Assembly: GCA_922989275.2 (NCBI GenBank)
Contig: OV277862.1
Span: 50,307,786 to 50,371,785 of the forward strand
Direction: 5' to 3'
DNA length: 64,000 nt
Source of the DNA: Gari tellinella
Lineage: Eukaryota > Mollusca > Bivalvia > Cardiida > Psammobiidae
The notes below the pieces were generated by a model. That model saw only the letters and a program-made list of their open reading frames with translations, had not been told where the DNA came from and made no database searches. How positions within the stretch are numbered: position 1 is the first letter of the stretch; each line of letters opens with the position of its first letter. A program made the translations under genes and the position numbers. Below are positions 1 to 64,000 of the stretch, in pieces.

Positions 1-1391
1 ACGTCTAGCGACAGGGTATCGGTGGAGGTGGAGCCAAGATACTGGAATTGGTGGACGACTTCCAATGCTTCTCCATTGACTGATATCAGGGGAGGGTCTA
101 CGGTGTCCTTGTCCAAGTTTTGCGTCTTCTTTTGACTGATGGTGAGTCCAAAGAGATCACAGGAATCTGAGAACCTGCTCATCAGTCGCTGTAACCCTTG
201 TTGTTGATGTGAGGCTATGGCTGCGTCATCTGCAAACAACAAATCCCTGATGAGCACCTTCCTTATCTTGGATTTTGCGCGGAGTCTGGAGAGGTTGAAC
301 AAACGACCTTCAGATCTTGTATGCAGGTACACACCATCTTCGGAAGAGCCGAATGCATGCTTCAAAAGTAGGGCAAAGAAGATGCCAAATAGAGTTGGGG
401 CCATCACATAGCCTTGCTTTACACCGCTCTTGACACCAAATTCTGCAGATATCTCGCCGCCGAATTGAACTGTGCTTATCATGCCATCGTGGAAGGACTT
501 TATGATGCTGAGTAGCTTTGGAGGGCATCCTATTTTTGGGAGCATCTTGAACAACCCATCACGACTCACAAGGTCAAATGCCTTTGTCAGGTCTATGAAA
601 GCGATGTACAGTGGCTTGTTTTGTTCTCTGCATTTCTCTTGGAGCTGTCGATGAGAGAATATCATGTCCACTGTTGACCGCTTCGAGTGGAAGCCGCACT
701 GGGACTCAGGGTATATTCTGTCCGCAATCAACTGGAGCCTGTTAAGAACTATGCGGGCAAACATCTTGCCTACGATGCTGAGTAGTGAAATACCACGGTA
801 GTTGTTGCAGTCGCTGCGGTTCCCTTTGTTTTTATACAAAGTGACTATGTTGGCATCACGTAGGTCCTGAGGCACAGCGCCTTCCTTCCAGCACTGCACC
901 AGCAGCTTGTGGATGGGCTCCAAGAGGGCAGATTTTCCGCTCTTGATAACTTCTGCTGGAATAGCGTCCTTTCCGGGGGCTTTTCCAGAGGGAAGCCTGT
1001 CGATGGCTTTCGACACCTCGTCTTTGGATGGTTCGTTGTCGAGCTCCGGCATCGCAGGAAGTTCACTGATAGCGTCGAAAGCCGTTTGGTGGACTTTGTT
1101 CTCCTTTGAATATAGCTCTGCATAGTGCTCAACCCATCTGTTTAACTGTTCAGCCTTATCTGTTATCAACTCTCCGGCCTTAGATTTGAGGGGGGCTGTC
1201 TTCTGTATGGTAGGCCCTGTTGCCGCTTTTATCCCCTCATACATGCCTTTGACGTTGCCCGTATCAGATGCGAGCTGAATGGTCTTGCAGAGGTCGGCCC
1301 AGTAGTTGTTGGCACAGGTTCTGACTGACTTTTGGATGTTATTTCTAGCTAACCTGAGGGAATTGAGTGTGACCTCTGAAGGCTTGTCTTT
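1..1391 (-). pseudogene. LINE reverse transcriptase, partial, in frame after a stop codon
   Basis: After the TAA at 1392-1394 the same frame stays open to the window edge. It carries reverse transcriptase landmarks: RWVEHYAELYS, LPSGKAPGKDAIPAEVIK, a YKNKGNRSDCNNYRGISLLS block (motif 1), AFIDLTKAFD (motif A, around 560-600), GVKQGYVMAPTLF (motif B) and LLFADDAA (catalytic motif C, around 215-235). FQYLGS lies near the edge. Motif C reads FADD, the usual LINE variant. No frameshift was seen in the roughly 460 codons read, so the single nonsense codon is the only damage visible here. The 3' UTR and tail are outside the window. Confidence 0.85.
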
Positions 1392-2432
1392 TTAAGCTTG
1401 AAGAGCTTTGCGCTTTGCTTCGATCAGAGGACTGAGATGTTCCGAGTTGGCCTCGAACCAATCATTTTGCTTCTTCCCTTTTTTCTTCCCAAACACGTCA
1501 AGGGCTGTGTCATGCGTGGCAAGTTTCAAGCTGTCCCATTGTTTCTCCGCTGGTAGGTTGTAGTCACCTTTGAAGTTGGCTTGGAAGCTGGCGATGAAGT
1601 CGGCGGAGAGGTCAGGACGTTTTGTCTTGCTTGTATCAATCCGCGACTTCCCTGACTTCTTTGAGCAGTGAAACTTCTTTGGCTGAACACTTACTGTACA
1701 GCACACAAGCGAGTGGTCTGTGTCACAGTCCGCACTATGGAATGTTCTGGTGAGTTGAACATGTTTGAGACTCCTTCTTCTCGTAAGAATAAGGTCAAGT
1801 TGGTGCCAGTGTTTGGACCTTGGATGCCTCCGGGACACTCTGTGATGCGGTTTGGTGCCGAAGTAGGTGTTGGTGATGCACAGCTCATGGTAGGAGCAAA
1901 GCTCTAGCAGTCGCTTTCCGTTGTCGTTACAGTTGCCAATTCCGAAGTTTCCTAGGCAGTTTTGCCATGCCTCGTTGTCTCTACCTACACGAGCGTTGAA
2001 ATCACCTAGCAATATCAGCTCTTCCTTGCTTGGGAGATTCTTGATCAACGTGTCAATTTGGTTGTAGAAATGATCCTTTGTGTCTTCAGAAGCCATGAGT
2101 GTAGGAGCATATACACAGAGAAGGTTGATGGGTCCAGTCTCAGTGTTCAGTTGTAGACCAAGCAGTCGCTCGGAGGCTGACTGACTGAGTTGGATCTTGT
2201 CTAGCAGGGTATTCTTCACTGCGAACCCTACTCCGTGCTCTCGAACTTCATCGGAACTCTTGCCTTGCCAGAAGAAGGTGTAGTCAGCCTCCTTTAGGCA
2301 GCCAGACTCTGCTAAGCGTGTCTCCTGGAGAGCAGCAATGTCAATTCGGAGGCGTTGAAGCTCATTGTTGATGACGGCGGTTTTCCTCAGATCAGAGATG
2401 GCTTGGTGGTCAGACGACAGGCCAGTCGTCAT
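1392..2432 (-). CDS. LINE endonuclease region (EEP fold), ends at an in-frame stop
   Basis: This is an apurinic/apyrimidinic-like endonuclease of the exonuclease-endonuclease-phosphatase family, which nicks target DNA for target-primed reverse transcription. Family motifs appear in order: CWNVRTM just before and at the first Met, ALQETRLAES with the catalytic Glu, LLGDFNARVGRD with Asp and Asn, QLDLILTRR, and DTDHSLVCC with the terminal Asp-His pair. The reading frame is open back to a TAG at 2529-2531. The conserved CWNV lies upstream of the Met at 2432, so translation may start earlier or the true start may be lost. The frame closes at TAA 1392-1394, but the reverse transcriptase follows at once in the same frame, so this looks like one inactivating nonsense mutation in a longer polyprotein. 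Confidence 0.85.
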   Translation of the reverse strand: MTTGLSSDHQAISDLRKTAVINNELQRLRIDIAALQETRLAESGCLKEADYTFFWQGKSSDEVREHGVGFAVKNTLLDKIQLSQSASERLLGLQLNTETGPINLLCVYAPTLMASEDTKDHFYNQIDTLIKNLPSKEELILLGDFNARVGRDNEAWQNCLGNFGIGNCNDNGKRLLELCSYHELCITNTYFGTKPHHRVSRRHPRSKHWHQLDLILTRRRSLKHVQLTRTFHSADCDTDHSLVCCTVSVQPKKFHCSKKSGKSRIDTSKTKRPDLSADFIASFQANFKGDYNLPAEKQWDSLKLATHDTALDVFGKKKGKKQNDWFEANSEHLSPLIEAKRKALQA

Positions 2433-3110
2433 CGTTCTGACATTCCAGCATCCAAGCCTGAGTGCTGGTGTCTTGATTATTTTTGTTTTCTTTGGTGCGG
2501 CAGTTGCTGTCCACTTGTCGGAGTGATCCTAAGCCCCATGCACCCAATGAGGCAGGTGGCCAGTGGCGGGACAACACCTTATTGGCTGAGGGCTGCTCAG
2601 CTTGAGGCGGGCGGTAGCTGTCCAGTGAAGTTGGAAAACCTCTCCCACCGTCGGAAGTGACCCCTGGCGCCCATTTAGCTTAGACTTATAACCGGTAACT
2701 GCCACTTCCCGTGTTGGATATCTACACAGTGATGTGTAGCAGGAGTATCCTCTCCTGGGCACTAGCCTGGGCGAAACTATGGAGAGACTGTGCTGCCCAT
2801 ACAACAGAATCCCCCTCTCGGTCTTGCTGGTGGGAACCAGAGGAAAGGAGGACCAATACGTCTGGGACCAGGTCGACTGCAGCAGCTGCCAGAACAGCGT
2901 TGAGTACAGCGCTGGACTGCCTACGGGCTACACTCCGGATTTTCTGTAGGGGTTGACTCCCTTAGCCCCTACCAAACCAATAGTAAACCCTGGGGCAGAG
3001 GTGCTATTTGACCCATAGCTGGTGGTTTTCTGTCTGGGTTTGCTCCCATAGCCTTTCCCCAACCAAGAAGTGCCCACAAGGCACTAGGGACCTTTTCATG
3101 ATACTGCTTT
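2433..3110 (-). other. Probable LINE 5' leader
   Basis: This G+C-richer stretch upstream of the endonuclease contains short open readings in the same frame that end at TAG 2529-2531. I recognise no protein domain in it. Treated as the 5' untranslated leader because its composition matches the LINE and not the AT-rich flank. Confidence 0.5.
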
Positions 3111-3589
3111 AAACCGCCACACTTAAGGAATTTATCTAGTTACTTAACTAGATAATTAACTAGAAAAGTTTCGTGTTACCAGTTATCTAAAAGTACAACA
3201 TTGCATTCGGATGGCTTCGGTAGGGACATGATATCTATTTTTATATAAGTTAACACGAAACTTTTCAAGTAACGTTTCAGTTAACTTAGATATTATGTCG
3301 TGACAGTATGTGGCACTAACAGGTCATTTGACGCGATACGAAAATTATCAGATTTAATAAAAATATTCCACTTTCCACTTACTAGATAATTATGTGAGAT
3401 ATTAACCTGAAACTGTCAGAAAAGCTAAGTAGTAAGTGGTGTCAGAACCATGCCACCATACATTTCAGCCTTTTTTTCAAATCTAATTGAAAGAGTTGCC
3501 TGTCTTAAAAGGTTGTAACCCTTGATTGATATCGTCAAGTGTTGAACGTTTGTATTTCTAAATACTCCATCTATATGTTGTGATTGAAC
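3111..3589. other. AT-rich DNA, nothing recognised
   Basis: No long open frame, hairpin or known repeat was seen. A short direct echo, 'cgaaacttttcaagtaac' against 'aaaagtttcgtgttacc' around 3160-3270, suggests a small decayed inverted repeat. Confidence 0.4.
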
Positions 3590-4600
3590 AGTGCGTGCGT
3601 CCACGAATCTTTTATTCGGAGCATATTTCCTACACCACGTCAGCTAGGAATACCATATTTGCTGTATGAGTACAGTGATTTGCAATAGCAAAGTGCCGGT
3701 AACATTTTCAGGTCACTGTTAATTTGACCTTTGACTTCAATTGTAGAAAATAAAAAAAACGTTTGTCCGCAGAGATTTTGTATATACATGTAACATCAAT
3801 TAGGGATATCACATTAGTTGGTTAAGCGCAAACTGAGATAGCTGTGTGTCTCGTAATAGATTTAGGTATTGTAACGGGCTCATATCTAGAAACAAGCTTG
3901 TTCGGAGCATATGTCCTACATCTAATTAGCTACAGCAACCAATTTCGGCGTGTGAGTTCATCTTAGGATATATAAAAAGATTGTTTCGGGCATGTTTTCT
4001 TACACCATATCAACTAGAGATACCAAATGTAGTATGTAGCTACGTAGTAGGGTCATAGAGTGTATTTTACTACACTTATTTCTCTATGGTCATGATTTTA
4101 ACCTTTGAACTCTTTTATTTAGAAAAAAACTTGTCCGGAGCAAATTTCCTGAACAACATCAGAGAAACAAAATGTGGTGTGAAAGTACATCTTGGGATGG
4201 CGGAGTGTGGCATATCATTTTAGGCAACGTCGACCTCGGCATTTGACCAAAATGATAGAAAGTGCCTTTCTGTGGCATGTCTACTATTACACACTAGCTA
4301 GATGTACATCCTGGCATGCTAAGCACGTGCCATTTTCATTTCACTGTTACTCTGACGTTGACCTCAGACCTCAATCATATATTGTCAGAAGCATATTTCC
4401 AAACCACATTAGCTCGGGGAACTAATTATTATGTTTGAGTACATATTGCTATTGTTAAGTGTTGTGTTCAATCAGGTGTCTGTCATCTTGATATTCATCA
4501 GTGACCTTAATTATAGAATATTTATTGTATGGACAATATTTCCTATACCACATCAGCTTAGGATATAGGCCGATTTTATTCAACTGGCAGGACGGAGCTA
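3590..4600. repeat. Highly degenerate tandem repeat, about six units
   Basis: A motif like 'cggagcatatttcctacacc' followed by 'atcagctaggaataccaaat' and 'gtgagtaca' recurs near 3617, 3902, 3988, 4135, 4388 and 4525. Spacing is irregular and the units are strongly diverged. Short open frames in this block are chance readings. Confidence 0.6.
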
Positions 4601-4732
4601 ACCTTTGGCAAAGATAAACTAATTTACTTTTGATTTAGGGTTGATAGGTATAGTTTCGTATTATATCGTAATTGTCCGATACTTTCAACTTGAAGAAACA
4701 CAATTTATGCGTGCACCAATACCCATGTGCAA

Positions 4733-4920
4733 TTGGTATATACTGTGCTCCCTCTCTACAACAACACCCAATGGAAAACAAAGATTGCGTGTGTTGTTCG
4801 TAGGGAAATGTTATATAGAGAAATTAAGACTTTGTTAACATTTGCAAACAGCTTGAATCCAGATCAGACGTCGCGTCATTCTTCATTACCTTCCTTGAGT
4901 CAAATGTCCATTGATATGTA
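4733..4920 (+). mobile_element. MITE family C, left half only
   Basis: It starts with TA then CTGTGCTCCCTCTCTACAAC and contains the family's inner 'gtgtgttgttcgtaggga' and the start of the core (gcaaacagcttgaatcc). The right half is missing. Confidence 0.6.
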
Positions 4921-5087
4921 ATGTTGAGAAAAAACGGAAGACGACAAAGGTAAATTCCGATAATAAAAGTGCAATGGTCCGCATCGAAACGCCGCCTTGC
5001 CAAGTCAATAAAATCGGTCTATACCAAATATGATGTGACAGCACTTCTCAGAAAAGCGGTGTGACGCAAACATGACATGACTCTAAT

Positions 5088-5215
5088 GTTATTACGCTTT
5101 TGAGTTAAGTCTGAGAGCGTTCTCAAGCAGTTGATTGTTCAGATTTGAGCTTTGGCTTTTTACCAATTAAATGTTTTAGAACGAACTCAGACTCAACTCA
5201 ATCGCTTTATACACT
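5088..5215. repeat. Diverged fold-back repeat
   Basis: The left arm, 'cttttgagttaagtctgaga', is the partner of 'acgaactcagactcaactca' near 5181-5200. It matches the better preserved fold-back at 50842-50988. The rest of 4921-5550 shows nothing recognisable. Confidence 0.5.
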
Positions 5216-5552
5216 GAAGAACCAATAGGATCCATCCCACATAATGTGTAGATATAGTGCCATGGGTGACTTTGATTAAGCTAAACACTACTAGTACGCG
5301 ACCAGATAGCAAGGACGAACATATTTCTATAAAAAAAACAAGTGGTTTCGTAATGTATGACAAAAGTAAATCACTGTTGAGTCCAGCTCTCATTAAATAT
5401 TAATAGTTACCACAACGTGAGCATTGCACAAATATTATACCCGTTTACTCGTTCACCGCTGCACATCAGTATTAACAGACGGTACCAGTCACCAATAATA
5501 TATAGATATAGTCCGTATTTGGCTACTTCGGGTAATGTGTAGCAGAATATTG

Positions 5553-5630
5553 CAAAATGGCAAACAATGTAGACCCTAATCAGAGGGTTCCTTTATGTGT
5601 GCTCTGATCAGGTCTTCACTGTTTGTATAG
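5553..5630 (+). mobile_element. MITE family D, core fragment
   Basis: It has a left arm 'aatgtagaccctaatcagag' and a right arm 'ctctgatcaggtcttcactg' followed by 'tttgtataggacaagt', as in complete family D copies. The ends are not preserved. Confidence 0.6.
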
Positions 5631-5687
5631 GACAAGTTTACACTTCACAGGTACACTATTTGCTCATGACGAGTGTACTCGGTACTA

Positions 5688-5933
5688 CAGTGGAGAATCT
5701 GTTATTCTTTCCCGTTTAAACGCAAACGTACGCAAACGCAAAGCACTAAAACGTAGAAAAGAACAACTTTTAGACAATTCTGATAATTCATGTTTATCTT
5801 GGTGGCAAACAGTTTGGAGCCTGATCAGACGCCGGGTTACCCGGCGTCTGATCTGGCTCCAAACTGTTTGTATTGTAAATAATAGTTTTAGCGTAAACGC
5901 GTTTATTGGGAAAGAATAACAGATTCTCCACTG
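5688..5933 (-). mobile_element. MITE family A, complete
   Basis: Ends are CAGTGGAGAATCTGTTATTC and its inverse, flanked by TA (5686-5687, 5934-5935), as in Tc1/mariner relatives. The centre is a near-perfect hairpin whose arms start GCAAACAGTTTGGAGCC. This copy carries the T/T version of the single arm mismatch, so it is in the reverse of the A/A orientation. Open readings through the hairpin are not genes. Confidence 0.9.
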
Positions 5934-6143
5934 TACGGTTGAAAGTTTTAAAGGTATGAAACCAGATTACAATGACATTTAGACATACGATAGTTTAAGG
6001 TACAGCAAACGTTGTTGAGAGAGCTGCTACATGAATAAGAACGTTCTGCATTACTTTTGGTCTCCATTAAGCGATACCATATCTTCAAAGATAAATAAAC
6101 TTCGATATAATAATGACCACTGAACACAGATAGAATCATTATA

Positions 6144-6337
6144 CAGTCAAAACTCGATACTTCGTACTCGCGTTAATTCGAACATACTCATATATCAAAG
6201 TTAAAACGTGGCTAAGCCACGATTTAAATTGGAAATATAGGTTTATTTGACTTAAACGAGATCGAGTTGTCGACATTAAATTAATAAAATACTAGTATTA
6301 TCGATGTAAGCAAGGTCGAAGTATCGATTTTCGACTG
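6144..6337. mobile_element. Tigger/pogo-like MITE
   Basis: The 194-bp element begins CAGTCAAAACTCGATACTTC and ends with the inverse (gaagtatcgattttcgactg). It is flanked by TA at 6142-6143 and 6338-6339. These ends are typical of the pogo/Tigger branch of Tc1/mariner. There is no coding capacity. Confidence 0.75.
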
Positions 6338-6505
6338 TATATAAAGAGAACTGAGGATGTTATGTTAGCTTAACAACTGAGTGGGCCGCACTGCAACATT
6401 TCCGAGAAAATATGTGTCTGTGAAATATAATTAAAAATGGCATTTATGATATGAACTTGGTTGGAATACGTTTGGGAACCTAAGCTATAAAACTGTTACA
6501 TTGAT

Positions 6506-6735
6506 TTTCCATTAACTATTTCACTGGCAAGGTCACAAAAAGGCGACTTTGCAAACAGTTTGGATCCTGATCAGACGCCGCGTAACGCGGCGTCTATTCA
6601 GGATCCAAACTGTTTGACACTCTTATCGACATTTTCTAAGTCAAAACAGCCCTAAATCTGACTTTAAAGATATTGCAGACGATACTTCCAATGCAGACGA
6701 TATTTTGGCGGTAAAAGGATTAAGGCAGACGATGA
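6506..6735 (+). mobile_element. MITE family F
   Basis: It starts near TTAACTATTTCACTGGCAAG, has a hairpin core (gcaaacagtttggatcctga at 6551-6570, apex ccgcgtaacgcgg), then 'gacactcttatcgacatttt' and 'attgcagacgata'. It ends near 'gtaaaaggattaa'. The second family F copy is at 33000-33232. Confidence 0.65.
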
Positions 6736-6924
6736 GAGTTAAGCACAGTAATGTCGTAATCGACTCAAATATGTTCAAAAGGTTTGGATTCAGATCAGAC
6801 GGTACTGGTTACTGATATATCCCCTGTCGCTGTATAGAGATAACCTCTGCTTGAAAATTGTAGTCTGCTTTTGTATATGTATATTAAATTGGAATTTTAA
6901 AACTTCAAACATAAGAAATGAAGA

Positions 6925-7150
6925 AATGAGTATTGAACAGTTTTGATCTTGTTCAGACGCCGAATAACTCGGCGTCTGATCAAGATCTTAACTGTTTGAT
7001 AAGCGCTTTCAGCTTTATCTTGAAACGAAAACGTACAAACCATCGTTTTTCTATTATCTATCATGATGCCGTTGCCGACAAAACAAGAAGTTACAAACTG
7101 TTTTGATCTTACCGCCGACTTATTAGGACCAGGATCTAACATCAATTAAT
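6925..7150. mobile_element. Diverged F-type element with hairpin core
   Basis: The core arms are 'gaacagttttgatcttgttc' and 'gatcaagatcttaactgttt' around an apex 'gacgccgaataactcggcgt'. The flanks are too diverged to define ends. Confidence 0.5.
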
Positions 7151-7288
7151 TGGCACCTGTCTTATGACTTCTTCGAATAATAACTACACAACATTGCCAT
7201 TTCAAAAACAAAAATGAAGACATTTGCAAAGCAATCGATAATGCGTAAAGCAGCGCATGTATTATGCCCTTCGATACCATACCTTTTA

Positions 7289-7602
7289 CAGTGCTTCCGT
7301 TCTACAACAACACCCATTGGGAAACAAAGAGTGTGTGTATTGTTCGAAGGGAGTTGTTTTAGGGAGGGAAATTGGCTTACATTTGCAAACGTCTGAATTT
7401 GATTCAAGCTGTTTGCCAGTCCTTATTATATTTTGTTCTGTCAAAATGTCCAATGTGACTGAGAAAAAACAGCAAAACTAAAATATCAAGCAGACGAGAA
7501 AAGTTTGGACATAATTGTCTTGTTTGTGGAACATCGGCAAACGTCGTTCTGTGGAGGGAATCGTTGATCAGAGGGCCATTGTTAAGAGGGAGAACTACAA
7601 TG
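7289..7602 (+). mobile_element. MITE family C
   Basis: The left end is CAGTGCTTCCGTTCTACAAC after TA 7287-7288. The right end is diverged (aagagggagaactacaatg). Inner landmarks 'gtgtattgttcgaagggagt' and 'ctgtcaaaatgtccaatgtg' are shared with 27306-27633 and 51944-52297. The core is partly eroded here. Confidence 0.7.
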
Positions 7603-7614
7603 CACTTACATTTC

Positions 7615-7690
7615 AGACTGTTTTAACTAAAATCAGACGCCAAGTAGCTCGGCTTCTAATGAAGATCTAAACTGTTTGACACTCAGTATG
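7615..7690. mobile_element. Isolated diverged hairpin core
   Basis: Arms 'actgttttaactaaaatcag' and 'aatgaagatctaaactgttt' surround a decayed apex 'acgccaagtagctcggcttc'. It resembles the F-type core; no terminal repeats are visible. Confidence 0.45.
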
Positions 7691-7858
7691 TCGTGAATAA
7701 CCATTAAAATATTTTTAAAACTCAAATTGGATAAACAGAAAGCTGATGACACTATTTTCAAGCAGGTGATATCCTTGCAGTTAATGGGAATATAAACATC
7801 AAAGCAGTAACCATTATGTAAGGTAATAAACAAACGCGCGGCATGTGGCGCTCATGTA

Positions 7859-8066
7859 CAGTTTTTCTTTCCCATTAGACGCGCGTATGCAAACATAATT
7901 ATTGCAACTGCAAACAGTTTGGAGCCAGATCAGACGCCGGGTAACCCGGCGTCTGATCAGGCTCCAAACTGTTTGCCACTCAAATTGAATAGAATCGTTT
8001 GATAACACTGCGTTTGCGTTTAGTTTTGTTTCGTTTAAACGGGACGTAATAACGTCTTCTCCTCTG
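7859..8066 (+). mobile_element. MITE family A, shortened left end
   Basis: The left end is reduced to CAGTTTTTCTTTCCC after TA. The hairpin core at 7912-7975 is intact with A/T arm difference as in other copies, and the right end is taacgtcttctcctctg before TA. Confidence 0.75.
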
Positions 8067-8119
8067 TACCAGCACTATATAAAGCACATCAGTAAGTGGG
8101 TTCTATTGATTTCCATCTA

Positions 8120-8366
8120 CAGTGGAGAAAACGTTATTCTTTCCCGTTGAAACGCAATCGAAACGCAAACGCATAGCACTAAAACGTAGAAAATGTCAGA
8201 TTTTAAATATTTCTTACAATTCATTTTTATCTGAGTGGCAAACAGTTTGGAGCCTGATCAGACGCCGGGTAACCCGGCGTCTGATCTGGCTCCAAACTGT
8301 TTGCAGTGGAAATTAACGTTTTAGCGTTAACGCGTATATTGGGAAAGAATAACACATTCTCCACTG
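8120..8366 (-). mobile_element. MITE family A, complete
   Basis: CAGTGGAGAAAACGTTATTC at the left and cacattctccactg at the right, with TA at 8118-8119 and 8367-8368. The hairpin core lies at 8237-8304 with the T/T mismatch orientation. Confidence 0.9.
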
Positions 8367-8514
8367 TAGTAGATCTAAGGCAGCATAGCCCAATATTAAC
8401 GTATCACGTATCCTCTAAATAACAACAAAACTTGTATTCTGCTTGAAAACCAGTGTTTTCTTTAAACATGTTTATAACATGTTTTATAAGTTCCTTTTGC
8501 TTATTAACGTAAAG

Positions 8515-8890
8515 AAGGGAATTCGTTATTATTTCCCGATAAAAGTGTTTAGGCTGATAACATTATGTCCATTGCGAATAGTTTGCAGCCACACCAGACA
8601 CCGGGTAATCTGGCGTCTGATAAGGCTCCAAACCATGGCATTTCCCTCACAGACAGAAATAAATCAGCCGAAAGTTCAAAACCATATCATGTTTTATTTT
8701 GTGAGTAGTTTCATTTAAACGGGCAAAATAACATCTCTACTGAAAGTTTTTATCCAATAAAAAGGTTTATGCTAAAATGATTATGTCCATTGCAATTAAT
8801 TTAGAACCAGTTCAAACGCCATGTAACCCGACATCTGTTTCGGCTTCAAACTGTTTGCCACTTAGATTAAAACAGATCGTTAAAAAAGTT
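8515..8890. mobile_element. Two decayed family A relics side by side
   Basis: Two degraded cores are visible: 'gaatagtttgcagccacacc ... ggctccaaacc' near 8575-8635 and 'taatttagaaccagttcaaa ... ggcttcaaactgtttgccac' near 8797-8861. Each is preceded by a remnant of 'tttcccgataaa' or 'tatccaataaa'. No intact ends remain. Confidence 0.55.
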
Positions 8891-9605
8891 GTCATTTTCT
8901 TTGACACAAGACTGCGTTCAAGAAACGCTTATGCCCCAGATAGCATCTTTGACAATATATTCTAAGTATTTTCTAAGTCCAAAGTAGGTCAAGGTCAATG
9001 TCAAAATAAAGTCAATCCTCTTTAAAACGACAATCGATATGATAAAATAATCATTTCCTTATGTCGAGGTCAATGTGTGTTTTACGGACCTGTAAAAATG
9101 ATATCGACCTTTGATTGCGTCCTCGGTCAATATAAGTTTTACAGGTCCATAAAATACATATTGACATAAGTAAATAATTGTATGATATTACGCATCCGAC
9201 ACAATATGACTGGTAACATAACTTCTATTTCTAGTGTTCTCATTAAGTCGTACTTGCATTAAGGGCCTATTCAAAAGAAAACACATTGGCACTATTCGGG
9301 AATGAAAGGAAGTAAAAGTTCCAGCCATAAAGGCCGTTTACTGTGAAAACCGACTAGATGCACCCTTCATTTACGAACTTTTGTATGGAATCAGAAACGA
9401 CAAAAGCGATGTTCGTTATAAATTTGCGTATTGTAGTGTTATTTTATCCAAATAAAAAGTCAAAAGTTAATTTTAATTATTTCCTTAGGACACCACAAGC
9501 GAATTTCAGTAATCTAGTCGCTTTTAATTACAGTTCTAGTTGACAGTTTAGACTACCTGTTCGATTACCGTTGTAAACATTTTTTCTGTTATATATGTTA
9601 TATAT
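8891..9605. other. AT-rich DNA with weak inverted repeat
   Basis: A loose fold-back pairs 'ccttatgtcgaggtcaatgt' (about 9057) with 'catattgacataagtaaata' (about 9157), with 'ggacctgtaaaa' and 'ttttacaggtcc' between. No exon with the phase needed to follow the exon at 9737 was found here. Confidence 0.4.
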
Positions 9606-9736
9606 CTAGTGAAAAAAATCCATTCTTTTTAATGAATATGTCAAGTACCTGTGTAAACACATAGGGAGAGTGTAGTGCAATATCCAGGCATACATGTGTG
9701 AAGCTACATGAATGTTTGATAAGAAAGATAACTCAC

Positions 9737-10139
9737 TTTTCATAGTTGGAACAGTCAGACTTGATTTGTCGCTGCCTGTTAGACCAGTGCTTCCACGCCG
9801 TGGAAACTTTTGCGGTCTCGGTGTGACAGCATCGAAAGAGTAGCTTCCCCTGCGAGAGTATAGACTCTCGCATTCCGGATCAAATATAAACACGTTTGGA
9901 TTACTTCCCCTCTTAATAGGCAATGGTGTCGGAAGCGGGGTATGAATGTCATCAATTTCCGAGTTAATAGACATAACCTCAGTTTCGGCAACTATAAAAC
10001 CATCCTCCGGAAACAGATGTTCTTCATCATCAAAGACCGGATTGTCGATTCCAATGGTTGGTATCTGGACATGGCGTTTTTCAGCTTTTTTGATGTTTTC
10101 ACGGTCAACATCGTCGTCTGGGTGGACAATCTTGGTTAC
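9737..10139 (-). CDS. Exon 6: long acidic/serine-rich cytosolic tail exon (gene continues)
   Basis: The acceptor is TTTTATCTCAG, with AG at 10141-10140, and the donor is GTGAGT at 9736-9731. The exon is 134 codons plus one base and is open throughout. It starts VTKIVHPDDDVDRENIKKAE and contains IDNPVFDDEEHLFPEDG, HTPLPTPLPIKRGS and two basophilic-kinase-type sites (YSRRGSYSF and FPRRGSTGL). NPVF resembles NPxY/F sorting motifs. There is no recognisable fold; the composition is that of a disordered signalling tail. It is assigned to the same gene because its phase-0 start fits the phase-0 end of 45218-45358 and because it suits a cytosolic domain, but the intervening intron is about 35 kb. It could instead belong to another minus-strand gene. 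A family B MITE lies about 46 bp upstream of the acceptor. Confidence 0.6.
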
Positions 10140-10185
10140 CTGAGATAAAACAAATGTGTCATAAAACACTCTGTCAGTATATTAA

Positions 10186-10416
10186 CCCGTTACCCCATAA
10201 ATACGCCTTTTTACGCCTCTAGTTTATTCATCCATTGAGTAAAATAGGTCCAATTTACACCATTATAGAAATGAACCTTAAGAAATATTTTCTATATTCT
10301 AGCAGATAGTTGCTTAAAGCAGGCTGAAAATAAAGCAGAATGCGCCACAAGGCGCATTCTGCTTTACTTTCAACCTGCTTTAAGTAGTAACTAGAAACAG
10401 GCTATGGGGTAATGGG
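10186..10416 (+). mobile_element. MITE family B
   Basis: Ends CCCGTTACCCCATA and tatggggtaatggg are flanked by TTAA at 10182-10185 and 10417-10420, as in piggyBac-type elements. The central hairpin runs from 'cttaaagcaggctgaaaata' to 'ctttcaacctgctttaag'. It lies 46 bp upstream of the acceptor of exon 6. Confidence 0.9.
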
Positions 10417-10514
10417 TTAAGTATTTATATGTTTGGTAATTGTTTCGTCTTGAACAGTTGTCGTCTGCTACTGTAACAAACATATATTTTTCTAAATTTC
10501 CTATCAAAAAGGGA

Positions 10515-10595
10515 TCAGAGCGTCAAACAGTTTTGAATCTGGTAGGGCGTCGCGTTACTCAGTGTCTTATCAGGATCAACACTGTTAGCAAAGGT
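10515..10595. mobile_element. Isolated diverged hairpin core
   Basis: Arms 'gtcaaacagttttgaatctg' and 'ttatcaggatcaacactgtt' surround 'gcgtcgcgttactcagtgtc'. F-type core with no recognisable ends. Confidence 0.45.
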
Positions 10596-10949
10596 TATCA
10601 TTGCTCCATTGTTAGCATGCTAAGAGTTAATTATGTTTTGAAAATGATATCAGTGCTCCTGTTAATGGGGCCTTTGAAAACATAATTATGTATTTATTTC
10701 TAAACGTAATCCTATGAAATCGCTACTCATTTAAAATCGTCTCGAAGAAACAATCATAATCAATAGGTTCAATGTGGCGTTTGTGGGAACATAAAGGAGA
10801 CATTTTCGGAAATGTCCATTTTCACTTGCTGTTATCTGGAGTTCTTTAACTGGCAAAATGAGCAAAGTGTGAGGAATTTTCAAAACTTCATGAAAAAAAC
10901 ATACAGTTTGAGAGACGGTCTAAATCTCTTTATAAAATGTTCTATCCCT

Positions 10950-11605
10950 GTCCGTCTAAAGATTCCAAACCATCCCAAACAAGCCCTAACCTGCCCAAAA
11001 CACTTAAAACCCACACTACGACTTCAATTTAAACTTAAATAATGTATATTCCTAAATACATTTGTATCTAATCAATAAAGCTGTTAAATGGTGTAATTAA
11101 ACTTGAATAATGTATATAAAAAAAAGACCAAAAAGAATTAAATATACGATGTTTGTTTTTTATTTCGATGGGAGCAACACGTACAAAACGAAAGAACATA
11201 TTTATATACAGTTACCATCCTTCAGTGCTGGTGTTAAATGAAATAATCAGCACCAACGGGAAATAACTGTAAAAAGCTATGTTCTTACGTTTTGTACGAG
11301 TTGCTCCCTTTGAACGTAGATTTAGTTTGAATTGAACATTTTTTCATTATTTTAGCTTAAATTTGCCAAAAGCTATGTTCTTACGTTTTCACGGTACGAG
11401 TTGGTCCCTTTGAATGAAACAAACCATCGTAGAATTAATTCTAATTTAACATTTTTTCATTATTTTAGCTTAGATTTGCCAATCTATAAGCTTTATTTGA
11501 TTATATATTAAGGAATTAAAGCAGTTTTGGTTTATTTTTAAAGTTGTTTGGATAGCTTTTGAGTGGTTTTGGGATTTTTTGAGGTTTGGAGTCTATAGAC
11601 GCACC
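10950..11605. mobile_element. Inverted-repeat element with an inner fold-back and duplicated inner block
   Basis: Outer arms: 'gtctaaagattccaaaccat' near 10963 pairs with 'gaggtttggagtctatagac' near 11581. Inner fold-back: 'gggagcaacacgtacaaaac' near 11171 pairs with 'cgttttgtacgagttgctcc' near 11290. The right inner block (agctatgttcttacgttt ... cattattttagctta) is repeated near 11371-11470. No ORF. The superfamily is not recognised. Confidence 0.5.
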
Positions 11606-12134
11606 CCGCTATCATAGTAGTATATAAAGTGTACTATACAATGTTAGAAATGTTTTGAAACACATACCGTTTACACTCCAAACATAAGCAATATACTGAA
11701 TTTTTAAGATAGTTGCAGTTGAATATATTGTGCAAGGCATAAGTAACAGATTCTGAATTAATGTTCTGTACTTACTTTGTCCTGCATTAAGTAACAATAA
11801 ACAGTTAATGGTCTTCATTATTTCCCTTAGTATACTGCTATAGAAAGTATAAACTGTAGATTTAACAATTATATACATCAAACATAACGTCTTATTTGCA
11901 AAACACAACACTTTGATCCGATACAATATATGTGTGTTCTTTAACATGTTTACATGTGTGTCACTCATTACAAACGACATAAACAGCAATGCCAAATCCA
12001 CATTTGTACTTCACAGTAACCTTCAATAAAACCAAATAATTTGATACAGCAATCTAACCATATAACGACCTTAAAAAGCTATGATTATATTTGTTTTTTT
12101 GGTGCTCATTTCTGCATTGTGCAAGACGACGGTA
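11606..12134. other. AT-rich DNA, nothing recognised
   Basis: A 129-codon open reading on the minus strand (11612-12001) has no domain, a membrane-like low-complexity composition and no splice context. I do not call it a gene. Confidence 0.4.
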
Positions 12135-12349
12135 CAGTGGGAAAAACGTTATTCTTTCTTAACACAAACGTTGATTCTAAATATAGTATGCCCTTGCAAA
12201 CAATTTGGAGCCAGATCAGACGGCTTCTGACCAGGCTGTTTTCCACTTAGAATAGAAACTTGCAATTTTCAAACAGCTGTGAATTTCTGCATTTTATTGC
12301 AATGCATATGGTTTAATTTAAACGGGAAAGAAGAACGTTATTAACACTG
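12135..12349 (+). mobile_element. MITE family A, internally deleted core
   Basis: CAGTGGGAAAAACGTTATTC after TA 12133-12134 and 'gaacgttattaacactg' before TA. The hairpin is largely deleted (ggagccagatcagacggctt then ctgaccaggct). Confidence 0.75.
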
Positions 12350-12691
12350 TAAAGAAAGAAAGTTCCCAAAACAGTTGCTTATATTTGAACGCAATCATGT
12401 GTCAATTTGATTGGTCGTAAAAACAGGTTTTGATGTGTACATCGGCACTATAGTTTGTCCAAGGTTTTATATTGGATATGTCGTGTGTTTGCTGTTTCTC
12501 TGTCTTTCCATTAGGAATATTGCCATCCAAACCTAAGTCAAACATCGATAATTTGAACTCGCTTTAAAAAAGCGGTTATACAAATATGTCACATTTAATA
12601 CCTACCTTAAATTTTCAACATTGATATAAAGGTATGTTCGACATGAGCCGATGCGTGTAATTAAATTCTAACCATAGAAGAAAGTCTTGTA

Positions 12692-12937
12692 CAGTGGAGA
12701 ATCTGTTATTCTTTCCCGTTTAAACGCAAACGTACGCAAACGCAAAGCACTAAAACGTAGAAAAGAACAATTTTTGGACAATTCTGATATTTCATGTTTA
12801 TCTTGGTGGCAAACAGTTTGGAGCCTGATCAGACGCCGGGTTACCCGGCGTCTGATCTGGCTCCAAACTGTTTGTATTGTAAATAATAGTTTTAGCGTAA
12901 ACGCGTTTATTGGGAAAGAATAACGTTTTCCCCACTG
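12692..12937 (-). mobile_element. MITE family A, complete
   Basis: CAGTGGAGAATCTGTTATTC at the left and 'cgttttccccactg' at the right, with TA on both sides. It is nearly identical to the copy at 5688-5933, which points to recent amplification. Confidence 0.9.
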
Positions 12938-13182
12938 TACATTTGTTTAAAGCGAGTGAGTTATCGAGAATTAACAGTTAACTGATTTCATTTTGAAAGT
13001 TCGAAAATAATATACGTGTATGCCGATTAGGTAATTTACGCACTTTGATGGGGTGAGCATTGTGATTACTTTCATGTCAAAATGAATATTGATAAGATTA
13101 AACCTAAATCATTAAGAGAACGAGTAAAAGAGGAGACCATGCATGTTGTTTAACATTTTGCCAGCATGAACATGAACTGAGT

Positions 13183-13740
13183 GTTAACCATTTCACTCTC
13201 AATGGCGTCATAAAGCGTATTTGCAAACAGTTTTGATTCTGATCAGACGTGACGTCTGATCAGGATCATATAGGAGTAAATGTTTAAGACAAGCTGATCT
13301 CAAAAAATTCTAGAGCCTTGGCGAGCTGAATAACTCTATTCTAGACTAGTTTGAGATCAACCCGTCTTAAACATCGACGAGTGGCAGATTCTTTTTCACA
13401 CATGATTAACGATTTTAAGTTATTTTTAAAGCAATAATATGCTTTTTTTAATGCCAGTGACGTAATAACGCCTTTATAAGTAGTGACGTTAAAGTGACGT
13501 CATCAAATCAATCTCGCACATGTTGGAGACAAGGATATTCGTGATCGTTGTTCGCTATAGAAAACAATGGTAGTTATGTGAGAAAAGCTGTTTACTACTT
13601 TTTTTTTAAATTACGTCAGTTATACTACCTTAAATCTAACTTTGAAACTATATTGCAGACAACAATATTGAACCAGAAGACAATGTGACGGTGAACCTCA
13701 AGATCCGGAAAGGTTTAAGGAAATGTTGTGATTTTTCACT
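13183..13740 (+). mobile_element. MITE family F interrupted by another fold-back
   Basis: Family F left end (ttaaccatttcactctcaat), core 'gcaaacagttttgattctga' and right part (accttaaatctaactttgaa, then attgcagacaacaatattga). Inserted inside, at about 13276-13375, is a fold-back with arms 'gtttaagacaagctgatctc' and 'gagatcaacccgtcttaaac'. The stretch 13385-13610 is unassigned and also separates the F halves. Confidence 0.55.
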
Positions 13741-14336
13741 GATATGGATTGTGTATTTTACTTTCTATACTACTTAGGCTGCTGGCCAATAATGTTAACC
13801 ATCCCCCCATAGGGGGACTTTTGGTCACTATGTTTTTCTGAAAGCCCAGGGTCTGTAGGTTCAAATCCTATTTTCTGCACTTTGAACGTTGGGGCTTTAG
13901 TCTAAAATTTGACTTTGAAGATTACCTCCCCTTGCATAAATGGAGAAATACGTAATTGTATGTGTAGTTGTTGCACTAATATATATATTTTTTATTAAAC
14001 TTATATATCTAACACAAAATGATTCATTTATGCAATATAACTAACTGAACGCAAAAAATGCAAAAACAATTGGACATAACTCAAATTTTATTTAAATTAT
14101 CTCCCCTTAAAAGTACAGAATGCAATTTTTATACAAAACAAGTCACTTTTCCCTTTATAAATGTTGAATACATATCATAGAAACAAGATCTAATCACGAA
14201 ACCTTCTTTACATGAAAGCCTTATATGTCCACAAACTAAATATATAACCTTTGGGTTATACAGCACAGTCTTTTGTGTGTAATTGAACAAAAATATTACC
14301 TCCCTTTTTTAATTCCTGTCATATTGTTATAGTAGA

Positions 14337-15250
14337 GGGCATTTAAAATTTTGGGGGGAAAAATGCACAGAAATGATTTTTGTGTTTTCATATGCCCCAG
14401 TATGTACCGAATAACAGAAAAATAATCTAGGAAAATCAAATGATGCGAAATCCGATTTTTTGGGGTAAAATGGTTGAATTGATAAACGAAAATGATAATT
14501 TTTGGAATGTCCATACTGTGACCCTGGGTATTAACATAAAGGCTCCAAATTTACAAATTAGACTGACAGTTATATCCACTGTGGAATAGTACTAATTAGG
14601 ATAAATACAATTTTCAATAAATGGTTCTTTTTGGGTGAAAATCATGAATATATTAAACAAAAACCCAAATTTGGAGATTTTAGTAGAGATTCCCTGGCGT
14701 CAAACATCCAAATAAAGGAAAAGATGCACAGAAATGGTTTTTGTGTTTTCATATGGTAGAGCATGTACCAAATAACAGAAGAAAAATCTAGGAAAATCAA
14801 ATCATGCGAAATATGTTTTTTGAGGCAAAACTATTGAAATAATAAATGAAAACGCCAATTTTAGGGATTTCAGTACTGTGTCGTTGGTGATCAATTTAAA
14901 AGCTCCAAATTTACAGGCTAGATACTTATACATCTCTATTGTGAAATAGTACTGTTAAGGATAACTTAAACATTAAAAAATGTATTTGGGGGTAAAATTG
15001 TTGAAAAAATAAATGAAAACGCGAATTTTTTGGATTTCCCTACTGTGAACGTGGATATTAATATAAATACACCAAATATGCAGGTTAGACAAACAATCGT
15101 TTTAACTGTGTAATGGTTCTAGTAAGGATAAATAAAACTTTCAAAAAACTGATTTTTGGGGTTAAATTGTCAAAATATTAAACCAAAATCACCCATTTTT
15201 GGGATTTTCGTAGACAATCCCTGCCATCAAAATCAAAATTGATTAATGTG
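14337..15250. repeat. Diverged long tandem repeats inside the composite element
   Basis: The phrase 'tgcacagaaatg(a/g)tttttgtg' recurs about 360 bp apart (14363, 14723). 'actgtg...gctccaaatttaca' recurs near 14515, 14875 and, more diverged, 15040. Units are roughly 165-360 bp and variable. Confidence 0.6.
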
Positions 15251-15433
15251 TTATAATATGCTTTAATATGTATTAAATAGTAGAACAATAATCCTTTGTT
15301 GCCAATAACATGTTATTTTACAACATTATCAAGTGAAAAGCATTCAATTTTATGGTTGCTTTAAATAAAAGAAATTTGATGGGAGTAAGATAATTGCCTC
15401 CCTTTCAAACAAAACAAGAAGAATAAAAATTAG

Positions 15434-18302
15434 AGGAGATCCACCAACGGATACAGTGTTAGAAAGGTTATACATGTATAGAGGTGGTGATGTATCCGTT
15501 GGTGGACCGCCTTTAGACAACATTTTAGCACTGTATTAGTTGGTGGACGGCCTTTAGATAAATTGTGGCACTACATCAGTTGGGGGACGCTTCTAGATAA
15601 CCTTTCTAGCACTGTATCCGTTGGTGGACAGCCTGTAGATAACATTTTAGCATTGAATCCGTTGATGGACCGCCTTTAAATAAAGTTTTAGCACTGTATC
15701 CGTTGGTGGATGACCTCTAGAAATGGTTTCTAGCACTATATCCATTGGTGGACGTCCTCTAGATAATGTTTCTAGCACTGTATCCGTTAGTGGACCTCCT
15801 ATAGATAACGTTTCTAGCACTATATCTGTTGGTGGGTAACCTCTAGGAAAGGTTTCAAACACTAAATCCATTGGTGGACGTCCTCTAGAGAAGGTTTCTA
15901 GCACTGTATATGTTGGTGATTGGCTGTAGATAACGTTCCTAGCACTGTATCTGTTGGTGTACCGCCAGTATATACCATTTCCAGCACTGTTCCCGTTGGT
16001 GGATCGACTCTAGATAACGTTTAAAAAACTTTATCCGTTGGTGGACCGCCTCTACAAAAGGTTTTTAGCACTATATCCGCTGGTGGACTGCCTTTAGATA
16101 ACGTTGTACATAGCACTGTATCCGTTTATGGACCGCCTGAAAATAACGTTTCTAGCACTGTTTCCGTTAGTTGACCGACTTTAGATACCGTTTAAAGCAC
16201 TGTTTCCGTTGATGAACCGTCTGTAGATAACGTTTTAAGCACTGTATCCGTTGGTGGACCGCCTTTAGATAACTTTGTACATAGCACTGTATCCGTTTAT
16301 GGACCGCCTGAAAATAACGTTTCTAGCACTGTTTCCGTTAGTTGACCGACTTTAGATACCGTTTAAAGCACTGTTTCCGTTGATGAACCGTCTGTAGATA
16401 CCGTTTTAAGCACTGTATCCGTTGGTGGACCGCCTCTAAAAAATATTTCTAGCACTGTTTCCGTTGATGAACGGCCTCTAGAAAAGGTTTCTGACACTGT
16501 ATCCATAAGAAGACGTCCTCTAGAAAACGTTTCTAGCACTGTATTCGTTGGTTGACCTCCGGTAAATAACATTTCTCTGTTGGTGGACCTCCTGTAGATT
16601 ACGTTTTTAGCACTGTATCCGTTGGTGTAATTCCTGTAGATAACGTTTTAGCACTGTATCCGTTGGTGGACCTCCTGTAGATAACATTTCTAGCACTGTA
16701 TCCCTTGGTGGACCCCCTGTCGATAACATTTCTAGCACTGTATCCGCTGGTGGACCGCCTGTAGATAACGTTTCCAGTACTGTATCCGTTGGTAGACTGC
16801 CTTTAGAAAACGTTTAAAGAACTGTATCCGTTGGTGGACCGCCTCTACATTTGGTTTTAGCACTGTATCCGCTGGTAGACCGCCTGTTGATAACGTTTGG
16901 AGCACTGTATCAGTTGGTGGACCTCCTCTTGATAACGTTTCTAGCAATGTATCCGTTGATGGACTGCCTCTAGAAAACGTTTCTAGCACTGTATCCGTTG
17001 GTGGACTATCTCTAGATAACCTTTTTAGCACTGTACCCGTTGGTGAACCACCTAGATAACTTTAGTAGCACTGTATCCGTTGGTTGAATGCCTCTACATA
17101 ACGTTTAAAGCACTGTATCCGCTGGTGGACCTCCTCTTGATAATGTTTCTAGAAATGTATCTGTTGGGGGACCGCCTATATGTAACGTTTCTAGCACTGT
17201 ATCCGTTAGTGAACTGCCTCTAGATAACTTTTTAGCACTGTATCCGTTTGTGGACCGCCTCTACAAAAGGTTTCAAGCACTGTGTCGGTTTATGAACCGT
17301 CTCTTGTAAAGGTTCTAGCACTGAATCCGTTGGTGGAACGCCTCTTTGTTGCTTTTTAGCACTGTATCGGTTGGTGGACCGCCTCTAGATAACGTTTAAA
17401 GCACTGTATCTGTTGGTGGATTGCTTCTATATAACTTTTTAGCGCTGTATCTATTGGTGGACAGCTGTATCTGTTGGTGGATCGCTTCTAGCTAACATTT
17501 TAGCGCCGTATCTGTTGGTGGACCGCCTGTATATAACATTTAAAGCACTGTATATGATGGTTGACCGCCACTAGATAACCTTTTAGCACTGTACTTGTTG
17601 GTGGACCGCCTCTAGATAACGTTTAAAGCACTGTATATATTGGTGGACCACCTCTGGATAACTTTTTAGCACTATATCCGTTGATGAACCGCCTCTAGAT
17701 AAGTTTTTTAGACATGTATCCATAGGTGGACCGCCTTTAGATAACGTTTTAGCCCTGTATAATTATGTTAGTGGAACGCCTCTAGAAAGGGTTTCTAGCA
17801 TTGTATCCGTTGATGGACCACCTCAATATACTGTTTATAGCAGTGTATCCGTTGGTGAACAGTGTGTTGATAACTTCCATTAATGGACCGCATCTATATA
17901 ATGTTTCTAGTACTGTATTTGTTGTTGGACCGCCTCTATATAACCTATATAGCACTATCTGTTTGTGGACCGCCTCTACAAAAGGTTTGTAGCACTGTTC
18001 CCGTTGGTGGCCCGAATCTAGATAAGGGAATTAGCACTGTATCCGTGGGTTTCCCTCCTCTAGATAACGTTTGTCGTACTGTATCCGTTGGTGTACCGCC
18101 AGTATATGCCGTTTTCAGCACTGTATCCGTTGGTGGACTGCCTCTAGATAACTATTATAGCACTGTATCCGTTGGTGGACTGCCTCTAGATAACTATTAT
18201 AGCACTGTATCCGTTGATGGACCGCCTCTACAAAAGGGTTGTAGCACTGTATCGGTCGGTGGGCCGCCTCTAGAAAAGGTGTTTAGCACTGTATCCGTGT
18301 AC
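15434..18302 (+). repeat. Minisatellite array of a 42-bp unit, about 65-70 copies
   Basis: Each unit contains GCACTGTATCCGTTGGTGGA followed by a variant of CCGCCTCTAGATAACGTTTC. The first unit (about 15436-15470) is inverted relative to the rest. A block of about 171 bp with 'tgtacatagcactg' is repeated at about 16105 and 16276, and one unit is duplicated exactly at about 18130 and 18172. Because 42 is a multiple of three, open frames with a 14-residue period appear on both strands (for example 16732-17031 minus and 17883-18317 plus). They are not taken as genes because frames break often and no start or splice context exists. Confidence 0.9.
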
Positions 18303-19054
18303 TATCCATTTCCATGATCCATGATTTCTACGTAATTCTCCGAATCTTATTTCTTACAGTTATTAACTGTATTCAAGTCTTTGTCGGTAGTTTTGTTATT
18401 TCATAATTTAAGACAATATTTTCCACGAAAATAAAATAAATGTATGCTAGAAAACATCCTCACTATACCCAGTTGAATATTTTATCATCATTTAAAGAAA
18501 AATTAGGTTTTCAAGTAGCTTTAAATGTAATAAAACTATGAATTAACTAGTTTTTATTGTATTTGATATATTCAAGGGGAGATAATTCAGTAAAAAGTAA
18601 GAAAACACTCGTTTCTATCGATTGTTTGGATAGATATTATGTCTCCATAAAAACAATGGTGATATCAGTGAAGAACAGCTATTTTGCGACTAAAACAAGT
18701 CATCATTACATTATCTATCAGAATTTAATTTTCACAAAGGGGAGGTAATTTCAATTTGCTCTGACAAGGTAAAGCCCCAACGTACAAAGTGCAGAAAAAC
18801 AGAATGTACTCGGAAGACCATGAGGTTTCAGAAAAGTATGGTGTTCAAAAGTCCCCACATGGGTGGAGGGGGGTGTTCAGTAGCTCGAAGTCTAACTTAG
18901 ACGCTTTCACTTAAGGACTTTGCAACCAATTGTGTTACAATAGTTCTACCTTCCACAGTTCCCAAAGTAAAATGCGTCTCTCACTTAAAACATTATCAGA
19001 TTTTAAACGGCATCACATACCAATTAACATCTTTCGAGTAATAGGTAAGTTACA

Positions 19055-20330
19055 TTTATTAATCATGTTTGATATACAAGGAACAACATATGGGAATAAC
19101 CCACAGTACTCTGAGCCTAGATATTGGGCACGAAGCATCATCTACATGTCCTCTATTTTATATCCCTGGGGTAAAAAAGCCCCCTCCCTGTGTCACAGTT
19201 TTACATAGAGTTACAGTGGAGAAAACGTTATTCTCTCCCAAAAAACGCGTTTACGCTAATACTATTATTTCCACTGCAAACAGTTTGGAGCCAGATCAGA
19301 CGTAGGGTAACCCGGCGTATGATCAGGCTCCAAACTGTTTGTCATTAATGTTAAAATCAACTTTCAGAAGTGTGAAAAAGTTGTTATTTTCTGCATTTTA
19401 GTGGTTTGCGTTTGCGTTTCGTTTGCGTTTAAACGGGAAAGAATAACGTTTTCTCCACTGTATATCGTGAAATTTTCAAACATCTTCTTCTTAAAAACTA
19501 ATCCGACCAGCGCTTTGATATTTGACATGGTGTCACTTATAGAGGTTTTCTACCATTATTGATGAAATGGTGTCGGTCCGTTGCATATCACGGCCACAAT
19601 AGCTAACGATAGATTGTTTCAAAGAAAATTTAAAAAACCTTCTCGTCTAAATCCAAAGTACCCTGAGCTTAGATATTTGGCACAAAGCATCATCTACAGG
19701 TCCTCTGTCAAGAATAATGGAATTATACCCATCAGGTCGAGAAAAAAAAACACGTCCGGTGTCACAGTTTTACATAGAGATATATATTAAAATCTTCAAA
19801 TATCTTCTTCTCTGAAACTAATCAGATCTTTCAAAGAAACCCTAAAAAGTCAGCTGATCTCAAGAAACTAGATGGATTTGAGTATTAACTTACGAAAATG
19901 ATTCAAGGGTAATCATCTACAAATTTTCTTAAAACTTTCTTCCTAACTTAAACAAAACAATATTACTGCCAGTAGGTTTGGAAGGTTTCATATATATTTT
20001 CATTGGACGCTTACATTGAAAGCTGAGATTGTTCAAATTATGTCAAAATTATTCAGCCCGTGGGTCACAAATTTTACATAGGAATATACTAGTAAAAACT
20101 TAAAACATCTTCTTCTCCAAAACCTAAAGGTTTAGAGTTGTGAAGTTTGGTTCGTAGCATACTATGGTGGATCTTCACCAAGGTTGTTCAAATGTTGTCC
20201 CTTGCATCAAAATTAGCCAGCTCCGGGTGCATACATTTAACTAAAACATTTCTGAAATGTTCTCTGGCAAAATTGTTCCAATTATTGCCCATGAGGTTAT
20301 ACTCAGCAATCTATTGACACAATCATATTG
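19055..20330. repeat. Degenerate tandem repeats of a dispersed intergenic type
   Basis: Phrases such as 'gcttagatatttggcacaaa', 'gcatcatctacaggtcctct' and 'gtcacagttttacatagaga' followed by 'catcttcttctc' recur near 19100-19210, 19490-19830 and 20040-20200. A family A MITE (19214-19460) is inserted in it. Confidence 0.6.
19214..19460 (+). mobile_element. MITE family A, complete
   Basis: CAGTGGAGAAAACGTTATTC and its inverse, TA at 19212-19213 and 19461-19462. Core in the A/A orientation, with small changes at the apex (cgtagggtaacccggcg). It is inserted in the degenerate repeat at 19055-20330. Confidence 0.9.
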
Positions 20331-20476
20331 TCATAATTTCTCAGCTTTCCAAGCTATTTTACAATACATCAGTGCTTCCAGCTGATAGATTAAGGGTCGT
20401 ATGTGGCTCTTGTCAAGTGGAGTGTTGAATTCAAATGCGTAAAAGGCGTATTTATGGACCAATGGGTAAAAAACTA

Positions 20477-20722
20477 CAGTGGAGAATCTGTTATTCTTTC
20501 CCAATAAACGCGTTTACGCTAAAACTATTATTTACAATACAAACAGTTTGGAGCCAGATCAGACGCCGGGTAACCCGGCGTCTGATCAGGCTCCAAACTG
20601 TTTGCCACCAAGATAAACATGAATTATCAGAATTGTCTAAAAGTTGTTCTTTTCTACGTTTTAGTGTTTTGCGTTTGCGTACGTTTGCGTTTAAACGGGA
20701 AAGAATAACAGATTCTCCAATG
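20477..20722 (+). mobile_element. MITE family A, right end mutated
   Basis: CAGTGGAGAATCTGTTATTC after TA at the left. The right end reads cagattctccaatgg instead of ...ctccactg. The core hairpin at 20539-20606 is perfect apart from the family mismatch. Confidence 0.85.
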
Positions 20723-21168
20723 GAATGGCTATGTATGGCTGTAATTTACCTGTATTAAGGGTGTCTTCTGGCTAAATGTGCTTAAGCAGCTGTCGGACGA
20801 TCCGCTGGTTAGATTTGTTTCAGCCATCCTTTCCACCTGAAATTAACAACAAACATGCATATATAAATTTATATATATCTATTGTTATCTGAGTGGCAAC
20901 TAATAGGAACCGGATTATCTGACAAGATGTTAAAATGTTTGCAGTGGAAATAAATGTTTTTGTATGCACTTACGTGTTTCCCATACATATCCAAATAAAA
21001 TGTCATTTAAGTAATTTGATGCCCAATTTTTACAAAACTTACATCAACGTCGTGTCTTGCACGTCTGTATACTATATATAATAAAACATCATCTGTTGTT
21101 ACTACTTTACACCAATACCTAATTAGTCTGACAAGAATGAGAGAATATTTGACAGAATAATGGTATTA
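20723..21168. other. Intronic DNA, nothing recognised
   Basis: AT-rich sequence without repeats I can name. Confidence 0.4.
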
Positions 21169-21414
21169 CAGTGGAGAATCTGTTATTCTTTCCCGTTTAA
21201 ACGCAAACGTACGCAAACGCAAAACACTAAAACGTAGAAAAGTACAACTTTTTGACAATTCTGATAATTCATGTTTATCTTGGTGGCAAACAGTTTGGAG
21301 CCTGATCAGACGCCGGGTTACCCGGCGTCTGATATGGCTCCAAACTGTTTGCACTGCAAATAATAGTTTTAGCGTAAACGCGTTTATTGGGAAAGAATAA
21401 CGTTTTCTCCACTG
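21169..21414 (-). mobile_element. MITE family A, complete
   Basis: CAGTGGAGAATCTGTTATTC at left, cgttttctccactg at right, with TA duplications. T/T mismatch orientation. Confidence 0.9.
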
Positions 21415-21550
21415 TAACCATTATTTTGTGTAAAGTATTGATTTTGCATATCTTAATGACGTTTACAGATAATTTTGATCCAGATCCAAACTCTTTGCCG
21501 CTCAGATAATATTCAAAAGCCAACTTGCGAAGAAAGCACACTTTCAGATA

Positions 21551-21796
21551 CAGTGGAGAAAACGTTATTCTTTCACATTAAACGCGTTTACGCTAAATCT
21601 ATTATTTCCATTGCAAACAGTTTAGAGCCAGATCAGACGCCGGGTAACCCGGCGTCTGATCAAGCTCTAAACTGTATGCCACTCATATTAAAATGAACAG
21701 TCAGACTTATCATATAATTGCCATTTTCTCTATTTTATTGCAATGCGTTTGCGTTTCGTTGCGTTTAAACGGGAAAGAATAACGTTTTCTCCACTG
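21551..21796 (+). mobile_element. MITE family A, complete
   Basis: CAGTGGAGAAAACGTTATTC at left and its inverse at right, TA at 21549-21550 and 21797-21798. The arms read 'tagagcc' and 'gctcta' where other copies read 'ggagcc' and 'gctcc', so matched changes occurred in both arms. Confidence 0.9.
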
Positions 21797-21932
21797 TATG
21801 AACAGTTCAACATTTGTTTTAAAGAGACAATGTGATCGGTATGAGAATGGTAAACAATATAGATCTTTAGCAAAACATGTAATCAACTTGTGCCTGGATA
21901 TTGACATCAACTCTCCCTTTGTGCTTGCTTAA

Positions 21933-22174
21933 CTCTTTACCTGATAGCCTATTTCTAGAATTGAAAATAGGTTACTACTTAAAGCAGGTTGAAAGTAAAG
22001 CAGAATGCGCTTAATGCGCATTCTGCTTTACTTTCAGCCTGCTTTAAGCTATCCTGTGCTAGAATATATTGAAAATTTTCCCTATAATATATATTAAATT
22101 AGTAAATTGGAACTATTTTCTTCTGCGGATGAATAAATAAGATTCGCTAAAAGTCGCTTCTATGGGGTAAAGGG
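21933..22174 (-). mobile_element. MITE family B
   Basis: TTAA at 21929-21932 and 22175-22178. Hairpin from 'cttaaagcaggttgaaagta' to 'ctttcagcctgctttaag', the reverse orientation of the family. Confidence 0.85.
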
Positions 22175-22368
22175 TTAATGAAATCAGTGTAGGTAAACAA
22201 AGGTGATCTAAAGACACTGCACTGTTTGTCCATACAGCAGATAATTTCATATGAAATAGCAAACAGCGTCTTCTTCTTCTTGTAGCTTTTTAACGTCTCA
22301 CCCTAGCGGATTTCACGCTTTTCTTGGGGAACACTAGCAAACAGTGTGCATCCTGATAAGACCTTTAA

Positions 22369-22612
22369 CTCTTTGAACCCTATAGTCACGCATATATGCG
22401 TCAATTGCAAAAGTGTACCTGTGGGGTTGTAAACTTGTCATATGCAAACAGTGTAGACCCTGATCAGAGGGCTTCTTAAGAAGCCCTCTGATCAGGGTCT
22501 ACACTGTTTGTCATTTTGACATATATTGTAAAAATCAACCCTTAAAGTAAAAAATGGACTAGACTAAATTGAAAACTAGAATTGTTCATTTGAGGTTTCA
22601 GGGAGGAAAGAG
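22369..22612 (-). mobile_element. MITE family D
   Basis: TTAA at 22365-22368 and 22613-22616. It contains 'tttgaaccctatagtcacgc' at one end and 'aggtttcagggaggaaagag' at the other. The core is a perfect hairpin with arms 'gcaaacagtgtagaccctga' and 'cagggtctacactgtttg'. Confidence 0.85.
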
Positions 22613-22920
22613 TTAAGAGCTGGAAACGTTTTCACGAAGTAAGTATTAGTTTTACCCCTTGACGGCCATGACATCTTATTATTAAACCAAATATCGTCTG
22701 GGTTTTATTTATTAAATTTAAATGGTAGATCTACGTGTATTTATGTAAAAGCGACTGAAATGAAGATGCCAAATTGATTTTTTAAAGAAACAAATTCACG
22801 ATAAATGAAAGATTATGGTATTGTGCAAAAGTTATTGCAATAAAAATGTATCTTGTCTTAAAACTCAGCATTAGGAATATTATTGGTCTGATTTAGTTTT
22901 TACTTTTATACATATTTCCT
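22613..22920. other. Intronic DNA, nothing recognised
   Basis: AT-rich, no repeats I can name. Confidence 0.4.
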
Positions 22921-22924
22921 TTTC

Positions 22925-23035
22925 CGCATGGTTCGAATCCCGACCTAGTTCAGCTTTTCTTTCTTTCTTTCATTTCTAGATGACCATCTTGTGTCGATGG
23001 GACGTAAAACACCACGCATTCATTGTTTCTTTGAA
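22925..23035 (+). mobile_element. SINE fragment
   Basis: A tRNA-type B-box, GGTTCGAATCCCG, at about 22930 is followed by a short T/C-rich run and 'cgatgggacgtaaaacacca', a tail type common in bivalve SINEs. No A-box is visible, so it is 5' truncated. Strand is inferred from the box. Confidence 0.55.
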
Positions 23036-23194
23036 CAGTACTTTTAAACACAATTCCTTTTCATAAACTAATATTTACGTGACCATAAAGGTGCCCGACA
23101 TACTTATACAAAAACAATTGTTGAGGCAAAATCAGTCTCTAAAACATTGAAATGAGTGTCAAATAGTTTGGATCCTGAATAGGCGTCACGGTGG

Positions 23195-23378
23195 TCCACT
23201 TTATACAGTCGTGAATATGTACCATAAGAAATATTTTCTATATCCTAGCAGATGGCAGTCAAATTTAAAGCAGACTGAAATTAAATAAAAATGCTTCTAC
23301 TTACTTTCAACCTGTTTTAAGTGGTCATTTGTCTTCAAAACTAGATATGTGATAATTATGTGATTATGTGATAATGGG
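23195..23378 (+). mobile_element. MITE family B, left-truncated
   Basis: Begins at 'actttatacagtcgtgaata' and ends 'gataatggg' before TTAA 23379-23382. The hairpin is eroded. It shares that TTAA with the next copy. Confidence 0.65.
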
Positions 23379-23382
23379 TTAA

Positions 23383-23616
23383 CCCATTACCCTATAGCAT
23401 GTTCTGGTTTTGCAGATAGGGGCTGAAAAATAAGCAGAATGTGCCTAAAGGAGCATTCTGCTTTTCTCTCAAACTATTTTAAGCTACCATCTGCTAGGAT
23501 ATATAGATATACATATATTTCTTTTAGTACATATTCATGAATGTTTAAAAATAAAAAAAATCTTCAGTAATGGAATAAATAAAAGGCCTAAAAAGGTGCA
23601 TTTAGGTGATAATGGG
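23383..23616 (-). mobile_element. MITE family B
   Basis: It starts CCCATTACCCTATAGC right after the shared TTAA. The right flank reads TGAA, a mutated TTAA. The hairpin is partly decayed. Confidence 0.75.
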
Positions 23617-23721
23617 TGAAACAGCCAAATGGGTAAAGACTGGCATTAGCGTGAATGGCTAAACTGTTGTAAGAATAGCAACAGTGCATAAACACTCACT
23701 AATGTAAGTGATCACGTAACT

Positions 23722-23975
23722 CAGGGCTGCCATAAGTTGACATAAAAATCCTAAGATTTCCAAATTTGCATTTTCAAGTGCGATTTTACGAATCGTACCT
23801 TTTTCCTCATCGTCTGTTTCTGGTTTAGTTGACACGTGGCTGCTTAAAGCAGGCTGAAAATAAAGTAGAATGCGCCTTAAGGCGCATTCTGCTTTACTTT
23901 CAGCCTGCTTTAAGCTACCATGAACTAGAAAAAAATCCTAAGATTTAGGAAAAATCCGGAGAAATGGCAGCCCTG
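23722..23975 (-). mobile_element. MITE family G with a family B hairpin inside
   Basis: Ends CAGGGCTGCCATAAG and aatggcagccctg are flanked by a perfect 6-bp duplication, GTAACT. Subterminal blocks 'aaaaatcctaagatttcc' and 'aaaaatccggagaa' are shared with 32063-32318 and 35063-35526. A family B hairpin (about 23853-23915) lies inside, without visible TTAA ends. Confidence 0.8.
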
Positions 23976-23989
23976 GTAACTCTATGGTA

Positions 23990-24165
23990 AATTTATCCTT
24001 TCTCAAATACAATGCCGTCTGCCTCTAAAATATCGTCTGTATTTATTTTTGCAAAGTGTTCTCTTATTTTTCAATAAAAAGTGAAAACGAGTGTCAAATA
24101 GTTTGGGCCCAGATGAGACGCCAAGTTACTCAGCATCTGAACTGGATACAAACTGTTTACAAAAG
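23990..24165 (-). mobile_element. Diverged family F copy
   Basis: It contains 'gccgtctgcctctaaaatat', 'cgtctgtatttatttttgca', 'gagtgtcaaatagtttgggc' and a decayed core. This matches family F read backwards. Confidence 0.5.
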
Positions 24166-24196
24166 TCTGTCAAGTTTTCTACGGTAGAATAATCGT

Positions 24197-24411
24197 TTAG
24201 CACATTGAACCCTAGTGGCAAGTACCTTTTTCCTTTACAAATAGTATACCCTATGCAAACAGTGTAGATCCAGATCATGGGGCGATCTGGGCATGCGCTG
24301 TTTAACATTTCGCAATATATTGCAGAAAATAATCCGAAATAGTCATAATTGGACTAGACTTAATTGGCAACTGGAATTGTCCATTAAAAGTTTGAAGGGT
24401 AAATGAGTTAC
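24197..24411 (-). mobile_element. MITE family D, diverged
   Basis: 'cacattgaaccctagtggca' at one end and 'tggactagacttaattggca' with 'attgtccat' at the other. The core is reduced (gcaaacagtgtagatccaga, then 'gggcatgcgctgttt'). Confidence 0.65.
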
Positions 24412-24691
24412 GATTGTTACATTTATAAACCGACAGTGTCTCGATAATGCCCTAAAGGTAAGGTGCATTCTCAATTCATTATGACCCAAATTCATTAGGG
24501 AAAATTAAGGCGTATAAAATATTTAACGTGGTTGATAAAATTCTGTCGTCTAGGGACATTCTGAATTAACCCATTTATGCATGGATATTGCAATGAACTC
24601 TCCCTATGTGTTTGCTGGAAGATTTCATTATAGTTATACAAAGGATATCTAAGGACACTGCGATGTTTTTTCCATACAGAAGAACATTTAA

Positions 24692-24926
24692 CCCATTACC
24701 CCATAATACGTATTTTGTCGCCTTTTAATTTATTCCTCCAATCATGCCTTTTTATAAAGTCTTGAATATAAAATATGAGAAATATTTGCTATTTTCAAAC
24801 AGATGATAGCTTAAAGTAGGCTGAAAATAAAGCAGAATGTGCCTTAAGGCACATTCTGCTTTACTTTCAACCTGCTTTAAGTGGTCACCCATCTTCAATA
24901 CTAGAAACTAGCTATGCGGTAATGGG
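24692..24926 (+). mobile_element. MITE family B
   Basis: CCCATTACCCCATAATACG at left and aatggg at right, TTAA at 24688-24691 and 24927-24930. Hairpin with apex 'gtgccttaaggcac'. Confidence 0.9.
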
Positions 24927-24930
24927 TTAA

Positions 24931-25031
24931 TGTGCAATAGGAGACATTATAGACCCTTATGAGACGACGCGTTACGCGGCGTCTCATTAGAGTCTACATT
25001 GTTTGCCAATGTCCCCTTTGATAAGACTAGG
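24931..25031 (-). mobile_element. Chimeric TTAA element: D-type arms, F-type apex
   Basis: It follows the TTAA at 24927-24930 and ends near 'gggtttaatgggttaa'. The outer arms read 'tatagacccttatgagac' and 'gtctacattgtttgcc', as in family D, while the apex is 'gacgcgttacgcggcgtc', as in the F core. Confidence 0.55.
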
Positions 25032-25084
25032 GTTTAATGGGTTAAACTAGATCCTTCTCTTGCCAAAGGCGATTTTACTCAATT

Positions 25085-25160
25085 TTTGCAAACAGTTTGT
25101 ATCCAGATCAGACAACCGAGTAACACGACGTGTAATCAGGATCTAAGCTACCTGACACTC
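25085..25160. mobile_element. Hairpin core, diverged
   Basis: 'gcaaacagtttgtatccaga' pairs imperfectly with 'atcaggatctaagctacctg'. The left flank 'gattttactcaatttttg' resembles the nested element at 35231-35448. Confidence 0.45.
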
Positions 25161-25269
25161 GTACTGATGCTCATTAAGCACATAAAATAATTTAGCTGAA
25201 GATTTTGAATGTACAATTTTGGTCATTTTTCAGCAGTTAAAAAGTGTTGGGGCAATGTTCACGCTGTTA

Positions 25270-25350
25270 CAGTTGAGATACCGTTATTCTTCCCAAAAAA
25301 CGTTAAAACTGCGGCGAAGAGTTTGGAGTATGATCAGATGCCGAGAACGC
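25270..25350 (+). mobile_element. MITE family A fragment
   Basis: CAGTTGAGATACCGTTATTC after TA, then 'ttcccaaaaaacg' and a broken core (gtttggagtatgatcagatg). The right half is missing. Confidence 0.6.
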
Positions 25351-25959
25351 TTTAAACAATGAGAATTGACAAAATAGAATAAAGTTATAGAATAACCAAT
25401 TCTTGTTATTAATCTACCATCATAATAAACACCGTATAATTATATACTTGAATATTTGTTTTCCGACTCGTGTGATTCTCTTCTTGGGTCTACTATACCT
25501 ATACCACAACCTGTTATTGACTGGACGCAATATGATTGAAATACTGTTAAGATGAGTTGGGTTTTACGGCACTGCAACACAAAATAGGTCATACAGCGTC
25601 GATGAAAGATGAGGGATGATGAAATGAGATGATGATTTCGGGAATATGATTTTGGCTGCAAGGCAGCGCATGGGATCAAACCTACTGGCTTGCATTCCTT
25701 TTATGTTTTTGGCAGAGGGGATAATCTCGGTCTAAGAAACAGACGTTTTCCCCTATGACAATTAGCCCCAGAACCACAAGGCAGGAAGGTCTTTAGGGTG
25801 CAATACTGTTGATTAAAGCATTGTAAAAATCATTATAAATCCAAATCGTGCGATGCATTTGATGTCGTCTTTTATGTCTTTGCAAATTAATGCCAAACCA
25901 ATAAGATAAGACAAGTATTTCACATACCGGTTCTTACTTCTTTAAATCTCCACAAAACC
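25351..25959. other. Intronic DNA, nothing recognised
   Basis: No repeat, exon or domain recognised. Confidence 0.35.
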
Positions 25960-25964
25960 CTACG

Positions 25965-26030
25965 TTGTAACTACTCGTTAGAATCGTCTCAAAGAGACGA
26001 TTCTAACGAGTAGTCACAACATAGGGTTTG
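25965..26030. mobile_element. Family E hairpin without terminal repeats
   Basis: 'tacgttgtaactactcgtta' with 'gaatcgtctc' pairs with 'gagacgattctaacgagtag' at about 25985-26030. The matched changes (tcgtta/taacga instead of tcatta/taatga) occur in both arms. Confidence 0.55.
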
Positions 26031-26219
26031 GTCATGACATACATGAAAAAAGGCTGAGATGATTATCTGACTCGATTTCATCTCCAGCAATACAAATGCG
26101 CAGTCAATTTGGACAAGTACCGGTAAAAACGATATCATTACTTACCTTAGACACGTAATTCCTTGCTAGCTACACAAACAATGTAGATACTAGATTTCTA
26201 CTCTATAAAAAATTGTCGT

Positions 26220-26690
26220 ATCGCAATGTTTAGCCCGCCATATTGGTTTATTTATTTTCCGTCGATATCATTTGATCATGCTGTGGTATTTTACCTATGC
26301 TAAGGCGCTGTTTACGTCGGTTACCTGTCCGTTGCCATGGTTTCCAACAATTCTATACAAAGAGCTGATATTGATTCAGCTTCGTCACTTAGTGCAGGCA
26401 ATTCGGAAAAAGTTCGCCGCGGATTAGACACACCGACGGGAGAGACTGTTATCCAATAAACTGAACGGATTATACTCGTAAGCGAATGCTAGAAGGGGTG
26501 ATCGGTGGCATTGTTGCTTCAGACATGCATTGTCACCAGATATAAAATGTAAAGTTGGTAAAAGAGATCGCAGGAATGGACCCGAACTTTCTGTGTTGCA
26601 GTTGCGGACCATGGTAACAGGGTAGGAAGGGTGGCGATCAAACACGTACGTGAACAAGCACATTCGCCTCGCAGTAGATTGATCAACCTA
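26220..26690 (+). other. CpG-containing, GC-richer island; possible unrelated first exon
   Basis: This stretch is richer in CpG than its surroundings and contains 'cgccatattgg'. An ATG in good context (gccATGG at about 26334-26340) opens a 40-codon frame, MVSNNSIQRADIDSASSLSA and onward, to a TAA near 26460. Composition is protein-like, but no convincing donor or homologous domain was found. It could be a promoter or first exon of a plus-strand gene, a retrocopy, or chance. Confidence 0.25.
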
Positions 26691-26924
26691 GCTTTTGGTA
26701 AAAGATGTTTCTTTGGACTCGGTTGATTCTACAACTTCCAGAGGGATATTGTTCTCGTGAAGTGCAATCATTCTATGCTGAAAATAAAAAACAATCCTCA
26801 ATAGCCATTAGTACAAATCATTTATACCCAATTAATACGTTACTAGTACATGTATATATAAGTAAAAACCTCTCTATTACCACCACTAAAACAAAGGCTT
26901 ATTAATTGAATAAAAACCAGGTCA

Positions 26925-27000
26925 AACTTAAAGCAATGTTACAGTAAAACAGAAAGCTTTTTTTTTACTGTCAAATTGCTTTAAGCCGTCACCCGTCGTA
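26925..27000. mobile_element. Family H hairpin
   Basis: Arms 'aaagcaatgttacagtaaaa' and 'ttactgtcaaattgctttaa' flank a short 'cagaaagctttttt'. The same design occurs at 63380-63470. Confidence 0.5.
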
Positions 27001-27094
27001 AACACCTAATAATTAATCAAATTGAGTGGTCTCAATAGCGAGGTTTTACATGTTCAGTCAATATTGGATTAAAAGACTACTTAATAGAATACCA

Positions 27095-27180
27095 ATATGC
27101 TGTATTCAACATTTGCTTTATGCAAGATAGAAATAATGCAGAAAGCTCCAAATCTGCATTATTTCAATCCTATAATCAGC
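27095..27180. mobile_element. Family H hairpin, short form
   Basis: 'gatagaaataatgcagaaag' and 'aatctgcattatttcaatcc' form a hairpin like those at 33460-33525 and 56690-56770. Confidence 0.45.
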
Positions 27181-27305
27181 AGTCACTTAATTGTCTCAAA
27201 GAGATTTAACACCCGGTTTGGCCAAAAATTAATTTGTAACTGGATGTCAGGCGCATATATAACGCGGCGTCCGATCTTAATCCAAACTGTTTGCATTATG
27301 TATTA

Positions 27306-27633
27306 CAGCGTTCCCTCTCTATAACGACATCAATTGGGAGACAATAATTGTGTGTTGTTCGGAGGGAGTCGTTTTAGGGAGGGACATTGGCGTACATTTG
27401 CAAACAGCTTGAATCCAGATCAGACGCCGCGTGACGCGGCGTCTGATCTGGATTCAAAACTGTTTGTCACTCCTCATTAAGTTTTTTCTGTCAAAATGTC
27501 CATTATGTAAAACAGCAGACGACATTGCAGCAGTAAAGGCGTTAGACATAAAGTCATATTTAGGAAACTGTGGCAAATGTCGTTGTAATGAGGGAGTCGT
27601 TGTTTGGAGGGCCGATGTAGAGAGGGAGCAATG
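27306..27633 (+). mobile_element. MITE family C, complete
   Basis: Left end CAGCGTTCCCTCTCTATAAC, right end gtagagagggagcaatg, TA at 27304-27305 and 27634-27635. Core at 27397-27472: arms 'gcaaacagcttgaatccaga' and 'tctggattcaaaactgtttg', apex 'acgccgcgtgacgcggcgt'. Confidence 0.8.
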
Positions 27634-27828
27634 TAGTCAAATCTCGATCAGCACACAAGTGAAATTTTGAAGCCAATGATAGCATGGCAGTGAATAGGTT
27701 AAAGAGCAAATCCGCCATTGAATACAACTCGCCATCGTTTGCCATTGATCAGACCTGTAGCGTGTTCAATTACCATTGTTTGCTGTTTAGGTTTAGCAGT
27801 TTGTGCCCCGCGTGCAGCGTGCAGAGTA

Positions 27829-28053
27829 CATTAGAGAAACCATTTTCTTTCCAAATAACACCGGTTACGCTTAAACTATTATTTCCATTGCAAACAGTTT
27901 GGAGCCAGATCAGACGCCGGGTCACCCGGCGTCTGATCAGGCTCCAAATTGTTTGCACTAAGATTAAAACTGGAATTGTCAAAAGGTTGTCATTTTCTAT
28001 ACTTCATTGCAATTCGTTTGCGTTTAAACGAAAGAATAACGTTTTCTCCACTG
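27829..28053 (+). mobile_element. MITE family A, left end decayed
   Basis: The left end is 'cattagagaaaccattttct' after TA; the right end is the standard 'gttttctccactg' before TA. Intact core at 27890-27955, A/A orientation. Confidence 0.8.
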
Positions 28054-28570
28054 TATTTCAGACCGGTAGCCAATTCGCAATCGATGGCCATCGATTGCCA
28101 TCGATTTCTTTACTGAACTCATCACTTTATGATTTGTATAGGAACGTTTGTATTTGTAGAAATAATTACTACACGTCCACTGGGATTTCAAAAACCCATT
28201 TCGTCATGGAGAAATAATAATAAACTGTCATTGCCTGAGATATGAGTAAATATTCAACCCATATTTCAGTTGAAAGCGACGCTTTTGTAGGGTAAAGATA
28301 TGGACATTGTTGGTATTTGATCCAGAACTAATTGATGATTGTTTTGTCACAGAGCAATACAATACCTGCAATTATCCATTACCTGTTAAAATTAGTTGTA
28401 CCTGAAACTTTAAATGGAAAGCTCCAGTTTCAAAGCACAAAACTTATTTTGAGATTTAACACAGACGATATATTTATTGTAAATGATAGGAGTAAAATAT
28501 AATGTAACTTTTACGTCTGCATTTCGACCATGTAGCCTTATACATGTAGTCATGTGTATCTTTAAACCTA
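28054..28570. other. Intronic DNA with a short GATTGCCATC-type repeat
   Basis: Near 28068-28105 'caatcgatggccatcgattg' is a small palindromic repeat, similar in sequence to the runs at 48935-49190. Nothing else recognised. Confidence 0.4.
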
Positions 28571-28572
28571 TA

Positions 28573-28720
28573 ATGTCCCTCTCTTTCTCTCTCTGTCTCT
28601 GTCTGTGTGTCTGTCTGCCAGTCTAACAGTCTGTATGTACATGTATATCTGTCTCTCGCTACTTTTTCTCTCTCCTTCTGTCATCTTTGTATCTCTCTCT
28701 TACTTTTTTCTCTCTCTTTA
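28573..28720. repeat. CT/GT-rich low-complexity tract
   Basis: Runs of 'ctctctttctctctctgtct', 'gtctgtgtgtctgtctg' and 'ctctctcttac'. Interrupted microsatellite. Confidence 0.85.
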
Positions 28721-28781
28721 CAAGTGTCGAAAGTGTATAGTCTTACATGTGGGCATTTATTTATAGTAAGTTACTTTATTA

Positions 28782-28921
28782 GTTATACAGTTTCTTCCCA
28801 GGGTACTTAGGATTTATTCCCGGCTGAGGAAAATCATGTTGCCCGAGCCGTCAGGCGAGGGTTACATGATTTGACCAGCCGGGAATAAATCCTAAGTACC
28901 CTGGGAAGAAACTGTATAACG
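28782..28921. repeat. Long fold-back repeat, arms about 45 bp
   Basis: 'gttatacagtttcttcccag' at 28782 pairs with 'ctgggaagaaactgtataac' ending at 28920. The arms continue through 'ggtacttaggatttattccc' to a loop containing 'tgcccgagccgtcaggcgag'. Near-perfect arms. The stretch from 28922 to 30100 shows nothing recognised, apart from a palindromic TGACGTCA at about 29047. Confidence 0.85.
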
Positions 28922-30100
28922 AATTTATTATACTGTCAAAGATTTTACGGTTTAAACGCTTTAAAATAAATATGTCCACTCCATCTGTCAATTTTCATAA
29001 CGCAACACTAATCCCCCGTTGGGCACCCCAAAAACCACTATGTAGCTGACGTCACATCAATCTACGTCAGACTTTAGTAGATGTCGTCATTATAGACCAG
29101 CTGATCGATACTGCAGTTGAGCTGAGACCATTGTTTGGGAAATAAAGACAATACTCTGGATAATAAATGTGAAATTTAAATGGAATTGAAAAGGGAAATA
29201 TTCAATTTTAATCGTAAGTGACCTCTTTTTATATTGTTTTACTGCTTTCTTTGAATGTATGCGATCGAAGCGTTAGGATAAGGCGATTCAAAGACCTCTG
29301 ACATGCCTGAAGATAAGTCTGCCTCGGTTAAACTGACACAATTTCTGTGTAACGTTGAGCCAGGTATTATACACTGACATCTGCGTAGATCTATAATAGG
29401 ACGTGTATTGCCGCAACTCTAGACTTGCATGTACCTACTCAATCCTTGTTTACAGTTTTAGAAATTTTGACCCAGTTTTATTTTACCGAGGTCCGATGTA
29501 TCAGTGCGTTACACTTTGCATCCAAAGGAACCACAGAACTCTGTCGATAATAAGGGTAGAGCATCGATCCCAGGGGTTCTGCATCCGCCCCAGTCTCTCT
29601 CATGCGTCCACTTAGCTAAAAGCTGGCAGAAACGGACGTAAACAAAACATTGGTGACGGCACTTGTCATCGGACCACGTCAAAATAGACGAAACAGATAT
29701 TACAAATAACTACTTTTCAAAGACTGTTTTATGTGTCAAACGAAAGTATAAAAAAAAATCGTTTCCAAGTATATACTTTTACATCACAAACGTTTCTTCG
29801 TAGTAAAATTTGATAGTATTTTGTCGAGTCGAGTAGTCGGCCATCTTGTTTGTGATGTAACGAAACATGAGGGGCCTTCAAGGGGAATGTCTATGTACCC
29901 TGTCAGCTCACATGGTACTTAGTTTAAGTCTACGTTCCTCTGACCAATCAAAAGTGAGGAAATTTCTTTGCAGTATAATAAAATTTATATGTATGCTTGT
30001 GCAAATGGTTTAGCTAATTTTATACTCGTATACATGTACATTATCTCAAGTTTTGTTTCGTTGGATAAATTGGTAAACAAAGTTATATATTCACATATTG

Positions 30101-30397
30101 CAGTGGTAAATACGCTATTCCTACCCTCTTTACGCGTTTATTATCTGTTTCGTTAAACGCGTTCCTAGCCGTTTCTTTACGCGTTTCTTTACGCGTTTAA
30201 AAGAGCCCGGATGAAAGGGTCATCACTTAGCCGACGGACCCCTTAGCCGAGACGGCATTGGTATAATCGTTTATTAACGCGTTTAAACGCGTTTAAAATC
30301 GTTAGGCGTTAACCGTTCGTTAACCGTTTGCTATAAATATGCGTTTCTTACGCATAGATTAACGCGTAAATGGGTAGGAATAGCGTATTTACCACTG
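30101..30397. mobile_element. MITE with CAGTGGTAAATACG ends, sister of family A
   Basis: Ends CAGTGGTAAATACGCTATTC and its exact inverse, arms matching for about 36 bp. The ends resemble family A in layout (CAGTGG, then nnACGnTATTC and CCC), and the right flank is TA. The body differs: it is rich in 'acgcgtttaaacgcg' and has no long central hairpin. Confidence 0.85.
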
Positions 30398-30998
30398 TAT
30401 ACTCTTGGTTAGTAGACTGATGCATGTGCCTGTATTTCTTCTCCAAATTTCGTTTAGCTGGAGACGCTTATTAGATCTATATGGGTACCCTAGCAATACT
30501 ATTGGCAATAATAAACCAAGTACTTTATTTTCTTTACCCTATTTTGTAGAGTTTGGTAAATACATGTATGTTTTTTTCTTCCATCTAACCTCGATACATC
30601 TTATTAATGTTTATTATTATGACAAATCAATATAAAAATTGAAAGAGAGAATTCGAGGCAGCATAGCCAATGAACAGGCGCCGGGTCACATGGGCCTGAT
30701 CACGATCTAAACTATATATGACCATCTATGGAACATCTGTATATTAAAAAGTAAGACTTTTTATTTAGGCTTTAGATCAATTATGAAAATTTCAAATAAA
30801 TTTGCGCTTTCCCAACTAATGACCTCCCTATTTATATGTATATTTACTATTTGTATAACTGTTAATGCTGTCCACGGTAGTGGACCTTTCATATATGTAT
30901 TTCAATAAAGTTTCAAAGTTTCAAATTACATGCAAGTCTAATCTATTTTTACCAAAGAGATCTCCCTACCTTGCAGCGGTTTTGGGCTTAATTGTTAT
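30398..30998. other. Intronic DNA with a core fragment
   Basis: A decayed core fragment, 'caggcgccgggtcacatggg' then 'cctgatcacgatctaaacta', lies near 30675-30715. Otherwise AT-rich. Confidence 0.4.
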
Positions 30999-30999
30999 A

Positions 31000-31239
31000 C
31001 AGTGGAGAATACGTTATTCTTTCCCGTTTAAATGCAAACGAAACGCAAAAACTAAAACGTAGAAAAGTGTTACTTTTGGACAATTCTGATAATGCATGTT
31101 GATCTGAGTGGCAAACAGTTTGGAGCCTGATCAGACGCCGGGTTTATCGGCGTCTGATCTGGCTCCAAACTGTTTGCAATTGAAATAATAGTTTTAGCGT
31201 AAACGCGTTTATTGTGAAATAATAACGTTTTCTCCACTG
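31000..31239 (-). mobile_element. MITE family A, complete
   Basis: CAGTGGAGAATACGTTATTC at left and cgttttctccactg at right, TA at both sides. Apex changed to 'ccgggtttatcgg'. T/T mismatch orientation. Confidence 0.9.
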
Positions 31240-31394
31240 TATGTGATGTTTTTGTTTATTTGACAGAGATTATCCTCTCTGCCATAACTATACATGTAAG
31301 TGGAAGGCAGGTCGGTAGTTTCCACCCCATGCTCTTTTATTTTAAAAATGGTTACTATTTTGAAGCAGTCGATATTGAGGCGGGACAAGGTTAA

Positions 31395-31632
31395 CGCATT
31401 TAACCCTAGCGACGAGTATATTCGTCATTAACAAAGAGTGAACCCGGGAAGGGTACACATGACCGATGCCAACAATGCAAATCCTGATCAGAGGGCTTCT
31501 TTATCAGGGTCTGCACTGTTTTTCATTTTGCACAATAAAGTTCAACCCTGAATAGTCAATGATGAACTTGACATAAACGAATAATAGAATATTGGAATTG
31601 TTTATTAATAGTTTCAGGGTTGAATACGGTTG
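31395..31632 (-). mobile_element. MITE family D
   Basis: TTAA at 31391-31394 and 31633-31636. 'aaccctagcgacgagtatat' at one end, 'gtttcagggttgaatacg' at the other. One arm of the core is shortened (gatcagagggcttctttatc). Confidence 0.75.
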
Positions 31633-31677
31633 TTAAAAGTTGGTCAATGTAAAAACTTAAATTTAGTTTAAAGTTAA

Positions 31678-31927
31678 TCCATTACATGCACCACATAAAT
31701 ATACCTTTTTACGCCTTTATGTTATTCCTCTACTAAAGAAAACAGTTCTACTTTATACAGTTAGGAATATGTTCTAAGATAAATATTTTCTGTAGTCTAG
31801 CAGATGGTAACTTAAAGCAAGTTGAAAGTAAAGCAGAATGCGCCTTAAGGCGCATTCTGCTTTACTTTCAACCTGCTTTAAGTGGTCACATGTCTTCAAA
31901 ACTAGAAACAGGCTATGGGGTAATGGG
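31678..31927 (+). mobile_element. MITE family B
   Basis: TTAA at 31674-31677 and 31928-31931. Perfect hairpin with apex 'gcgccttaaggcgc'; here both arms read 'ggttgaaag' or its complement, so the usual mismatch is absent. Confidence 0.9.
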
Positions 31928-32062
31928 TTAAAAAAATCGACCCTGACATATAGAGTGAAGATACAATTATCTGTGTTTATTACATTTAGTAAACGAAACT
32001 AATCACAATCGCAATGTATCCAACTGTAGAAGCATACAGAGTTTCAAAAAGGATGAGCTTTG

Positions 32063-32318
32063 CAGGGCTGCCATTTCTCCGGATTTTTCCGAAATCTTCG
32101 GATTTTTATTCCAACAGATGGAAGCATAAAACAGACTGAAAGTAAAGCAGAATGCGCCTTACGGCGCATTCTGCTTTACTTTCAACCTGCTTTAAGCATC
32201 AAGTGTCTTAAAAACTAGAAACAGACTATGGGTTAAAGGTATAATCAGGAAAATCGGGCTTGAAAAATTGAAAAATTTGAAATCTTAGGATTTTTTTTAT
32301 CAACTTATGGCAGGCCAA
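32063..32318 (+). mobile_element. MITE family G with a family B right half nested inside
   Basis: Ends CAGGGCTGCCATTTCTCC and 'aacttatggcaggcc', 6-bp duplication GCTTTG on both sides. Inside is a family B hairpin and right end (aaaactagaaacagactatg, then ggttaa), partly deleted at its left. Confidence 0.8.
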
Positions 32319-32619
32319 GCTTTGTTTTAAAGACATCACTTGACCTAGCTTGGGTGGTTACACCTAGTCCGGTAAAAACCGTTTAAAATATCATGCAGAG
32401 TATGAAAAGCAAGCTGAATGTCAAGGTAAATAATTACTGAAGCGTCTCATGCGAGGCACTACCTTATGTTTTATAGTTTGGTTTAATAGTAAAGCCCATT
32501 GAAAATCCCCTTGAGTGCGAGTATGTCAGGGCCTCTCTAGACAACTTGAGATGGTTGAGACATATTTTGCACACTTTTCTCATGCTCTACATTTACTTTC
32601 ACGCCTTGTCAGTCAATTT
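32319..32619. other. Intronic DNA, nothing recognised
   Basis: No repeats or exons recognised. Confidence 0.35.
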
Positions 32620-32788
32620 GGGGGGGGGGGGGGGGTAACCCGGCGTCTGATCTGGCTCAAAACTGTTTGTCACCCATAGTTAAAGATGAGAACTTAATAA
32701 AGAAACTGTCAATTTCTCTATTTGATTACGTTGCATTGTGCTTACGTAGTTTTTTAACGGGAACGAATATTACGTCTTCTTCACTGTT
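32620..32788 (+). mobile_element. MITE family A right half joined to a G16 run
   Basis: The right half from 'taacccggcgtctgatctgg' to 'tacgtcttcttcactg' is present. The left half is missing and the sequence begins with sixteen G (32620-32635). Confidence 0.75.
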
Positions 32789-32999
32789 AGTCTTCATCCT
32801 TTTCACATTTTACGAGTTATAGTGATAGAATTTCTATTTATTGGATATCACAATGATGAGTTGATTCTGAGAAACTTATCGGAAATTTCCTGTCCCCAAA
32901 GACAGGTTACCTTCATTAGCGCAGTGTTTCATTTTATCAGTACAGTACTATTTCTCTGGATCGTCACTGTAATCATTTGTCGGTCTCTAACGCTTTCAC

Positions 33000-33232
33000 T
33001 CTTAGTGACGCCTTAAAGCGCGTTTGCAAACAGTTTGGGTCCTGATCAGACGCCGCGTTACGCGGCGTCTGATCAGGACCCAAACTGTTTGACACTCTTG
33101 TCGATATTTATTAAGTAATACAACCTTAAATCTATCTTTGAAACGTGTCTTGCAGACAACAATACTGAAGCAGACGACAATAAAGCGGTGAAGGGGTAAA
33201 AATCTCAAGAAAAGTTTGATCATGAAAGGGTT
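33000..33232 (+). mobile_element. MITE family F
   Basis: Left block 'tcactcttagtgacgcctta', then a perfect hairpin with arms 'gcaaacagtttgggtcctga' and its complement and apex 'gacgccgcgttacgcggcgt'. The tail contains 'attaagtaatacaaccttaa' and 'cttgcagacaacaatactga', and it ends 'atgaaagggttaa'. The left TTAA is not preserved. Confidence 0.75.
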
Positions 33233-33257
33233 AAGACGGGTGACAGGTAAATGCATG

Positions 33258-33453
33258 CAGAGCACCAGATAAGGGTAGTTTTTCAAAAACTAAAATCTTT
33301 ATTTCTGAATTAAACCCTATGGTGTCACTACTCATTAGAATCGTCTCTTCGAGACGATTCTAATGAGTAGTAACACCATAGGATTTGGTGTTAAAAAAGT
33401 GAGAAAATCTGGGATTTTTAAAAAAAAAAAACTACCTCTTATCTGGAGCCCTG
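33258..33453 (-). mobile_element. MITE family E
   Basis: Ends CAGAGCACCAGATAAG and cttatctggagccctg, 6-bp duplication TGCATG. The central hairpin pairs 'tatggtgtcactactcatta' with 'taatgagtagtaacaccata'. Confidence 0.85.
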
Positions 33454-33461
33454 TGCATGAC

Positions 33462-33525
33462 ACAAATAATGCAGAAAGCTTGCAAAGGACCTTTCTGCAT
33501 TACCTTTGTCCTGCATTAAACAGTC
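33462..33525. mobile_element. Family H hairpin
   Basis: 'acaaataatgcagaaagctt' and 'gacctttctgcattaccttt' form a hairpin immediately after the family E copy. 33526-33880 shows nothing else. Confidence 0.5.
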
Positions 33526-33887
33526 ATCTGCTTTTAAATATCTCTATTTGTCGAGTAAGCGCTAAATGTTTAAATGGGGCAGTATTGTACTAGCTATCCA
33601 GTATCACAGAAACTACCAGTGTCCATTACCTGTGCTAATTGAGTTCAGTAATACAGAATTCCCAGTTGATTGATCGGAATCTAGACAGAGTAAAATTAAT
33701 CCGTCAGTTAAAATGTACTTTTTAAAATAAAAGTACTGACAATTTTAAAATTGTAAGCCAGTTTGATTCATCAAGCCTCGGTTGTTAATTTTGCTGAAAT
33801 AGTATAAGAGTACTTCCTCAGCTAAAGTAGTAAGCATCGTCATGTGCAAAATAAGACAATATATTGAAAGACTTTAACTCTTTCCAG

Positions 33888-34032
33888 TCTAGTTTTATCG
33901 TCTACTTTAACCCTCTTGTCGCCGAAATATCGTCTGCATCGGTAGTGTCGTCTGCAATATTTTTAAAGTCAGCTTTAGAGCTGTATTAACTGAAAAAATC
34001 TCGATTCGAGTGTCAAACAGTTTAAGTGAAAC
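33888..34032 (-). mobile_element. MITE family F, half copy in reverse
   Basis: TTAACCCTCTTGTCGCCGAA at about 33909, 'tcgtctgcaatatttttaaa' and 'cgagtgtcaaacagttta' match family F read backwards up to the core, which is missing. Confidence 0.6.
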
Positions 34033-34659
34033 AAGAAATATCTTTAAAAAAGATATTCGGCGGAATGAGTGGTTGAACTAAGGCTATATAGATGGGTGTG
34101 CAAAATTGAATGAAATTGAGGTTTTCAAAAGAATTGTAATATCTTGGATTGAAAAGCAAAAAATAAAAGTATACAATTGAAACAGTAACTTTTATTTAAA
34201 ATGCAAAACTATCATGTACAGAAATGCAAAACAAAACAATAATTTAACTCATATCCTAGCTACTGGTAGGAGATCCTCACATTAATCTATTGTTCTATAT
34301 ATCAAACTTTTCATTCATAGAGTTTCTTGAAACAAACTATAGCATACACAAATGTACAGATTCAACAGTCTGCTCTACTTCACTCTTGTAAATAATGATG
34401 AAACCACACAATTGTGTTTAACTCACTTGAGGCCATTTATATTTAATATTGCTTTTAATGTATGGTAAATGTGTACAAATAGTTAACAATTAAAACAAAT
34501 TGGTAGTAAACAATTACAAAACACCTAGCTTCCTCTGTATTTCAGATGTCATCTTAAATTGCATCAGCCCCCAGTGTAGTAAACAGTCTGGTCTGTGTCT
34601 CTAAATTTTACACTCACAGCCATATCTGGGAAAACTGTAATTGGTCATAGACCAGCCTA
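34033..34659. other. AT-rich DNA, nothing recognised
   Basis: No repeats, exons or long frames recognised. Confidence 0.4.
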
Positions 34660-34850
34660 CAGGGCTCCAGATAAGAGGGAGTAAACTAAACAAATCACAT
34701 TTATTCACTCATTTCAGCACCAAACCCTATGGTGTTACCACTCATTTTGATTGTCTCGAAGAGACAATTCAAATTTTTAGTGACACCACAGGGTTTAATG
34801 CACAAATAAAGATTTTAAGTTTTGAAATAATTCCCTTATCTGGAGCCCTG
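34660..34850 (+). mobile_element. MITE family E
   Basis: Ends CAGGGCTCCAGATAAGAGG and ccttatctggagccctg. The hairpin is partly diverged (ctcattttgattgtctcgaa / gacaattcaaatttttagtg). No clear target duplication. Confidence 0.8.
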
Positions 34851-35062
34851 GCTACTATCCAATCAGACTATTCAGTTTCAACAGGTGCTCTCAAGTCTAA
34901 ATTTCTGATCAAATATAATTGGTTGCAATGTGTGGCCAAACAGAAAGTGTGGCTAAATAGAAACCAGACAGCTCCGCCGAAAAATGATTTAAAAACTGAT
35001 TACAATTTATCTAAGTCTGGATCGCAAACAGTTTGTAGTTACTAGTAGGTTCCTGACCACAA

Positions 35063-35526
35063 CATATCTGCCATTTCTCCGGATTTTCCGAAATCTTCAG
35101 ATTTTTCTTAATTTGTCCTGATCTAGACTGATTTTTACTGAAATCTTCGGATTTCTGCCCTTTTAAAATTTGGAATTTTATATGCGTCTTTTACTTTTTT
35201 TAAACGTTGAGATGAGTGTCAAACAGTTAACCCTTTGCCTGCTGGTCGCGACTTTATTGATTTTTTGCAAACAGTTTAGATCCAGATCAGACGCCGCGTT
35301 ATGCGGCGTCTGATCTGGATCCATACTGTTTGACACTCGTCTTTTGGTTTATTTACTTTGAAAAGGGTTAAGATCCACGCGGCGTCTGACGCGGATCTAA
35401 ATTGTTTGCATAATTATGTTAGTGTAATGGAAACTGTCAGCGAAAGGGTTAAAGGTACGATTTCTAAAATCGCACTTGAATATTAGGAAATCTTAGGATT
35501 TTTATAAGCAACTTATGGTAGCCCTG
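35063..35526 (+). mobile_element. MITE family G with a nested TTAA element
   Basis: Left end 'catatctgccatttctcc' (mutated CAGGGCTGCC), right end 'aacttatggtagccctg', perfect 6-bp duplication CCACAA. A complete TTAA-flanked element (35231-35448) is nested within. Confidence 0.8.
35231..35448 (+). mobile_element. TTAA element nested in family G
   Basis: TTAA at 35227-35230 and 35449-35452, ends CCCTTTGCCTGC and cgaaaggg. It has a main core hairpin (gcaaacagtttagatccaga, apex gacgccgcgttatgcggcgt) and a second small hairpin 'gatccacgcggcgtctgacg' at about 35372. Confidence 0.7.
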
Positions 35527-35541
35527 CCACAAGCGGTACAT

Positions 35542-35767
35542 CAGTGGAGAATCTGTTATTATTTCCCAACTATTATTTGCAGTGCAAACAGTTTGGAGCC
35601 AGATCAGACGCCGGGTGACCCGGCGTCTGATCAGGCTCCAAACTGTTTGCCACCAAGATAAACATGAAATATCAGAATTGTCCAAAAGTTGTTCTTTTCT
35701 ACGTTTTAGCGCTTTGCGTTTGCGTACGTTTGCGTTTAAACGGGAAAGAACAACATATTCTCCACTG
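35542..35767 (+). mobile_element. MITE family A, short left arm
   Basis: CAGTGGAGAATCTGTTATTA at left without its TA, and 'catattctccactg' before TA at right. The left inner arm lacks the 'aacgcgtttacgct' block. Core intact. Confidence 0.85.
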
Positions 35768-36030
35768 TATCTACGGTCTTCTCAAGTGGACCTCCGTATG
35801 ATTCAAGCTAGATACAAGAACATGTGGCTGGACAGGAAATAGTATAACGTGTTTAAGCAATCAAATTATCAATATTTTATTCATTTCGGTAATAACATTT
35901 TCTGGAATATTATCACAACATGACAATATAAAGCAAATATAGACGCAAAGCAACACCGTTTCAAAATTTATAAACTGACAAAAAGAATACATAATGCCCT
36001 TTTTAACTCCTTCACTGCCTTACCCCGAGT
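35768..36030. other. Intronic DNA, nothing recognised
   Basis: No recognisable content. Confidence 0.35.
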
Positions 36031-36260
36031 ATAATTATTATACATGTATTAGTCTATATGCAAACAGTTTGAATCCTGATCAGACGACGCTTAATGCGGC
36101 GTCTGATTAGGATCTAAACTGTTTGACGCTCATTTCAATATTTCTAAATTCAAAATACATAGAATTTAAATTTTAAGGTAACAAAGCAGACGACAATCGT
36201 TTAACATTGATTACGTAATGGCAGATAAGGCCATTACTTTCAACTTTCTTTAGGCAGAGA
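36031..36260 (+). mobile_element. F-like MITE, diverged
   Basis: The core is 'gcaaacagtttgaatcctga' with apex 'gacgacgcttaatgcggcgt' and the right arm ends 'aggatctaaactgtttgacg'. The tail 'caaagcagacgacaatcg' matches family F. Ends unclear. Confidence 0.55.
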
Positions 36261-36547
36261 TGTTTGTGCTCAGAGAACAAGCTTCAAATAGCTCATTTGA
36301 CAAGACAGAAAAGCATTTCTTTAAGGGACACGTAAACACATAAAAACACATTTGTATGAGATCCAGCTAAACACATGGAAATGCATTTAAAAAAAGGGGG
36401 GTGGGTTATTCTGACATTATTTACTGTATCTTACCCTTCTTAACACATTTTACAAATTTAAGTCCTATTGCATACAAACATTTGGCTTTAAATGTGAGTG
36501 GCATGATATTGGGTTAAATATAACAGATTTACGCAATACTTGCTTAA

Positions 36548-36786
36548 CCCATTACCCCATACATGTATCCTGTTTCTAGTTTTGAAGATAGATGATCACT
36601 TAAAGCAGGTTGAACATAAAGCAGAATGTGCCTTAAGGCATATTCTGCTTTATGTTAAGCTACCATCTTCCACAACAAAGAAAATATTTCTTAAAGTACA
36701 AATCTATGACTGTATAAAGTGGGACTATATTCTTCAGTGGAGGAATAAATTAAAAGCGAGAAAATGTGTATTTATGGGTTAATGGG
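36548..36786 (-). mobile_element. MITE family B, reverse orientation
   Basis: TTAA at 36544-36547 and 36787-36790. The right hairpin arm is shortened. The right TTAA is shared with the next element. Confidence 0.85.
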
Positions 36787-36790
36787 TTAA

Positions 36791-36960
36791 CCCTTTCCAC
36801 CATATATGTATGTCCAAATCAACTACACCCAAATCTGTTTAAGACAAGTTGCTGCATAAAGCAAGATGAAAGTAAAGCAGAAAGCTCCTATAGGAACATT
36901 CTGTTTTACTTTCATTATGTTTTAAGCTGCCAGCCGTATTCAACACTATCAAAGAATATC
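36791..36960 (+). mobile_element. TTAA-start element with family H-like hairpin
   Basis: Begins CCCTTTCCACCATATATG after the shared TTAA. The hairpin 'gcaagatgaaagtaaagcag' / 'tgttttactttcattatgtt' mixes the B arm sequence with an H apex (aaagctcctataggaac). Right end not found. Confidence 0.55.
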
Positions 36961-36988
36961 CATTGGTTTGCACTTTATGTTGAGGGTA

Positions 36989-37254
36989 CCGTGGAGAATC
37001 TGTTATTTTTTCCCAATAAACGCGTTTACGCTAAAACTATTATTTTCACTGCAAACAGTTTGAAGCCAGATCAGACGCCAGGTAACCCGGCGGCTGATCA
37101 GGCTCCAAACTGTTTGCCACCAAGATAAAGATGAATTATCAAAATTGTCAAAAAGTTGTTCTTTTCTACGTTTTAGTGTTTTGCGTTTGCGTACGTTTGC
37201 GTACGTTTGCGTACGTTTGCGTTTAAATGGGAAAGAATAACAGATTCTCCACTG
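36989..37254 (+). mobile_element. MITE family A with an expanded internal decamer
   Basis: Left end ccgtggagaatctgttattt after TA, right end cagattctccactg before TA. The decamer gtacgtttgc is repeated in tandem at about 37191-37220 where other copies have one. A/A orientation. Confidence 0.9.
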
Positions 37255-37753
37255 TAACCATATATCTATGGAGCAAAGAGTTGAGATGAAATACTGTTAG
37301 CAACACAACAAATAAACAAGGTAGTGTACCTGGTAAATATGTATAATACTATACAGTAAAATGATACATAGTTAACAAATAATTATATGTAACTTATACA
37401 ATTCAATTGACTAAATATATATTTATGTTGAAAGCTTGTGGTTAGCAAACATTCTGCTTTTTTTCTACAATAAATATAGATATATAATACATGTATAATG
37501 TACTAACCTTAACAGTATACACAATACTATCAAATATTCACATGTTTGGCTGCATATCTGAAAACAGGGCAGAGATTGTGGTAAAATAGTTGATAGGCTA
37601 AATTGTGTGGCTCTAACAGAGAGTACAATATAATAATAAGAAACCCAAGAGTGTACTTTGGATCCAAATGAGTTGATAAGATATTCAGCATCCTTTATGG
37701 ATCCAAAAGAGTAGTATGTATGTTTTACTGTAAATTTTATAAAGTTTAGTTAA
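37255..37753. other. AT-rich DNA, nothing recognised
   Basis: No repeats or exons recognised. Confidence 0.4.
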
Positions 37754-38015
37754 CCCTTTACTCCATGGTTACTGGATGGCTTTTTTTTTACGCCTTTGAT
37801 TAATTCTTCAAGTGAAGAAAAAATATTGATTTTAAATAGTTAAAAATTTGTGACATAAAAAATACATTGAATACATGTATCGAATTGTATCCTAGTGTAA
37901 AGTAACTTAAAGCAGACTGAAAGTAAAGCAGAATGTACATGAAGACACATTCTGTATTATTTTTAACCTGCTTCAAGTACCTACCTGCCTTCAAAACTAG
38001 AAACAGGTTATTGGG
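37754..38015 (+). mobile_element. MITE family B
   Basis: TTAA at 37750-37753 and 38016-38019. The hairpin is diverged. Shares its right TTAA with the family D copy that follows. Confidence 0.8.
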
Positions 38016-38019
38016 TTAA

Positions 38020-38262
38020 CCCTTTCCTCCCTGAAACCTCAAATAGACAATCCCAGTTTCCAATTAAGTCTAGTCCATTTCTGACTTTTAAGGGTTGTTT
38101 TTGTCAATGTTTAGCATTTTGACAAACAGTGAAGACCCAGATCAGAGGGCTCCTGAAGGAGCCCTCTGATCTGGGTCTTCACTGTTTGCATAGGACAAGT
38201 GCACTTTTAACATGTATACTGTTTGAAAAGGATGCCTATATGCGGGACTAGGGTTCAAAGGG
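38020..38262 (+). mobile_element. MITE family D, complete
   Basis: CCCTTTCCTCCCTGAAACC at left, 'gggttcaaaggg' at right, TTAA on both sides. Perfect core: arms 'aaacagtgaagacccagatc' and complement, apex 'gggctcctgaaggagccc'. Confidence 0.9.
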
Positions 38263-38355
38263 TTAAAGAGGTATAGACATACTGTTAGTATTTAGATGTT
38301 TCTTGTTTTACTTTTATATGTACAGTGAAGAATTAATTATTCTTTTCTTTTTTAA

Positions 38356-38584
38356 CAGGCCTTACCCCATAACCATTCTTGTATTGAAGACAGGTGTTCA
38401 TTTAAAGCAGGTTGAAAGTAAAGCAGAATGCGCCTGCATTCTGCTTTATTTTCAGCCTGGTTTAAGCTACCATCTTCTAGGATACAGAATCTATATGTTA
38501 TTGTGCATATTAATAACTGTATTAAGTTTAATCATTTTCTTCAGTGGAAGAATAAATTAAAGAGTGTGTGTATGGGGGTAATGG
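38356..38584 (-). mobile_element. MITE family B, diverged ends
   Basis: 'ttaacaggccttaccccata' at left and 'tatgggggtaatgg' at right. The hairpin apex is shortened to 'gcgcctgc'. Confidence 0.7.
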
Positions 38585-38623
38585 AACTTACAATGCAATG
38601 AAATTAAGAAATAATAAATTCAA

Positions 38624-38767
38624 ACCAGTGTTTTAACATGCAATAGAAAATGGGTAGGTCAGTTGAGATGCGTAGTAATGAAATAATGACGCGGAAGGCT
38701 GAGTGATTGAAGTACCAGCATCTCAACGACTAACCGTGTTCTATTGATAGATAAAACACAGGTATTA
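38624..38767. repeat. Fold-back repeat
   Basis: 'accagtgttttaacatgcaa' with 'taggtcagttgagatgc' pairs with 'gcatctcaacgactaaccg' and 'gataaaacacaggta'. It resembles in design the fold-backs at 28782 and 54195. Confidence 0.7.
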
Positions 38768-38787
38768 ATTATTTCGATTCTAACATT

Positions 38788-38907
38788 TACACATAAATAT
38801 GCCTTTTTACGCATTTAATTTATTGTTCCACTACGGAAAAAAGTTCCATTTTATACAACAAGTGGATACCTGTCTTCAAAATTAGAAACAGGCTATGGGG
38901 TAATGGG
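38788..38907 (+). mobile_element. MITE family B, hairpin deleted
   Basis: Left part 'aatatgcctttttacgcatt' joins directly to right part 'acctgtcttcaaaattagaa'. It ends aatggg before TTAA 38908-38911, shared with the next copy. Confidence 0.7.
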
Positions 38908-38911
38908 TTAA

Positions 38912-39154
38912 CCCTTTCCCTTATAGAAGCGCCTTTTAGCGTATTTAATTTATTTCTCCACTGAAGAAAATAATTCAAATAATACAGTCATGAACATATA
39001 GCATTAGAAATATTTTCTACATTCTAGCAGGTGGTAGCTTATAGCAGACTGACAGTAAAGCAGAATGCGCCTTAAAGCGCATTCTGCTTTACTTTCAACC
39101 TGCTTTAAGTGGTAATTTGTCTTCATAACTAGAAACAGGCTATTGGGTAAAGGG
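38912..39154 (+). mobile_element. MITE family B
   Basis: CCCTTTCCCTTATAGAAGCG at left, 'gggtaaaggg' at right, TTAA at both sides. Left TTAA shared with the preceding deleted copy. Confidence 0.85.
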
Positions 39155-39170
39155 TTAAACAAGATTTATA

Positions 39171-40224
39171 CGAGGTGTGTCCGTAAAGTTTGTAGACAAT
39201 GTCTATATTTATTAAAGTAACGCACGGTTGAAAGTTTTGTTATGTCTATTATTGAAGTTATGTTTTAGGCATTATTTGTAGAAAATACGACGGTTTTGCG
39301 TAAAAAATAAGAAAAGTATGAATTATTCTTCTAACAAGGAAAGAGGGACCAGGGGCACGCCAAAATACCCAATTTATTTGATTTTCAAAGTGCCGTCTGT
39401 AGTTTATAACTAGATGCAAACCAAACCGATTCTATCCAAAACACATTCCGCAAATAAGGATAACGTCGACGTCATTTCCAGAAAGTTTGGACGTTAACGT
39501 CAAAACCGTTCAAATTTTATGCACATCAATAATTCTGAAGCATTCCGAAATTGTCTCTGGCGAAAATGACTGAATTTGACGTCGCTGAACAGCAGACAAT
39601 TATAAAGTTATGAGCTTCCCTTGGAAAATCGCCAGTGGATACGATGAAAATGTTGTCGGAAACAAGAGGGAAGCCATCCATGTGCCGTTCTTTAGTTTAT
39701 AAGTGGCATAAAAGGTTTAGCGACGGGCGGAGTTCAACGAAGGATGATGAGAGATGTGTGCGCCCGGGTGTCATCAACGAAGGATTTGTCGATTCGGTGC
39801 ATACGATAATCGACGAGTATCGCAGAGTAAGCGTGAGAGACTTATCTGAACGGATTGGTGTTGGTACAACTACTGTGGATTTGATTTTGAAAGATAGATT
39901 GAAAATGAACAAAGTGTGCGCAAGATGGATTCCACGAATATTGACAGAAATTTGATAATTTAAATCAAATTCTATGGTGAGCACTTGAAGCATTCTCTGT
40001 CTAACGTCTGACTCTGTAACGACGTTGCGACATCATAACGACGTCTGCACCTGCCCCGGGTATCTATAAGTGTATGTGGAAAAAGACAGAGAAATAAAAG
40101 ACTACTATTTTTCACATGACAAATGAAAAACGTCCCCTCTTTAGAGTAGTGTAAGTTTTGTATGGCTATTGTTTAAGCTTTGTGACTTTCAAGCACTGTC
40201 CACAAACTTTATGGACACACCTCG
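39171..40224 (+). mobile_element. Mariner element, internally deleted
   Basis: Terminal repeats CGAGGTGTGTCCGTAAAG and (inverse) CGAGGTGTGTCCATAAAG, flanked by TA at 39169-39170 and 40225-40226. At 1,054 bp it is shorter than typical autonomous mariners of about 1.3 kb. It encodes only the DNA-binding N terminus of a transposase. It inserted just to the right of a family B copy. It could have been mobilised in trans. Confidence 0.9.
39566..39955 (+). pseudogene. Mariner transposase N-terminal fragment
   Basis: A frame from ATG 39566 (MTEFDVAEQQTIIKL) is broken by TGA at 39611-39613 and then continues as ASLGKSPVDTMKMLSETRGK through SLVYKWHKRFSDGRSSTKDD to RIGVGTTTVDLILKDRLKMN and KVCARWIPRILTEI, then stops. 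The helix-turn-helix pair and the VCARWIPRILT segment are typical of mariner transposases. The catalytic D,D34D domain is absent. Two lesions (the early stop and loss of the catalytic domain) make it non-functional. Confidence 0.85.
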
Positions 40225-40489
40225 TATAACTATAACAATCAGTGCAGACCAAGTGCATCTAAATTGTTTGCAAAAGAGCTTTATGACGGCTGCAAACAGA
40301 ATGGCATGGCACAAGTTGCTCCAATTCTTCATACAGGCCAGATAACAGAACAGTAGCAAAAACTAATATACTATACATCAATATCAATATTTAAACATGT
40401 ATAAGTATATTACAGCAAGATATAACAATAAGCATGATGTAAAATTTAATCACTAACATTTTATTGCTAAACATGTGTCAAGTAGTCTC

Positions 40490-40540
40490 CTCAGGAGCCC
40501 TCTGGTCTGAGTCTACACTGTTTGCATAGGGGACATATCC
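40490..40540 (+). mobile_element. MITE family D core fragment
   Basis: 'cctcaggagccctctggtct' and 'gagtctacactgtttgcata' represent the right half of a D core. 40541-40835 is otherwise unrecognised AT-rich DNA. Confidence 0.5.
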
Positions 40541-40837
40541 TGTTCCAGCACTTTAAGGATTGAGAATAAAACAAATGTAGATATAACAGTAAAATGTTTC
40601 AAATAAAAATGTTCTTAATAATAATACATGTACATTGTAATAGTATTCAATACTGTTATAAAATTTTATATATGGCACAATCCAACAATCTGCATAGCAG
40701 AAAAATGCTAAAAAGGAATTGTAAGCAAGAGATTCTAAGATTTAAGTATGTAAACATACCTATTGCTAGATTCAGTTATCAAAATATTTATAAATGATAA
40801 AAACTACAAAAAAGAAGGCCATGATTTGGCCCAATTG

Positions 40838-40925
40838 AGGTTATAAAGCTTTTGAGTTTAGTCTGAGATTGTTCTCAAGCATTTGAGTGGTCAGATTTGA
40901 CCTTGGACCCAGGATGGCCCTGAAT
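40838..40925. repeat. Half of the fold-back family seen at 50842
   Basis: 'ggttataaagcttttgagtt', 'tgttctcaagcatttgagtg' and 'gtcagatttgaccttgg' match one arm of 50842-50988; the other arm is missing. Confidence 0.6.
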
Positions 40926-41048
40926 TCTCTCACCCACCTGAGGATAATGAACCTGAGTGATAATTTTAACTTCGAGTTTCACCCATTATAAAAACATGCG
41001 TTCCAATTTATAGTTTGTCAAACTTTGATCAAAAGCCATTCCAATTAG

Positions 41049-41165
41049 CAGGGCTGCTATAAGTTAAATTGGAAATCTTAAGATTTCCAATTTATCTATT
41101 ACTCAAGCGTGATTACTTAAAGCAGATTCTACTTTACTTTTAGCCTCACTTTAGAACTCACAGCA
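41049..41165. mobile_element. Family G fragment with decayed B hairpin
   Basis: CAGGGCTGCTATAAGTT then 'aaatcttaagatttccaatt', followed by 'acttaaagcagattctactt'. The right end is not found. 41166-41640 shows nothing recognised. Confidence 0.5.
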
Positions 41166-41654
41166 ATATGATTGTGTGAAAGTTAAACCAAAGTCTATGT
41201 AAAACAAACTGGAACCATTGGCATGGGAGGAGATGTCATTTATAGCCTGTTCCATTTGATTATAAATCTGTTAGCCATCTTGTCAGGTGTACTGGAACAT
41301 CAGTCAGCTTGTTTCTGTAAGGACATAAAGTGTATATTGTAATCTCAAAATGGGCAATTATCAACAGAGATTCTACAGTCAAGTTTGTGTTAACTCATTG
41401 AAACCGGCACAATAGCAGTTTCCTTTTAATTGTAGTTAATTTCTGAGTTTTATTCGGGTTGTTATTTACATTTTTAATGTGCATTGGGTCAACAGTCATC
41501 GATCCCTGGACGTTACCCTTCCAGTTACAGACTGCATACAACATTGCTTAAGTTTGTACACCCCAAAACACTCAACAATTTGACTATGAAACTGACTTCT
41601 ACATTCAGCCTGTAGAAGTGTTTATATATGCATGTACTCCATTCAGTCAAACAA

Positions 41655-41785
41655 TATATTGCATTTTAGCAAACAGCACAGACTCTGATCAGAGGACTCC
41701 TTAATAGGAGCTCTGTGAACTTGGTCCCAACAGTTTGCATAGGACAATTGTACTCTCAACTGGTACAGTGTTTTTAAAGGATGTA
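41655..41785 (+). mobile_element. MITE family D fragment
   Basis: 'gcattttagcaaacagcaca', 'gactctgatcagaggactcc' and 'acagtttgcataggacaatt' represent a diverged D core and right side. The Tigger-like element is inserted at its right edge. Confidence 0.5.
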
Positions 41786-43083
41786 CAGTTAAACCTCTAT
41801 GTATCGAACTTCGATAAATCGAATACCCCGTTGTGTCGAAGTTTTTTTGAAGTCCCGATCTTTTCCACTATATATTCCTTGTAAAAACACATCCATGAAT
41901 CGAAGTTATGTGTATCGAATTCCCCGTTGTATCGAAGTTTTTTTCCAGTCCTTTTCATATAAATCCAACATAAAATACCACAAATGTATCGAACATCGAT
42001 TACCTGTCAACATGGAGAAATGCTGTCAACTAACATGGATCAACAGATTACATGACTCGCTAGACTGACGCTAATTTTTCACACCTTCGCGTGAAAACAC
42101 GCTGGGGTGCTCTTTTAATTCTGCATGCACAATCTGTGTTATCAGTAATAATTTGGTAAGTTTGTCATTTAATTGTTTCACAGTTTTCGTTAATGATATT
42201 GACAACGCCGCCATATTTAAAGGCTTGATGACACCAATTTATCCAAATGAGTAAATAAACCGCAAGGACTGTTTTGGACCGACAATTAACGAAACAAGCC
42301 AAACTTTGTGAGAAGTTTAATAATGCTGATAAACCAGTGGTCGGCATTCTATTATCAGAGCCACAACATGGCAGATGCGCTCCGATCATGGTCTGTCCGG
42401 TGAAAGACCCGGTAACTAATCCGTGGGGATAGCTGGGCAGACCCATCTCAAAACGAACGACAACTCTGTTAAGATATCGATAAAGATATGACTGTATGCT
42501 ATAAGCATCCTGTATGGTGTTTAATGCAATAAAAGATTGATTGATTGATTGATTGATTGATTGTATGTTTGTATTTATGCACCTGCAATCTTGACAACCT
42601 CGAAGTCGAAAATTAATCTTTAAAATCATTATTATTTAATCAAATGTTTATTTCAATCTAGAAGCTAAATTGATTGACAGTTACACTGTACATAGTACGA
42701 TTTTCGGCTTTTCCGCCGTAGTTTCGCATCTTGGTGTAATTGACAGCATCGAAGTTGAAAGTAAGATACATGTAGTTTTTTTCTATGTTTTAATGCGTAT
42801 AACTATGAATTCTCCTACCTTTGTACACATGTATTGTATTTTGTTATTTATGCCGTTGTTTTTATAAATGATAAAGAACACACGTCGGATTTATGTTTTA
42901 TTTCAATATGCCAAAAAGTACACATAGACGTGAAAACATTACACGCCGGGAGCGATAGTTCTTATAGATCTGATATGCATTGAAATTCAATACTCAAATC
43001 ACAACCCATTTATGATTCGAAGCCCCGATGTTTCGAAGTTTTTTTCACAGTCCCTTGAAGTTCGATACATCGAGGTTTAACTG
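41786..43083. mobile_element. Tigger/pogo-like non-autonomous element, 1.3 kb
   Basis: Terminal repeats CAGTTAAACCTCTATGTATC and the inverse (gatacatcgaggtttaactg), flanked by TA at 41784-41785 and 43084-43085. Subterminal 'tatcgaagtttttttccagt' motifs are repeated inside both ends. The body (about 42.1-42.9 kb) has no recognisable transposase. A 154-codon minus frame at 42165-42629 runs across a GATT microsatellite and is not accepted as a gene. Confidence 0.85.
42536..42564. repeat. (GATT)n microsatellite
   Basis: About seven copies of gatt inside the Tigger-like element. Confidence 0.95.
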
Positions 43084-43149
43084 TATATTCTCTTTGCTAG
43101 TGTCCAATGGGTTAGGCAGCTGTTTGCTTCAGTAGCATATAGAGACATC

Positions 43150-43235
43150 TAAATACAGATGACTACTTAATGAAGGAAAAACATAAATGCAGAAAGCTCT
43201 ATAGAGCAACAGTCTTGTTCAAAATGGGTCTTCTA
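43150..43235. mobile_element. Family H hairpin, decayed
   Basis: 'atgactacttaatgaaggaa' and 'aaatgcagaaagctctatag' with 'agagc' right after. The right arm is mostly lost. Confidence 0.4.
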
Positions 43236-43248
43236 TTAGATCACATAA

Positions 43249-43491
43249 CCCTTTGAACCCTAGTCCGGCATATAGGCGTCCTTTTCAAACAGTGTACATG
43301 TGAATAGTACACTTGTTCTATGCAAACAGTGAAGACCCAGATCAGAGGGCTCCGAAAGGAGCCCTCTGATCAAGGACTTCACTGTTTGTCATAATGCCAA
43401 ACATTGACAAAAACAACCCTTAAAAGTCAGAAATGGACTAGACTAAAATGGAAACTGGAATTGTTTATTTAAAGTTTCAGGGAGGAAAGAG
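43249..43491 (-). mobile_element. MITE family D, complete
   Basis: 'ccctttgaaccctagtccgg' at left, 'cagggaggaaagag' at right before TTAA 43492-43495. Core arms 'aaacagtgaagacccagatc' and 'gatcaaggacttcactgttt'. Shares its right TTAA with a family B copy. Confidence 0.85.
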
Positions 43492-43495
43492 TTAA

Positions 43496-43725
43496 TCCAT
43501 TTCCCCATAGCCAATTTCTAGTTTGGAAGGCAGGTGATCACTTAAAGCAGGTTGAATGTAAGGCACATTCTGCTTCACTCTCAGCCTGCTTTAAGCTACT
43601 ATCTACTAGGGTATAGCAAATATTTATTATGGTACATATTTATGACTGTATAAAGTAGAACTTCTTTCTTCAGTGGAGGAATAAATAGTGGGGTAAAAAT
43701 AAATAGCATATTTATGGGGGAAGTG
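43496..43725 (-). mobile_element. MITE family B, hairpin reduced
   Basis: 'tccatttccccatagccaat' at left after the shared TTAA; 'tatgggggaagtg' before TTAA at right. Part of the left hairpin arm is deleted. Confidence 0.75.
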
Positions 43726-43884
43726 TTAATAAGATTGACTGTATGACGATTCTAAAAGGCAAGTACTATAAAGGTATAAAGAGTTATTTCCCTTTAATAA
43801 CAATCAAACAATGAATAACAATTGGTCTTTAAAGCAGGTCACTGCTTAATGCAGAACAAAATTAATGCAGAAAGCTCATTGACC

Positions 43885-44420
43885 TATTACTTCATTACAC
43901 CTTTAATTTAATTCTCCACTTAAGAAAATAGTTTTAACTTAATGTCATGAATATCAACCATTAGAAATACTTACTAAGAAAAGAAAACCCTGTTTCTAGG
44001 TTTTGAGATAGTAGACCATTTAAAGCAGGTTAAAAGTAAAGGAGTCTGTGCCTTAATGCATATTCTTGATGGTATAAAATGGTGTTTTTATATGATATGA
44101 ATTCTCACAAAATTTGAGTTTCAACTGAATTTTTACTTTAAATTAGAACAAAAGGTGGCTTTTATAAGGATATACATTTAGACAAATGACAAAAAGATTA
44201 AAATCAAGATTAAGACAAACAATGAAGTGGGTTTACTGCAATTTCAAGCAATCAAAATTCTAGTTTCTTCTCTATCTCCTTCACTGCCTATGTCTTTTAA
44301 CCTATTAACGAATAGGCTTTAAGTTATTCATCCACTAAAGAAAATACAGGCATGAATATGCACCACCAGAAATGCATCTTATATCCTAACCAATGGTATT
44401 AATAATGGCCCTACATACTG
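43885..44420. mobile_element. Decayed family B copies
   Basis: Two relics: 43885-44090 ('ttactaagaaaa', 'tgtttctaggttttgagata', 'aaagcaggttaaaagtaaag') and 44290-44415 ('aggctttaagttattcatcc', 'catgaatatgcaccaccaga'). Ends and hairpins incomplete. Confidence 0.5.
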
Positions 44421-44511
44421 GATCTTACAGCCTACCCATGTAGGGTTAGCTTTAAGGCATTCTAATGATGCTTCACTAGTAGTGTGCAATACTGTGAGGT
44501 GGCAGTTTTAA

Positions 44512-44756
44512 CCCATTCCCCAATTAATACGCCGTTTTACGACTTTCATTTATTCCTCCACTGTAGGAACATAGTTCCACATTATACCAAGATGAAAATG
44601 TCTTGTAGCAAATATTTTCTTTTTCCTAGTAGATTGTAGCTTAAAACAGGCTGAAAGTAAAGCACAATGCGCCTTAAGGCGCATTCTGCTTTACCTTCAA
44701 CCTGCTTTAAGTAATCATCTGTCATCCAAACTTGAAATAGGCTATTGGGTAAGGGG
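44512..44756 (+). mobile_element. MITE family B
   Basis: CCCATTCCCCAATTAATACG at left, 'tattgggtaagggg' at right, TTAA at 44508-44511 and 44757-44760. Full hairpin. Confidence 0.85.
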
Positions 44757-44908
44757 TTAAGTAAGAATAAATTACAGCGATAAGAACCTATATAGGCTTT
44801 AAACTTTACTTTCATCTTACTTTAAGCAGTCGCATACCTTAAACACAAAACTACTAACAATGGTATGTCAGTTGGAAAAAGTGGACATAATGTGCTGAAT
44901 GCTATTAA

Positions 44909-45156
44909 CCATTTCCTTCCCCCCCACAGAAATCCTTTTAACGCACTCAGTACATTCCTCTGCTGCAGAAAATAGTTCCAATTTATACAGTGATGAATAT
45001 GTATTATAAGGAATACTTTCTTGTTCTAACAGGTGGTAGCTTAAAACAGGCTGAAAGTAAAGCAGAATGCGCCTTAAAGCACATTCTGCTTTACTTTCAA
45101 CCTGCTTTAAGTAGTCATCTATTTTCAAAACTAGAAACAGGCTATGGGGTAATGGG
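44909..45156 (+). mobile_element. MITE family B, 61 bp downstream of exon 5
   Basis: TTAA at 44905-44908 and 45157-45160, ends 'ccatttccttcccccccaca' and 'tatggggtaatggg'. Full hairpin. It lies on the donor side of exon 5. Confidence 0.9.
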
Positions 45157-45217
45157 TTAAGGAAACACTTAGTTATAAGTAGCCAATAGCTCTGGATATT
45201 TTATAGTTGTTTATTAC

Positions 45218-45358
45218 CTTGAATTGATCATCCATCATAACTTCTTCATATGAAGGAGGTGCAGCATTAAAAGGCATGTCTGGTGCTGATGGAACAGGTC
45301 CCTCGTCTGGTGCTGATACAACAGGTTCTGCTACCTGCAAACGCATGCTCTCACCTCC
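45218..45358 (-). CDS. Exon 5: cytosolic segment with PPxY motif
   Basis: The acceptor is TTTGTAG, with AG at 45360-45359, and the donor is GTAATA at 45217-45212. The exon is exactly 47 codons and in phase 0 at both ends. It encodes a proline- and alanine-rich stretch in which SAPD occurs twice (VVSAPDEG, VPSAPDMP), followed by AAPPSYEEVMMDDQFK. PPSY is a PPxY motif of the kind bound by WW domains of NEDD4-family ubiquitin ligases, which regulate trafficking of many membrane receptors. Its position about 55 residues after the membrane helix fits that role, but the role is inferred. The exon could be skipped without changing frame. It is sandwiched between two family B MITEs, 61 bp and 81 bp away. 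Confidence 0.7.
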
Positions 45359-45439
45359 CTACAAATACAAGATACTTGACAATAGATCTAAGCTTTGCCC
45401 ATCAGTGTCCATCTTTAGATTTGATACATTTGCCTTTAA

Positions 45440-45666
45440 CCCATTACCCCAAAAATGCGCCTTATTATGCTTTTAATTTATTCCTCCACTGAAGAAGATA
45501 GTTCCAAATTATACCTTCATCAATGATAACCATAAGTAGCAGATGCTAGTTTAAAGCAGGCTGAAAGTAAAGCAGAATGTGCCTTAAAGCACATTCTGCT
45601 TTATTTTCAACCTGCTTTAAATGGTCAGCTATCTACAAAACTAGAAATAGGCTATGGGGTAAAGAG
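45440..45666 (+). mobile_element. MITE family B, 81 bp upstream of exon 5
   Basis: TTAA at 45436-45439 and 45667-45670. Hairpin apex 'gtgccttaaagcac'. It lies on the acceptor side of exon 5, in the same orientation as 44909-45156. Confidence 0.9.
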
Positions 45667-45670
45667 TTAA

Positions 45671-46224
45671 CCAAAGCTAAATGTGAAAACTTAGCACTGA
45701 AAAATTGGAAATTTGAGTAAAACAAGAATGAAGTGATGAATAAAAACTGCAATCACAGAAACACAGTTTCAGATAGTATTTAACAACACTGCAAACTTTA
45801 AAATGCCAGTTGAAGCATGAAATAGAAAAGTTCCTGACAAATTCCATCTTTTCAAATTACAAAAAGGGAGACAATTCAAGAATATAGAAACAAATCAATA
45901 CTGCAATTGTAGGTGCAAAATTTCAAAAAAGGTTCAACAATACTGCAAAACTAAAATAATGATGACCAGAATAAGGGGAGTTTTTCTTCATTACTTGGGA
46001 CATTTGGCTTCCAAAATGTCTAAAAAGATCAATATGCCTCTTAATTAAATGATCACTTTCCTGGGTTTTGAAAACATTTGATTTTTTACTATTATCTAAT
46101 AGACAAACATTTGGAGTCAAATTTGATGCAATTACATATTTTTCATGTGGGAAAGCCTTCAAGCTGGCTTGCTGAAGGTCTGTGGTTCTACCCAGTTGCT
46201 GATTTGTGACTGAATTCATGCATA
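45671..46224. other. Intronic DNA, nothing recognised
   Basis: A 106-codon minus frame at 45923-46243 has no domain and runs into a family B end; not accepted. Confidence 0.4.
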
Positions 46225-46445
46225 ACCCATTACCCCATATCATGTTTCTTGTTTTGAAAATAGGTGACTTCTTAAAGCAGATTGAAAGTAATTACTTTCA
46301 GCCTGTTTTAAGCTATCACAAGCTAAAATAAAGAAAATATTCCTTATAACACATAATCATGACTGTATCAATAAAACTACAATGTACTTTCTTCAGCGGA
46401 AGAATAAACTGAATGCGCTAAAAGGCGCTTTTATAGGGAAAAGGG
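46225..46445 (-). mobile_element. MITE family B, hairpin apex deleted
   Basis: CCCATTACCCCATATCATG at left, 'tatagggaaaaggg' at right. Only the bases of the hairpin remain (agcagattgaaagtaattac, then tttcagcctgttttaag). Confidence 0.75.
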
Positions 46446-46594
46446 ATAAAGGGCTTCTGCGGTCTTCTCCTACCTGAAGCTGGACATTGTGGTATGACAG
46501 AAAAACTGTTACAGCAACGTAAAGTCATAACACAACTTCCAAATCCAATCTGGCTCTACACTGTTTGCAATGGATCCAAAGTTTTTAGCATTTA

Positions 46595-47080
46595 ACCCTT
46601 TACTCCTTAGCCTGCTTCTAATTCTGAGAACAGGTGGCCACCTAAAGTAGGTTGACAGTATAGCAGAATTTTAACCAATTACCCCATAAATACGCTTTTT
46701 TACCCCTTTCATTTATTCATCTAATGATGAAAATAGTTCCTCTTTATACACTCATGAATGTGTATCATAAGAAATATTTTCTATTTTCTATCAGATTGTA
46801 GCTTAAAGCAGGCTGAAAGTAAAGCAGAATACACCTTATGGTGCATTCTGCTTTACCTTCAACCTGCTTTAAGTGGTCACCTATCTTCAATACTACAAAT
46901 AGGCTGTGGGGTTAAGGGGTATTTAACTTTATTTTCAGCCTCCTTCAACCTACCATCTGCTAGGATGCAGAAAATATTCTTATTGCGCAAATTCATAATC
47001 GCATGAAGTGGACCTATTTTCTTCAGTGGGGGAATAAACTGAAGGTGTAAATAAACATTGTGTATGTCTTGAGTAAAGGA
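46595..47080 (-). mobile_element. Older family B copy split by a younger one
   Basis: The left half (46595-46670: CCCTTTACTCCTTAGCCTGC to 'tatagcagaat') and the right half (46927-47080: 'ctttattttcagcctccttc' to 'gagtaaagga') form one family B element. The insertion is at a TTAA in its hairpin apex. Confidence 0.75.
46675..46922 (+). mobile_element. Family B nested in a family B
   Basis: Flanked by TTAA at 46671-46674 and 46923-46926. Left end 'ccaattaccccataaatacg', right end 'aggctgtggggttaaggggt'. Complete hairpin. Confidence 0.8.
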
Positions 47081-47084
47081 TTAA

Positions 47085-47272
47085 CCAATTGCTCCATATA
47101 TATACAGTTTTCTGCATTCCATTACTTCATCCACTGAAAAAAATAGTTCCAATGTATACAGTCATGAATATATATTTTAAATTCTAGCAAATGGTAGCTT
47201 ACAGCAGACTAAAAGTAAAGCAGAAGGTGCTTTAAGACACATTATGCTTTTTCTTTAAACCTGCTTTAAGTG
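47085..47272 (+). mobile_element. MITE family B, right-truncated
   Basis: 'ccaattgctccatatatata' after TTAA 47081-47084, hairpin partly diverged. It breaks off at 'ctgctttaagtgaacc', where another copy begins. Confidence 0.65.
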
Positions 47273-47509
47273 AACCAATGACCCCATTGCATGTTTCTAG
47301 TTTTGAAAACAGATGACCACTTAAAGAAGGTTGAAAGTAAAACAGAATGCACCTTAAGGTGCATTCTGCTTTACTTTCAACCTGCTTTAAGCAACCATCT
47401 GCTAGGATATAAAAAATATTTGTTACGAGACATATTCATGACTAAATTTTTAAAATATTTTCCTCAGTTGAGGAATAAATAAGGACTGGTGTATTTATGG
47501 GGTAATGGG
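47273..47509 (-). mobile_element. MITE family B, 61 bp downstream of exon 4
   Basis: Begins 'gaaccaatgaccccattgca', ends 'tatggggtaatggg' before TTAA 47510-47513. Full hairpin in reverse orientation. It lies on the donor side of exon 4. Confidence 0.85.
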
Positions 47510-47570
47510 TTAATTGCCTATGTTTGGACCCAATATCATCTTCTCCATTGTAAATTCACTACTGTCTTAC

Positions 47571-47851
47571 CATATCGGGGTCATCGGGAGGAAAATCATC
47601 ACTGTCTGAACACTTTATTCTGCAACATTTGTATAGGATATAGCACAGGTTGGGTAGCGCAAGACAGGCTGACACAATGCCAAGGATTTGGGACACTGAC
47701 AGTTGGAATGCAGCTTCTTCTTTAACTTTGGTCGTTGCTTTACATCTGGTCTTTTTGGCACAATCTCCAAAAAGGTAATGATCCTTGCACATTAAAACCT
47801 TTGATAAACATTTATCATAGTCATCGCAAGCAATGCCGTAGCATTCGTAAC
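47571..47851 (-). CDS. Exon 4: degenerate LDLa module, transmembrane helix and juxtamembrane region
   Basis: The acceptor is CATTTCAG, with AG at 47853-47852, and the donor is GTAAGA at 47570-47565. The exon is 281 bp (two bases plus 93 codons) and ends in phase 0. Residues about 148-181 of the joined protein have six cysteines spaced C-4-C-5-C-6-C-8-C-5-C, matching an LDL-receptor class A repeat. The calcium-binding acidic cluster usually present before the last cysteine is missing, so the module may not bind calcium. After a short KVKEEAA stalk comes a hydrophobic segment of about 24 residues (LSVSQILGIVSACLALPNLC and onward), taken as the membrane helix. YKCCRIKC then gives a basic stop-transfer signal with cysteines that could be palmitoylated. 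An acidic stretch, DSDDFPPDDPD, follows. Family B MITEs lie about 61 bp after the donor and about 22 bp before the acceptor. Confidence 0.75.
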
Positions 47852-47877
47852 CTGAAATGATTTAGAGTATCTGTTAA

Positions 47878-48232
47878 ACCCTTTACTACATATAAACTTC
47901 TTTTAGCACATTTAATTTATTCCTCCACTGAAAAAAATAGTTCCAATTTATACAGTGATGAACTTTGTATTATAAGTAATAATTTCTATATTTTAGCAGA
48001 TGGTAGCTTTAAAGCAGGCTGATAGTAAAGCAGAATATGCCTTAAGGCACCTTCTGCTTTACTTTCAACCTACATTAAGTCGTCACCATATTTTCTACAT
48101 TCTAGCAGATAGTAGCTTAAAGCAAGCTGAAAGTAAAGCAGAATGTACCTTAATGCACATTCTGCTTTACTTTCAATCTGCTTTAAGTGGTCACCTGTCT
48201 CTAAAACTAGAAACAGGCCATGGAGTTATGTG
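47878..48232 (+). mobile_element. MITE family B with duplicated hairpin, about 22 bp upstream of exon 4
   Basis: TTAA at 47874-47877 and 48233-48236. The block 'attttctacattctagcaga' plus hairpin is present twice (hairpins at about 48010-48078 and 48117-48185), giving a 355-bp copy. It sits where the branch point or polypyrimidine tract of the exon 4 acceptor would lie. Confidence 0.85.
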
Positions 48233-48252
48233 TTAATCCTTCTCCTGCTTAA

Positions 48253-48423
48253 CCCATTGTATGCTGGGTAATATTTGGCAGCCATTTTAAAATGTCGTCT
48301 GAAGCAGGTATAACTCAAATATTTGCAAAAGATCTTAGCAGTTTCTGACAATGTGGGGCCTGATCTGAGATCAAAACCGTTTGCCTAGAGGTACACCTAA
48401 AAGTGTACCCTGCATAAAATGGG
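48253..48423 (+). mobile_element. MITE family I
   Basis: Ends CCCATTGTATGCTGGGTAAT and 'cataaaatggg', TTAA at 48249-48252 and 48424-48427. The interior has a reduced core (gcctgatctgagatcaaaac, then cgtttgcc). A longer copy is at 55739-55942. Confidence 0.75.
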
Positions 48424-48700
48424 TTAAAGCTTGTATTTATACTTTCTTAAAACAGTGTAGAACCTAGAGGTGTAGTCTGATCATGGTCTGTACAGAATAG
48501 GATCTGCCTGGCATGAGACTGCAATCTTTCCTGTAGGAAAATTTACTTATTTAATTAGCCAATGTAATTGTTCAGATGATATATATTCATAGTGAGCAGA
48601 GTTTAATGTATAAATTATTTAGTGGGAAAAAGGATCTACAAGCATGGTGTGGATTTTAAGTTGAATGGAAACAAGCTATAGGAAATGCATAAACCTAACA
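48424..48700. other. Intronic DNA, nothing recognised
   Basis: No repeats or exons recognised. Confidence 0.35.
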
Positions 48701-48934
48701 TTAACAAGAGGGCCTGAAGGCCCTGATATCGCTCACCATTTGTAATGAAGCCTGATAGCTTTACCTTTGAATTTCACCCGTTTTATTCTAAATCCATTCA
48801 AGTTTGTCGACCTACTGTAGTATAGTAGAGTACATCAAAGGCAGATAACTAGAGCCTAAACAATACTGAAATGAAGCCTTTTTCTAGCATTTCAAAGTAT
48901 ACAGTACTGAACCTTATTAAATTAAATTGATAAT

Positions 48935-49195
48935 CGCAAGCGAATTGCCATCGAATTGCCATCGAATCGCGCGCTTCAAAAAACAAATCCTACGTTTGAA
49001 TATTTTAACGTGGATTTTCCGAAGCGGTTGTGACAAAAATGGAATCGAAAAAAATAACGAAGGCATATTTGCGAACATTTTTTAGATACAGCATTCAAGA
49101 AAACTTACCCGAGGGTAAAGTTAGTACTTTGAATCGCAAGCGAATTGCCATCGAATTGCCATCGAATTGCAAGCGAATCGCAAAAATTGTTAATT
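48935..49195. repeat. GAATTGCCATC short tandem runs
   Basis: Two clusters of 'cgaattgccatcgaattgcc' (about 48938-48970 and 49136-49185) with 'gcaagcgaat' variants. The 105-codon frame covering the second cluster is not accepted as a gene. Confidence 0.75.
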
Positions 49196-49344
49196 TAATA
49201 AGATTCAGTACTGTATCAAGGGCAGGTAACTATTGCCAAAATGATTACATTTCAACAATAATTGCACACCTTCCAGAACGTATAGCTACATCCTTTGTGT
49301 ACAAGTATAATCAAAATCCATTGAAAACTGTAGTTGCAAGAGTG

Positions 49345-50225
49345 TAAACGCTGTAAAATATGGCATTTTCAGCAATTCAAAGGTAGATATCTCTTGATCT
49401 ATTTGTCCGATTCCAACCATAATCACCTTTTTCCTAACTCTTATGGTCATATACAATCTGGGCAAGTTTAAGAGAGCTTGGATAAATATTGTGGCCTCTA
49501 GAGCGTAAACACTGTTAAATATATCATTTTCAGCAATTCAAATGTAGATAAAAATTTGTGACCTCTAGAGTGTAAACATCGTTAAATATGGCATTTTCAA
49601 CAATTCAAAGGTAGATAACTCTCAACCTATAAGTCTGCTTTCAACCATAATCAAACTCATCTGAACTCTTATAGTCATTTACAATCTGAGCAGGTTTGAG
49701 ATAGATTGGATAAAAATTGTGGCCTCTAGAGTGTAAACACTGTTAAATATGGCATTTTCAGCAATTTAAAGGTAGATAACTCTTGATCTATTTGTCCAAT
49801 TTCAACTAAAATCAAACTCATCAGAACTGTTATGGTCATATACAATCTGGGCAAGTTTTAGAAAGATTGGATAAATAGTGTGGCCTCTAGAGTGTAAACA
49901 CCGTTAAATATGGCATTTTCAGCAATTCACAGGTAGATAACTCTTGATCTATTTGTCCGATTTCAACCAAAATTGAACTCATCAAAACTCTTATTGTCAT
50001 ATACAATCTGGGCAAGTTTTAGAAAGATTGGATAAATAGTGCGGCCTCTAGAGTGTAAACACTGTTAAATATTGCATTTTCAGCAGTTCAAAGGTAGATA
50101 ACTCATAACCTATTTGTCCGATTTCAACCATAATCAAACTAATTTGAACTCTTATGGCAATATACCATCTGAGCAAGTTTGAGAAAGATTGGATAAATAT
50201 TGTGACCTCTAGAGTGTAAACACTA
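49345..50225. repeat. Tandem repeat, unit about 160-180 bp
   Basis: Each unit reads 'gtgtaaacactgttaaatat', 'ggcattttcagcaattcaaa', 'ggtagataactcttgatcta', 'atcaaactcatcagaactct', 'catatacaatctgggcaagt' and 'gtggcctctaga'. About five units, one of them partial (about 49500-49570). Confidence 0.85.
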
Positions 50226-50333
50226 AAATTGCACGACGGACGCCAGACATTCAAGGATTGCAAAAGCTCACCCTGAGCTAGCTCAGGTGAGCTAAAAATC
50301 CAGTGGCCACTTCGGATGACTATGATGTCTTAA

Positions 50334-50583
50334 CCCATTACCCCATTAATACGCCTTTTTACGCCTACAATTCATTCTTCCATTGAAGAAAATAGTTCAC
50401 TTTTATACAGTGATGAATATGTACATGTAATATCAGAAATATTTTCTATATTCTAGCAGATAATGGCTCAAAGCAGGCTGAAAGTAAAACAGAATGCCCT
50501 TTAAGGCACATTCTACTTTACTTTCAACCTGCTTTAAGTGATCACCTAATTTCAAAACTAGAAACAGGCTATGGGGTAATGGG
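50334..50583 (+). mobile_element. MITE family B
   Basis: CCCATTACCCCATTAATACG and 'tatggggtaatggg', TTAA at 50330-50333 and 50584-50587. Right TTAA shared with a diverged family D copy. Confidence 0.9.
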
Positions 50584-50587
50584 TTAA

Positions 50588-50812
50588 TACACCCATTCAC
50601 CCCTGAAACTTCAAATAGACAATTCCTGTTTTAATAAAGACCAGTTCATTTTGTACCATTTACGGTTACATTTTGTATTTTCTATAATAATATATTGCAA
50701 AATTACAATCAGTACAGACCCTGCTCAGAAATCCTTTAGCATAAGTGTTGAAAGAGTTCAAGTATGAGTATACAGTTTTTTTACACTCATTGCTAGGGTT
50801 CAATAGGGTTTG
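50588..50812 (+). mobile_element. MITE family D, core mostly lost
   Basis: 'cacccctgaaacttcaaata' at left, 'tgctagggttcaatagg' at right. The core is reduced to 'cagtacagaccctgctcaga'. Confidence 0.6.
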
Positions 50813-50841
50813 GTTGAGAAATAAGGATACCAGTAATCAAG

Positions 50842-50988
50842 GTTATAAAGCAATTGAGTTGAGTCTGAGTTTGTTCTCAAGCATTTGATTGGTCAGATTT
50901 GAGCCTTATATGCTCAAATCTGACCAATCAAATGCTTGAGAATGACTTCATACTCAACTCAAAAGTTTTATAACCTTGCTCCACACTG
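50842..50988. repeat. Fold-back repeat with long arms
   Basis: 'aaggttataaagcaattgag' ... 'caagcatttgattggtcaga' pairs with 'tctgaccaatcaaatgcttg' ... 'caaaagttttataacctt'. Arms are about 70 bp. Confidence 0.85.
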
Positions 50989-51090
50989 GTACTTGAAACA
51001 ATCTACATCTTTGGAGCTAAGCAAAAATTATAAACATATAAGTGTAATGAAACAGAATATAGCAAGAACAAATAGCTTTGAAAATTTAGG

Positions 51091-51279
51091 CAGGGCTCCA
51101 GATAATGAGTAAGCTAAACAAATCCAACATTTTCTCACTCATACAGTGCCAAATCCTATAGTGTTACTACTCATTAGAATCGTCTCTTTGAGGCGATTTT
51201 AATGAGTAGTGACACCATAAGGTTTAAAGCAAAAATAAAGGTTTTAGTTTTTGAAATATGCCCCTTATCTGGAGCCCTG
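51091..51279 (+). mobile_element. MITE family E
   Basis: Ends CAGGGCTCCAGATAATGAG and cttatctggagccctg, perfect 6-bp duplication TTTAGG. Hairpin 'tgttactactcattagaatc' / 'ttttaatgagtagtgacacc'. Confidence 0.9.
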
Positions 51280-51487
51280 TTTAGGTTTGAATTAACTCAG
51301 TCATTCCTTAAATATCAAATGAACAAAGCCATTTTCAATTTAAAGTGTTTCCAAAATTAACTATCTATGGTTGTTTTTATACAATATTGCAAAATGACAG
51401 TGAACAAGAGCAAACGACTATTGTTGCAGATGAGAAAATTACAAATCAAGCCAAGAGTTATAGACTAAATTATTTTATTTAGAATTT

Positions 51488-51620
51488 ATATAACCAATTA
51501 CCCCCATAAATACACCTTTGTGCGCCTTTAATCTATTCCTCCACTGAAAAAAATAGTTCTACTTTATACAGTGATGAATTATGATGCACGGTTAGAAATA
51601 TTGCCTACATTTCAACCTGT
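51488..51620 (+). mobile_element. MITE family B, right-truncated
   Basis: 'taaccaattacccccataaa' to 'aaatattgcctacatttcaa'. It is truncated before the hairpin; the D copy starts right after. 51286-51487 shows nothing else. Confidence 0.6.
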
Positions 51621-51624
51621 TTAA

Positions 51625-51871
51625 CTCTTTCCTCCCTGAAACCTAAAATGGACAACCCCAGTTTCAATTTTAGTCTAGTCCATTTCTGACTTTTAAGGGT
51701 TGTTTTTGTCAATGTTTTGCATTATGACAAACAGTAAAGACCCAGATCAGAGGGCTCGGTAAGGAGCCCTCTGATCTGGGTATTCACTGTTTGCACAGAA
51801 CAAGTGCACTTTTCACATGTAGACTGTTTGAAAAGGACGCCTATATGCATGCGGGACTAGGGTTCAAAGGG
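51625..51871 (+). mobile_element. MITE family D, complete
   Basis: TTAA at 51621-51624; the right flank CAAA is a mutated TTAA. Core with apex 'gggctcggtaaggagccc'. Confidence 0.85.
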
Positions 51872-51943
51872 CAAAGTCATCACCTATCTACAAAACTAGA
51901 AACAGACTATGTGGTATCGAGATAATTCCTATCCTAGGCAATA

Positions 51944-52297
51944 CAGCGCTCCCTCTCTACAACAACACTCATTGGGAGACCAACAATATGTGCGTTGTTC
52001 AGAGGGAGTCGTTGTATGGAGGGAATTGGCTTACATTTGCAAACAGCTTAAATCCAGATCAGACGCCGCATAATGCGGCGTCTAATCTGGATTCAAGCTG
52101 TTTGCCACTCGTCAGTATTTTTCCCTCTGTCAAAATGTCAAATGTGTGACCTTGAGAAAAACAATTTTAAGCAGATGATATTGCAGCCGTGAATAGGTAG
52201 GACATAATGGTCGTGTTTAGGGAACTGCGACAAGGGTGGTTGTAAGGAGGGAGTTGTTGTTGGGAGGGTCGTTGTAGAATTACTAGAGGGAGCAATG
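51944..52297 (+). mobile_element. MITE family C, complete, about 15 bp from a splice donor
   Basis: Left end CAGCGCTCCCTCTCTACAAC; right end gttgtagaattactagaggg then agcaatg, carrying a small insertion; TA at 51942-51943 and 52298-52299. Core with apex 'acgccgcataatgcggcgt'. It ends about 15 bp into the intron after the donor of exon 3. Confidence 0.85.
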
Positions 52298-52314
52298 TAT
52301 AACAAAAATCTTAC

Positions 52315-52467
52315 CGTCACTGTAACCAAAGAATTTGAGAGTAAAGCTGGACGTGCCTTGAACACCTGGCACTAGTGTCACATACATGTTATAAGAGGCC
52401 AGCGTGGTGGACTTGTTAAAAGTCACCTCTGTTTCAGGTCCTTGTTGACAAACATGATACAAGGGAG
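52315..52467 (-). CDS. Exon 3: second half of the CUB-like domain
   Basis: The acceptor is ...TTTTTCTAG, with AG at 52469-52468, and the donor is GTAAG at 52314-52310. The exon is 153 bp (two bases, 50 codons, one base). It encodes HVCQQGPETEVTFNKS, then YNMYVTLVPG and SSFTLKFFGY. The last two segments look like the final beta strands of a CUB domain, whose C terminus commonly has a phenylalanine-rich strand and an aromatic. A third sequon (NKS) is present. The fourth cysteine expected in a classical CUB domain is not seen, so the domain is divergent. Both ends are crowded by repeats: a family C MITE ends about 15 bp into the downstream intron, and the acceptor is the first of many near-identical copies in a minisatellite immediately upstream. 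Confidence 0.65.
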
Positions 52468-53003
52468 CTAGAAAAATATAAACATAACGCAAGAGAGCTA
52501 GAAAATACAATATAATGCAAGGGAGCTAGAAAAATACAAACATTTATGGAAAGGGAGCTAGAAAAATACAAACATGATACAAGGGAGCTAGAAAAATATA
52601 AACATAACGCAAGAGAGCTAGAAAATACAAATATAATGCAAGGGGGCTAGAAAAATACAAAAATGATACAAGGGAGCTAGAAAAATACAAACATTTATGG
52701 AAAGGGAGCTAGAAAAATACAAACATGATACAAGGGAGCTAGAAAAATACAAACATTTATGGAAAGGGGGCTAGAAAAATACAAACATGATACAAGGGAG
52801 CTAGAAAAATACAAACATTTATGGACAGGGAGCTAGAAAAATACAAACATGATACAAGGGAGCTAGAAAATTACAAACATTTATGGAAAGGGAGCTAGAA
52901 AAATACAAACATGATACAAGGGAGCTAGAAAAATATAAACATTTATGGAAAGGGAGCTAGAAAAATACGAACATGATACAAGGGGGCTAGAAAAATATAA
53001 ACA
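52453..53003 (-). repeat. Minisatellite that repeats the exon 3 splice acceptor
   Basis: Alternating units of 30 bp (gatacaagggagctagaaaa + atacaaacat) and 32 bp (with ttatggaaaggg in place of gatacaaggg) form a higher-order period of about 62 bp, with some variant units (ataacgcaagagagctag). Seen on the gene's strand, each unit carries a T-rich tract then CTAG, the same as the real acceptor at 52469-52468, plus the first bases of the exon (CTCCCTTGTATCATGTTTG). The array therefore arose from the intron-exon boundary. About 18 repeats. Confidence 0.9.
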
Positions 53004-53019
53004 AATTTATCAAATTTAA

Positions 53020-53247
53020 CCCATAGCCCAATTCTGGTTTTGAAAACTGGTGATCACTTAAAGCAGGTTGAAAGTAAAGCAGAATGTGCCTTAAGGCACA
53101 TTCTGCTTTACTTTCAGTCTGCTTTAAGTTACCATCTGCTAGAATACAGAAAATAGTTCTGACCATACATATTTTTAACTATATAAATTTTCCTCAATGG
53201 CCGAAATAAATTATAGGGGTAAGAAGGGGTATTTATGGGGTGATGGG
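53020..53247 (-). mobile_element. MITE family B, left end shortened
   Basis: 'cccatagcccaattctggtt' at left, 'tatggggtgatggg' at right, TTAA at both sides. It directly follows the minisatellite. Full hairpin in reverse orientation. Confidence 0.85.
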
Positions 53248-53274
53248 TTAATGTGTGTAAAGCAGTCACATTTA

Positions 53275-53525
53275 ACCCATTACTCCATAAATGTGACTTT
53301 TTATGATTTTACTAATTCATCCACGAGTGTAGCGAGTATATGAAATATGCTTCTACATGTATAACTCATTACTCGATAAATACTTTTTTTTGCCTTTAAT
53401 TTATTCCACCGCTAAAGACAATGGCTCCACCAAATACAGTCATGAGCATGCAAATTCAGAAATAGTTTCTGAATCCTATCAGATGGTAGCTCAAATCAGG
53501 CTGAAAATAAAGCAGAATGTACTCC
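53275..53525 (+). mobile_element. Two partial family B copies
   Basis: A left end at 53275-53325 (CCCATTACTCCATAAATG) and a longer left half at 53366-53525 reaching into the hairpin (aggctgaaaataaagcagaa) but without its right side. Confidence 0.6.
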
Positions 53526-54190
53526 TTAGATAAGTGTCTTTTTTTAATTGATTCCACACAAACTGTCATATTATTGGATTTGGTAGAGATATAATCTATT
53601 ATCACATAAACGTGCAAAATATAGAGGTCCGTAAAAATCATACGGCCCACTGGGCATATATTTTATACTAATTTTCGAATCACCAAAATACTGTACGACT
53701 ACGCCGACTTTAAATTCAGTTAAGAGAATCTAGACAAACTAAGATCACCACAAGGGATTTAAATCATTTCCAAGTGTCCTAAAAACATTATCTCGAGCAG
53801 TCCCACAAATTTAGGCTGCAAATCAGGCTACTTAGAGCTCTAGTATTAACAGTGACTCAGACTGTTTTTCAAATTTAGTCGTTATAATGATAATGACGTC
53901 GTGTTGCTATAACGACGTTATTTGGAAAACGAAACTAGATTCTAAATGTCAAATGATTATTTTAGTCAATTAGAACAGTTTTAAAGTAAATATTAATTGA
54001 ACATTTGAATATGGCATCAGAGAAGTCTTTTCACAATTAACACATTGATGCTGATTTTCTTTATTTTAGTTAGAAAGGTGTTTTTATCTACAGATGAATA
54101 AAACCGAATTACACCTATGACGAATCGTTTTCCTAAGAGCCGAGGGCAAAAGTGAAAGTAAGACCGTTCACTTGGTGTTTCTGTGATAAA
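53526..54190. other. Intronic DNA, nothing recognised
   Basis: A small 'cgttataatgataatgacgtcgtgttgctataacgacg' type palindrome at about 53880-53920; otherwise no repeats or exons. Confidence 0.4.
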
Positions 54191-54345
54191 TAGGATATCA
54201 AATTTGTGTGTTTTCAGTCGTGAATTTATTGAACTCGTTGGATAAAATGATATGTTGCTCGCCAAGGCTCGCAACATATTATTTTATCCAACTCGTTCAA
54301 TAAATTCACGACTGACAACACACTCATTCAATATCCTCTATTTAC
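54180..54345. repeat. Fold-back repeat, long arms
   Basis: 'cagtcgtgaatttattgaac' with 'tcgttggataaaat' pairs with 'attttatccaactcgttcaa' and 'taaattcacgactga'. The loop 'atgttgctcgccaaggctcg' pairs partly with itself. Outer parts 'ggatatcaaatttgtgtg' and 'cacactcattcaatatcc' extend the arms. Confidence 0.85.
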
Positions 54346-54583
54346 TCCATAAATACCCCTTGTTACGCCTTTAATATATTCTACCCCTGAAGAAGATAGT
54401 TCCAACTTATAGTCATAAATATGCACCATAAGAAATATTTTCGATATCCAAGTAGATATAATAGCTTAAGATAGACTGAGAGTAAAGCAGAATGTGCCTA
54501 AAGTCACATTTTGCTTTACTTTCAACCTGCTTTAATTGTCACCTGACTTTAATATTAGAAACAGGCCATTAGGCAATGGGTTA
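54345..54583 (+). mobile_element. MITE family B, ends decayed
   Basis: 'tactccataaatacccctt' at left and 'gaaacaggccattaggcaat' at right. The hairpin is diverged. 54584-55165 holds nothing recognised. Confidence 0.7.
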
Positions 54584-55171
54584 GGGACATAGAGTCAAAT
54601 ATGAAATAAATCATATCATCTGGAGTTGATGTTATACTGTTATAAACTTTTGAAATGCTAGATAAATGTCTTTTTACCCAATACTCCACAGGTTCTTGAC
54701 ACATAATATTTTTTTTTAAAAATGCACATACTGTTGAGTTATTTGACGGAATTTGATGAAATAAAAGGTAGAATTTGATAAATTAATCATTTCCCGAGGG
54801 TACCGAAAGAAAATATCGGCAATCTAGTCTAATTTAGCGTCAGTTTAAGTCGATAGTTAAGACTAGGTGTTGGATTAGGTTGTATACCTTGTATCTATAA
54901 TAGAAGTAAATAAAAAAAAAATTAATTTTTTTGTTTTTGGTTATAGATCTAGATGTATGTGTCAAGTACCTGTGCTTTACTCCATGGATGCCATTCTTAT
55001 GCCTTTAATTTATTCATCTACCATCTTTTTCTTTATTAGATATTAACTGTTTCAACATTTTCATACCTATTTTGGGATTTCGATAGGACCAGGAGTATAG
55101 CTGCCTTTGGCCAATAAGTATACATGCACCATCCTCCAAATTGTATTCTGTAAAACAAGAATATTGCTTAA

Positions 55172-55419
55172 CCCATTACCCCATAAATACGCCTCTTTAC
55201 GCCCTTTGATTTATTCCTCCTCTGAAGAACATACATCCAATTTATGTAACAGTCATGAAAATGCACCACAAGAAACATTTTCTATATCCTAGCAGATGTT
55301 AGCTTAAAGCAGGCTGTAAGTAAAGCAGAATTTGCCTTAAGGCAAATTCTGCTTTACTTTCAACCTGCTTTAAGTGGTCACCTGCCTTTGAAACTAGGAA
55401 CAGGCTATTGGGTAATGGG
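55172..55419 (+). mobile_element. MITE family B
   Basis: CCCATTACCCCATAAATACG at left, 'tattgggtaatggg' at right, TTAA at 55168-55171 and 55420-55423. Apex 'tttgccttaaggcaaa', a compensated change from the usual 'tgcgccttaaggcgca'. Confidence 0.9.
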
Positions 55420-55521
55420 TTAATTTTGTGTCTTAAACTGCCACAATGAAGAAGCTAATTAAAGGTCCTGCAATGAATGAGTGTGTGAAAGAAAATGATA
55501 AAACATCTTTTAATATAGTAA

Positions 55522-55668
55522 CCCATTACCCCATAAATACCCCTTTAAACACCGTTTAATTATTCCTCCACTGAAGAAAAAAGTTCCTGCAGGTTGAAAG
55601 TACAGTCTGCTTTCATTGGTATGTGACCTGTCTTCAAACTAGAAACAAACTATGGGGGTAAAGAATTA
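55522..55668 (+). mobile_element. MITE family B, hairpin deleted
   Basis: CCCATTACCCCATAAATACC at left and 'ctatgggggtaaagaattat' at right, with 'aggttgaaagtacagtctgc' as a remnant of the hairpin. Confidence 0.7.
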
Positions 55669-55738
55669 TAGCAATATGTAAGTAAAGCAAAGATTTCTCA
55701 AAGGAGTTGCTTCTACTTTCCTTCAGATTTTTTATTAA

Positions 55739-55942
55739 CCCATTGTATGCTGGGTAATATTTGGCGGCCATTTTAAAATGTCTTCTGCAGTGGGTATAAT
55801 TCAAATATTTGCCAAATATTATAGCAGTTTCTGATAGATTATGGACTTTTCTGCAAACAGTTTTGATCTCAAATCAGGCCCCATGGAGATCAAAACTTTT
55901 TGACTAGAGGTACACCTAAAAGTGTATCCCAAATAAAATGGG
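55739..55942 (+). mobile_element. MITE family I
   Basis: CCCATTGTATGCTGGGTAAT at left and 'aaataaaatggg' at right, TTAA at 55735-55738 and 55943-55946. The core is 'gcaaacagttttgatctcaa' / 'ggagatcaaaactttttgac'. The right TTAA is shared with a family B copy. Confidence 0.8.
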
Positions 55943-55946
55943 TTAA

Positions 55947-56195
55947 CCCATTACCCCATAAACATGACTTTTTTTATGCCTTCAATTAATTTCTCGACTC
56001 AGGAAAATAGTTCCAATATATACAGTTATGAATACATATGATAATTAGAACTATTTTCTATGTTCTAGTAGATGGCAGATTAAAGCAGGCTGAAAGTAAA
56101 GCAGAATGTTCCTTAAGGCACATTCTGCTTTACTTTCAATCTGCTTTAAGTGGTCACCTGTCTTCAAAACTAGAAACAAGCTTTGGGGTAATGAG
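55947..56195 (+). mobile_element. MITE family B (middle of a three-element chain)
   Basis: Shares TTAA 55943-55946 with the family I copy and TTAA 56196-56199 with the next family B copy. Full hairpin. Confidence 0.9.
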
Positions 56196-56199
56196 TTAA

Positions 56200-56443
56200 C
56201 CCATTACCCCATAGCCTGTTTGTAGTTTTAAAGAAAGATAATCACTTAAAGCAGGTTGAAAGTAAAGCAGAATGCGCCTTATGGCACATTCTGCTTTACT
56301 TTCAGCCTGTTTTAAGCTATTATCTGCTTGAATATAGAAACAAATTCTTATGATTCTTATTTGTAGCAGTATAAATTAGAACTATTTTCTTCAGTAGATG
56401 AATAAAATAGAGGCGTAAAAAGGCATATTTATGGGGTAATGGG
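56200..56443 (-). mobile_element. MITE family B (end of chain, opposite orientation)
   Basis: CCCATTACCCCATAGCCTG after the shared TTAA, 'tatggggtaatggg' before TTAA 56444-56447. Hairpin from 'cttaaagcaggttgaaagta' to 'ctttcagcctgttttaag'. Confidence 0.9.
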
Positions 56444-56687
56444 TTAAATAGTATTCTGCCTTAGATACATTTCAGATATAGGTGATTAGCACAAGTTGCT
56501 GGCTATGTAGGAAAGAGTTAAAATAAAGTACAAGTCAGCAGAGATTTTGCTATCACATAACTAGATTTTGCTATCACATGACTATGTGATCTAGATAATG
56601 TCTCAAGATATATAGTCAAACCTGTATTAAGTGACCACTAAAACGATGCATTTGTAGTATTTATGGCTGGTAGCAACATTATAAATG

Positions 56688-56770
56688 CTGGACAAAGGTT
56701 ACAAAATGCAGAAGGCTCCTATAGGAGCCTTCTTCGTAACTTTTGCCTTGCATTAAAATTAGCACTCTTT
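56688..56770. mobile_element. Family H hairpin
   Basis: 'acaaaggttacaaaatgcag' / 'cgtaacttttgccttgcatt' with apex 'aaggctcctataggagcctt'. Ends not defined. Confidence 0.55.
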
Positions 56771-56804
56771 AATGACCAGTATGCTTATTCAGTCAGTTGT
56801 CACA

Positions 56805-57050
56805 ACTCTTACAATACCATGGACCTGTTTAAAATATACTTTTTACATTTGCAAACAGTGTAGACCCAGATCACAGGGCTCCTATAGGAAACCTCTGATC
56901 AGGGTCTACACTGTTTGCTTATTTAAACCAGTATTTATTAAACTACCCAGAATTTCAAAAAAGACTGGTTTCAAGTTTTGGTAACTAAAAATGATCCAGA
57001 AGGGAACCTATTAACCCACAAGAGTTAATTACTTAGTGTTGAAAGAGTCA
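56805..57050 (+). mobile_element. MITE family J, uninterrupted copy
   Basis: 'cttacaataccatggacctg' at left, core 'gcaaacagtgtagacccaga' / 'gatcagggtctacactgttt', right side 'agaagggaacctattaaccc' and 'agtgttgaaagag'. It preserves the empty site 'gacctgtttaaaata' for the insertion in the copy at 57570-58051. Confidence 0.7.
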
Positions 57051-57089
57051 ACATCTTATTGTTAAGCTGTTAGTTTTCATTGCCTAATT

Positions 57090-57295
57090 CACAGCTCCAG
57101 ATAAAAGACTCTGAGGCCAGTCAGTTTCAAAGAACAAAAATTCTAATTTCTGCATTAAACCCTATGGTGTTGCACTACTCATTAGAATTATCTCTGCAAT
57201 CTTCTAATGAGTAGTTACACCATAGGATTTGGTGCTGAAATGAGTGGAAAAAATGTTGGATTTGTTCAGTTTACTCCCTCTCATCAGGAGCCATG
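57090..57295 (-). mobile_element. MITE family E, 28 bp from the exon 2 donor
   Basis: 'cacagctccagataaaag' at left, 'tctcatcaggagccatg' at right; both ends are mutated. Hairpin 'atggtgttgcactactcatt' / 'aatgagtagttacaccatag'. It lies just downstream of exon 2. Confidence 0.75.
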
Positions 57296-57323
57296 AGTTC
57301 TAATACTTTACCTCTGTGCTCAC

Positions 57324-57479
57324 CTGTTACCTCAAAAGCAATTCTATTCCAAGCAAACCATCCTTTCAATATAACCGTACAATTTCTCTGTGAGCTACTG
57401 GAGCTCAGCACAAGTTTTCCAGCAATGATTGAGCCGTTTGTAAGGTCTATTTCTTCCTCACAGTTCTCCATCATTTTAT
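57324..57479 (-). CDS. Exon 2: first half of a CUB-like extracellular domain
   Basis: The acceptor is the AG at 57481-57480, after an A/T-rich stretch, and the donor is GTGAGC at 57323-57318. The 156-bp exon has two bases, 51 codons and one base. It encodes NCEEEIDLTNGS near its start and QRNCTVILKGW further on. The two cysteines are 27 residues apart, the usual C1-C2 spacing of CUB domains, and aromatic or hydrophobic residues alternate as in a beta strand (RIAFEV). NGS and NCT are N-glycosylation sequons, fitting an extracellular location. Two weaker donors, GTAACA and GTAAAG, lie close by; GTGAGC is chosen because it has the best consensus and gives the phase needed by the next exon. A family E MITE ends about 28 bp beyond the donor and a family B MITE begins about 120 bp before the acceptor. 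Confidence 0.65.
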
Positions 57480-57569
57480 CTTTAAAATTAAAAATCATTT
57501 TAATACAAAATGTTCTAGTAACTTAAGATTGTTGAATTGACATACAATTATTGGGGCTCATACTATTAA

Positions 57570-58051
57570 CCCTTTCAACACCATAGACCTGTTTAACCGA
57601 TTACCCCATAGCCTGTTGCAAGTATTAAATATAGGTTACCACTTAAAGCAGGTTGAAAGTAAAGCAGAATGTGCCTTAAGGCACATTCTGCTCTACTTTC
57701 ATCCTGCTTTAAGCTACCACCTGCTAGAATATAGAAAATATTTCTGATTATACATATTTATAATTGTATAAATTGGAACTATTTTCTTCAGCGGGGGAAT
57801 AAACGAAAAAGTAAAAAGTCGTATTTATGGGGTAATGGGTTAAAAGATACTTCTTACAATTGAAAACAGTGTAGACCCTGATCAGAGGACTCATATAGGA
57901 GCCCTCTGATAGAGTATGCACTGTTTTCTAATTTAGACCAGTATTCATTAAACTATCAAGAATTATAAGAACACTGGTTCATGTGTTGGCAATTAAAAAG
58001 ATCAAGAAGGGAACCTTATAACCCACAAGAGTAAGTTGGTGTTCAAAAGAG
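57570..58051 (+). mobile_element. MITE family J interrupted by a family B
   Basis: TTAA 57566-57569 then CCCTTTCAACACCATAGACC; continues after the insertion with 'aagatacttcttacaattga', core 'gaaaacagtgtagaccctga' and right side ending 'gttcaaaagagttaa'. The family B copy sits at the TTAA within 'gacctgtttaa'. Confidence 0.75.
57597..57839 (-). mobile_element. Family B nested in family J, empty site known
   Basis: TTAA at 57593-57596 and 57840-57843. 'cgattaccccatagcctgtt' at left, 'tatggggtaatggg' at right. The second family J copy shows the site with a single TTAA. Confidence 0.9.
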
Positions 58052-58635
58052 TTAAAAAAGTAAAATCAAGTTCCAGTCCTTTGAGATGCAAATTTGTATT
58101 TTTTACAAACAATGTGCCTTTGATGAGTACTGTGACTAAATTTCCCTATGCAACAGCTAGTGTTACAGTGTAGACCCAGCTGAGAGGGATCCTATGTACA
58201 CTATACGAGTATATCTGTCATTTCCCAATATCTTGAAAAAACATTAACAAGAACTGTATTGTGGAGAAACATATATATATAATTATTAAATATTGTAACC
58301 AGCTGTCATGACAAAATTAATGATAAGATTTAGCAAAATATGAAATTCTGTTTGAGCATGTAAAGATATAAAACTATGGAAAGCTGCACTGCCTGAATAG
58401 ACCTAGATAGCTATCATCTCATGATCTGGAAACAACAATTTTGAAGAAAAAAAAGACTGTACAAGCATTTATACTGGTTATTATCAATAAAGGGACATAC
58501 CTCTAGCTGTTAAGTATTAAACTTAAAAATAAAAAGATGTTTTAAGACATTAACTCAGTCTTTGAACTGTAAGATTGAAAAAACAAACAAGCAAAGTGTG
58601 TTTGTGAAACTCAAATACTCCCAGCCAGCAGCATG
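58052..58635. other. Intronic DNA, nothing recognised
   Basis: Contains 'acagtgtagacccagctgag' at about 58165, a scrap of a D/J core. Otherwise unrecognised. Confidence 0.4.
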
Positions 58636-58639
58636 TTTG

Positions 58640-59480
58640 GTAATGGAAAAGTAGGTCAACCTCAAGGTCAAGGTCACAGCTAGGGTAAACAAATGGTATA
58701 GTTGGAGAGATGTTGACACAATGAAATACATGTCAAACTTTTATGACAGCTCTACCAGACTACCATCTATGCCAATTATTTCAAATGTTATCAGCATTCA
58801 ACAATATTTAGAAAAGTAGGTCAAAGTCAAGGTCACAATTAAGGGCAAAAATGTTGACATGGTCGGAAAGGTCTTGACACAATTAAGCAATTCACATGCC
58901 TGAACGTATTTAAAGTTCCATTTGCAATAGTGCAAGGGTTGAAGTCAAGGTTAATTTTTTTTTTTTTGGGTCAAATATCAAGGTCAAGGTCACATGGTAA
59001 AAATAGATAGTATGGCTGGAAATCGAAGTATCAACACAAATAAGGAAAAAAACGTACTAGGTATGATTTTTGAAATTTTGGCAGCCCTATATATGTCTAT
59101 TGGTTATGTGCTTTCAAAGACTATTAACCCTTTCCTCCCTGAAACCTCAAATGGACAATTCTAATGTTCAATTTAGTCTAGTCCATTTTTGACTTTTTAG
59201 GGCTGATTTTTACAATATATGCCAAAATGACAAACAGTGTAGACCCTGATCAGAGGGCCCCTTAAGGAGCCCTCTGATCAGGATCTACACTGTTTGCATA
59301 GGACAAGTGTATACTCCTCACATGTACGCTGTTTGCAAATGACGAATATATGTGTGACTAGGGTTCAAAGAGTTAAGGAAAGTACATGTATGTCAAATGT
59401 CAAGGACAATGTAACAAGGGCAAACATATGTTGGCATTAAGGTCTTGAGGTAAAATAAGATGATACTGTTGAAGACTTGA
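58640..59480. repeat. Degenerate AGGTCAAGGTCA-type tandem repeat, interrupted by family D
   Basis: 'aaaagtaggtcaacctcaag', 'aagtaggtcaaagtcaaggt', 'gtcaaatatcaaggtcaagg' and 'atgtcaaatgtcaaggacaa' mark units of roughly 170 bp, each followed by 'aaaaatgttgacatggtcgg' variants. A T-run lies near 58960. The D copy at 59128-59372 splits the array. Confidence 0.6.
59128..59372 (+). mobile_element. MITE family D, complete
   Basis: CCCTTTCCTCCCTGAAACC at left, 'tagggttcaaagag' at right, TTAA on both sides. Core apex 'gggccccttaaggagccc'. Confidence 0.9.
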
Positions 59481-59494
59481 GGTATGGACAACAG

Positions 59495-59575
59495 GGGGTG
59501 CTGGTGAATTCGCCTAGAGACGAACTCGCCTACAATTAAATATATAGTAACGGAAATGGTGAATTCGCCTAGAAA
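59495..59575. repeat. GAATTCGCCTAGA direct repeats
   Basis: 'ggtgaattcgcctagagacg' and 'ggtgaattcgcctagaaagc' lie about 60 bp apart, with 'cgaactcgcctaca' between. Confidence 0.65.
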
Positions 59576-59855
59576 GCAATTATATATAGTGATTGTATTT
59601 CACACGTACCTTGTAGTACTGGTGTATCTAACATTTACAAGATAAAATAAAAAATATTGTAGAGGATCAACTTATCTTGTTGTTTTCTTATCCAGATATT
59701 TTTCTTTCACACAGTTTTGTGACACAGACATACGGACAAACTGGGCAAAAACGTAACAAGTATGTTTAAAGCTTGTCAAAAAAAAGGCTTGGTGCGAAAA
59801 AGAAGAGAGAGGAAAATACCCAGGGCGAAACATTTTGTGGTAAGCCAGTACTTAC

Positions 59856-59979
59856 ATTCTTTATAGACTCCTTCGCACACATTGTACGACACAGTGATAT
59901 AAATAACAATCAAAATAACCTGCACAAATTGTGCATGTCTTTGAAAACGTGTATGCTGTATCATTATGTGGCACAGCAA
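59856..59979 (-). CDS. Exon 1: start codon and signal peptide
   Basis: The exon reads from ATG at 59979, or from a second in-frame ATG at 59964, to a donor of perfect consensus, GTAAGT, at 59855-59850. The peptide has a basic stretch (HTRFQRH) followed by a hydrophobic core (FVQVILIVIYITVSYNVCEG), as in a secretory signal peptide of a type I membrane protein. It ends in phase 1 (GAA T), which joins the two-base start of the exon at 57479 to make a tyrosine codon. The second ATG gives a shorter n-region and may be the real start. The 5' UTR and transcription start are not visible. It could be a chance hydrophobic reading, but the exact donor and matching phase argue against that. Confidence 0.6.
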
Positions 59980-60700
59980 GGTATATTTTGACAGTTCGGT
60001 TAATTAATGTATTCCATTACGGTACGCAGTTCACGCTCTATCTTGGACATTTGTGTTGCAAGAAAATGATCGATAATAGTAGAGTATTCCGAACTAGAAA
60101 GAAAACGAAAGTAGATTGCATAAAACTGATTTCCCCCAATTTCTGTAAAACTGTCTGTCTTAGTATGCATTTCAATATGTGTCTATGTGCCCTATCAATC
60201 TCTTTATGTATGTTTGAATGTAGATGTGCGTATACATAAGATTATTTACTAGAGAGATATTAATCATATTATATCTACCACGAATGAATTATACATAACA
60301 TGGGAGATAACAAAGTTGTAATTGCAATACTGTAACATGCTTGAGTTAGCTCCCTTGATACAAGAGAGACTAATTAATAATTATACTCACATTTTTGTTT
60401 GTGTGTATTCCGTGATCCTACTTATAATTACAATATCAGACAGTATGTGTTAAAGTCAGTGAGAACACATACGCACTAGTCAATCATTACAGAGACATAA
60501 ATAACTTGCAGACAAATCAAATTTCTTCCCGTTTTTACATAAAAAAAGTGTAGACTAAATCACATTAGTTGTCTACCACAAAGACTCAGGGCTTCATATC
60601 TCAGGCATTGTGCCGATAATCTCAAGCATTTCCCCCAGTTTTCCCTATACTAGTATTCTTATTTACAAAAAATAAATCTCAGGCATTTCCCCATTTTTCG
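59980..60700. other. Region upstream of exon 1, no promoter element recognised
   Basis: This lies upstream of the first coding exon on the minus strand. No CpG island, TATA box at a fixed distance or splice pair for a 5' UTR exon could be pinned down. The frame at 59931-60239 (plus) is not accepted. Confidence 0.35.
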
Positions 60701-60709
60701 TCTGGTGCA

Positions 60710-60799
60710 TATAGTTCATAACTGTGTAAAGTGGAATTATTACCTTTAGTGGATCAGTGGATTACAGGTGTAAAAAGGCGTGTCAATTGGGTAAGGGGT
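60710..60799 (-). mobile_element. MITE family B, right end only
   Basis: 'atagttcataactgtgtaaa' to 'caattgggtaaggggttaa'. The left two thirds are missing. Confidence 0.55.
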
Positions 60800-60895
60800 T
60801 AAACAAATTTGCCATTGAAAACAGTTACGAGCTAGATCAGACGCGGATGATCATGGTCTCTGATCGGGATCCATGCAAACTGTTTGCAATTGAAA
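60800..60895. mobile_element. Diverged hairpin core
   Basis: 'gaaaacagttacgagctaga' and 'atccatgcaaactgtttgca' around 'tcagacgcggatgatcatgg'. No terminal repeats seen. Confidence 0.4.
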
Positions 60896-60964
60896 ATTTA
60901 ATAATCCGCCCAGTTTCAATACATGTCATTTTCAACGTTATATGCATGGTGTTTGTGTTTTGTT

Positions 60965-61670
60965 AATCCCATTTAGTCCTAACGACGAGAATATTCGTCA
61001 TTAACAAACAGTGAATCTGAGAAAAATATACTTGACCTATAAAAACAGTGTAAACCCTGATCAGATGGCTCCTACAGGAGCCCTCTGATCAGGATCTGCG
61101 CGGTTTATTATTTTGCAACACACATCACGCACATATAGAGCTTCGCTTCATGTTAAATGCATATATGCAAATCTTGATATCAATCGGTAAAGAAACGTAG
61201 AACTTTTTCGCGCCCTTAACTTTGGTTATCTAACTCTTGCACAATTGCACATGTGCATTTTTACTTCACATGATGTGCCTTCCCTCGTCGAGACTTTTCT
61301 GTATCTCAAATCCCCCTTATTTCTCTCGCCGTTCATGATTTACACATGATTAACATTGTGTATGTTCAATATGGATTCTAAACAGTCGCAAATTGACTAG
61401 ACTTAATTGGAATTGTCCATTAAACCTTTGCCCTATAGCCTGTTTCTAGCTTCGAAGACAGGTGACCTCTTAAAGCAGGTTTAAAGTAAAGCAGAATGTG
61501 CCTTAAGGATTTTCAGTCTGTTTTAAGCAATCACCTGTTAGAATATGGAAAATATTTCTTATGATACATATCCATGACTGTACACATTATAACTATTTTC
61601 TTCAGTGGAGGAATAAATCAAAGGCATAAAAAGGCGTATGTATGGGGTGATTGGTTAAACTTTTCAGGGG
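60965..61670 (-). mobile_element. MITE family D, interrupted twice
   Basis: 'tagtcctaacgacgagaata', core 'acagtgtaaaccctgatcag' with apex 'tggctcctacaggagccc', and, further on, 'gactagacttaattggaatt' and 'aacttttcagggg'. It is interrupted by unassigned DNA (about 61120-61340) and by a family B copy at 61424-61654. Confidence 0.6.
61424..61654 (-). mobile_element. MITE family B nested in family D
   Basis: TTAA at 61420-61423 and 61655-61658. 'acctttgccctatagcctgt' at left. The right hairpin arm is partly deleted. Confidence 0.75.
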
Positions 61671-61727
61671 AATATGGGAATCAACGTCTTCCCTATCATA
61701 TAATCAAAACGTATAAAGGAAACTTAA

Positions 61728-61969
61728 CACATTGAACCCTAGCGACGAGTATACTCGTCATGAACAAATTATATCTCTCTCAAAAGTACACTTGTCCTAT
61801 GCAAATAGTGTATATCCTGATCAGAGGGATCCTTAAGGAGCCCTCTGATCAGAATCTACACTGTTTGTATTTTTGTAAATATTGTTAAAAACCACCCTAA
61901 TTATTCAAAAATGGACTAAATTTAATTGTAAATTGGAATTGTCCATTTAAATTTTCAGGGGTGAATGAG
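61728..61969 (-). mobile_element. MITE family D, complete
   Basis: TTAA at 61724-61727; the right flank TTAT is a mutated TTAA. Core apex 'gggatccttaaggagccc'. 'aaccctagcgacgagtatac' at one end. Confidence 0.85.
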
Positions 61970-61983
61970 TTATAGGAGATCTG

Positions 61984-62225
61984 AGACATTCTGTTATTCT
62001 TTCCCGTTTAAACGCAAACGTACGCAAACGCAAAACACTAAAACGTAGAAAAGTACAACTTTTTGAAAATTCTGATAATTCTTGTTTATCTTGGTGGCAA
62101 ACAGTTTGGAGCCTGATCAGACGCCGGGTTACCCGGCGTCTGATCTGGCTCCAAACTGTTTGCACTGCAAATAATAGTTTTAGCGTAAACGCGTTTATTG
62201 GGAAAGAATAACAGATTCTCCACTG
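61984..62225 (-). mobile_element. MITE family A, left end scrambled
   Basis: The left end reads 'agacattctgttattc' instead of CAGTGGAGAATCTG; the right end is 'cagattctccactg' before TA. Core in T/T orientation. Confidence 0.85.
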
Positions 62226-63355
62226 TATTACAGTATATTATTTGATAAAGAAAAACAGTAACACAGAAAGCTCCTATGAACGCTTTCTGGATTGGTATAG
62301 ATGTATCTGGTCACATTTCTGCAAGTCTGAAAAATCTATCTTTTCAGCGACGACTTAACATAAATTTCATCACAAAAGTATGCGGTATTTATCATAATAA
62401 TGATTTAATCTCAGTTTCTCTTTCAAAAATGGCGGTGAAAAGAAAATAGAGAAAAAATATCTCACACATTTTCTTTTATTTCTATATAAAAATACAATTG
62501 TGCAAAACATATCTAAACTATTTACATCGAACAAACGTTGCCAGTGAAAGAATTAATTAAGAAAAGCTCTTGGATAGTCATTAGGGACTCTTTTTAGCAA
62601 AATCACTGGATTGCGTCCCTTAAAGACCTAGTAAAGAAGCCGAAATACGCATTGTGGTTTTCTCCCTTTATTTCAATACATGACAGATTCCCCATGGCAG
62701 TTTTATGATACCGCGCAATTAAACGCGCCAGGGGGTCACCCGATGATAATGCTATGGTCGGTAATTTCCGTAGGATTAACGAGTGTAACAGCTTGAAATC
62801 ATGAAATATAGTGTAATTCAACTTAAAAAATACTGTACAAGACACTAATCTATTTTTCTGAAATTTATATCATTAGAAAGAGCAATGTTTTCTCAATTTA
62901 CCCATAACGGGGCGGATATTTGATTTTGATAAATAAATTGCTTTTAAGATCCAAGAAAGGTACACCACTCCCACGTTTTTGCATATTCGTATAAGAATAT
63001 ATAGGCAGCACTTTACTGTTTAAATAATCAAAAAAATACTGTTGAAGATGAAATATTATCTTAAAACAAAATATACCATCATAAAGTGTAGATTTAGACC
63101 ATTCAACTCATAACGGGGCGGATATTGTGATTTGAACAATAATGGTTTTATTGCAGTTACAAAAAAAATTCGTTATATATTCTATGTAACCTAAATTGAT
63201 GGCTTCTTGCTGGAAAGTCGCTATCGGCTTATTTTTCAAGGGGAGTAACTCCCTCGATTAAGCCAGGCATTTCACTAAAATAGTCCCTATTGTAATAAGG
63301 CATAAGATGTAGTAAAACTTCTCTATTAGGACCTCTATAACGAAGGCTGATTGAT
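62226..63355. other. Intergenic DNA with a paired 'cataacggggcggatat' repeat
   Basis: 'acccataacggggcggatat' occurs at about 62900, and 'actcataacggggcggatat' at about 63106, about 206 bp apart, with diverged surroundings. A decayed family H hairpin (acacagaaagctcctatgaa) is at about 62255. No gene recognised; the 80-codon minus frame at 62603-62845 has no domain. Confidence 0.45.
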
Positions 63356-63369
63356 TGTATAATGGACAG

Positions 63370-63475
63370 CGGAGAGCTTAAATCAAGGTGACAGTAAAAC
63401 AGAAAACTCCTAATGAAGCTTTATGTGTTACGGTCACCTTGCTTTAAGCAGTGACCTAGAGTAAACACATTCTAA
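63370..63475. mobile_element. Family H hairpin
   Basis: 'gcttaaatcaaggtgacagt' / 'tacggtcaccttgctttaag' with apex 'aaaactcctaatgaagcttt'. Confidence 0.55.
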
Positions 63476-63530
63476 TTAAAACAATTCTGTGTTCGTAATA
63501 GAGATTTTACTTTACTGTCAATCTGAAAAC

Positions 63531-63781
63531 GCATTCACCCCTGTAACTTTAAATAGATAATTCCAGTTTCCATTAAAGTCTAGTCTATTTATTGCAATAT
63601 AAGGCTGTTTTCTAGATGTACAGACTATTTCAAAATTATAAAGCAGTGCAGACCCTAATCAGAGGGCTCATTTGAGCCCTCTGATTAGGGTCTTCACTGT
63701 TTGTATAGGCCAACTACTTTTTACATATACATGTACAAAGTTCGTTAATGGGAAGTATACTCGTCGTTAGGGTTGAATGTG
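63531..63781 (+). mobile_element. MITE family D, complete
   Basis: 'cattcacccctgtaacttta' at left (TTAA lost), 'tagggttgaatgtg' before TTAA 63782-63785. Core apex 'gggctcatttgagccc'. Confidence 0.8.
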
Positions 63782-63821
63782 TTAAGAGATAACTCAATAA
63801 TTATGGAAGAATATTGTGATA

Positions 63822-64000
63822 CAGTGGAGAATCTGTTATTCTTTCCCAATAAACGCGTTTACGCTAAAACTATTATTTACAGTGCAAACAGTTTGGAGCC
63901 AGATCAGACGCCGGGTAACCCGGCGTCTGATCAGGCTCCAAACTGTTTGCCACCAAGATAAACAAGAATTATCAGAATTGTCTACGTTTTAGTGCTTTGC
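63822..64000 (+). mobile_element. MITE family A, cut by the window edge
   Basis: CAGTGGAGAATCTGTTATTC after TA 63820-63821, core at 63883-63950 in the A/A orientation; the right end is off the window. Confidence 0.9.

Follow-up and report, generated by a model that had tools for sequence, protein, structure and literature searches.

A homologous hairpin core in miniature elements of two target-site classes in Gari tellinella

Judged by its sequence, a near-perfect hairpin of 65–66 bp, here termed H1, is one homologous DNA module inside several miniature elements. It was found in a 64,000 nucleotide stretch of the Gari tellinella genome (contig OV277862.1), referred to as the window. The first-pass annotation of this DNA had proposed that families which differ in their ends, and fall into two types of target site (TA and TTAA), share one homologous core, and this proposal holds. 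Within the window at least five families with different flanks carry H1: A and C (TA), D and F/J (TTAA), and K, whose ends are undefined.

Miniature inverted-repeat transposable elements (MITEs) are usually viewed as depending mainly on their ends, their interior being regarded as filler. The conservation of a hairpin between less conserved arms, in elements of two classes of target site, points to a cis-acting contribution of the interior to amplification, for which H1 offers a concrete 65-bp sequence with an exact structural prediction. It also revives the question of the origin and role of a conserved internal region, which dates from 2010 for the coral CMITEs (PMC2872659).

The H1 core and its carriers

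The H1 core follows the order CAAACAG, GATCAGA, apex. Ungapped matches over its full length number 38 in the window, and a further 16 cover one half, two of these belonging to a single hairpin; CAAACAG and its reverse complement occur 44 times each, where about 4 each would be expected from base composition alone. The hairpins previously noted in this DNA lie where they had been placed (A, 20540-20604; C, 27401-27466; D, 22445-22510; F, 33027-33091), with the segments and apices ascribed to them. The apex is GACGCCGGG in family A and GACGCCGCG in C and F, while GAGGGCTCC is the consensus of D, from which the example copy deviates (GAGGGCTTC). The GACGCCG core subtype is found in A, C and F/J and the GAGGGCTCC type in D and K, so that every core subtype is present in at least two flank families. 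A border of the form TG[core]N-CA recurs in most copies of A, C, D and F, and where copies of A, D and F are compared with one another, similarity ends, by eye, only a few bases beyond the base of the hairpin.

The example element of family A (20477-20722, plus strand) has the terminal inverted repeat (TIR) CAGTGGAGAATCTG..., a short arm (20477-20538), a core with 32-bp arms and one fixed A.A mismatch, and a long arm (20605-20722) with a slightly damaged right terminus. Two further copies lie on the minus strand, one at 5688-5933 (core 5806-5870), whose two 26-bp TIRs match each other and are flanked by TA dinucleotides, the other at 21169-21414 with its arms matched separately (core 21287-21351). 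When elements were sought with TA or TTAA as an obligatory flank, TA was found beside both matching TIRs at 5688-5933, 8120-8366, 12692-12937, 19214-19460, 21551-21796 and 31000-31239. Family A has the properties of a MITE, being short, non-coding and repeated at a fairly uniform length, with six copies of 240–247 bp and TIR matches over 24–32 bp; one copy measures 266 bp. Contrary to the earlier description, the hairpin is not central in this family, since the arms are unequal (~63 and ~118 bp).

The plus-strand family C element at 27306-27633 reads TA-CAGCGTTCCCTCTCTA...GAGGGAGCAATG-TA and encloses a matching core, and a second plus-strand copy (51944-52297, core 52040-52104) also lies between TA dinucleotides. 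Thus two of the three C copies inspected have TA at both ends, the third having been traced without its right end. In the copy at 7289-7592 what looks by eye like an apex deletion has left ~31 nt of the core. Families A and C start with CAGTG or CAGCG, have TIRs and are flanked by TA on both sides like Tc1/mariner-type MITEs, which we take them to be from their TA sites and TIR motifs.

Families D and J resemble piggyBac/TTAA MITEs: they start TTAACNCTTTG-like, their termini are of the CC[C/T]T type, and several copies have TTAA as their boundary. Family F, in which the TTAA-type ends are partly decayed, may belong here too. By eye, three of six D copies have TTAA at both ends and three at one end. 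Family D is represented at 22369-22612 on the plus strand and at 59128-59372 on the minus strand, the latter with TTAA at both of its approximate ends (core 59231-59296). The F element at 32988-33199 (plus) has partly decayed ends, approximate and read by eye, and a second F copy (6512-6723, plus; core 6552-6616), which includes TTAA at both ends by eye, has a right arm with GCAGACGATA. Element J is short (35231-35367, plus; core 35268-35332) and reads TTAA-CCCTTTGCCTGCTGG...AAAGGG-TTAA. Family K carries a D-subtype core at 56852-56917 (plus), its second member lying at 57863-57927. Family I had also been credited with the core; its hairpin is indeed present (55853-55908, plus, inside an TTAACCCATT... 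element), but it is a weak and imperfect relative with a likeness of 15–17/28 to A, C, F and D.

The end-to-end identity of the core arms is 29/33 for A-F, 28/33 for A-C, 23/33 for A-D, 26/33 for F-D, 22/33 for C-D and 30/33 for D-K. Shuffled arms never exceeded 19/33 (2000 shuffles per family pair), and the control hairpins H2 and H3 of the window reached at most 12/33 against the arms of A, C, D, F and K. The likeness is therefore unlike that of independent palindromes. Chance palindromes as its source are ruled out by the shuffles and the control hairpins.

Pairing and conservation of the core

Pairing in H1 is kept in 88.8% of cells, and double changes occur in 18 of the 32 pairs; none of 500 shuffles scored as high, and pairing is thus maintained. 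Compared with random placement within families, there are 5 compensated pairs in D (null 0.86) and 8 in F, J and C together (null 0.49), tallies that count copies and not events. Family A has a single compensated pair, and 158 of 2000 randomisations were as high. This, together with the retention of the A.A mismatch in 14/14 intact A cores, suggests that correction of one arm by the other is inefficient in A.

Among the 12 aligned copies of family A, substitutions amount to 2.3% in the core, 8.7% in one arm and 10.0% in the other, a roughly fourfold difference, and core divergence is below that of the flanks in 12/12 copies used (p 0.0005). The mean flank distance exceeds the core distance ~3.5-fold in A and ~3.3-fold in the second hairpin, H2. 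These within-family rates cover 12 of 14 intact cores in A (leaving out 7911, whose flanks are variant, and 63885, which lies at the edge of the window), 6 of 9 in D and 17 of 27 in H2, all in copies collected through the core, which biases the test towards intact cores. In family D the core is lower than the flanks in 4/6 copies, which is not significant (p 0.16). The TIRs of A are unevenly conserved, bins of 1–5% adjoining bins of 8–19%, so that core conservation cannot simply be equated with the constraint on TIRs.

H2 is a 72 bp hairpin core unrelated to H1 (31811-31882, plus). The window holds 27 matches to it, and a single TTAA family accounts for many of these. Its core diverges less than the flanks in 17/17 copies, and 7 compensated pairs were counted within the family (null 1.5). 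In conservation, compensation and differing flanks H2 thus appears to be a second hairpin behaving like H1. An H2-like hairpin at 36855-36926 (plus), with arms of 30/36 and 28/36, gave no match from the H2 family flanks, and others of this kind occur at 63377 and 26927.

Comparison with the coral CMITEs

The earlier statement that no such MITE system had been described was too strong. CMITE families I–VI of the corals Acropora millepora and A. palmata have different TIRs and share a 75-base internal region, though all are TTAA elements, of ~100 bp (Wang et al. 2010, PMC2872659). The same paper reports that the internal region is better conserved than the TIRs and that family I seemingly derives from a piggyBac-like transposon, and its authors suggest a role of the internal region in transposition. 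It also describes CMITE-IN, a new mobile element that arose when a CMITE inserted between direct repeats of 23 bp, with TTAA ends and a full CMITE inside; it is a published precedent for a new element arising by nesting (PMC2872659). Among the papers listed by a literature search, this was the only precedent recognised.

Like the TTAA carriers of H1, CMITEs are miniature TTAA elements, and their families differ in TIRs but have a conserved internal region in common. The H1 carriers likewise combine core arms identical at 22–30/33 with flanks mostly at shuffle level. The printed 60-bp internal consensus of the CMITEs, however, had no match on the H1 core, and H1 is not a CMITE proper; the consensus gave seven weak matches elsewhere in the window (E >=0.11), of which three fall on palindromes within the left arms of D-type elements. 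It is predicted to fold weakly (-11.0 kcal/mol) and is not a long palindrome, whereas the H1 core is a long palindrome, and CMITEs are TTAA elements only, whereas H1 is also carried by TA elements. New relative to the CMITEs are the perfect palindrome, the presence in both TA and TTAA elements and the similar behaviour of a second hairpin.

Origin and spread of the hairpin

To our mind there is about an even chance that H1 is a hairpin of TTAA elements which moved into other elements through nesting or through capture during repair, and which would favour the multiplication of its carriers. H1 would probably be native to piggyBac-like TTAA MITEs of the F/J/D type, and the TA elements would have gained it secondarily; judging from the target sites, the carriers would use different transposition machineries. 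For the direction of transfer, from TTAA to TA, the evidence comes from family C, and for transfer as such from one window of one genome.

In the C element a stretch of the right arm at 27514-27542 (plus) resembles the right end of F (AGCAGACGACATTGCAGCAGTAAAGGCGT versus AGCAGACGACAATAAAGCGGTGAAGGGGT) and is followed by TAG where F has its TTAA-type end. Its alignment to F scores 34, on its own below the highest shuffle maximum (40), whereas the family-level similarity of C and F right arms reaches z 6.4 (60 shuffles). The right arm of the copy at 51944-52297 aligns with the F copy at 33027 with a score of 45, above all shuffles, and with the F copy at 6552, outwards from the hairpin border, with 31.5, alone not above shuffles. 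This similarity up to the TTAA end suggests acquisition from an F-type element, and the core would have come with the F-type right arm, by insertion into a TA element or by copying during break repair. It had been claimed that C, among other families, lacks any trace of a nested transposon and that simple insertion cannot explain the core; for C neither claim survives, as its right arm resembles F-type TTAA elements on the side that leads to their TTAA end, and nesting or capture of such an element can account for the core. In family A the core would have been captured without trace. The hairpin may be kept by arms correcting each other via template switching, by selection on pairing, or by both. 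That the core diverges more slowly than its own flanks suggests help to the multiplication of the carrier element, possibly through a structure that acts in cis during excision, replication or repair.

We consider it unlikely that the families share one hairpin-bearing ancestor and that divergence then outpaced that of the core in the arms and ends, with TA and TTAA types arising by terminus replacement. Flanks were compared over 60 nt to the left and 120 nt to the right of the core, covering the TIRs in part, with up to five copies per family (A 5/13, D 5/6, F 5, C 2, K 2, J 1); the comparison is reliable to ~40% divergence, with little power beyond. Weak right-arm similarity was seen for A-D (z 4.3), C-D (z 4.1) and D-F (z 3.7), and some flanks may be distantly related, as such descent would have it. 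Moreover, at the flank-to-core ratios in A and H2, a core divergence of 12% could accompany a flank divergence of ~40%, near the limit of the comparison. Against this, the flanks of A and F show nothing (z 1.2 left, -2.0 right) although the cores are 29/33 identical, and neither do those of D and K (z 1.3 and 0.0, cores 30/33), so that flank and core similarity appear decoupled; two types of target site also require at least one change of ends. The left flanks of C and K have z 5.1, for which we have no explanation.

Plain nesting, in which a TTAA hairpin MITE entered TA MITEs, its inner ends decayed and the composite multiplied, with drift accounting for the rest, seems to us quite improbable. 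It would fit the F-like end of the C right arm at a TTAA-like site. Imperfect direct repeats of ~22 bp surround the F-like stretch (27362 and 27590; 52002 and 52247) and recall the 23-bp repeats of CMITE-IN, although CMITE-IN has TTAA ends and a full CMITE, whereas C has TA ends and the left end of the inserted element is unrecognisable. In the flank comparison of window copies C had no recognisable F-type left end and A had no F-type arm; around the core, A retains no more than a short border, GTG[core]CCAC. Plain nesting also leaves the kept pairing of the core, and its better conservation than the arms, unexplained.

Hairpins with this length and near-perfect stem suit small-RNA precursors. 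Selection on transcripts that would fold into precursor-sized hairpins of 65–72 nt, perhaps engaging host silencing, would agree with this and with the double changes that preserve pairing. We nevertheless hold it very unlikely, as correction of a DNA palindrome yields the same covariation and no Rfam family matched the window at gathering score (0 matches). That the hairpin is itself a mobile unit which inserts into other elements with sharp borders is hardly credible, despite the abrupt end of likeness near the hairpin base and the recurrent border, as C has arm sequence in common with F, and neither an empty target nor a target duplication nor a hairpin standing alone, away from any element, has come to light.

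Core-less precursors of A, C, D and F, sought by flank, were not found in the window; among the 25 flank-defined loci listed, the copies without a full core looked, by eye, like products of apex deletion, decay or later insertion.

A wider version of the favoured explanation, which we regard as doubtful, is that H1 is a selfish module, a short palindrome that would spread between TTAA and TA superfamilies in many animal genomes and raise the multiplication of its carriers, H1 and H2 coexisting. In favour of the main explanation, a profile of the translated core (an alignment of eight ORFs) matched 683 ORF products elsewhere at E <=10, the best 120 of which all had E <2e-5 and come from ENA entries that possibly include the species of the window; a protein search with a single core ORF gave no match. 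The flanks of these best 120 fall into 8 right and 7 left clusters of at least two (115 were anchored, and 87 flanks on the right and 81 on the left had sufficient length), one right cluster of 10 being held partly by second core copies and an element read on both strands possibly counting twice. Three core patterns found no stretches in viral contigs, and a fourth found two without hairpins. One core pattern yielded three stretches in prokaryote genomes, one of them real, consisting of ~130 bases that end a Spirochaeta MAG contig (L002). This match probably stems from the clam host, Phacoides pectinatus, since the record label (LUC14, P3) agrees with the 2014 MAG P3 in Table 1 of PMC6461927.

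H1 and the elements that carry it

The 65–66 bp near-perfect hairpin H1 is present in the window as 38 full-length copies and 16 half matches (ungapped matching). Elements of family A are 240–247 bp long in six copies and 266 bp in one, have TA dinucleotides on either side and the TIR CAGTGGAGAA..., and hold the core between arms of 63 and 118 bp. TA dinucleotides also flank two copies of family C, which start with CAGCG(T/C)TCCCTCTCTA and end with GAGGGAGCAATG; a third C copy (7289–7592) has a core of about 31 nt, apparently after deletion of the apex. Families D and J start with TTAACNCTTTG and are bounded by TTAA, found at both ends in three of six D copies and at one end in the other three. 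The left arm of D-type elements includes a short palindrome, GACGAGTATACTCGTC (31411, 60984 and 61744; degraded at 5668 and 63750). The ends of F are TTAA-type and partly decayed; K (56852, 57863) differs from the other families in its flanks, and its ends are undefined. With H1 in A and C (TA) and in D, F and J (TTAA), a single core is thus found with two target-site classes.

Aligned end to end, the arms agree at 29/33 (A-F), 28/33 (A-C) and 29/33 (F-C) positions, at 23/33 (A-D), 26/33 (F-D) and 22/33 (C-D) when compared with D, and at 30/33 for D-K. These values of 22–30 exceed the maximum of 19 among shuffled arms (2000 shuffles per family pair) and the 12/33 at most that the arms of two other hairpins, H2 and H3, reached against A, C, D, F and K, so the proposed core likeness is above that of independent palindromes. 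Family I (55853–55908), listed as a carrier in the first-pass annotation, is a weak match (15–17/28 to A, C, F and D). The hairpin at 24941 combines an F-like apex with D-like outer arms.

The sharing of a core by families with different ends is real and notable, but less unprecedented than had been claimed. As described by Wang et al. (2010, PMC2872659), coral CMITEs fall into six TTAA families that differ in their TIRs and share a conserved internal region whose origin is unknown, and a new element, CMITE-IN, was formed by CMITE insertion between 23-bp direct repeats. H1 is the same kind of phenomenon. It differs in being perfectly palindromic, in reaching TA elements, whereas the CMITE families are all TTAA, and in sequence, as the 60-bp CMITE consensus from that source gave no match on the H1 core in the window. 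The faint likeness of GACGAGTATACTCGTC to part of this consensus (E 0.78) is perhaps due to chance.

Flanks and the core of family C

Oriented flanks were compared by local alignment against 60 dinucleotide shuffles, using up to five copies per family and 15 family pairs per side. On the right, C-F was the sole clear case (z 6.4); A-D (4.3), C-D (4.1), D-F (3.7) and C-J (2.3) were weak, and A-F (−2.0), A-C (−0.9) and D-K (0.0) were at shuffle level. On the left, C-K reached 5.1, which is unexplained, and F-J 3.4, the remaining pairs lying between −2.0 and 1.3. In simulation the test was safe up to 40% divergence and not above, so some flanks may share a distant common ancestry.

The C right arm at 27514–27542 (AGCAGACGACATTGCAGCAGTAAAGGCGT) aligned to F (AGCAGACGACAATAAAGCGGTGAAGGGGT). 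The top single C-F alignment scored 45 against a shuffle maximum of 40, and the others scored below 40. Imperfect direct repeats (GAGGGAGTCGTT...) flank the F-like stretch in both C copies. The TA-ended family C very probably holds an F-type TTAA stretch internally, and the earlier statement that there is no trace of a nested transposon is wrong for C. Nesting or capture can account for the core in C, one part of the finding.

Other hairpins, conservation and pairing

A palindrome scan of the window gave 68 hairpins, 26 with the CAAACAG/GATC core of H1 and 22 with the unrelated H2 core, labelled by a simple motif rule that left some degenerate H1 hairpins unlabelled. By ungapped matching, H2 has 27 copies and H3 four. 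The 72-bp H2 core is located at 31811–31882 and 26 other places, with many of the copies inside a single TTAA family (TTAACCCATTACCCCATAGCCTG...). H2-like hairpins were found at 36855 (arm identity 30/36, 28/36), 63377 (27/36, 25/36) and 26927 (26/36, 24/36), and the H2 family flanks had no match at E 1e-4 in the flanks of these three. Hairpin sharing between elements therefore probably extends beyond H1. H3 is 75 bp with AAACCCTATGGTGTTACTACTCATTAGAATCGTCTC arms (33312–33386, 25955–26029, 34722–34796 and 51151–51225), and three of its four matches have flanks related by eye.

Core substitutions were 2.3% in A against 8.7% and 10.0% in the arms (core lower in 12/12 copies), 5.6% in H2 against 23.1% and 15.9% (17/17), and 7.6% in D against 13.2% and 11.4% (just 4/6, p 0.16), a conservation possibly overstated because copies were collected via the core. 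Copies defined by flanks include some with shortened cores.

Among 38 aligned H1 cores (33 distinct), 88.8% of cells were paired, compared with 25–39% in slid controls, and both-side changes affected 18 of 32 pairs against 11.4 in shuffles (0/500 that high). H2 was 90.4% paired, with 17 double-change cells against 7.5 (0/500 as high) and six pairs with double changes against 3.7 expected (50/500 shuffles reached six). Counting copies rather than events, compensated pairs were above random placement within D, F+J+C and H2, and not within A. Arm correction at the DNA level and selection for pairing both predict this same compensatory pattern.

The core outside this genome and further features

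When eight translated cores were combined into a profile, 683 short ORF products out of 988 candidates matched it at E up to 10, the best 120 of which (ENA entries) had E of 3.5e-16 to 1.9e-5. Among these 120, 115 were anchored; right flanks formed eight clusters of two or more and 26 singletons, and left flanks seven and 30, where one right cluster is partly united by second core copies and two strands of one element can count separately. Two of the products, P0122 and P0126 (KRVYAETIMSDANSLEPDQTPG, KRVYAETIMSYANSLDPDQTPG), resemble the A arm (KRVYAKTIIYNTNSLEPDQTPG). The end of a Spirochaeta MAG contig (L002, 1–130) carries a TTAA-type element end bearing an H1-like core. This end is probably DNA of a clam host that became attached to bacterial sequence, and we infer that the contig derives from a Phacoides pectinatus gill sample.

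Two adjoining open frames of a non-LTR retrotransposon (3–2528, minus strand) encode its reverse transcriptase and endonuclease domains. Named relatives of the reverse transcriptase ORF (3–1391, minus) come from amphioxus, crab and oyster, among other matches, which marks the window as animal DNA. The short ORF at 39614–39952 has what we take to be a likeness to a mariner-type transposase N-terminus; in Pfam it gave HTH matches below threshold only. Open frames of imperfect repeats of about 15–20 residues at 15650–16009 (minus) and 17874–18314 (plus) are a minisatellite-like tract.
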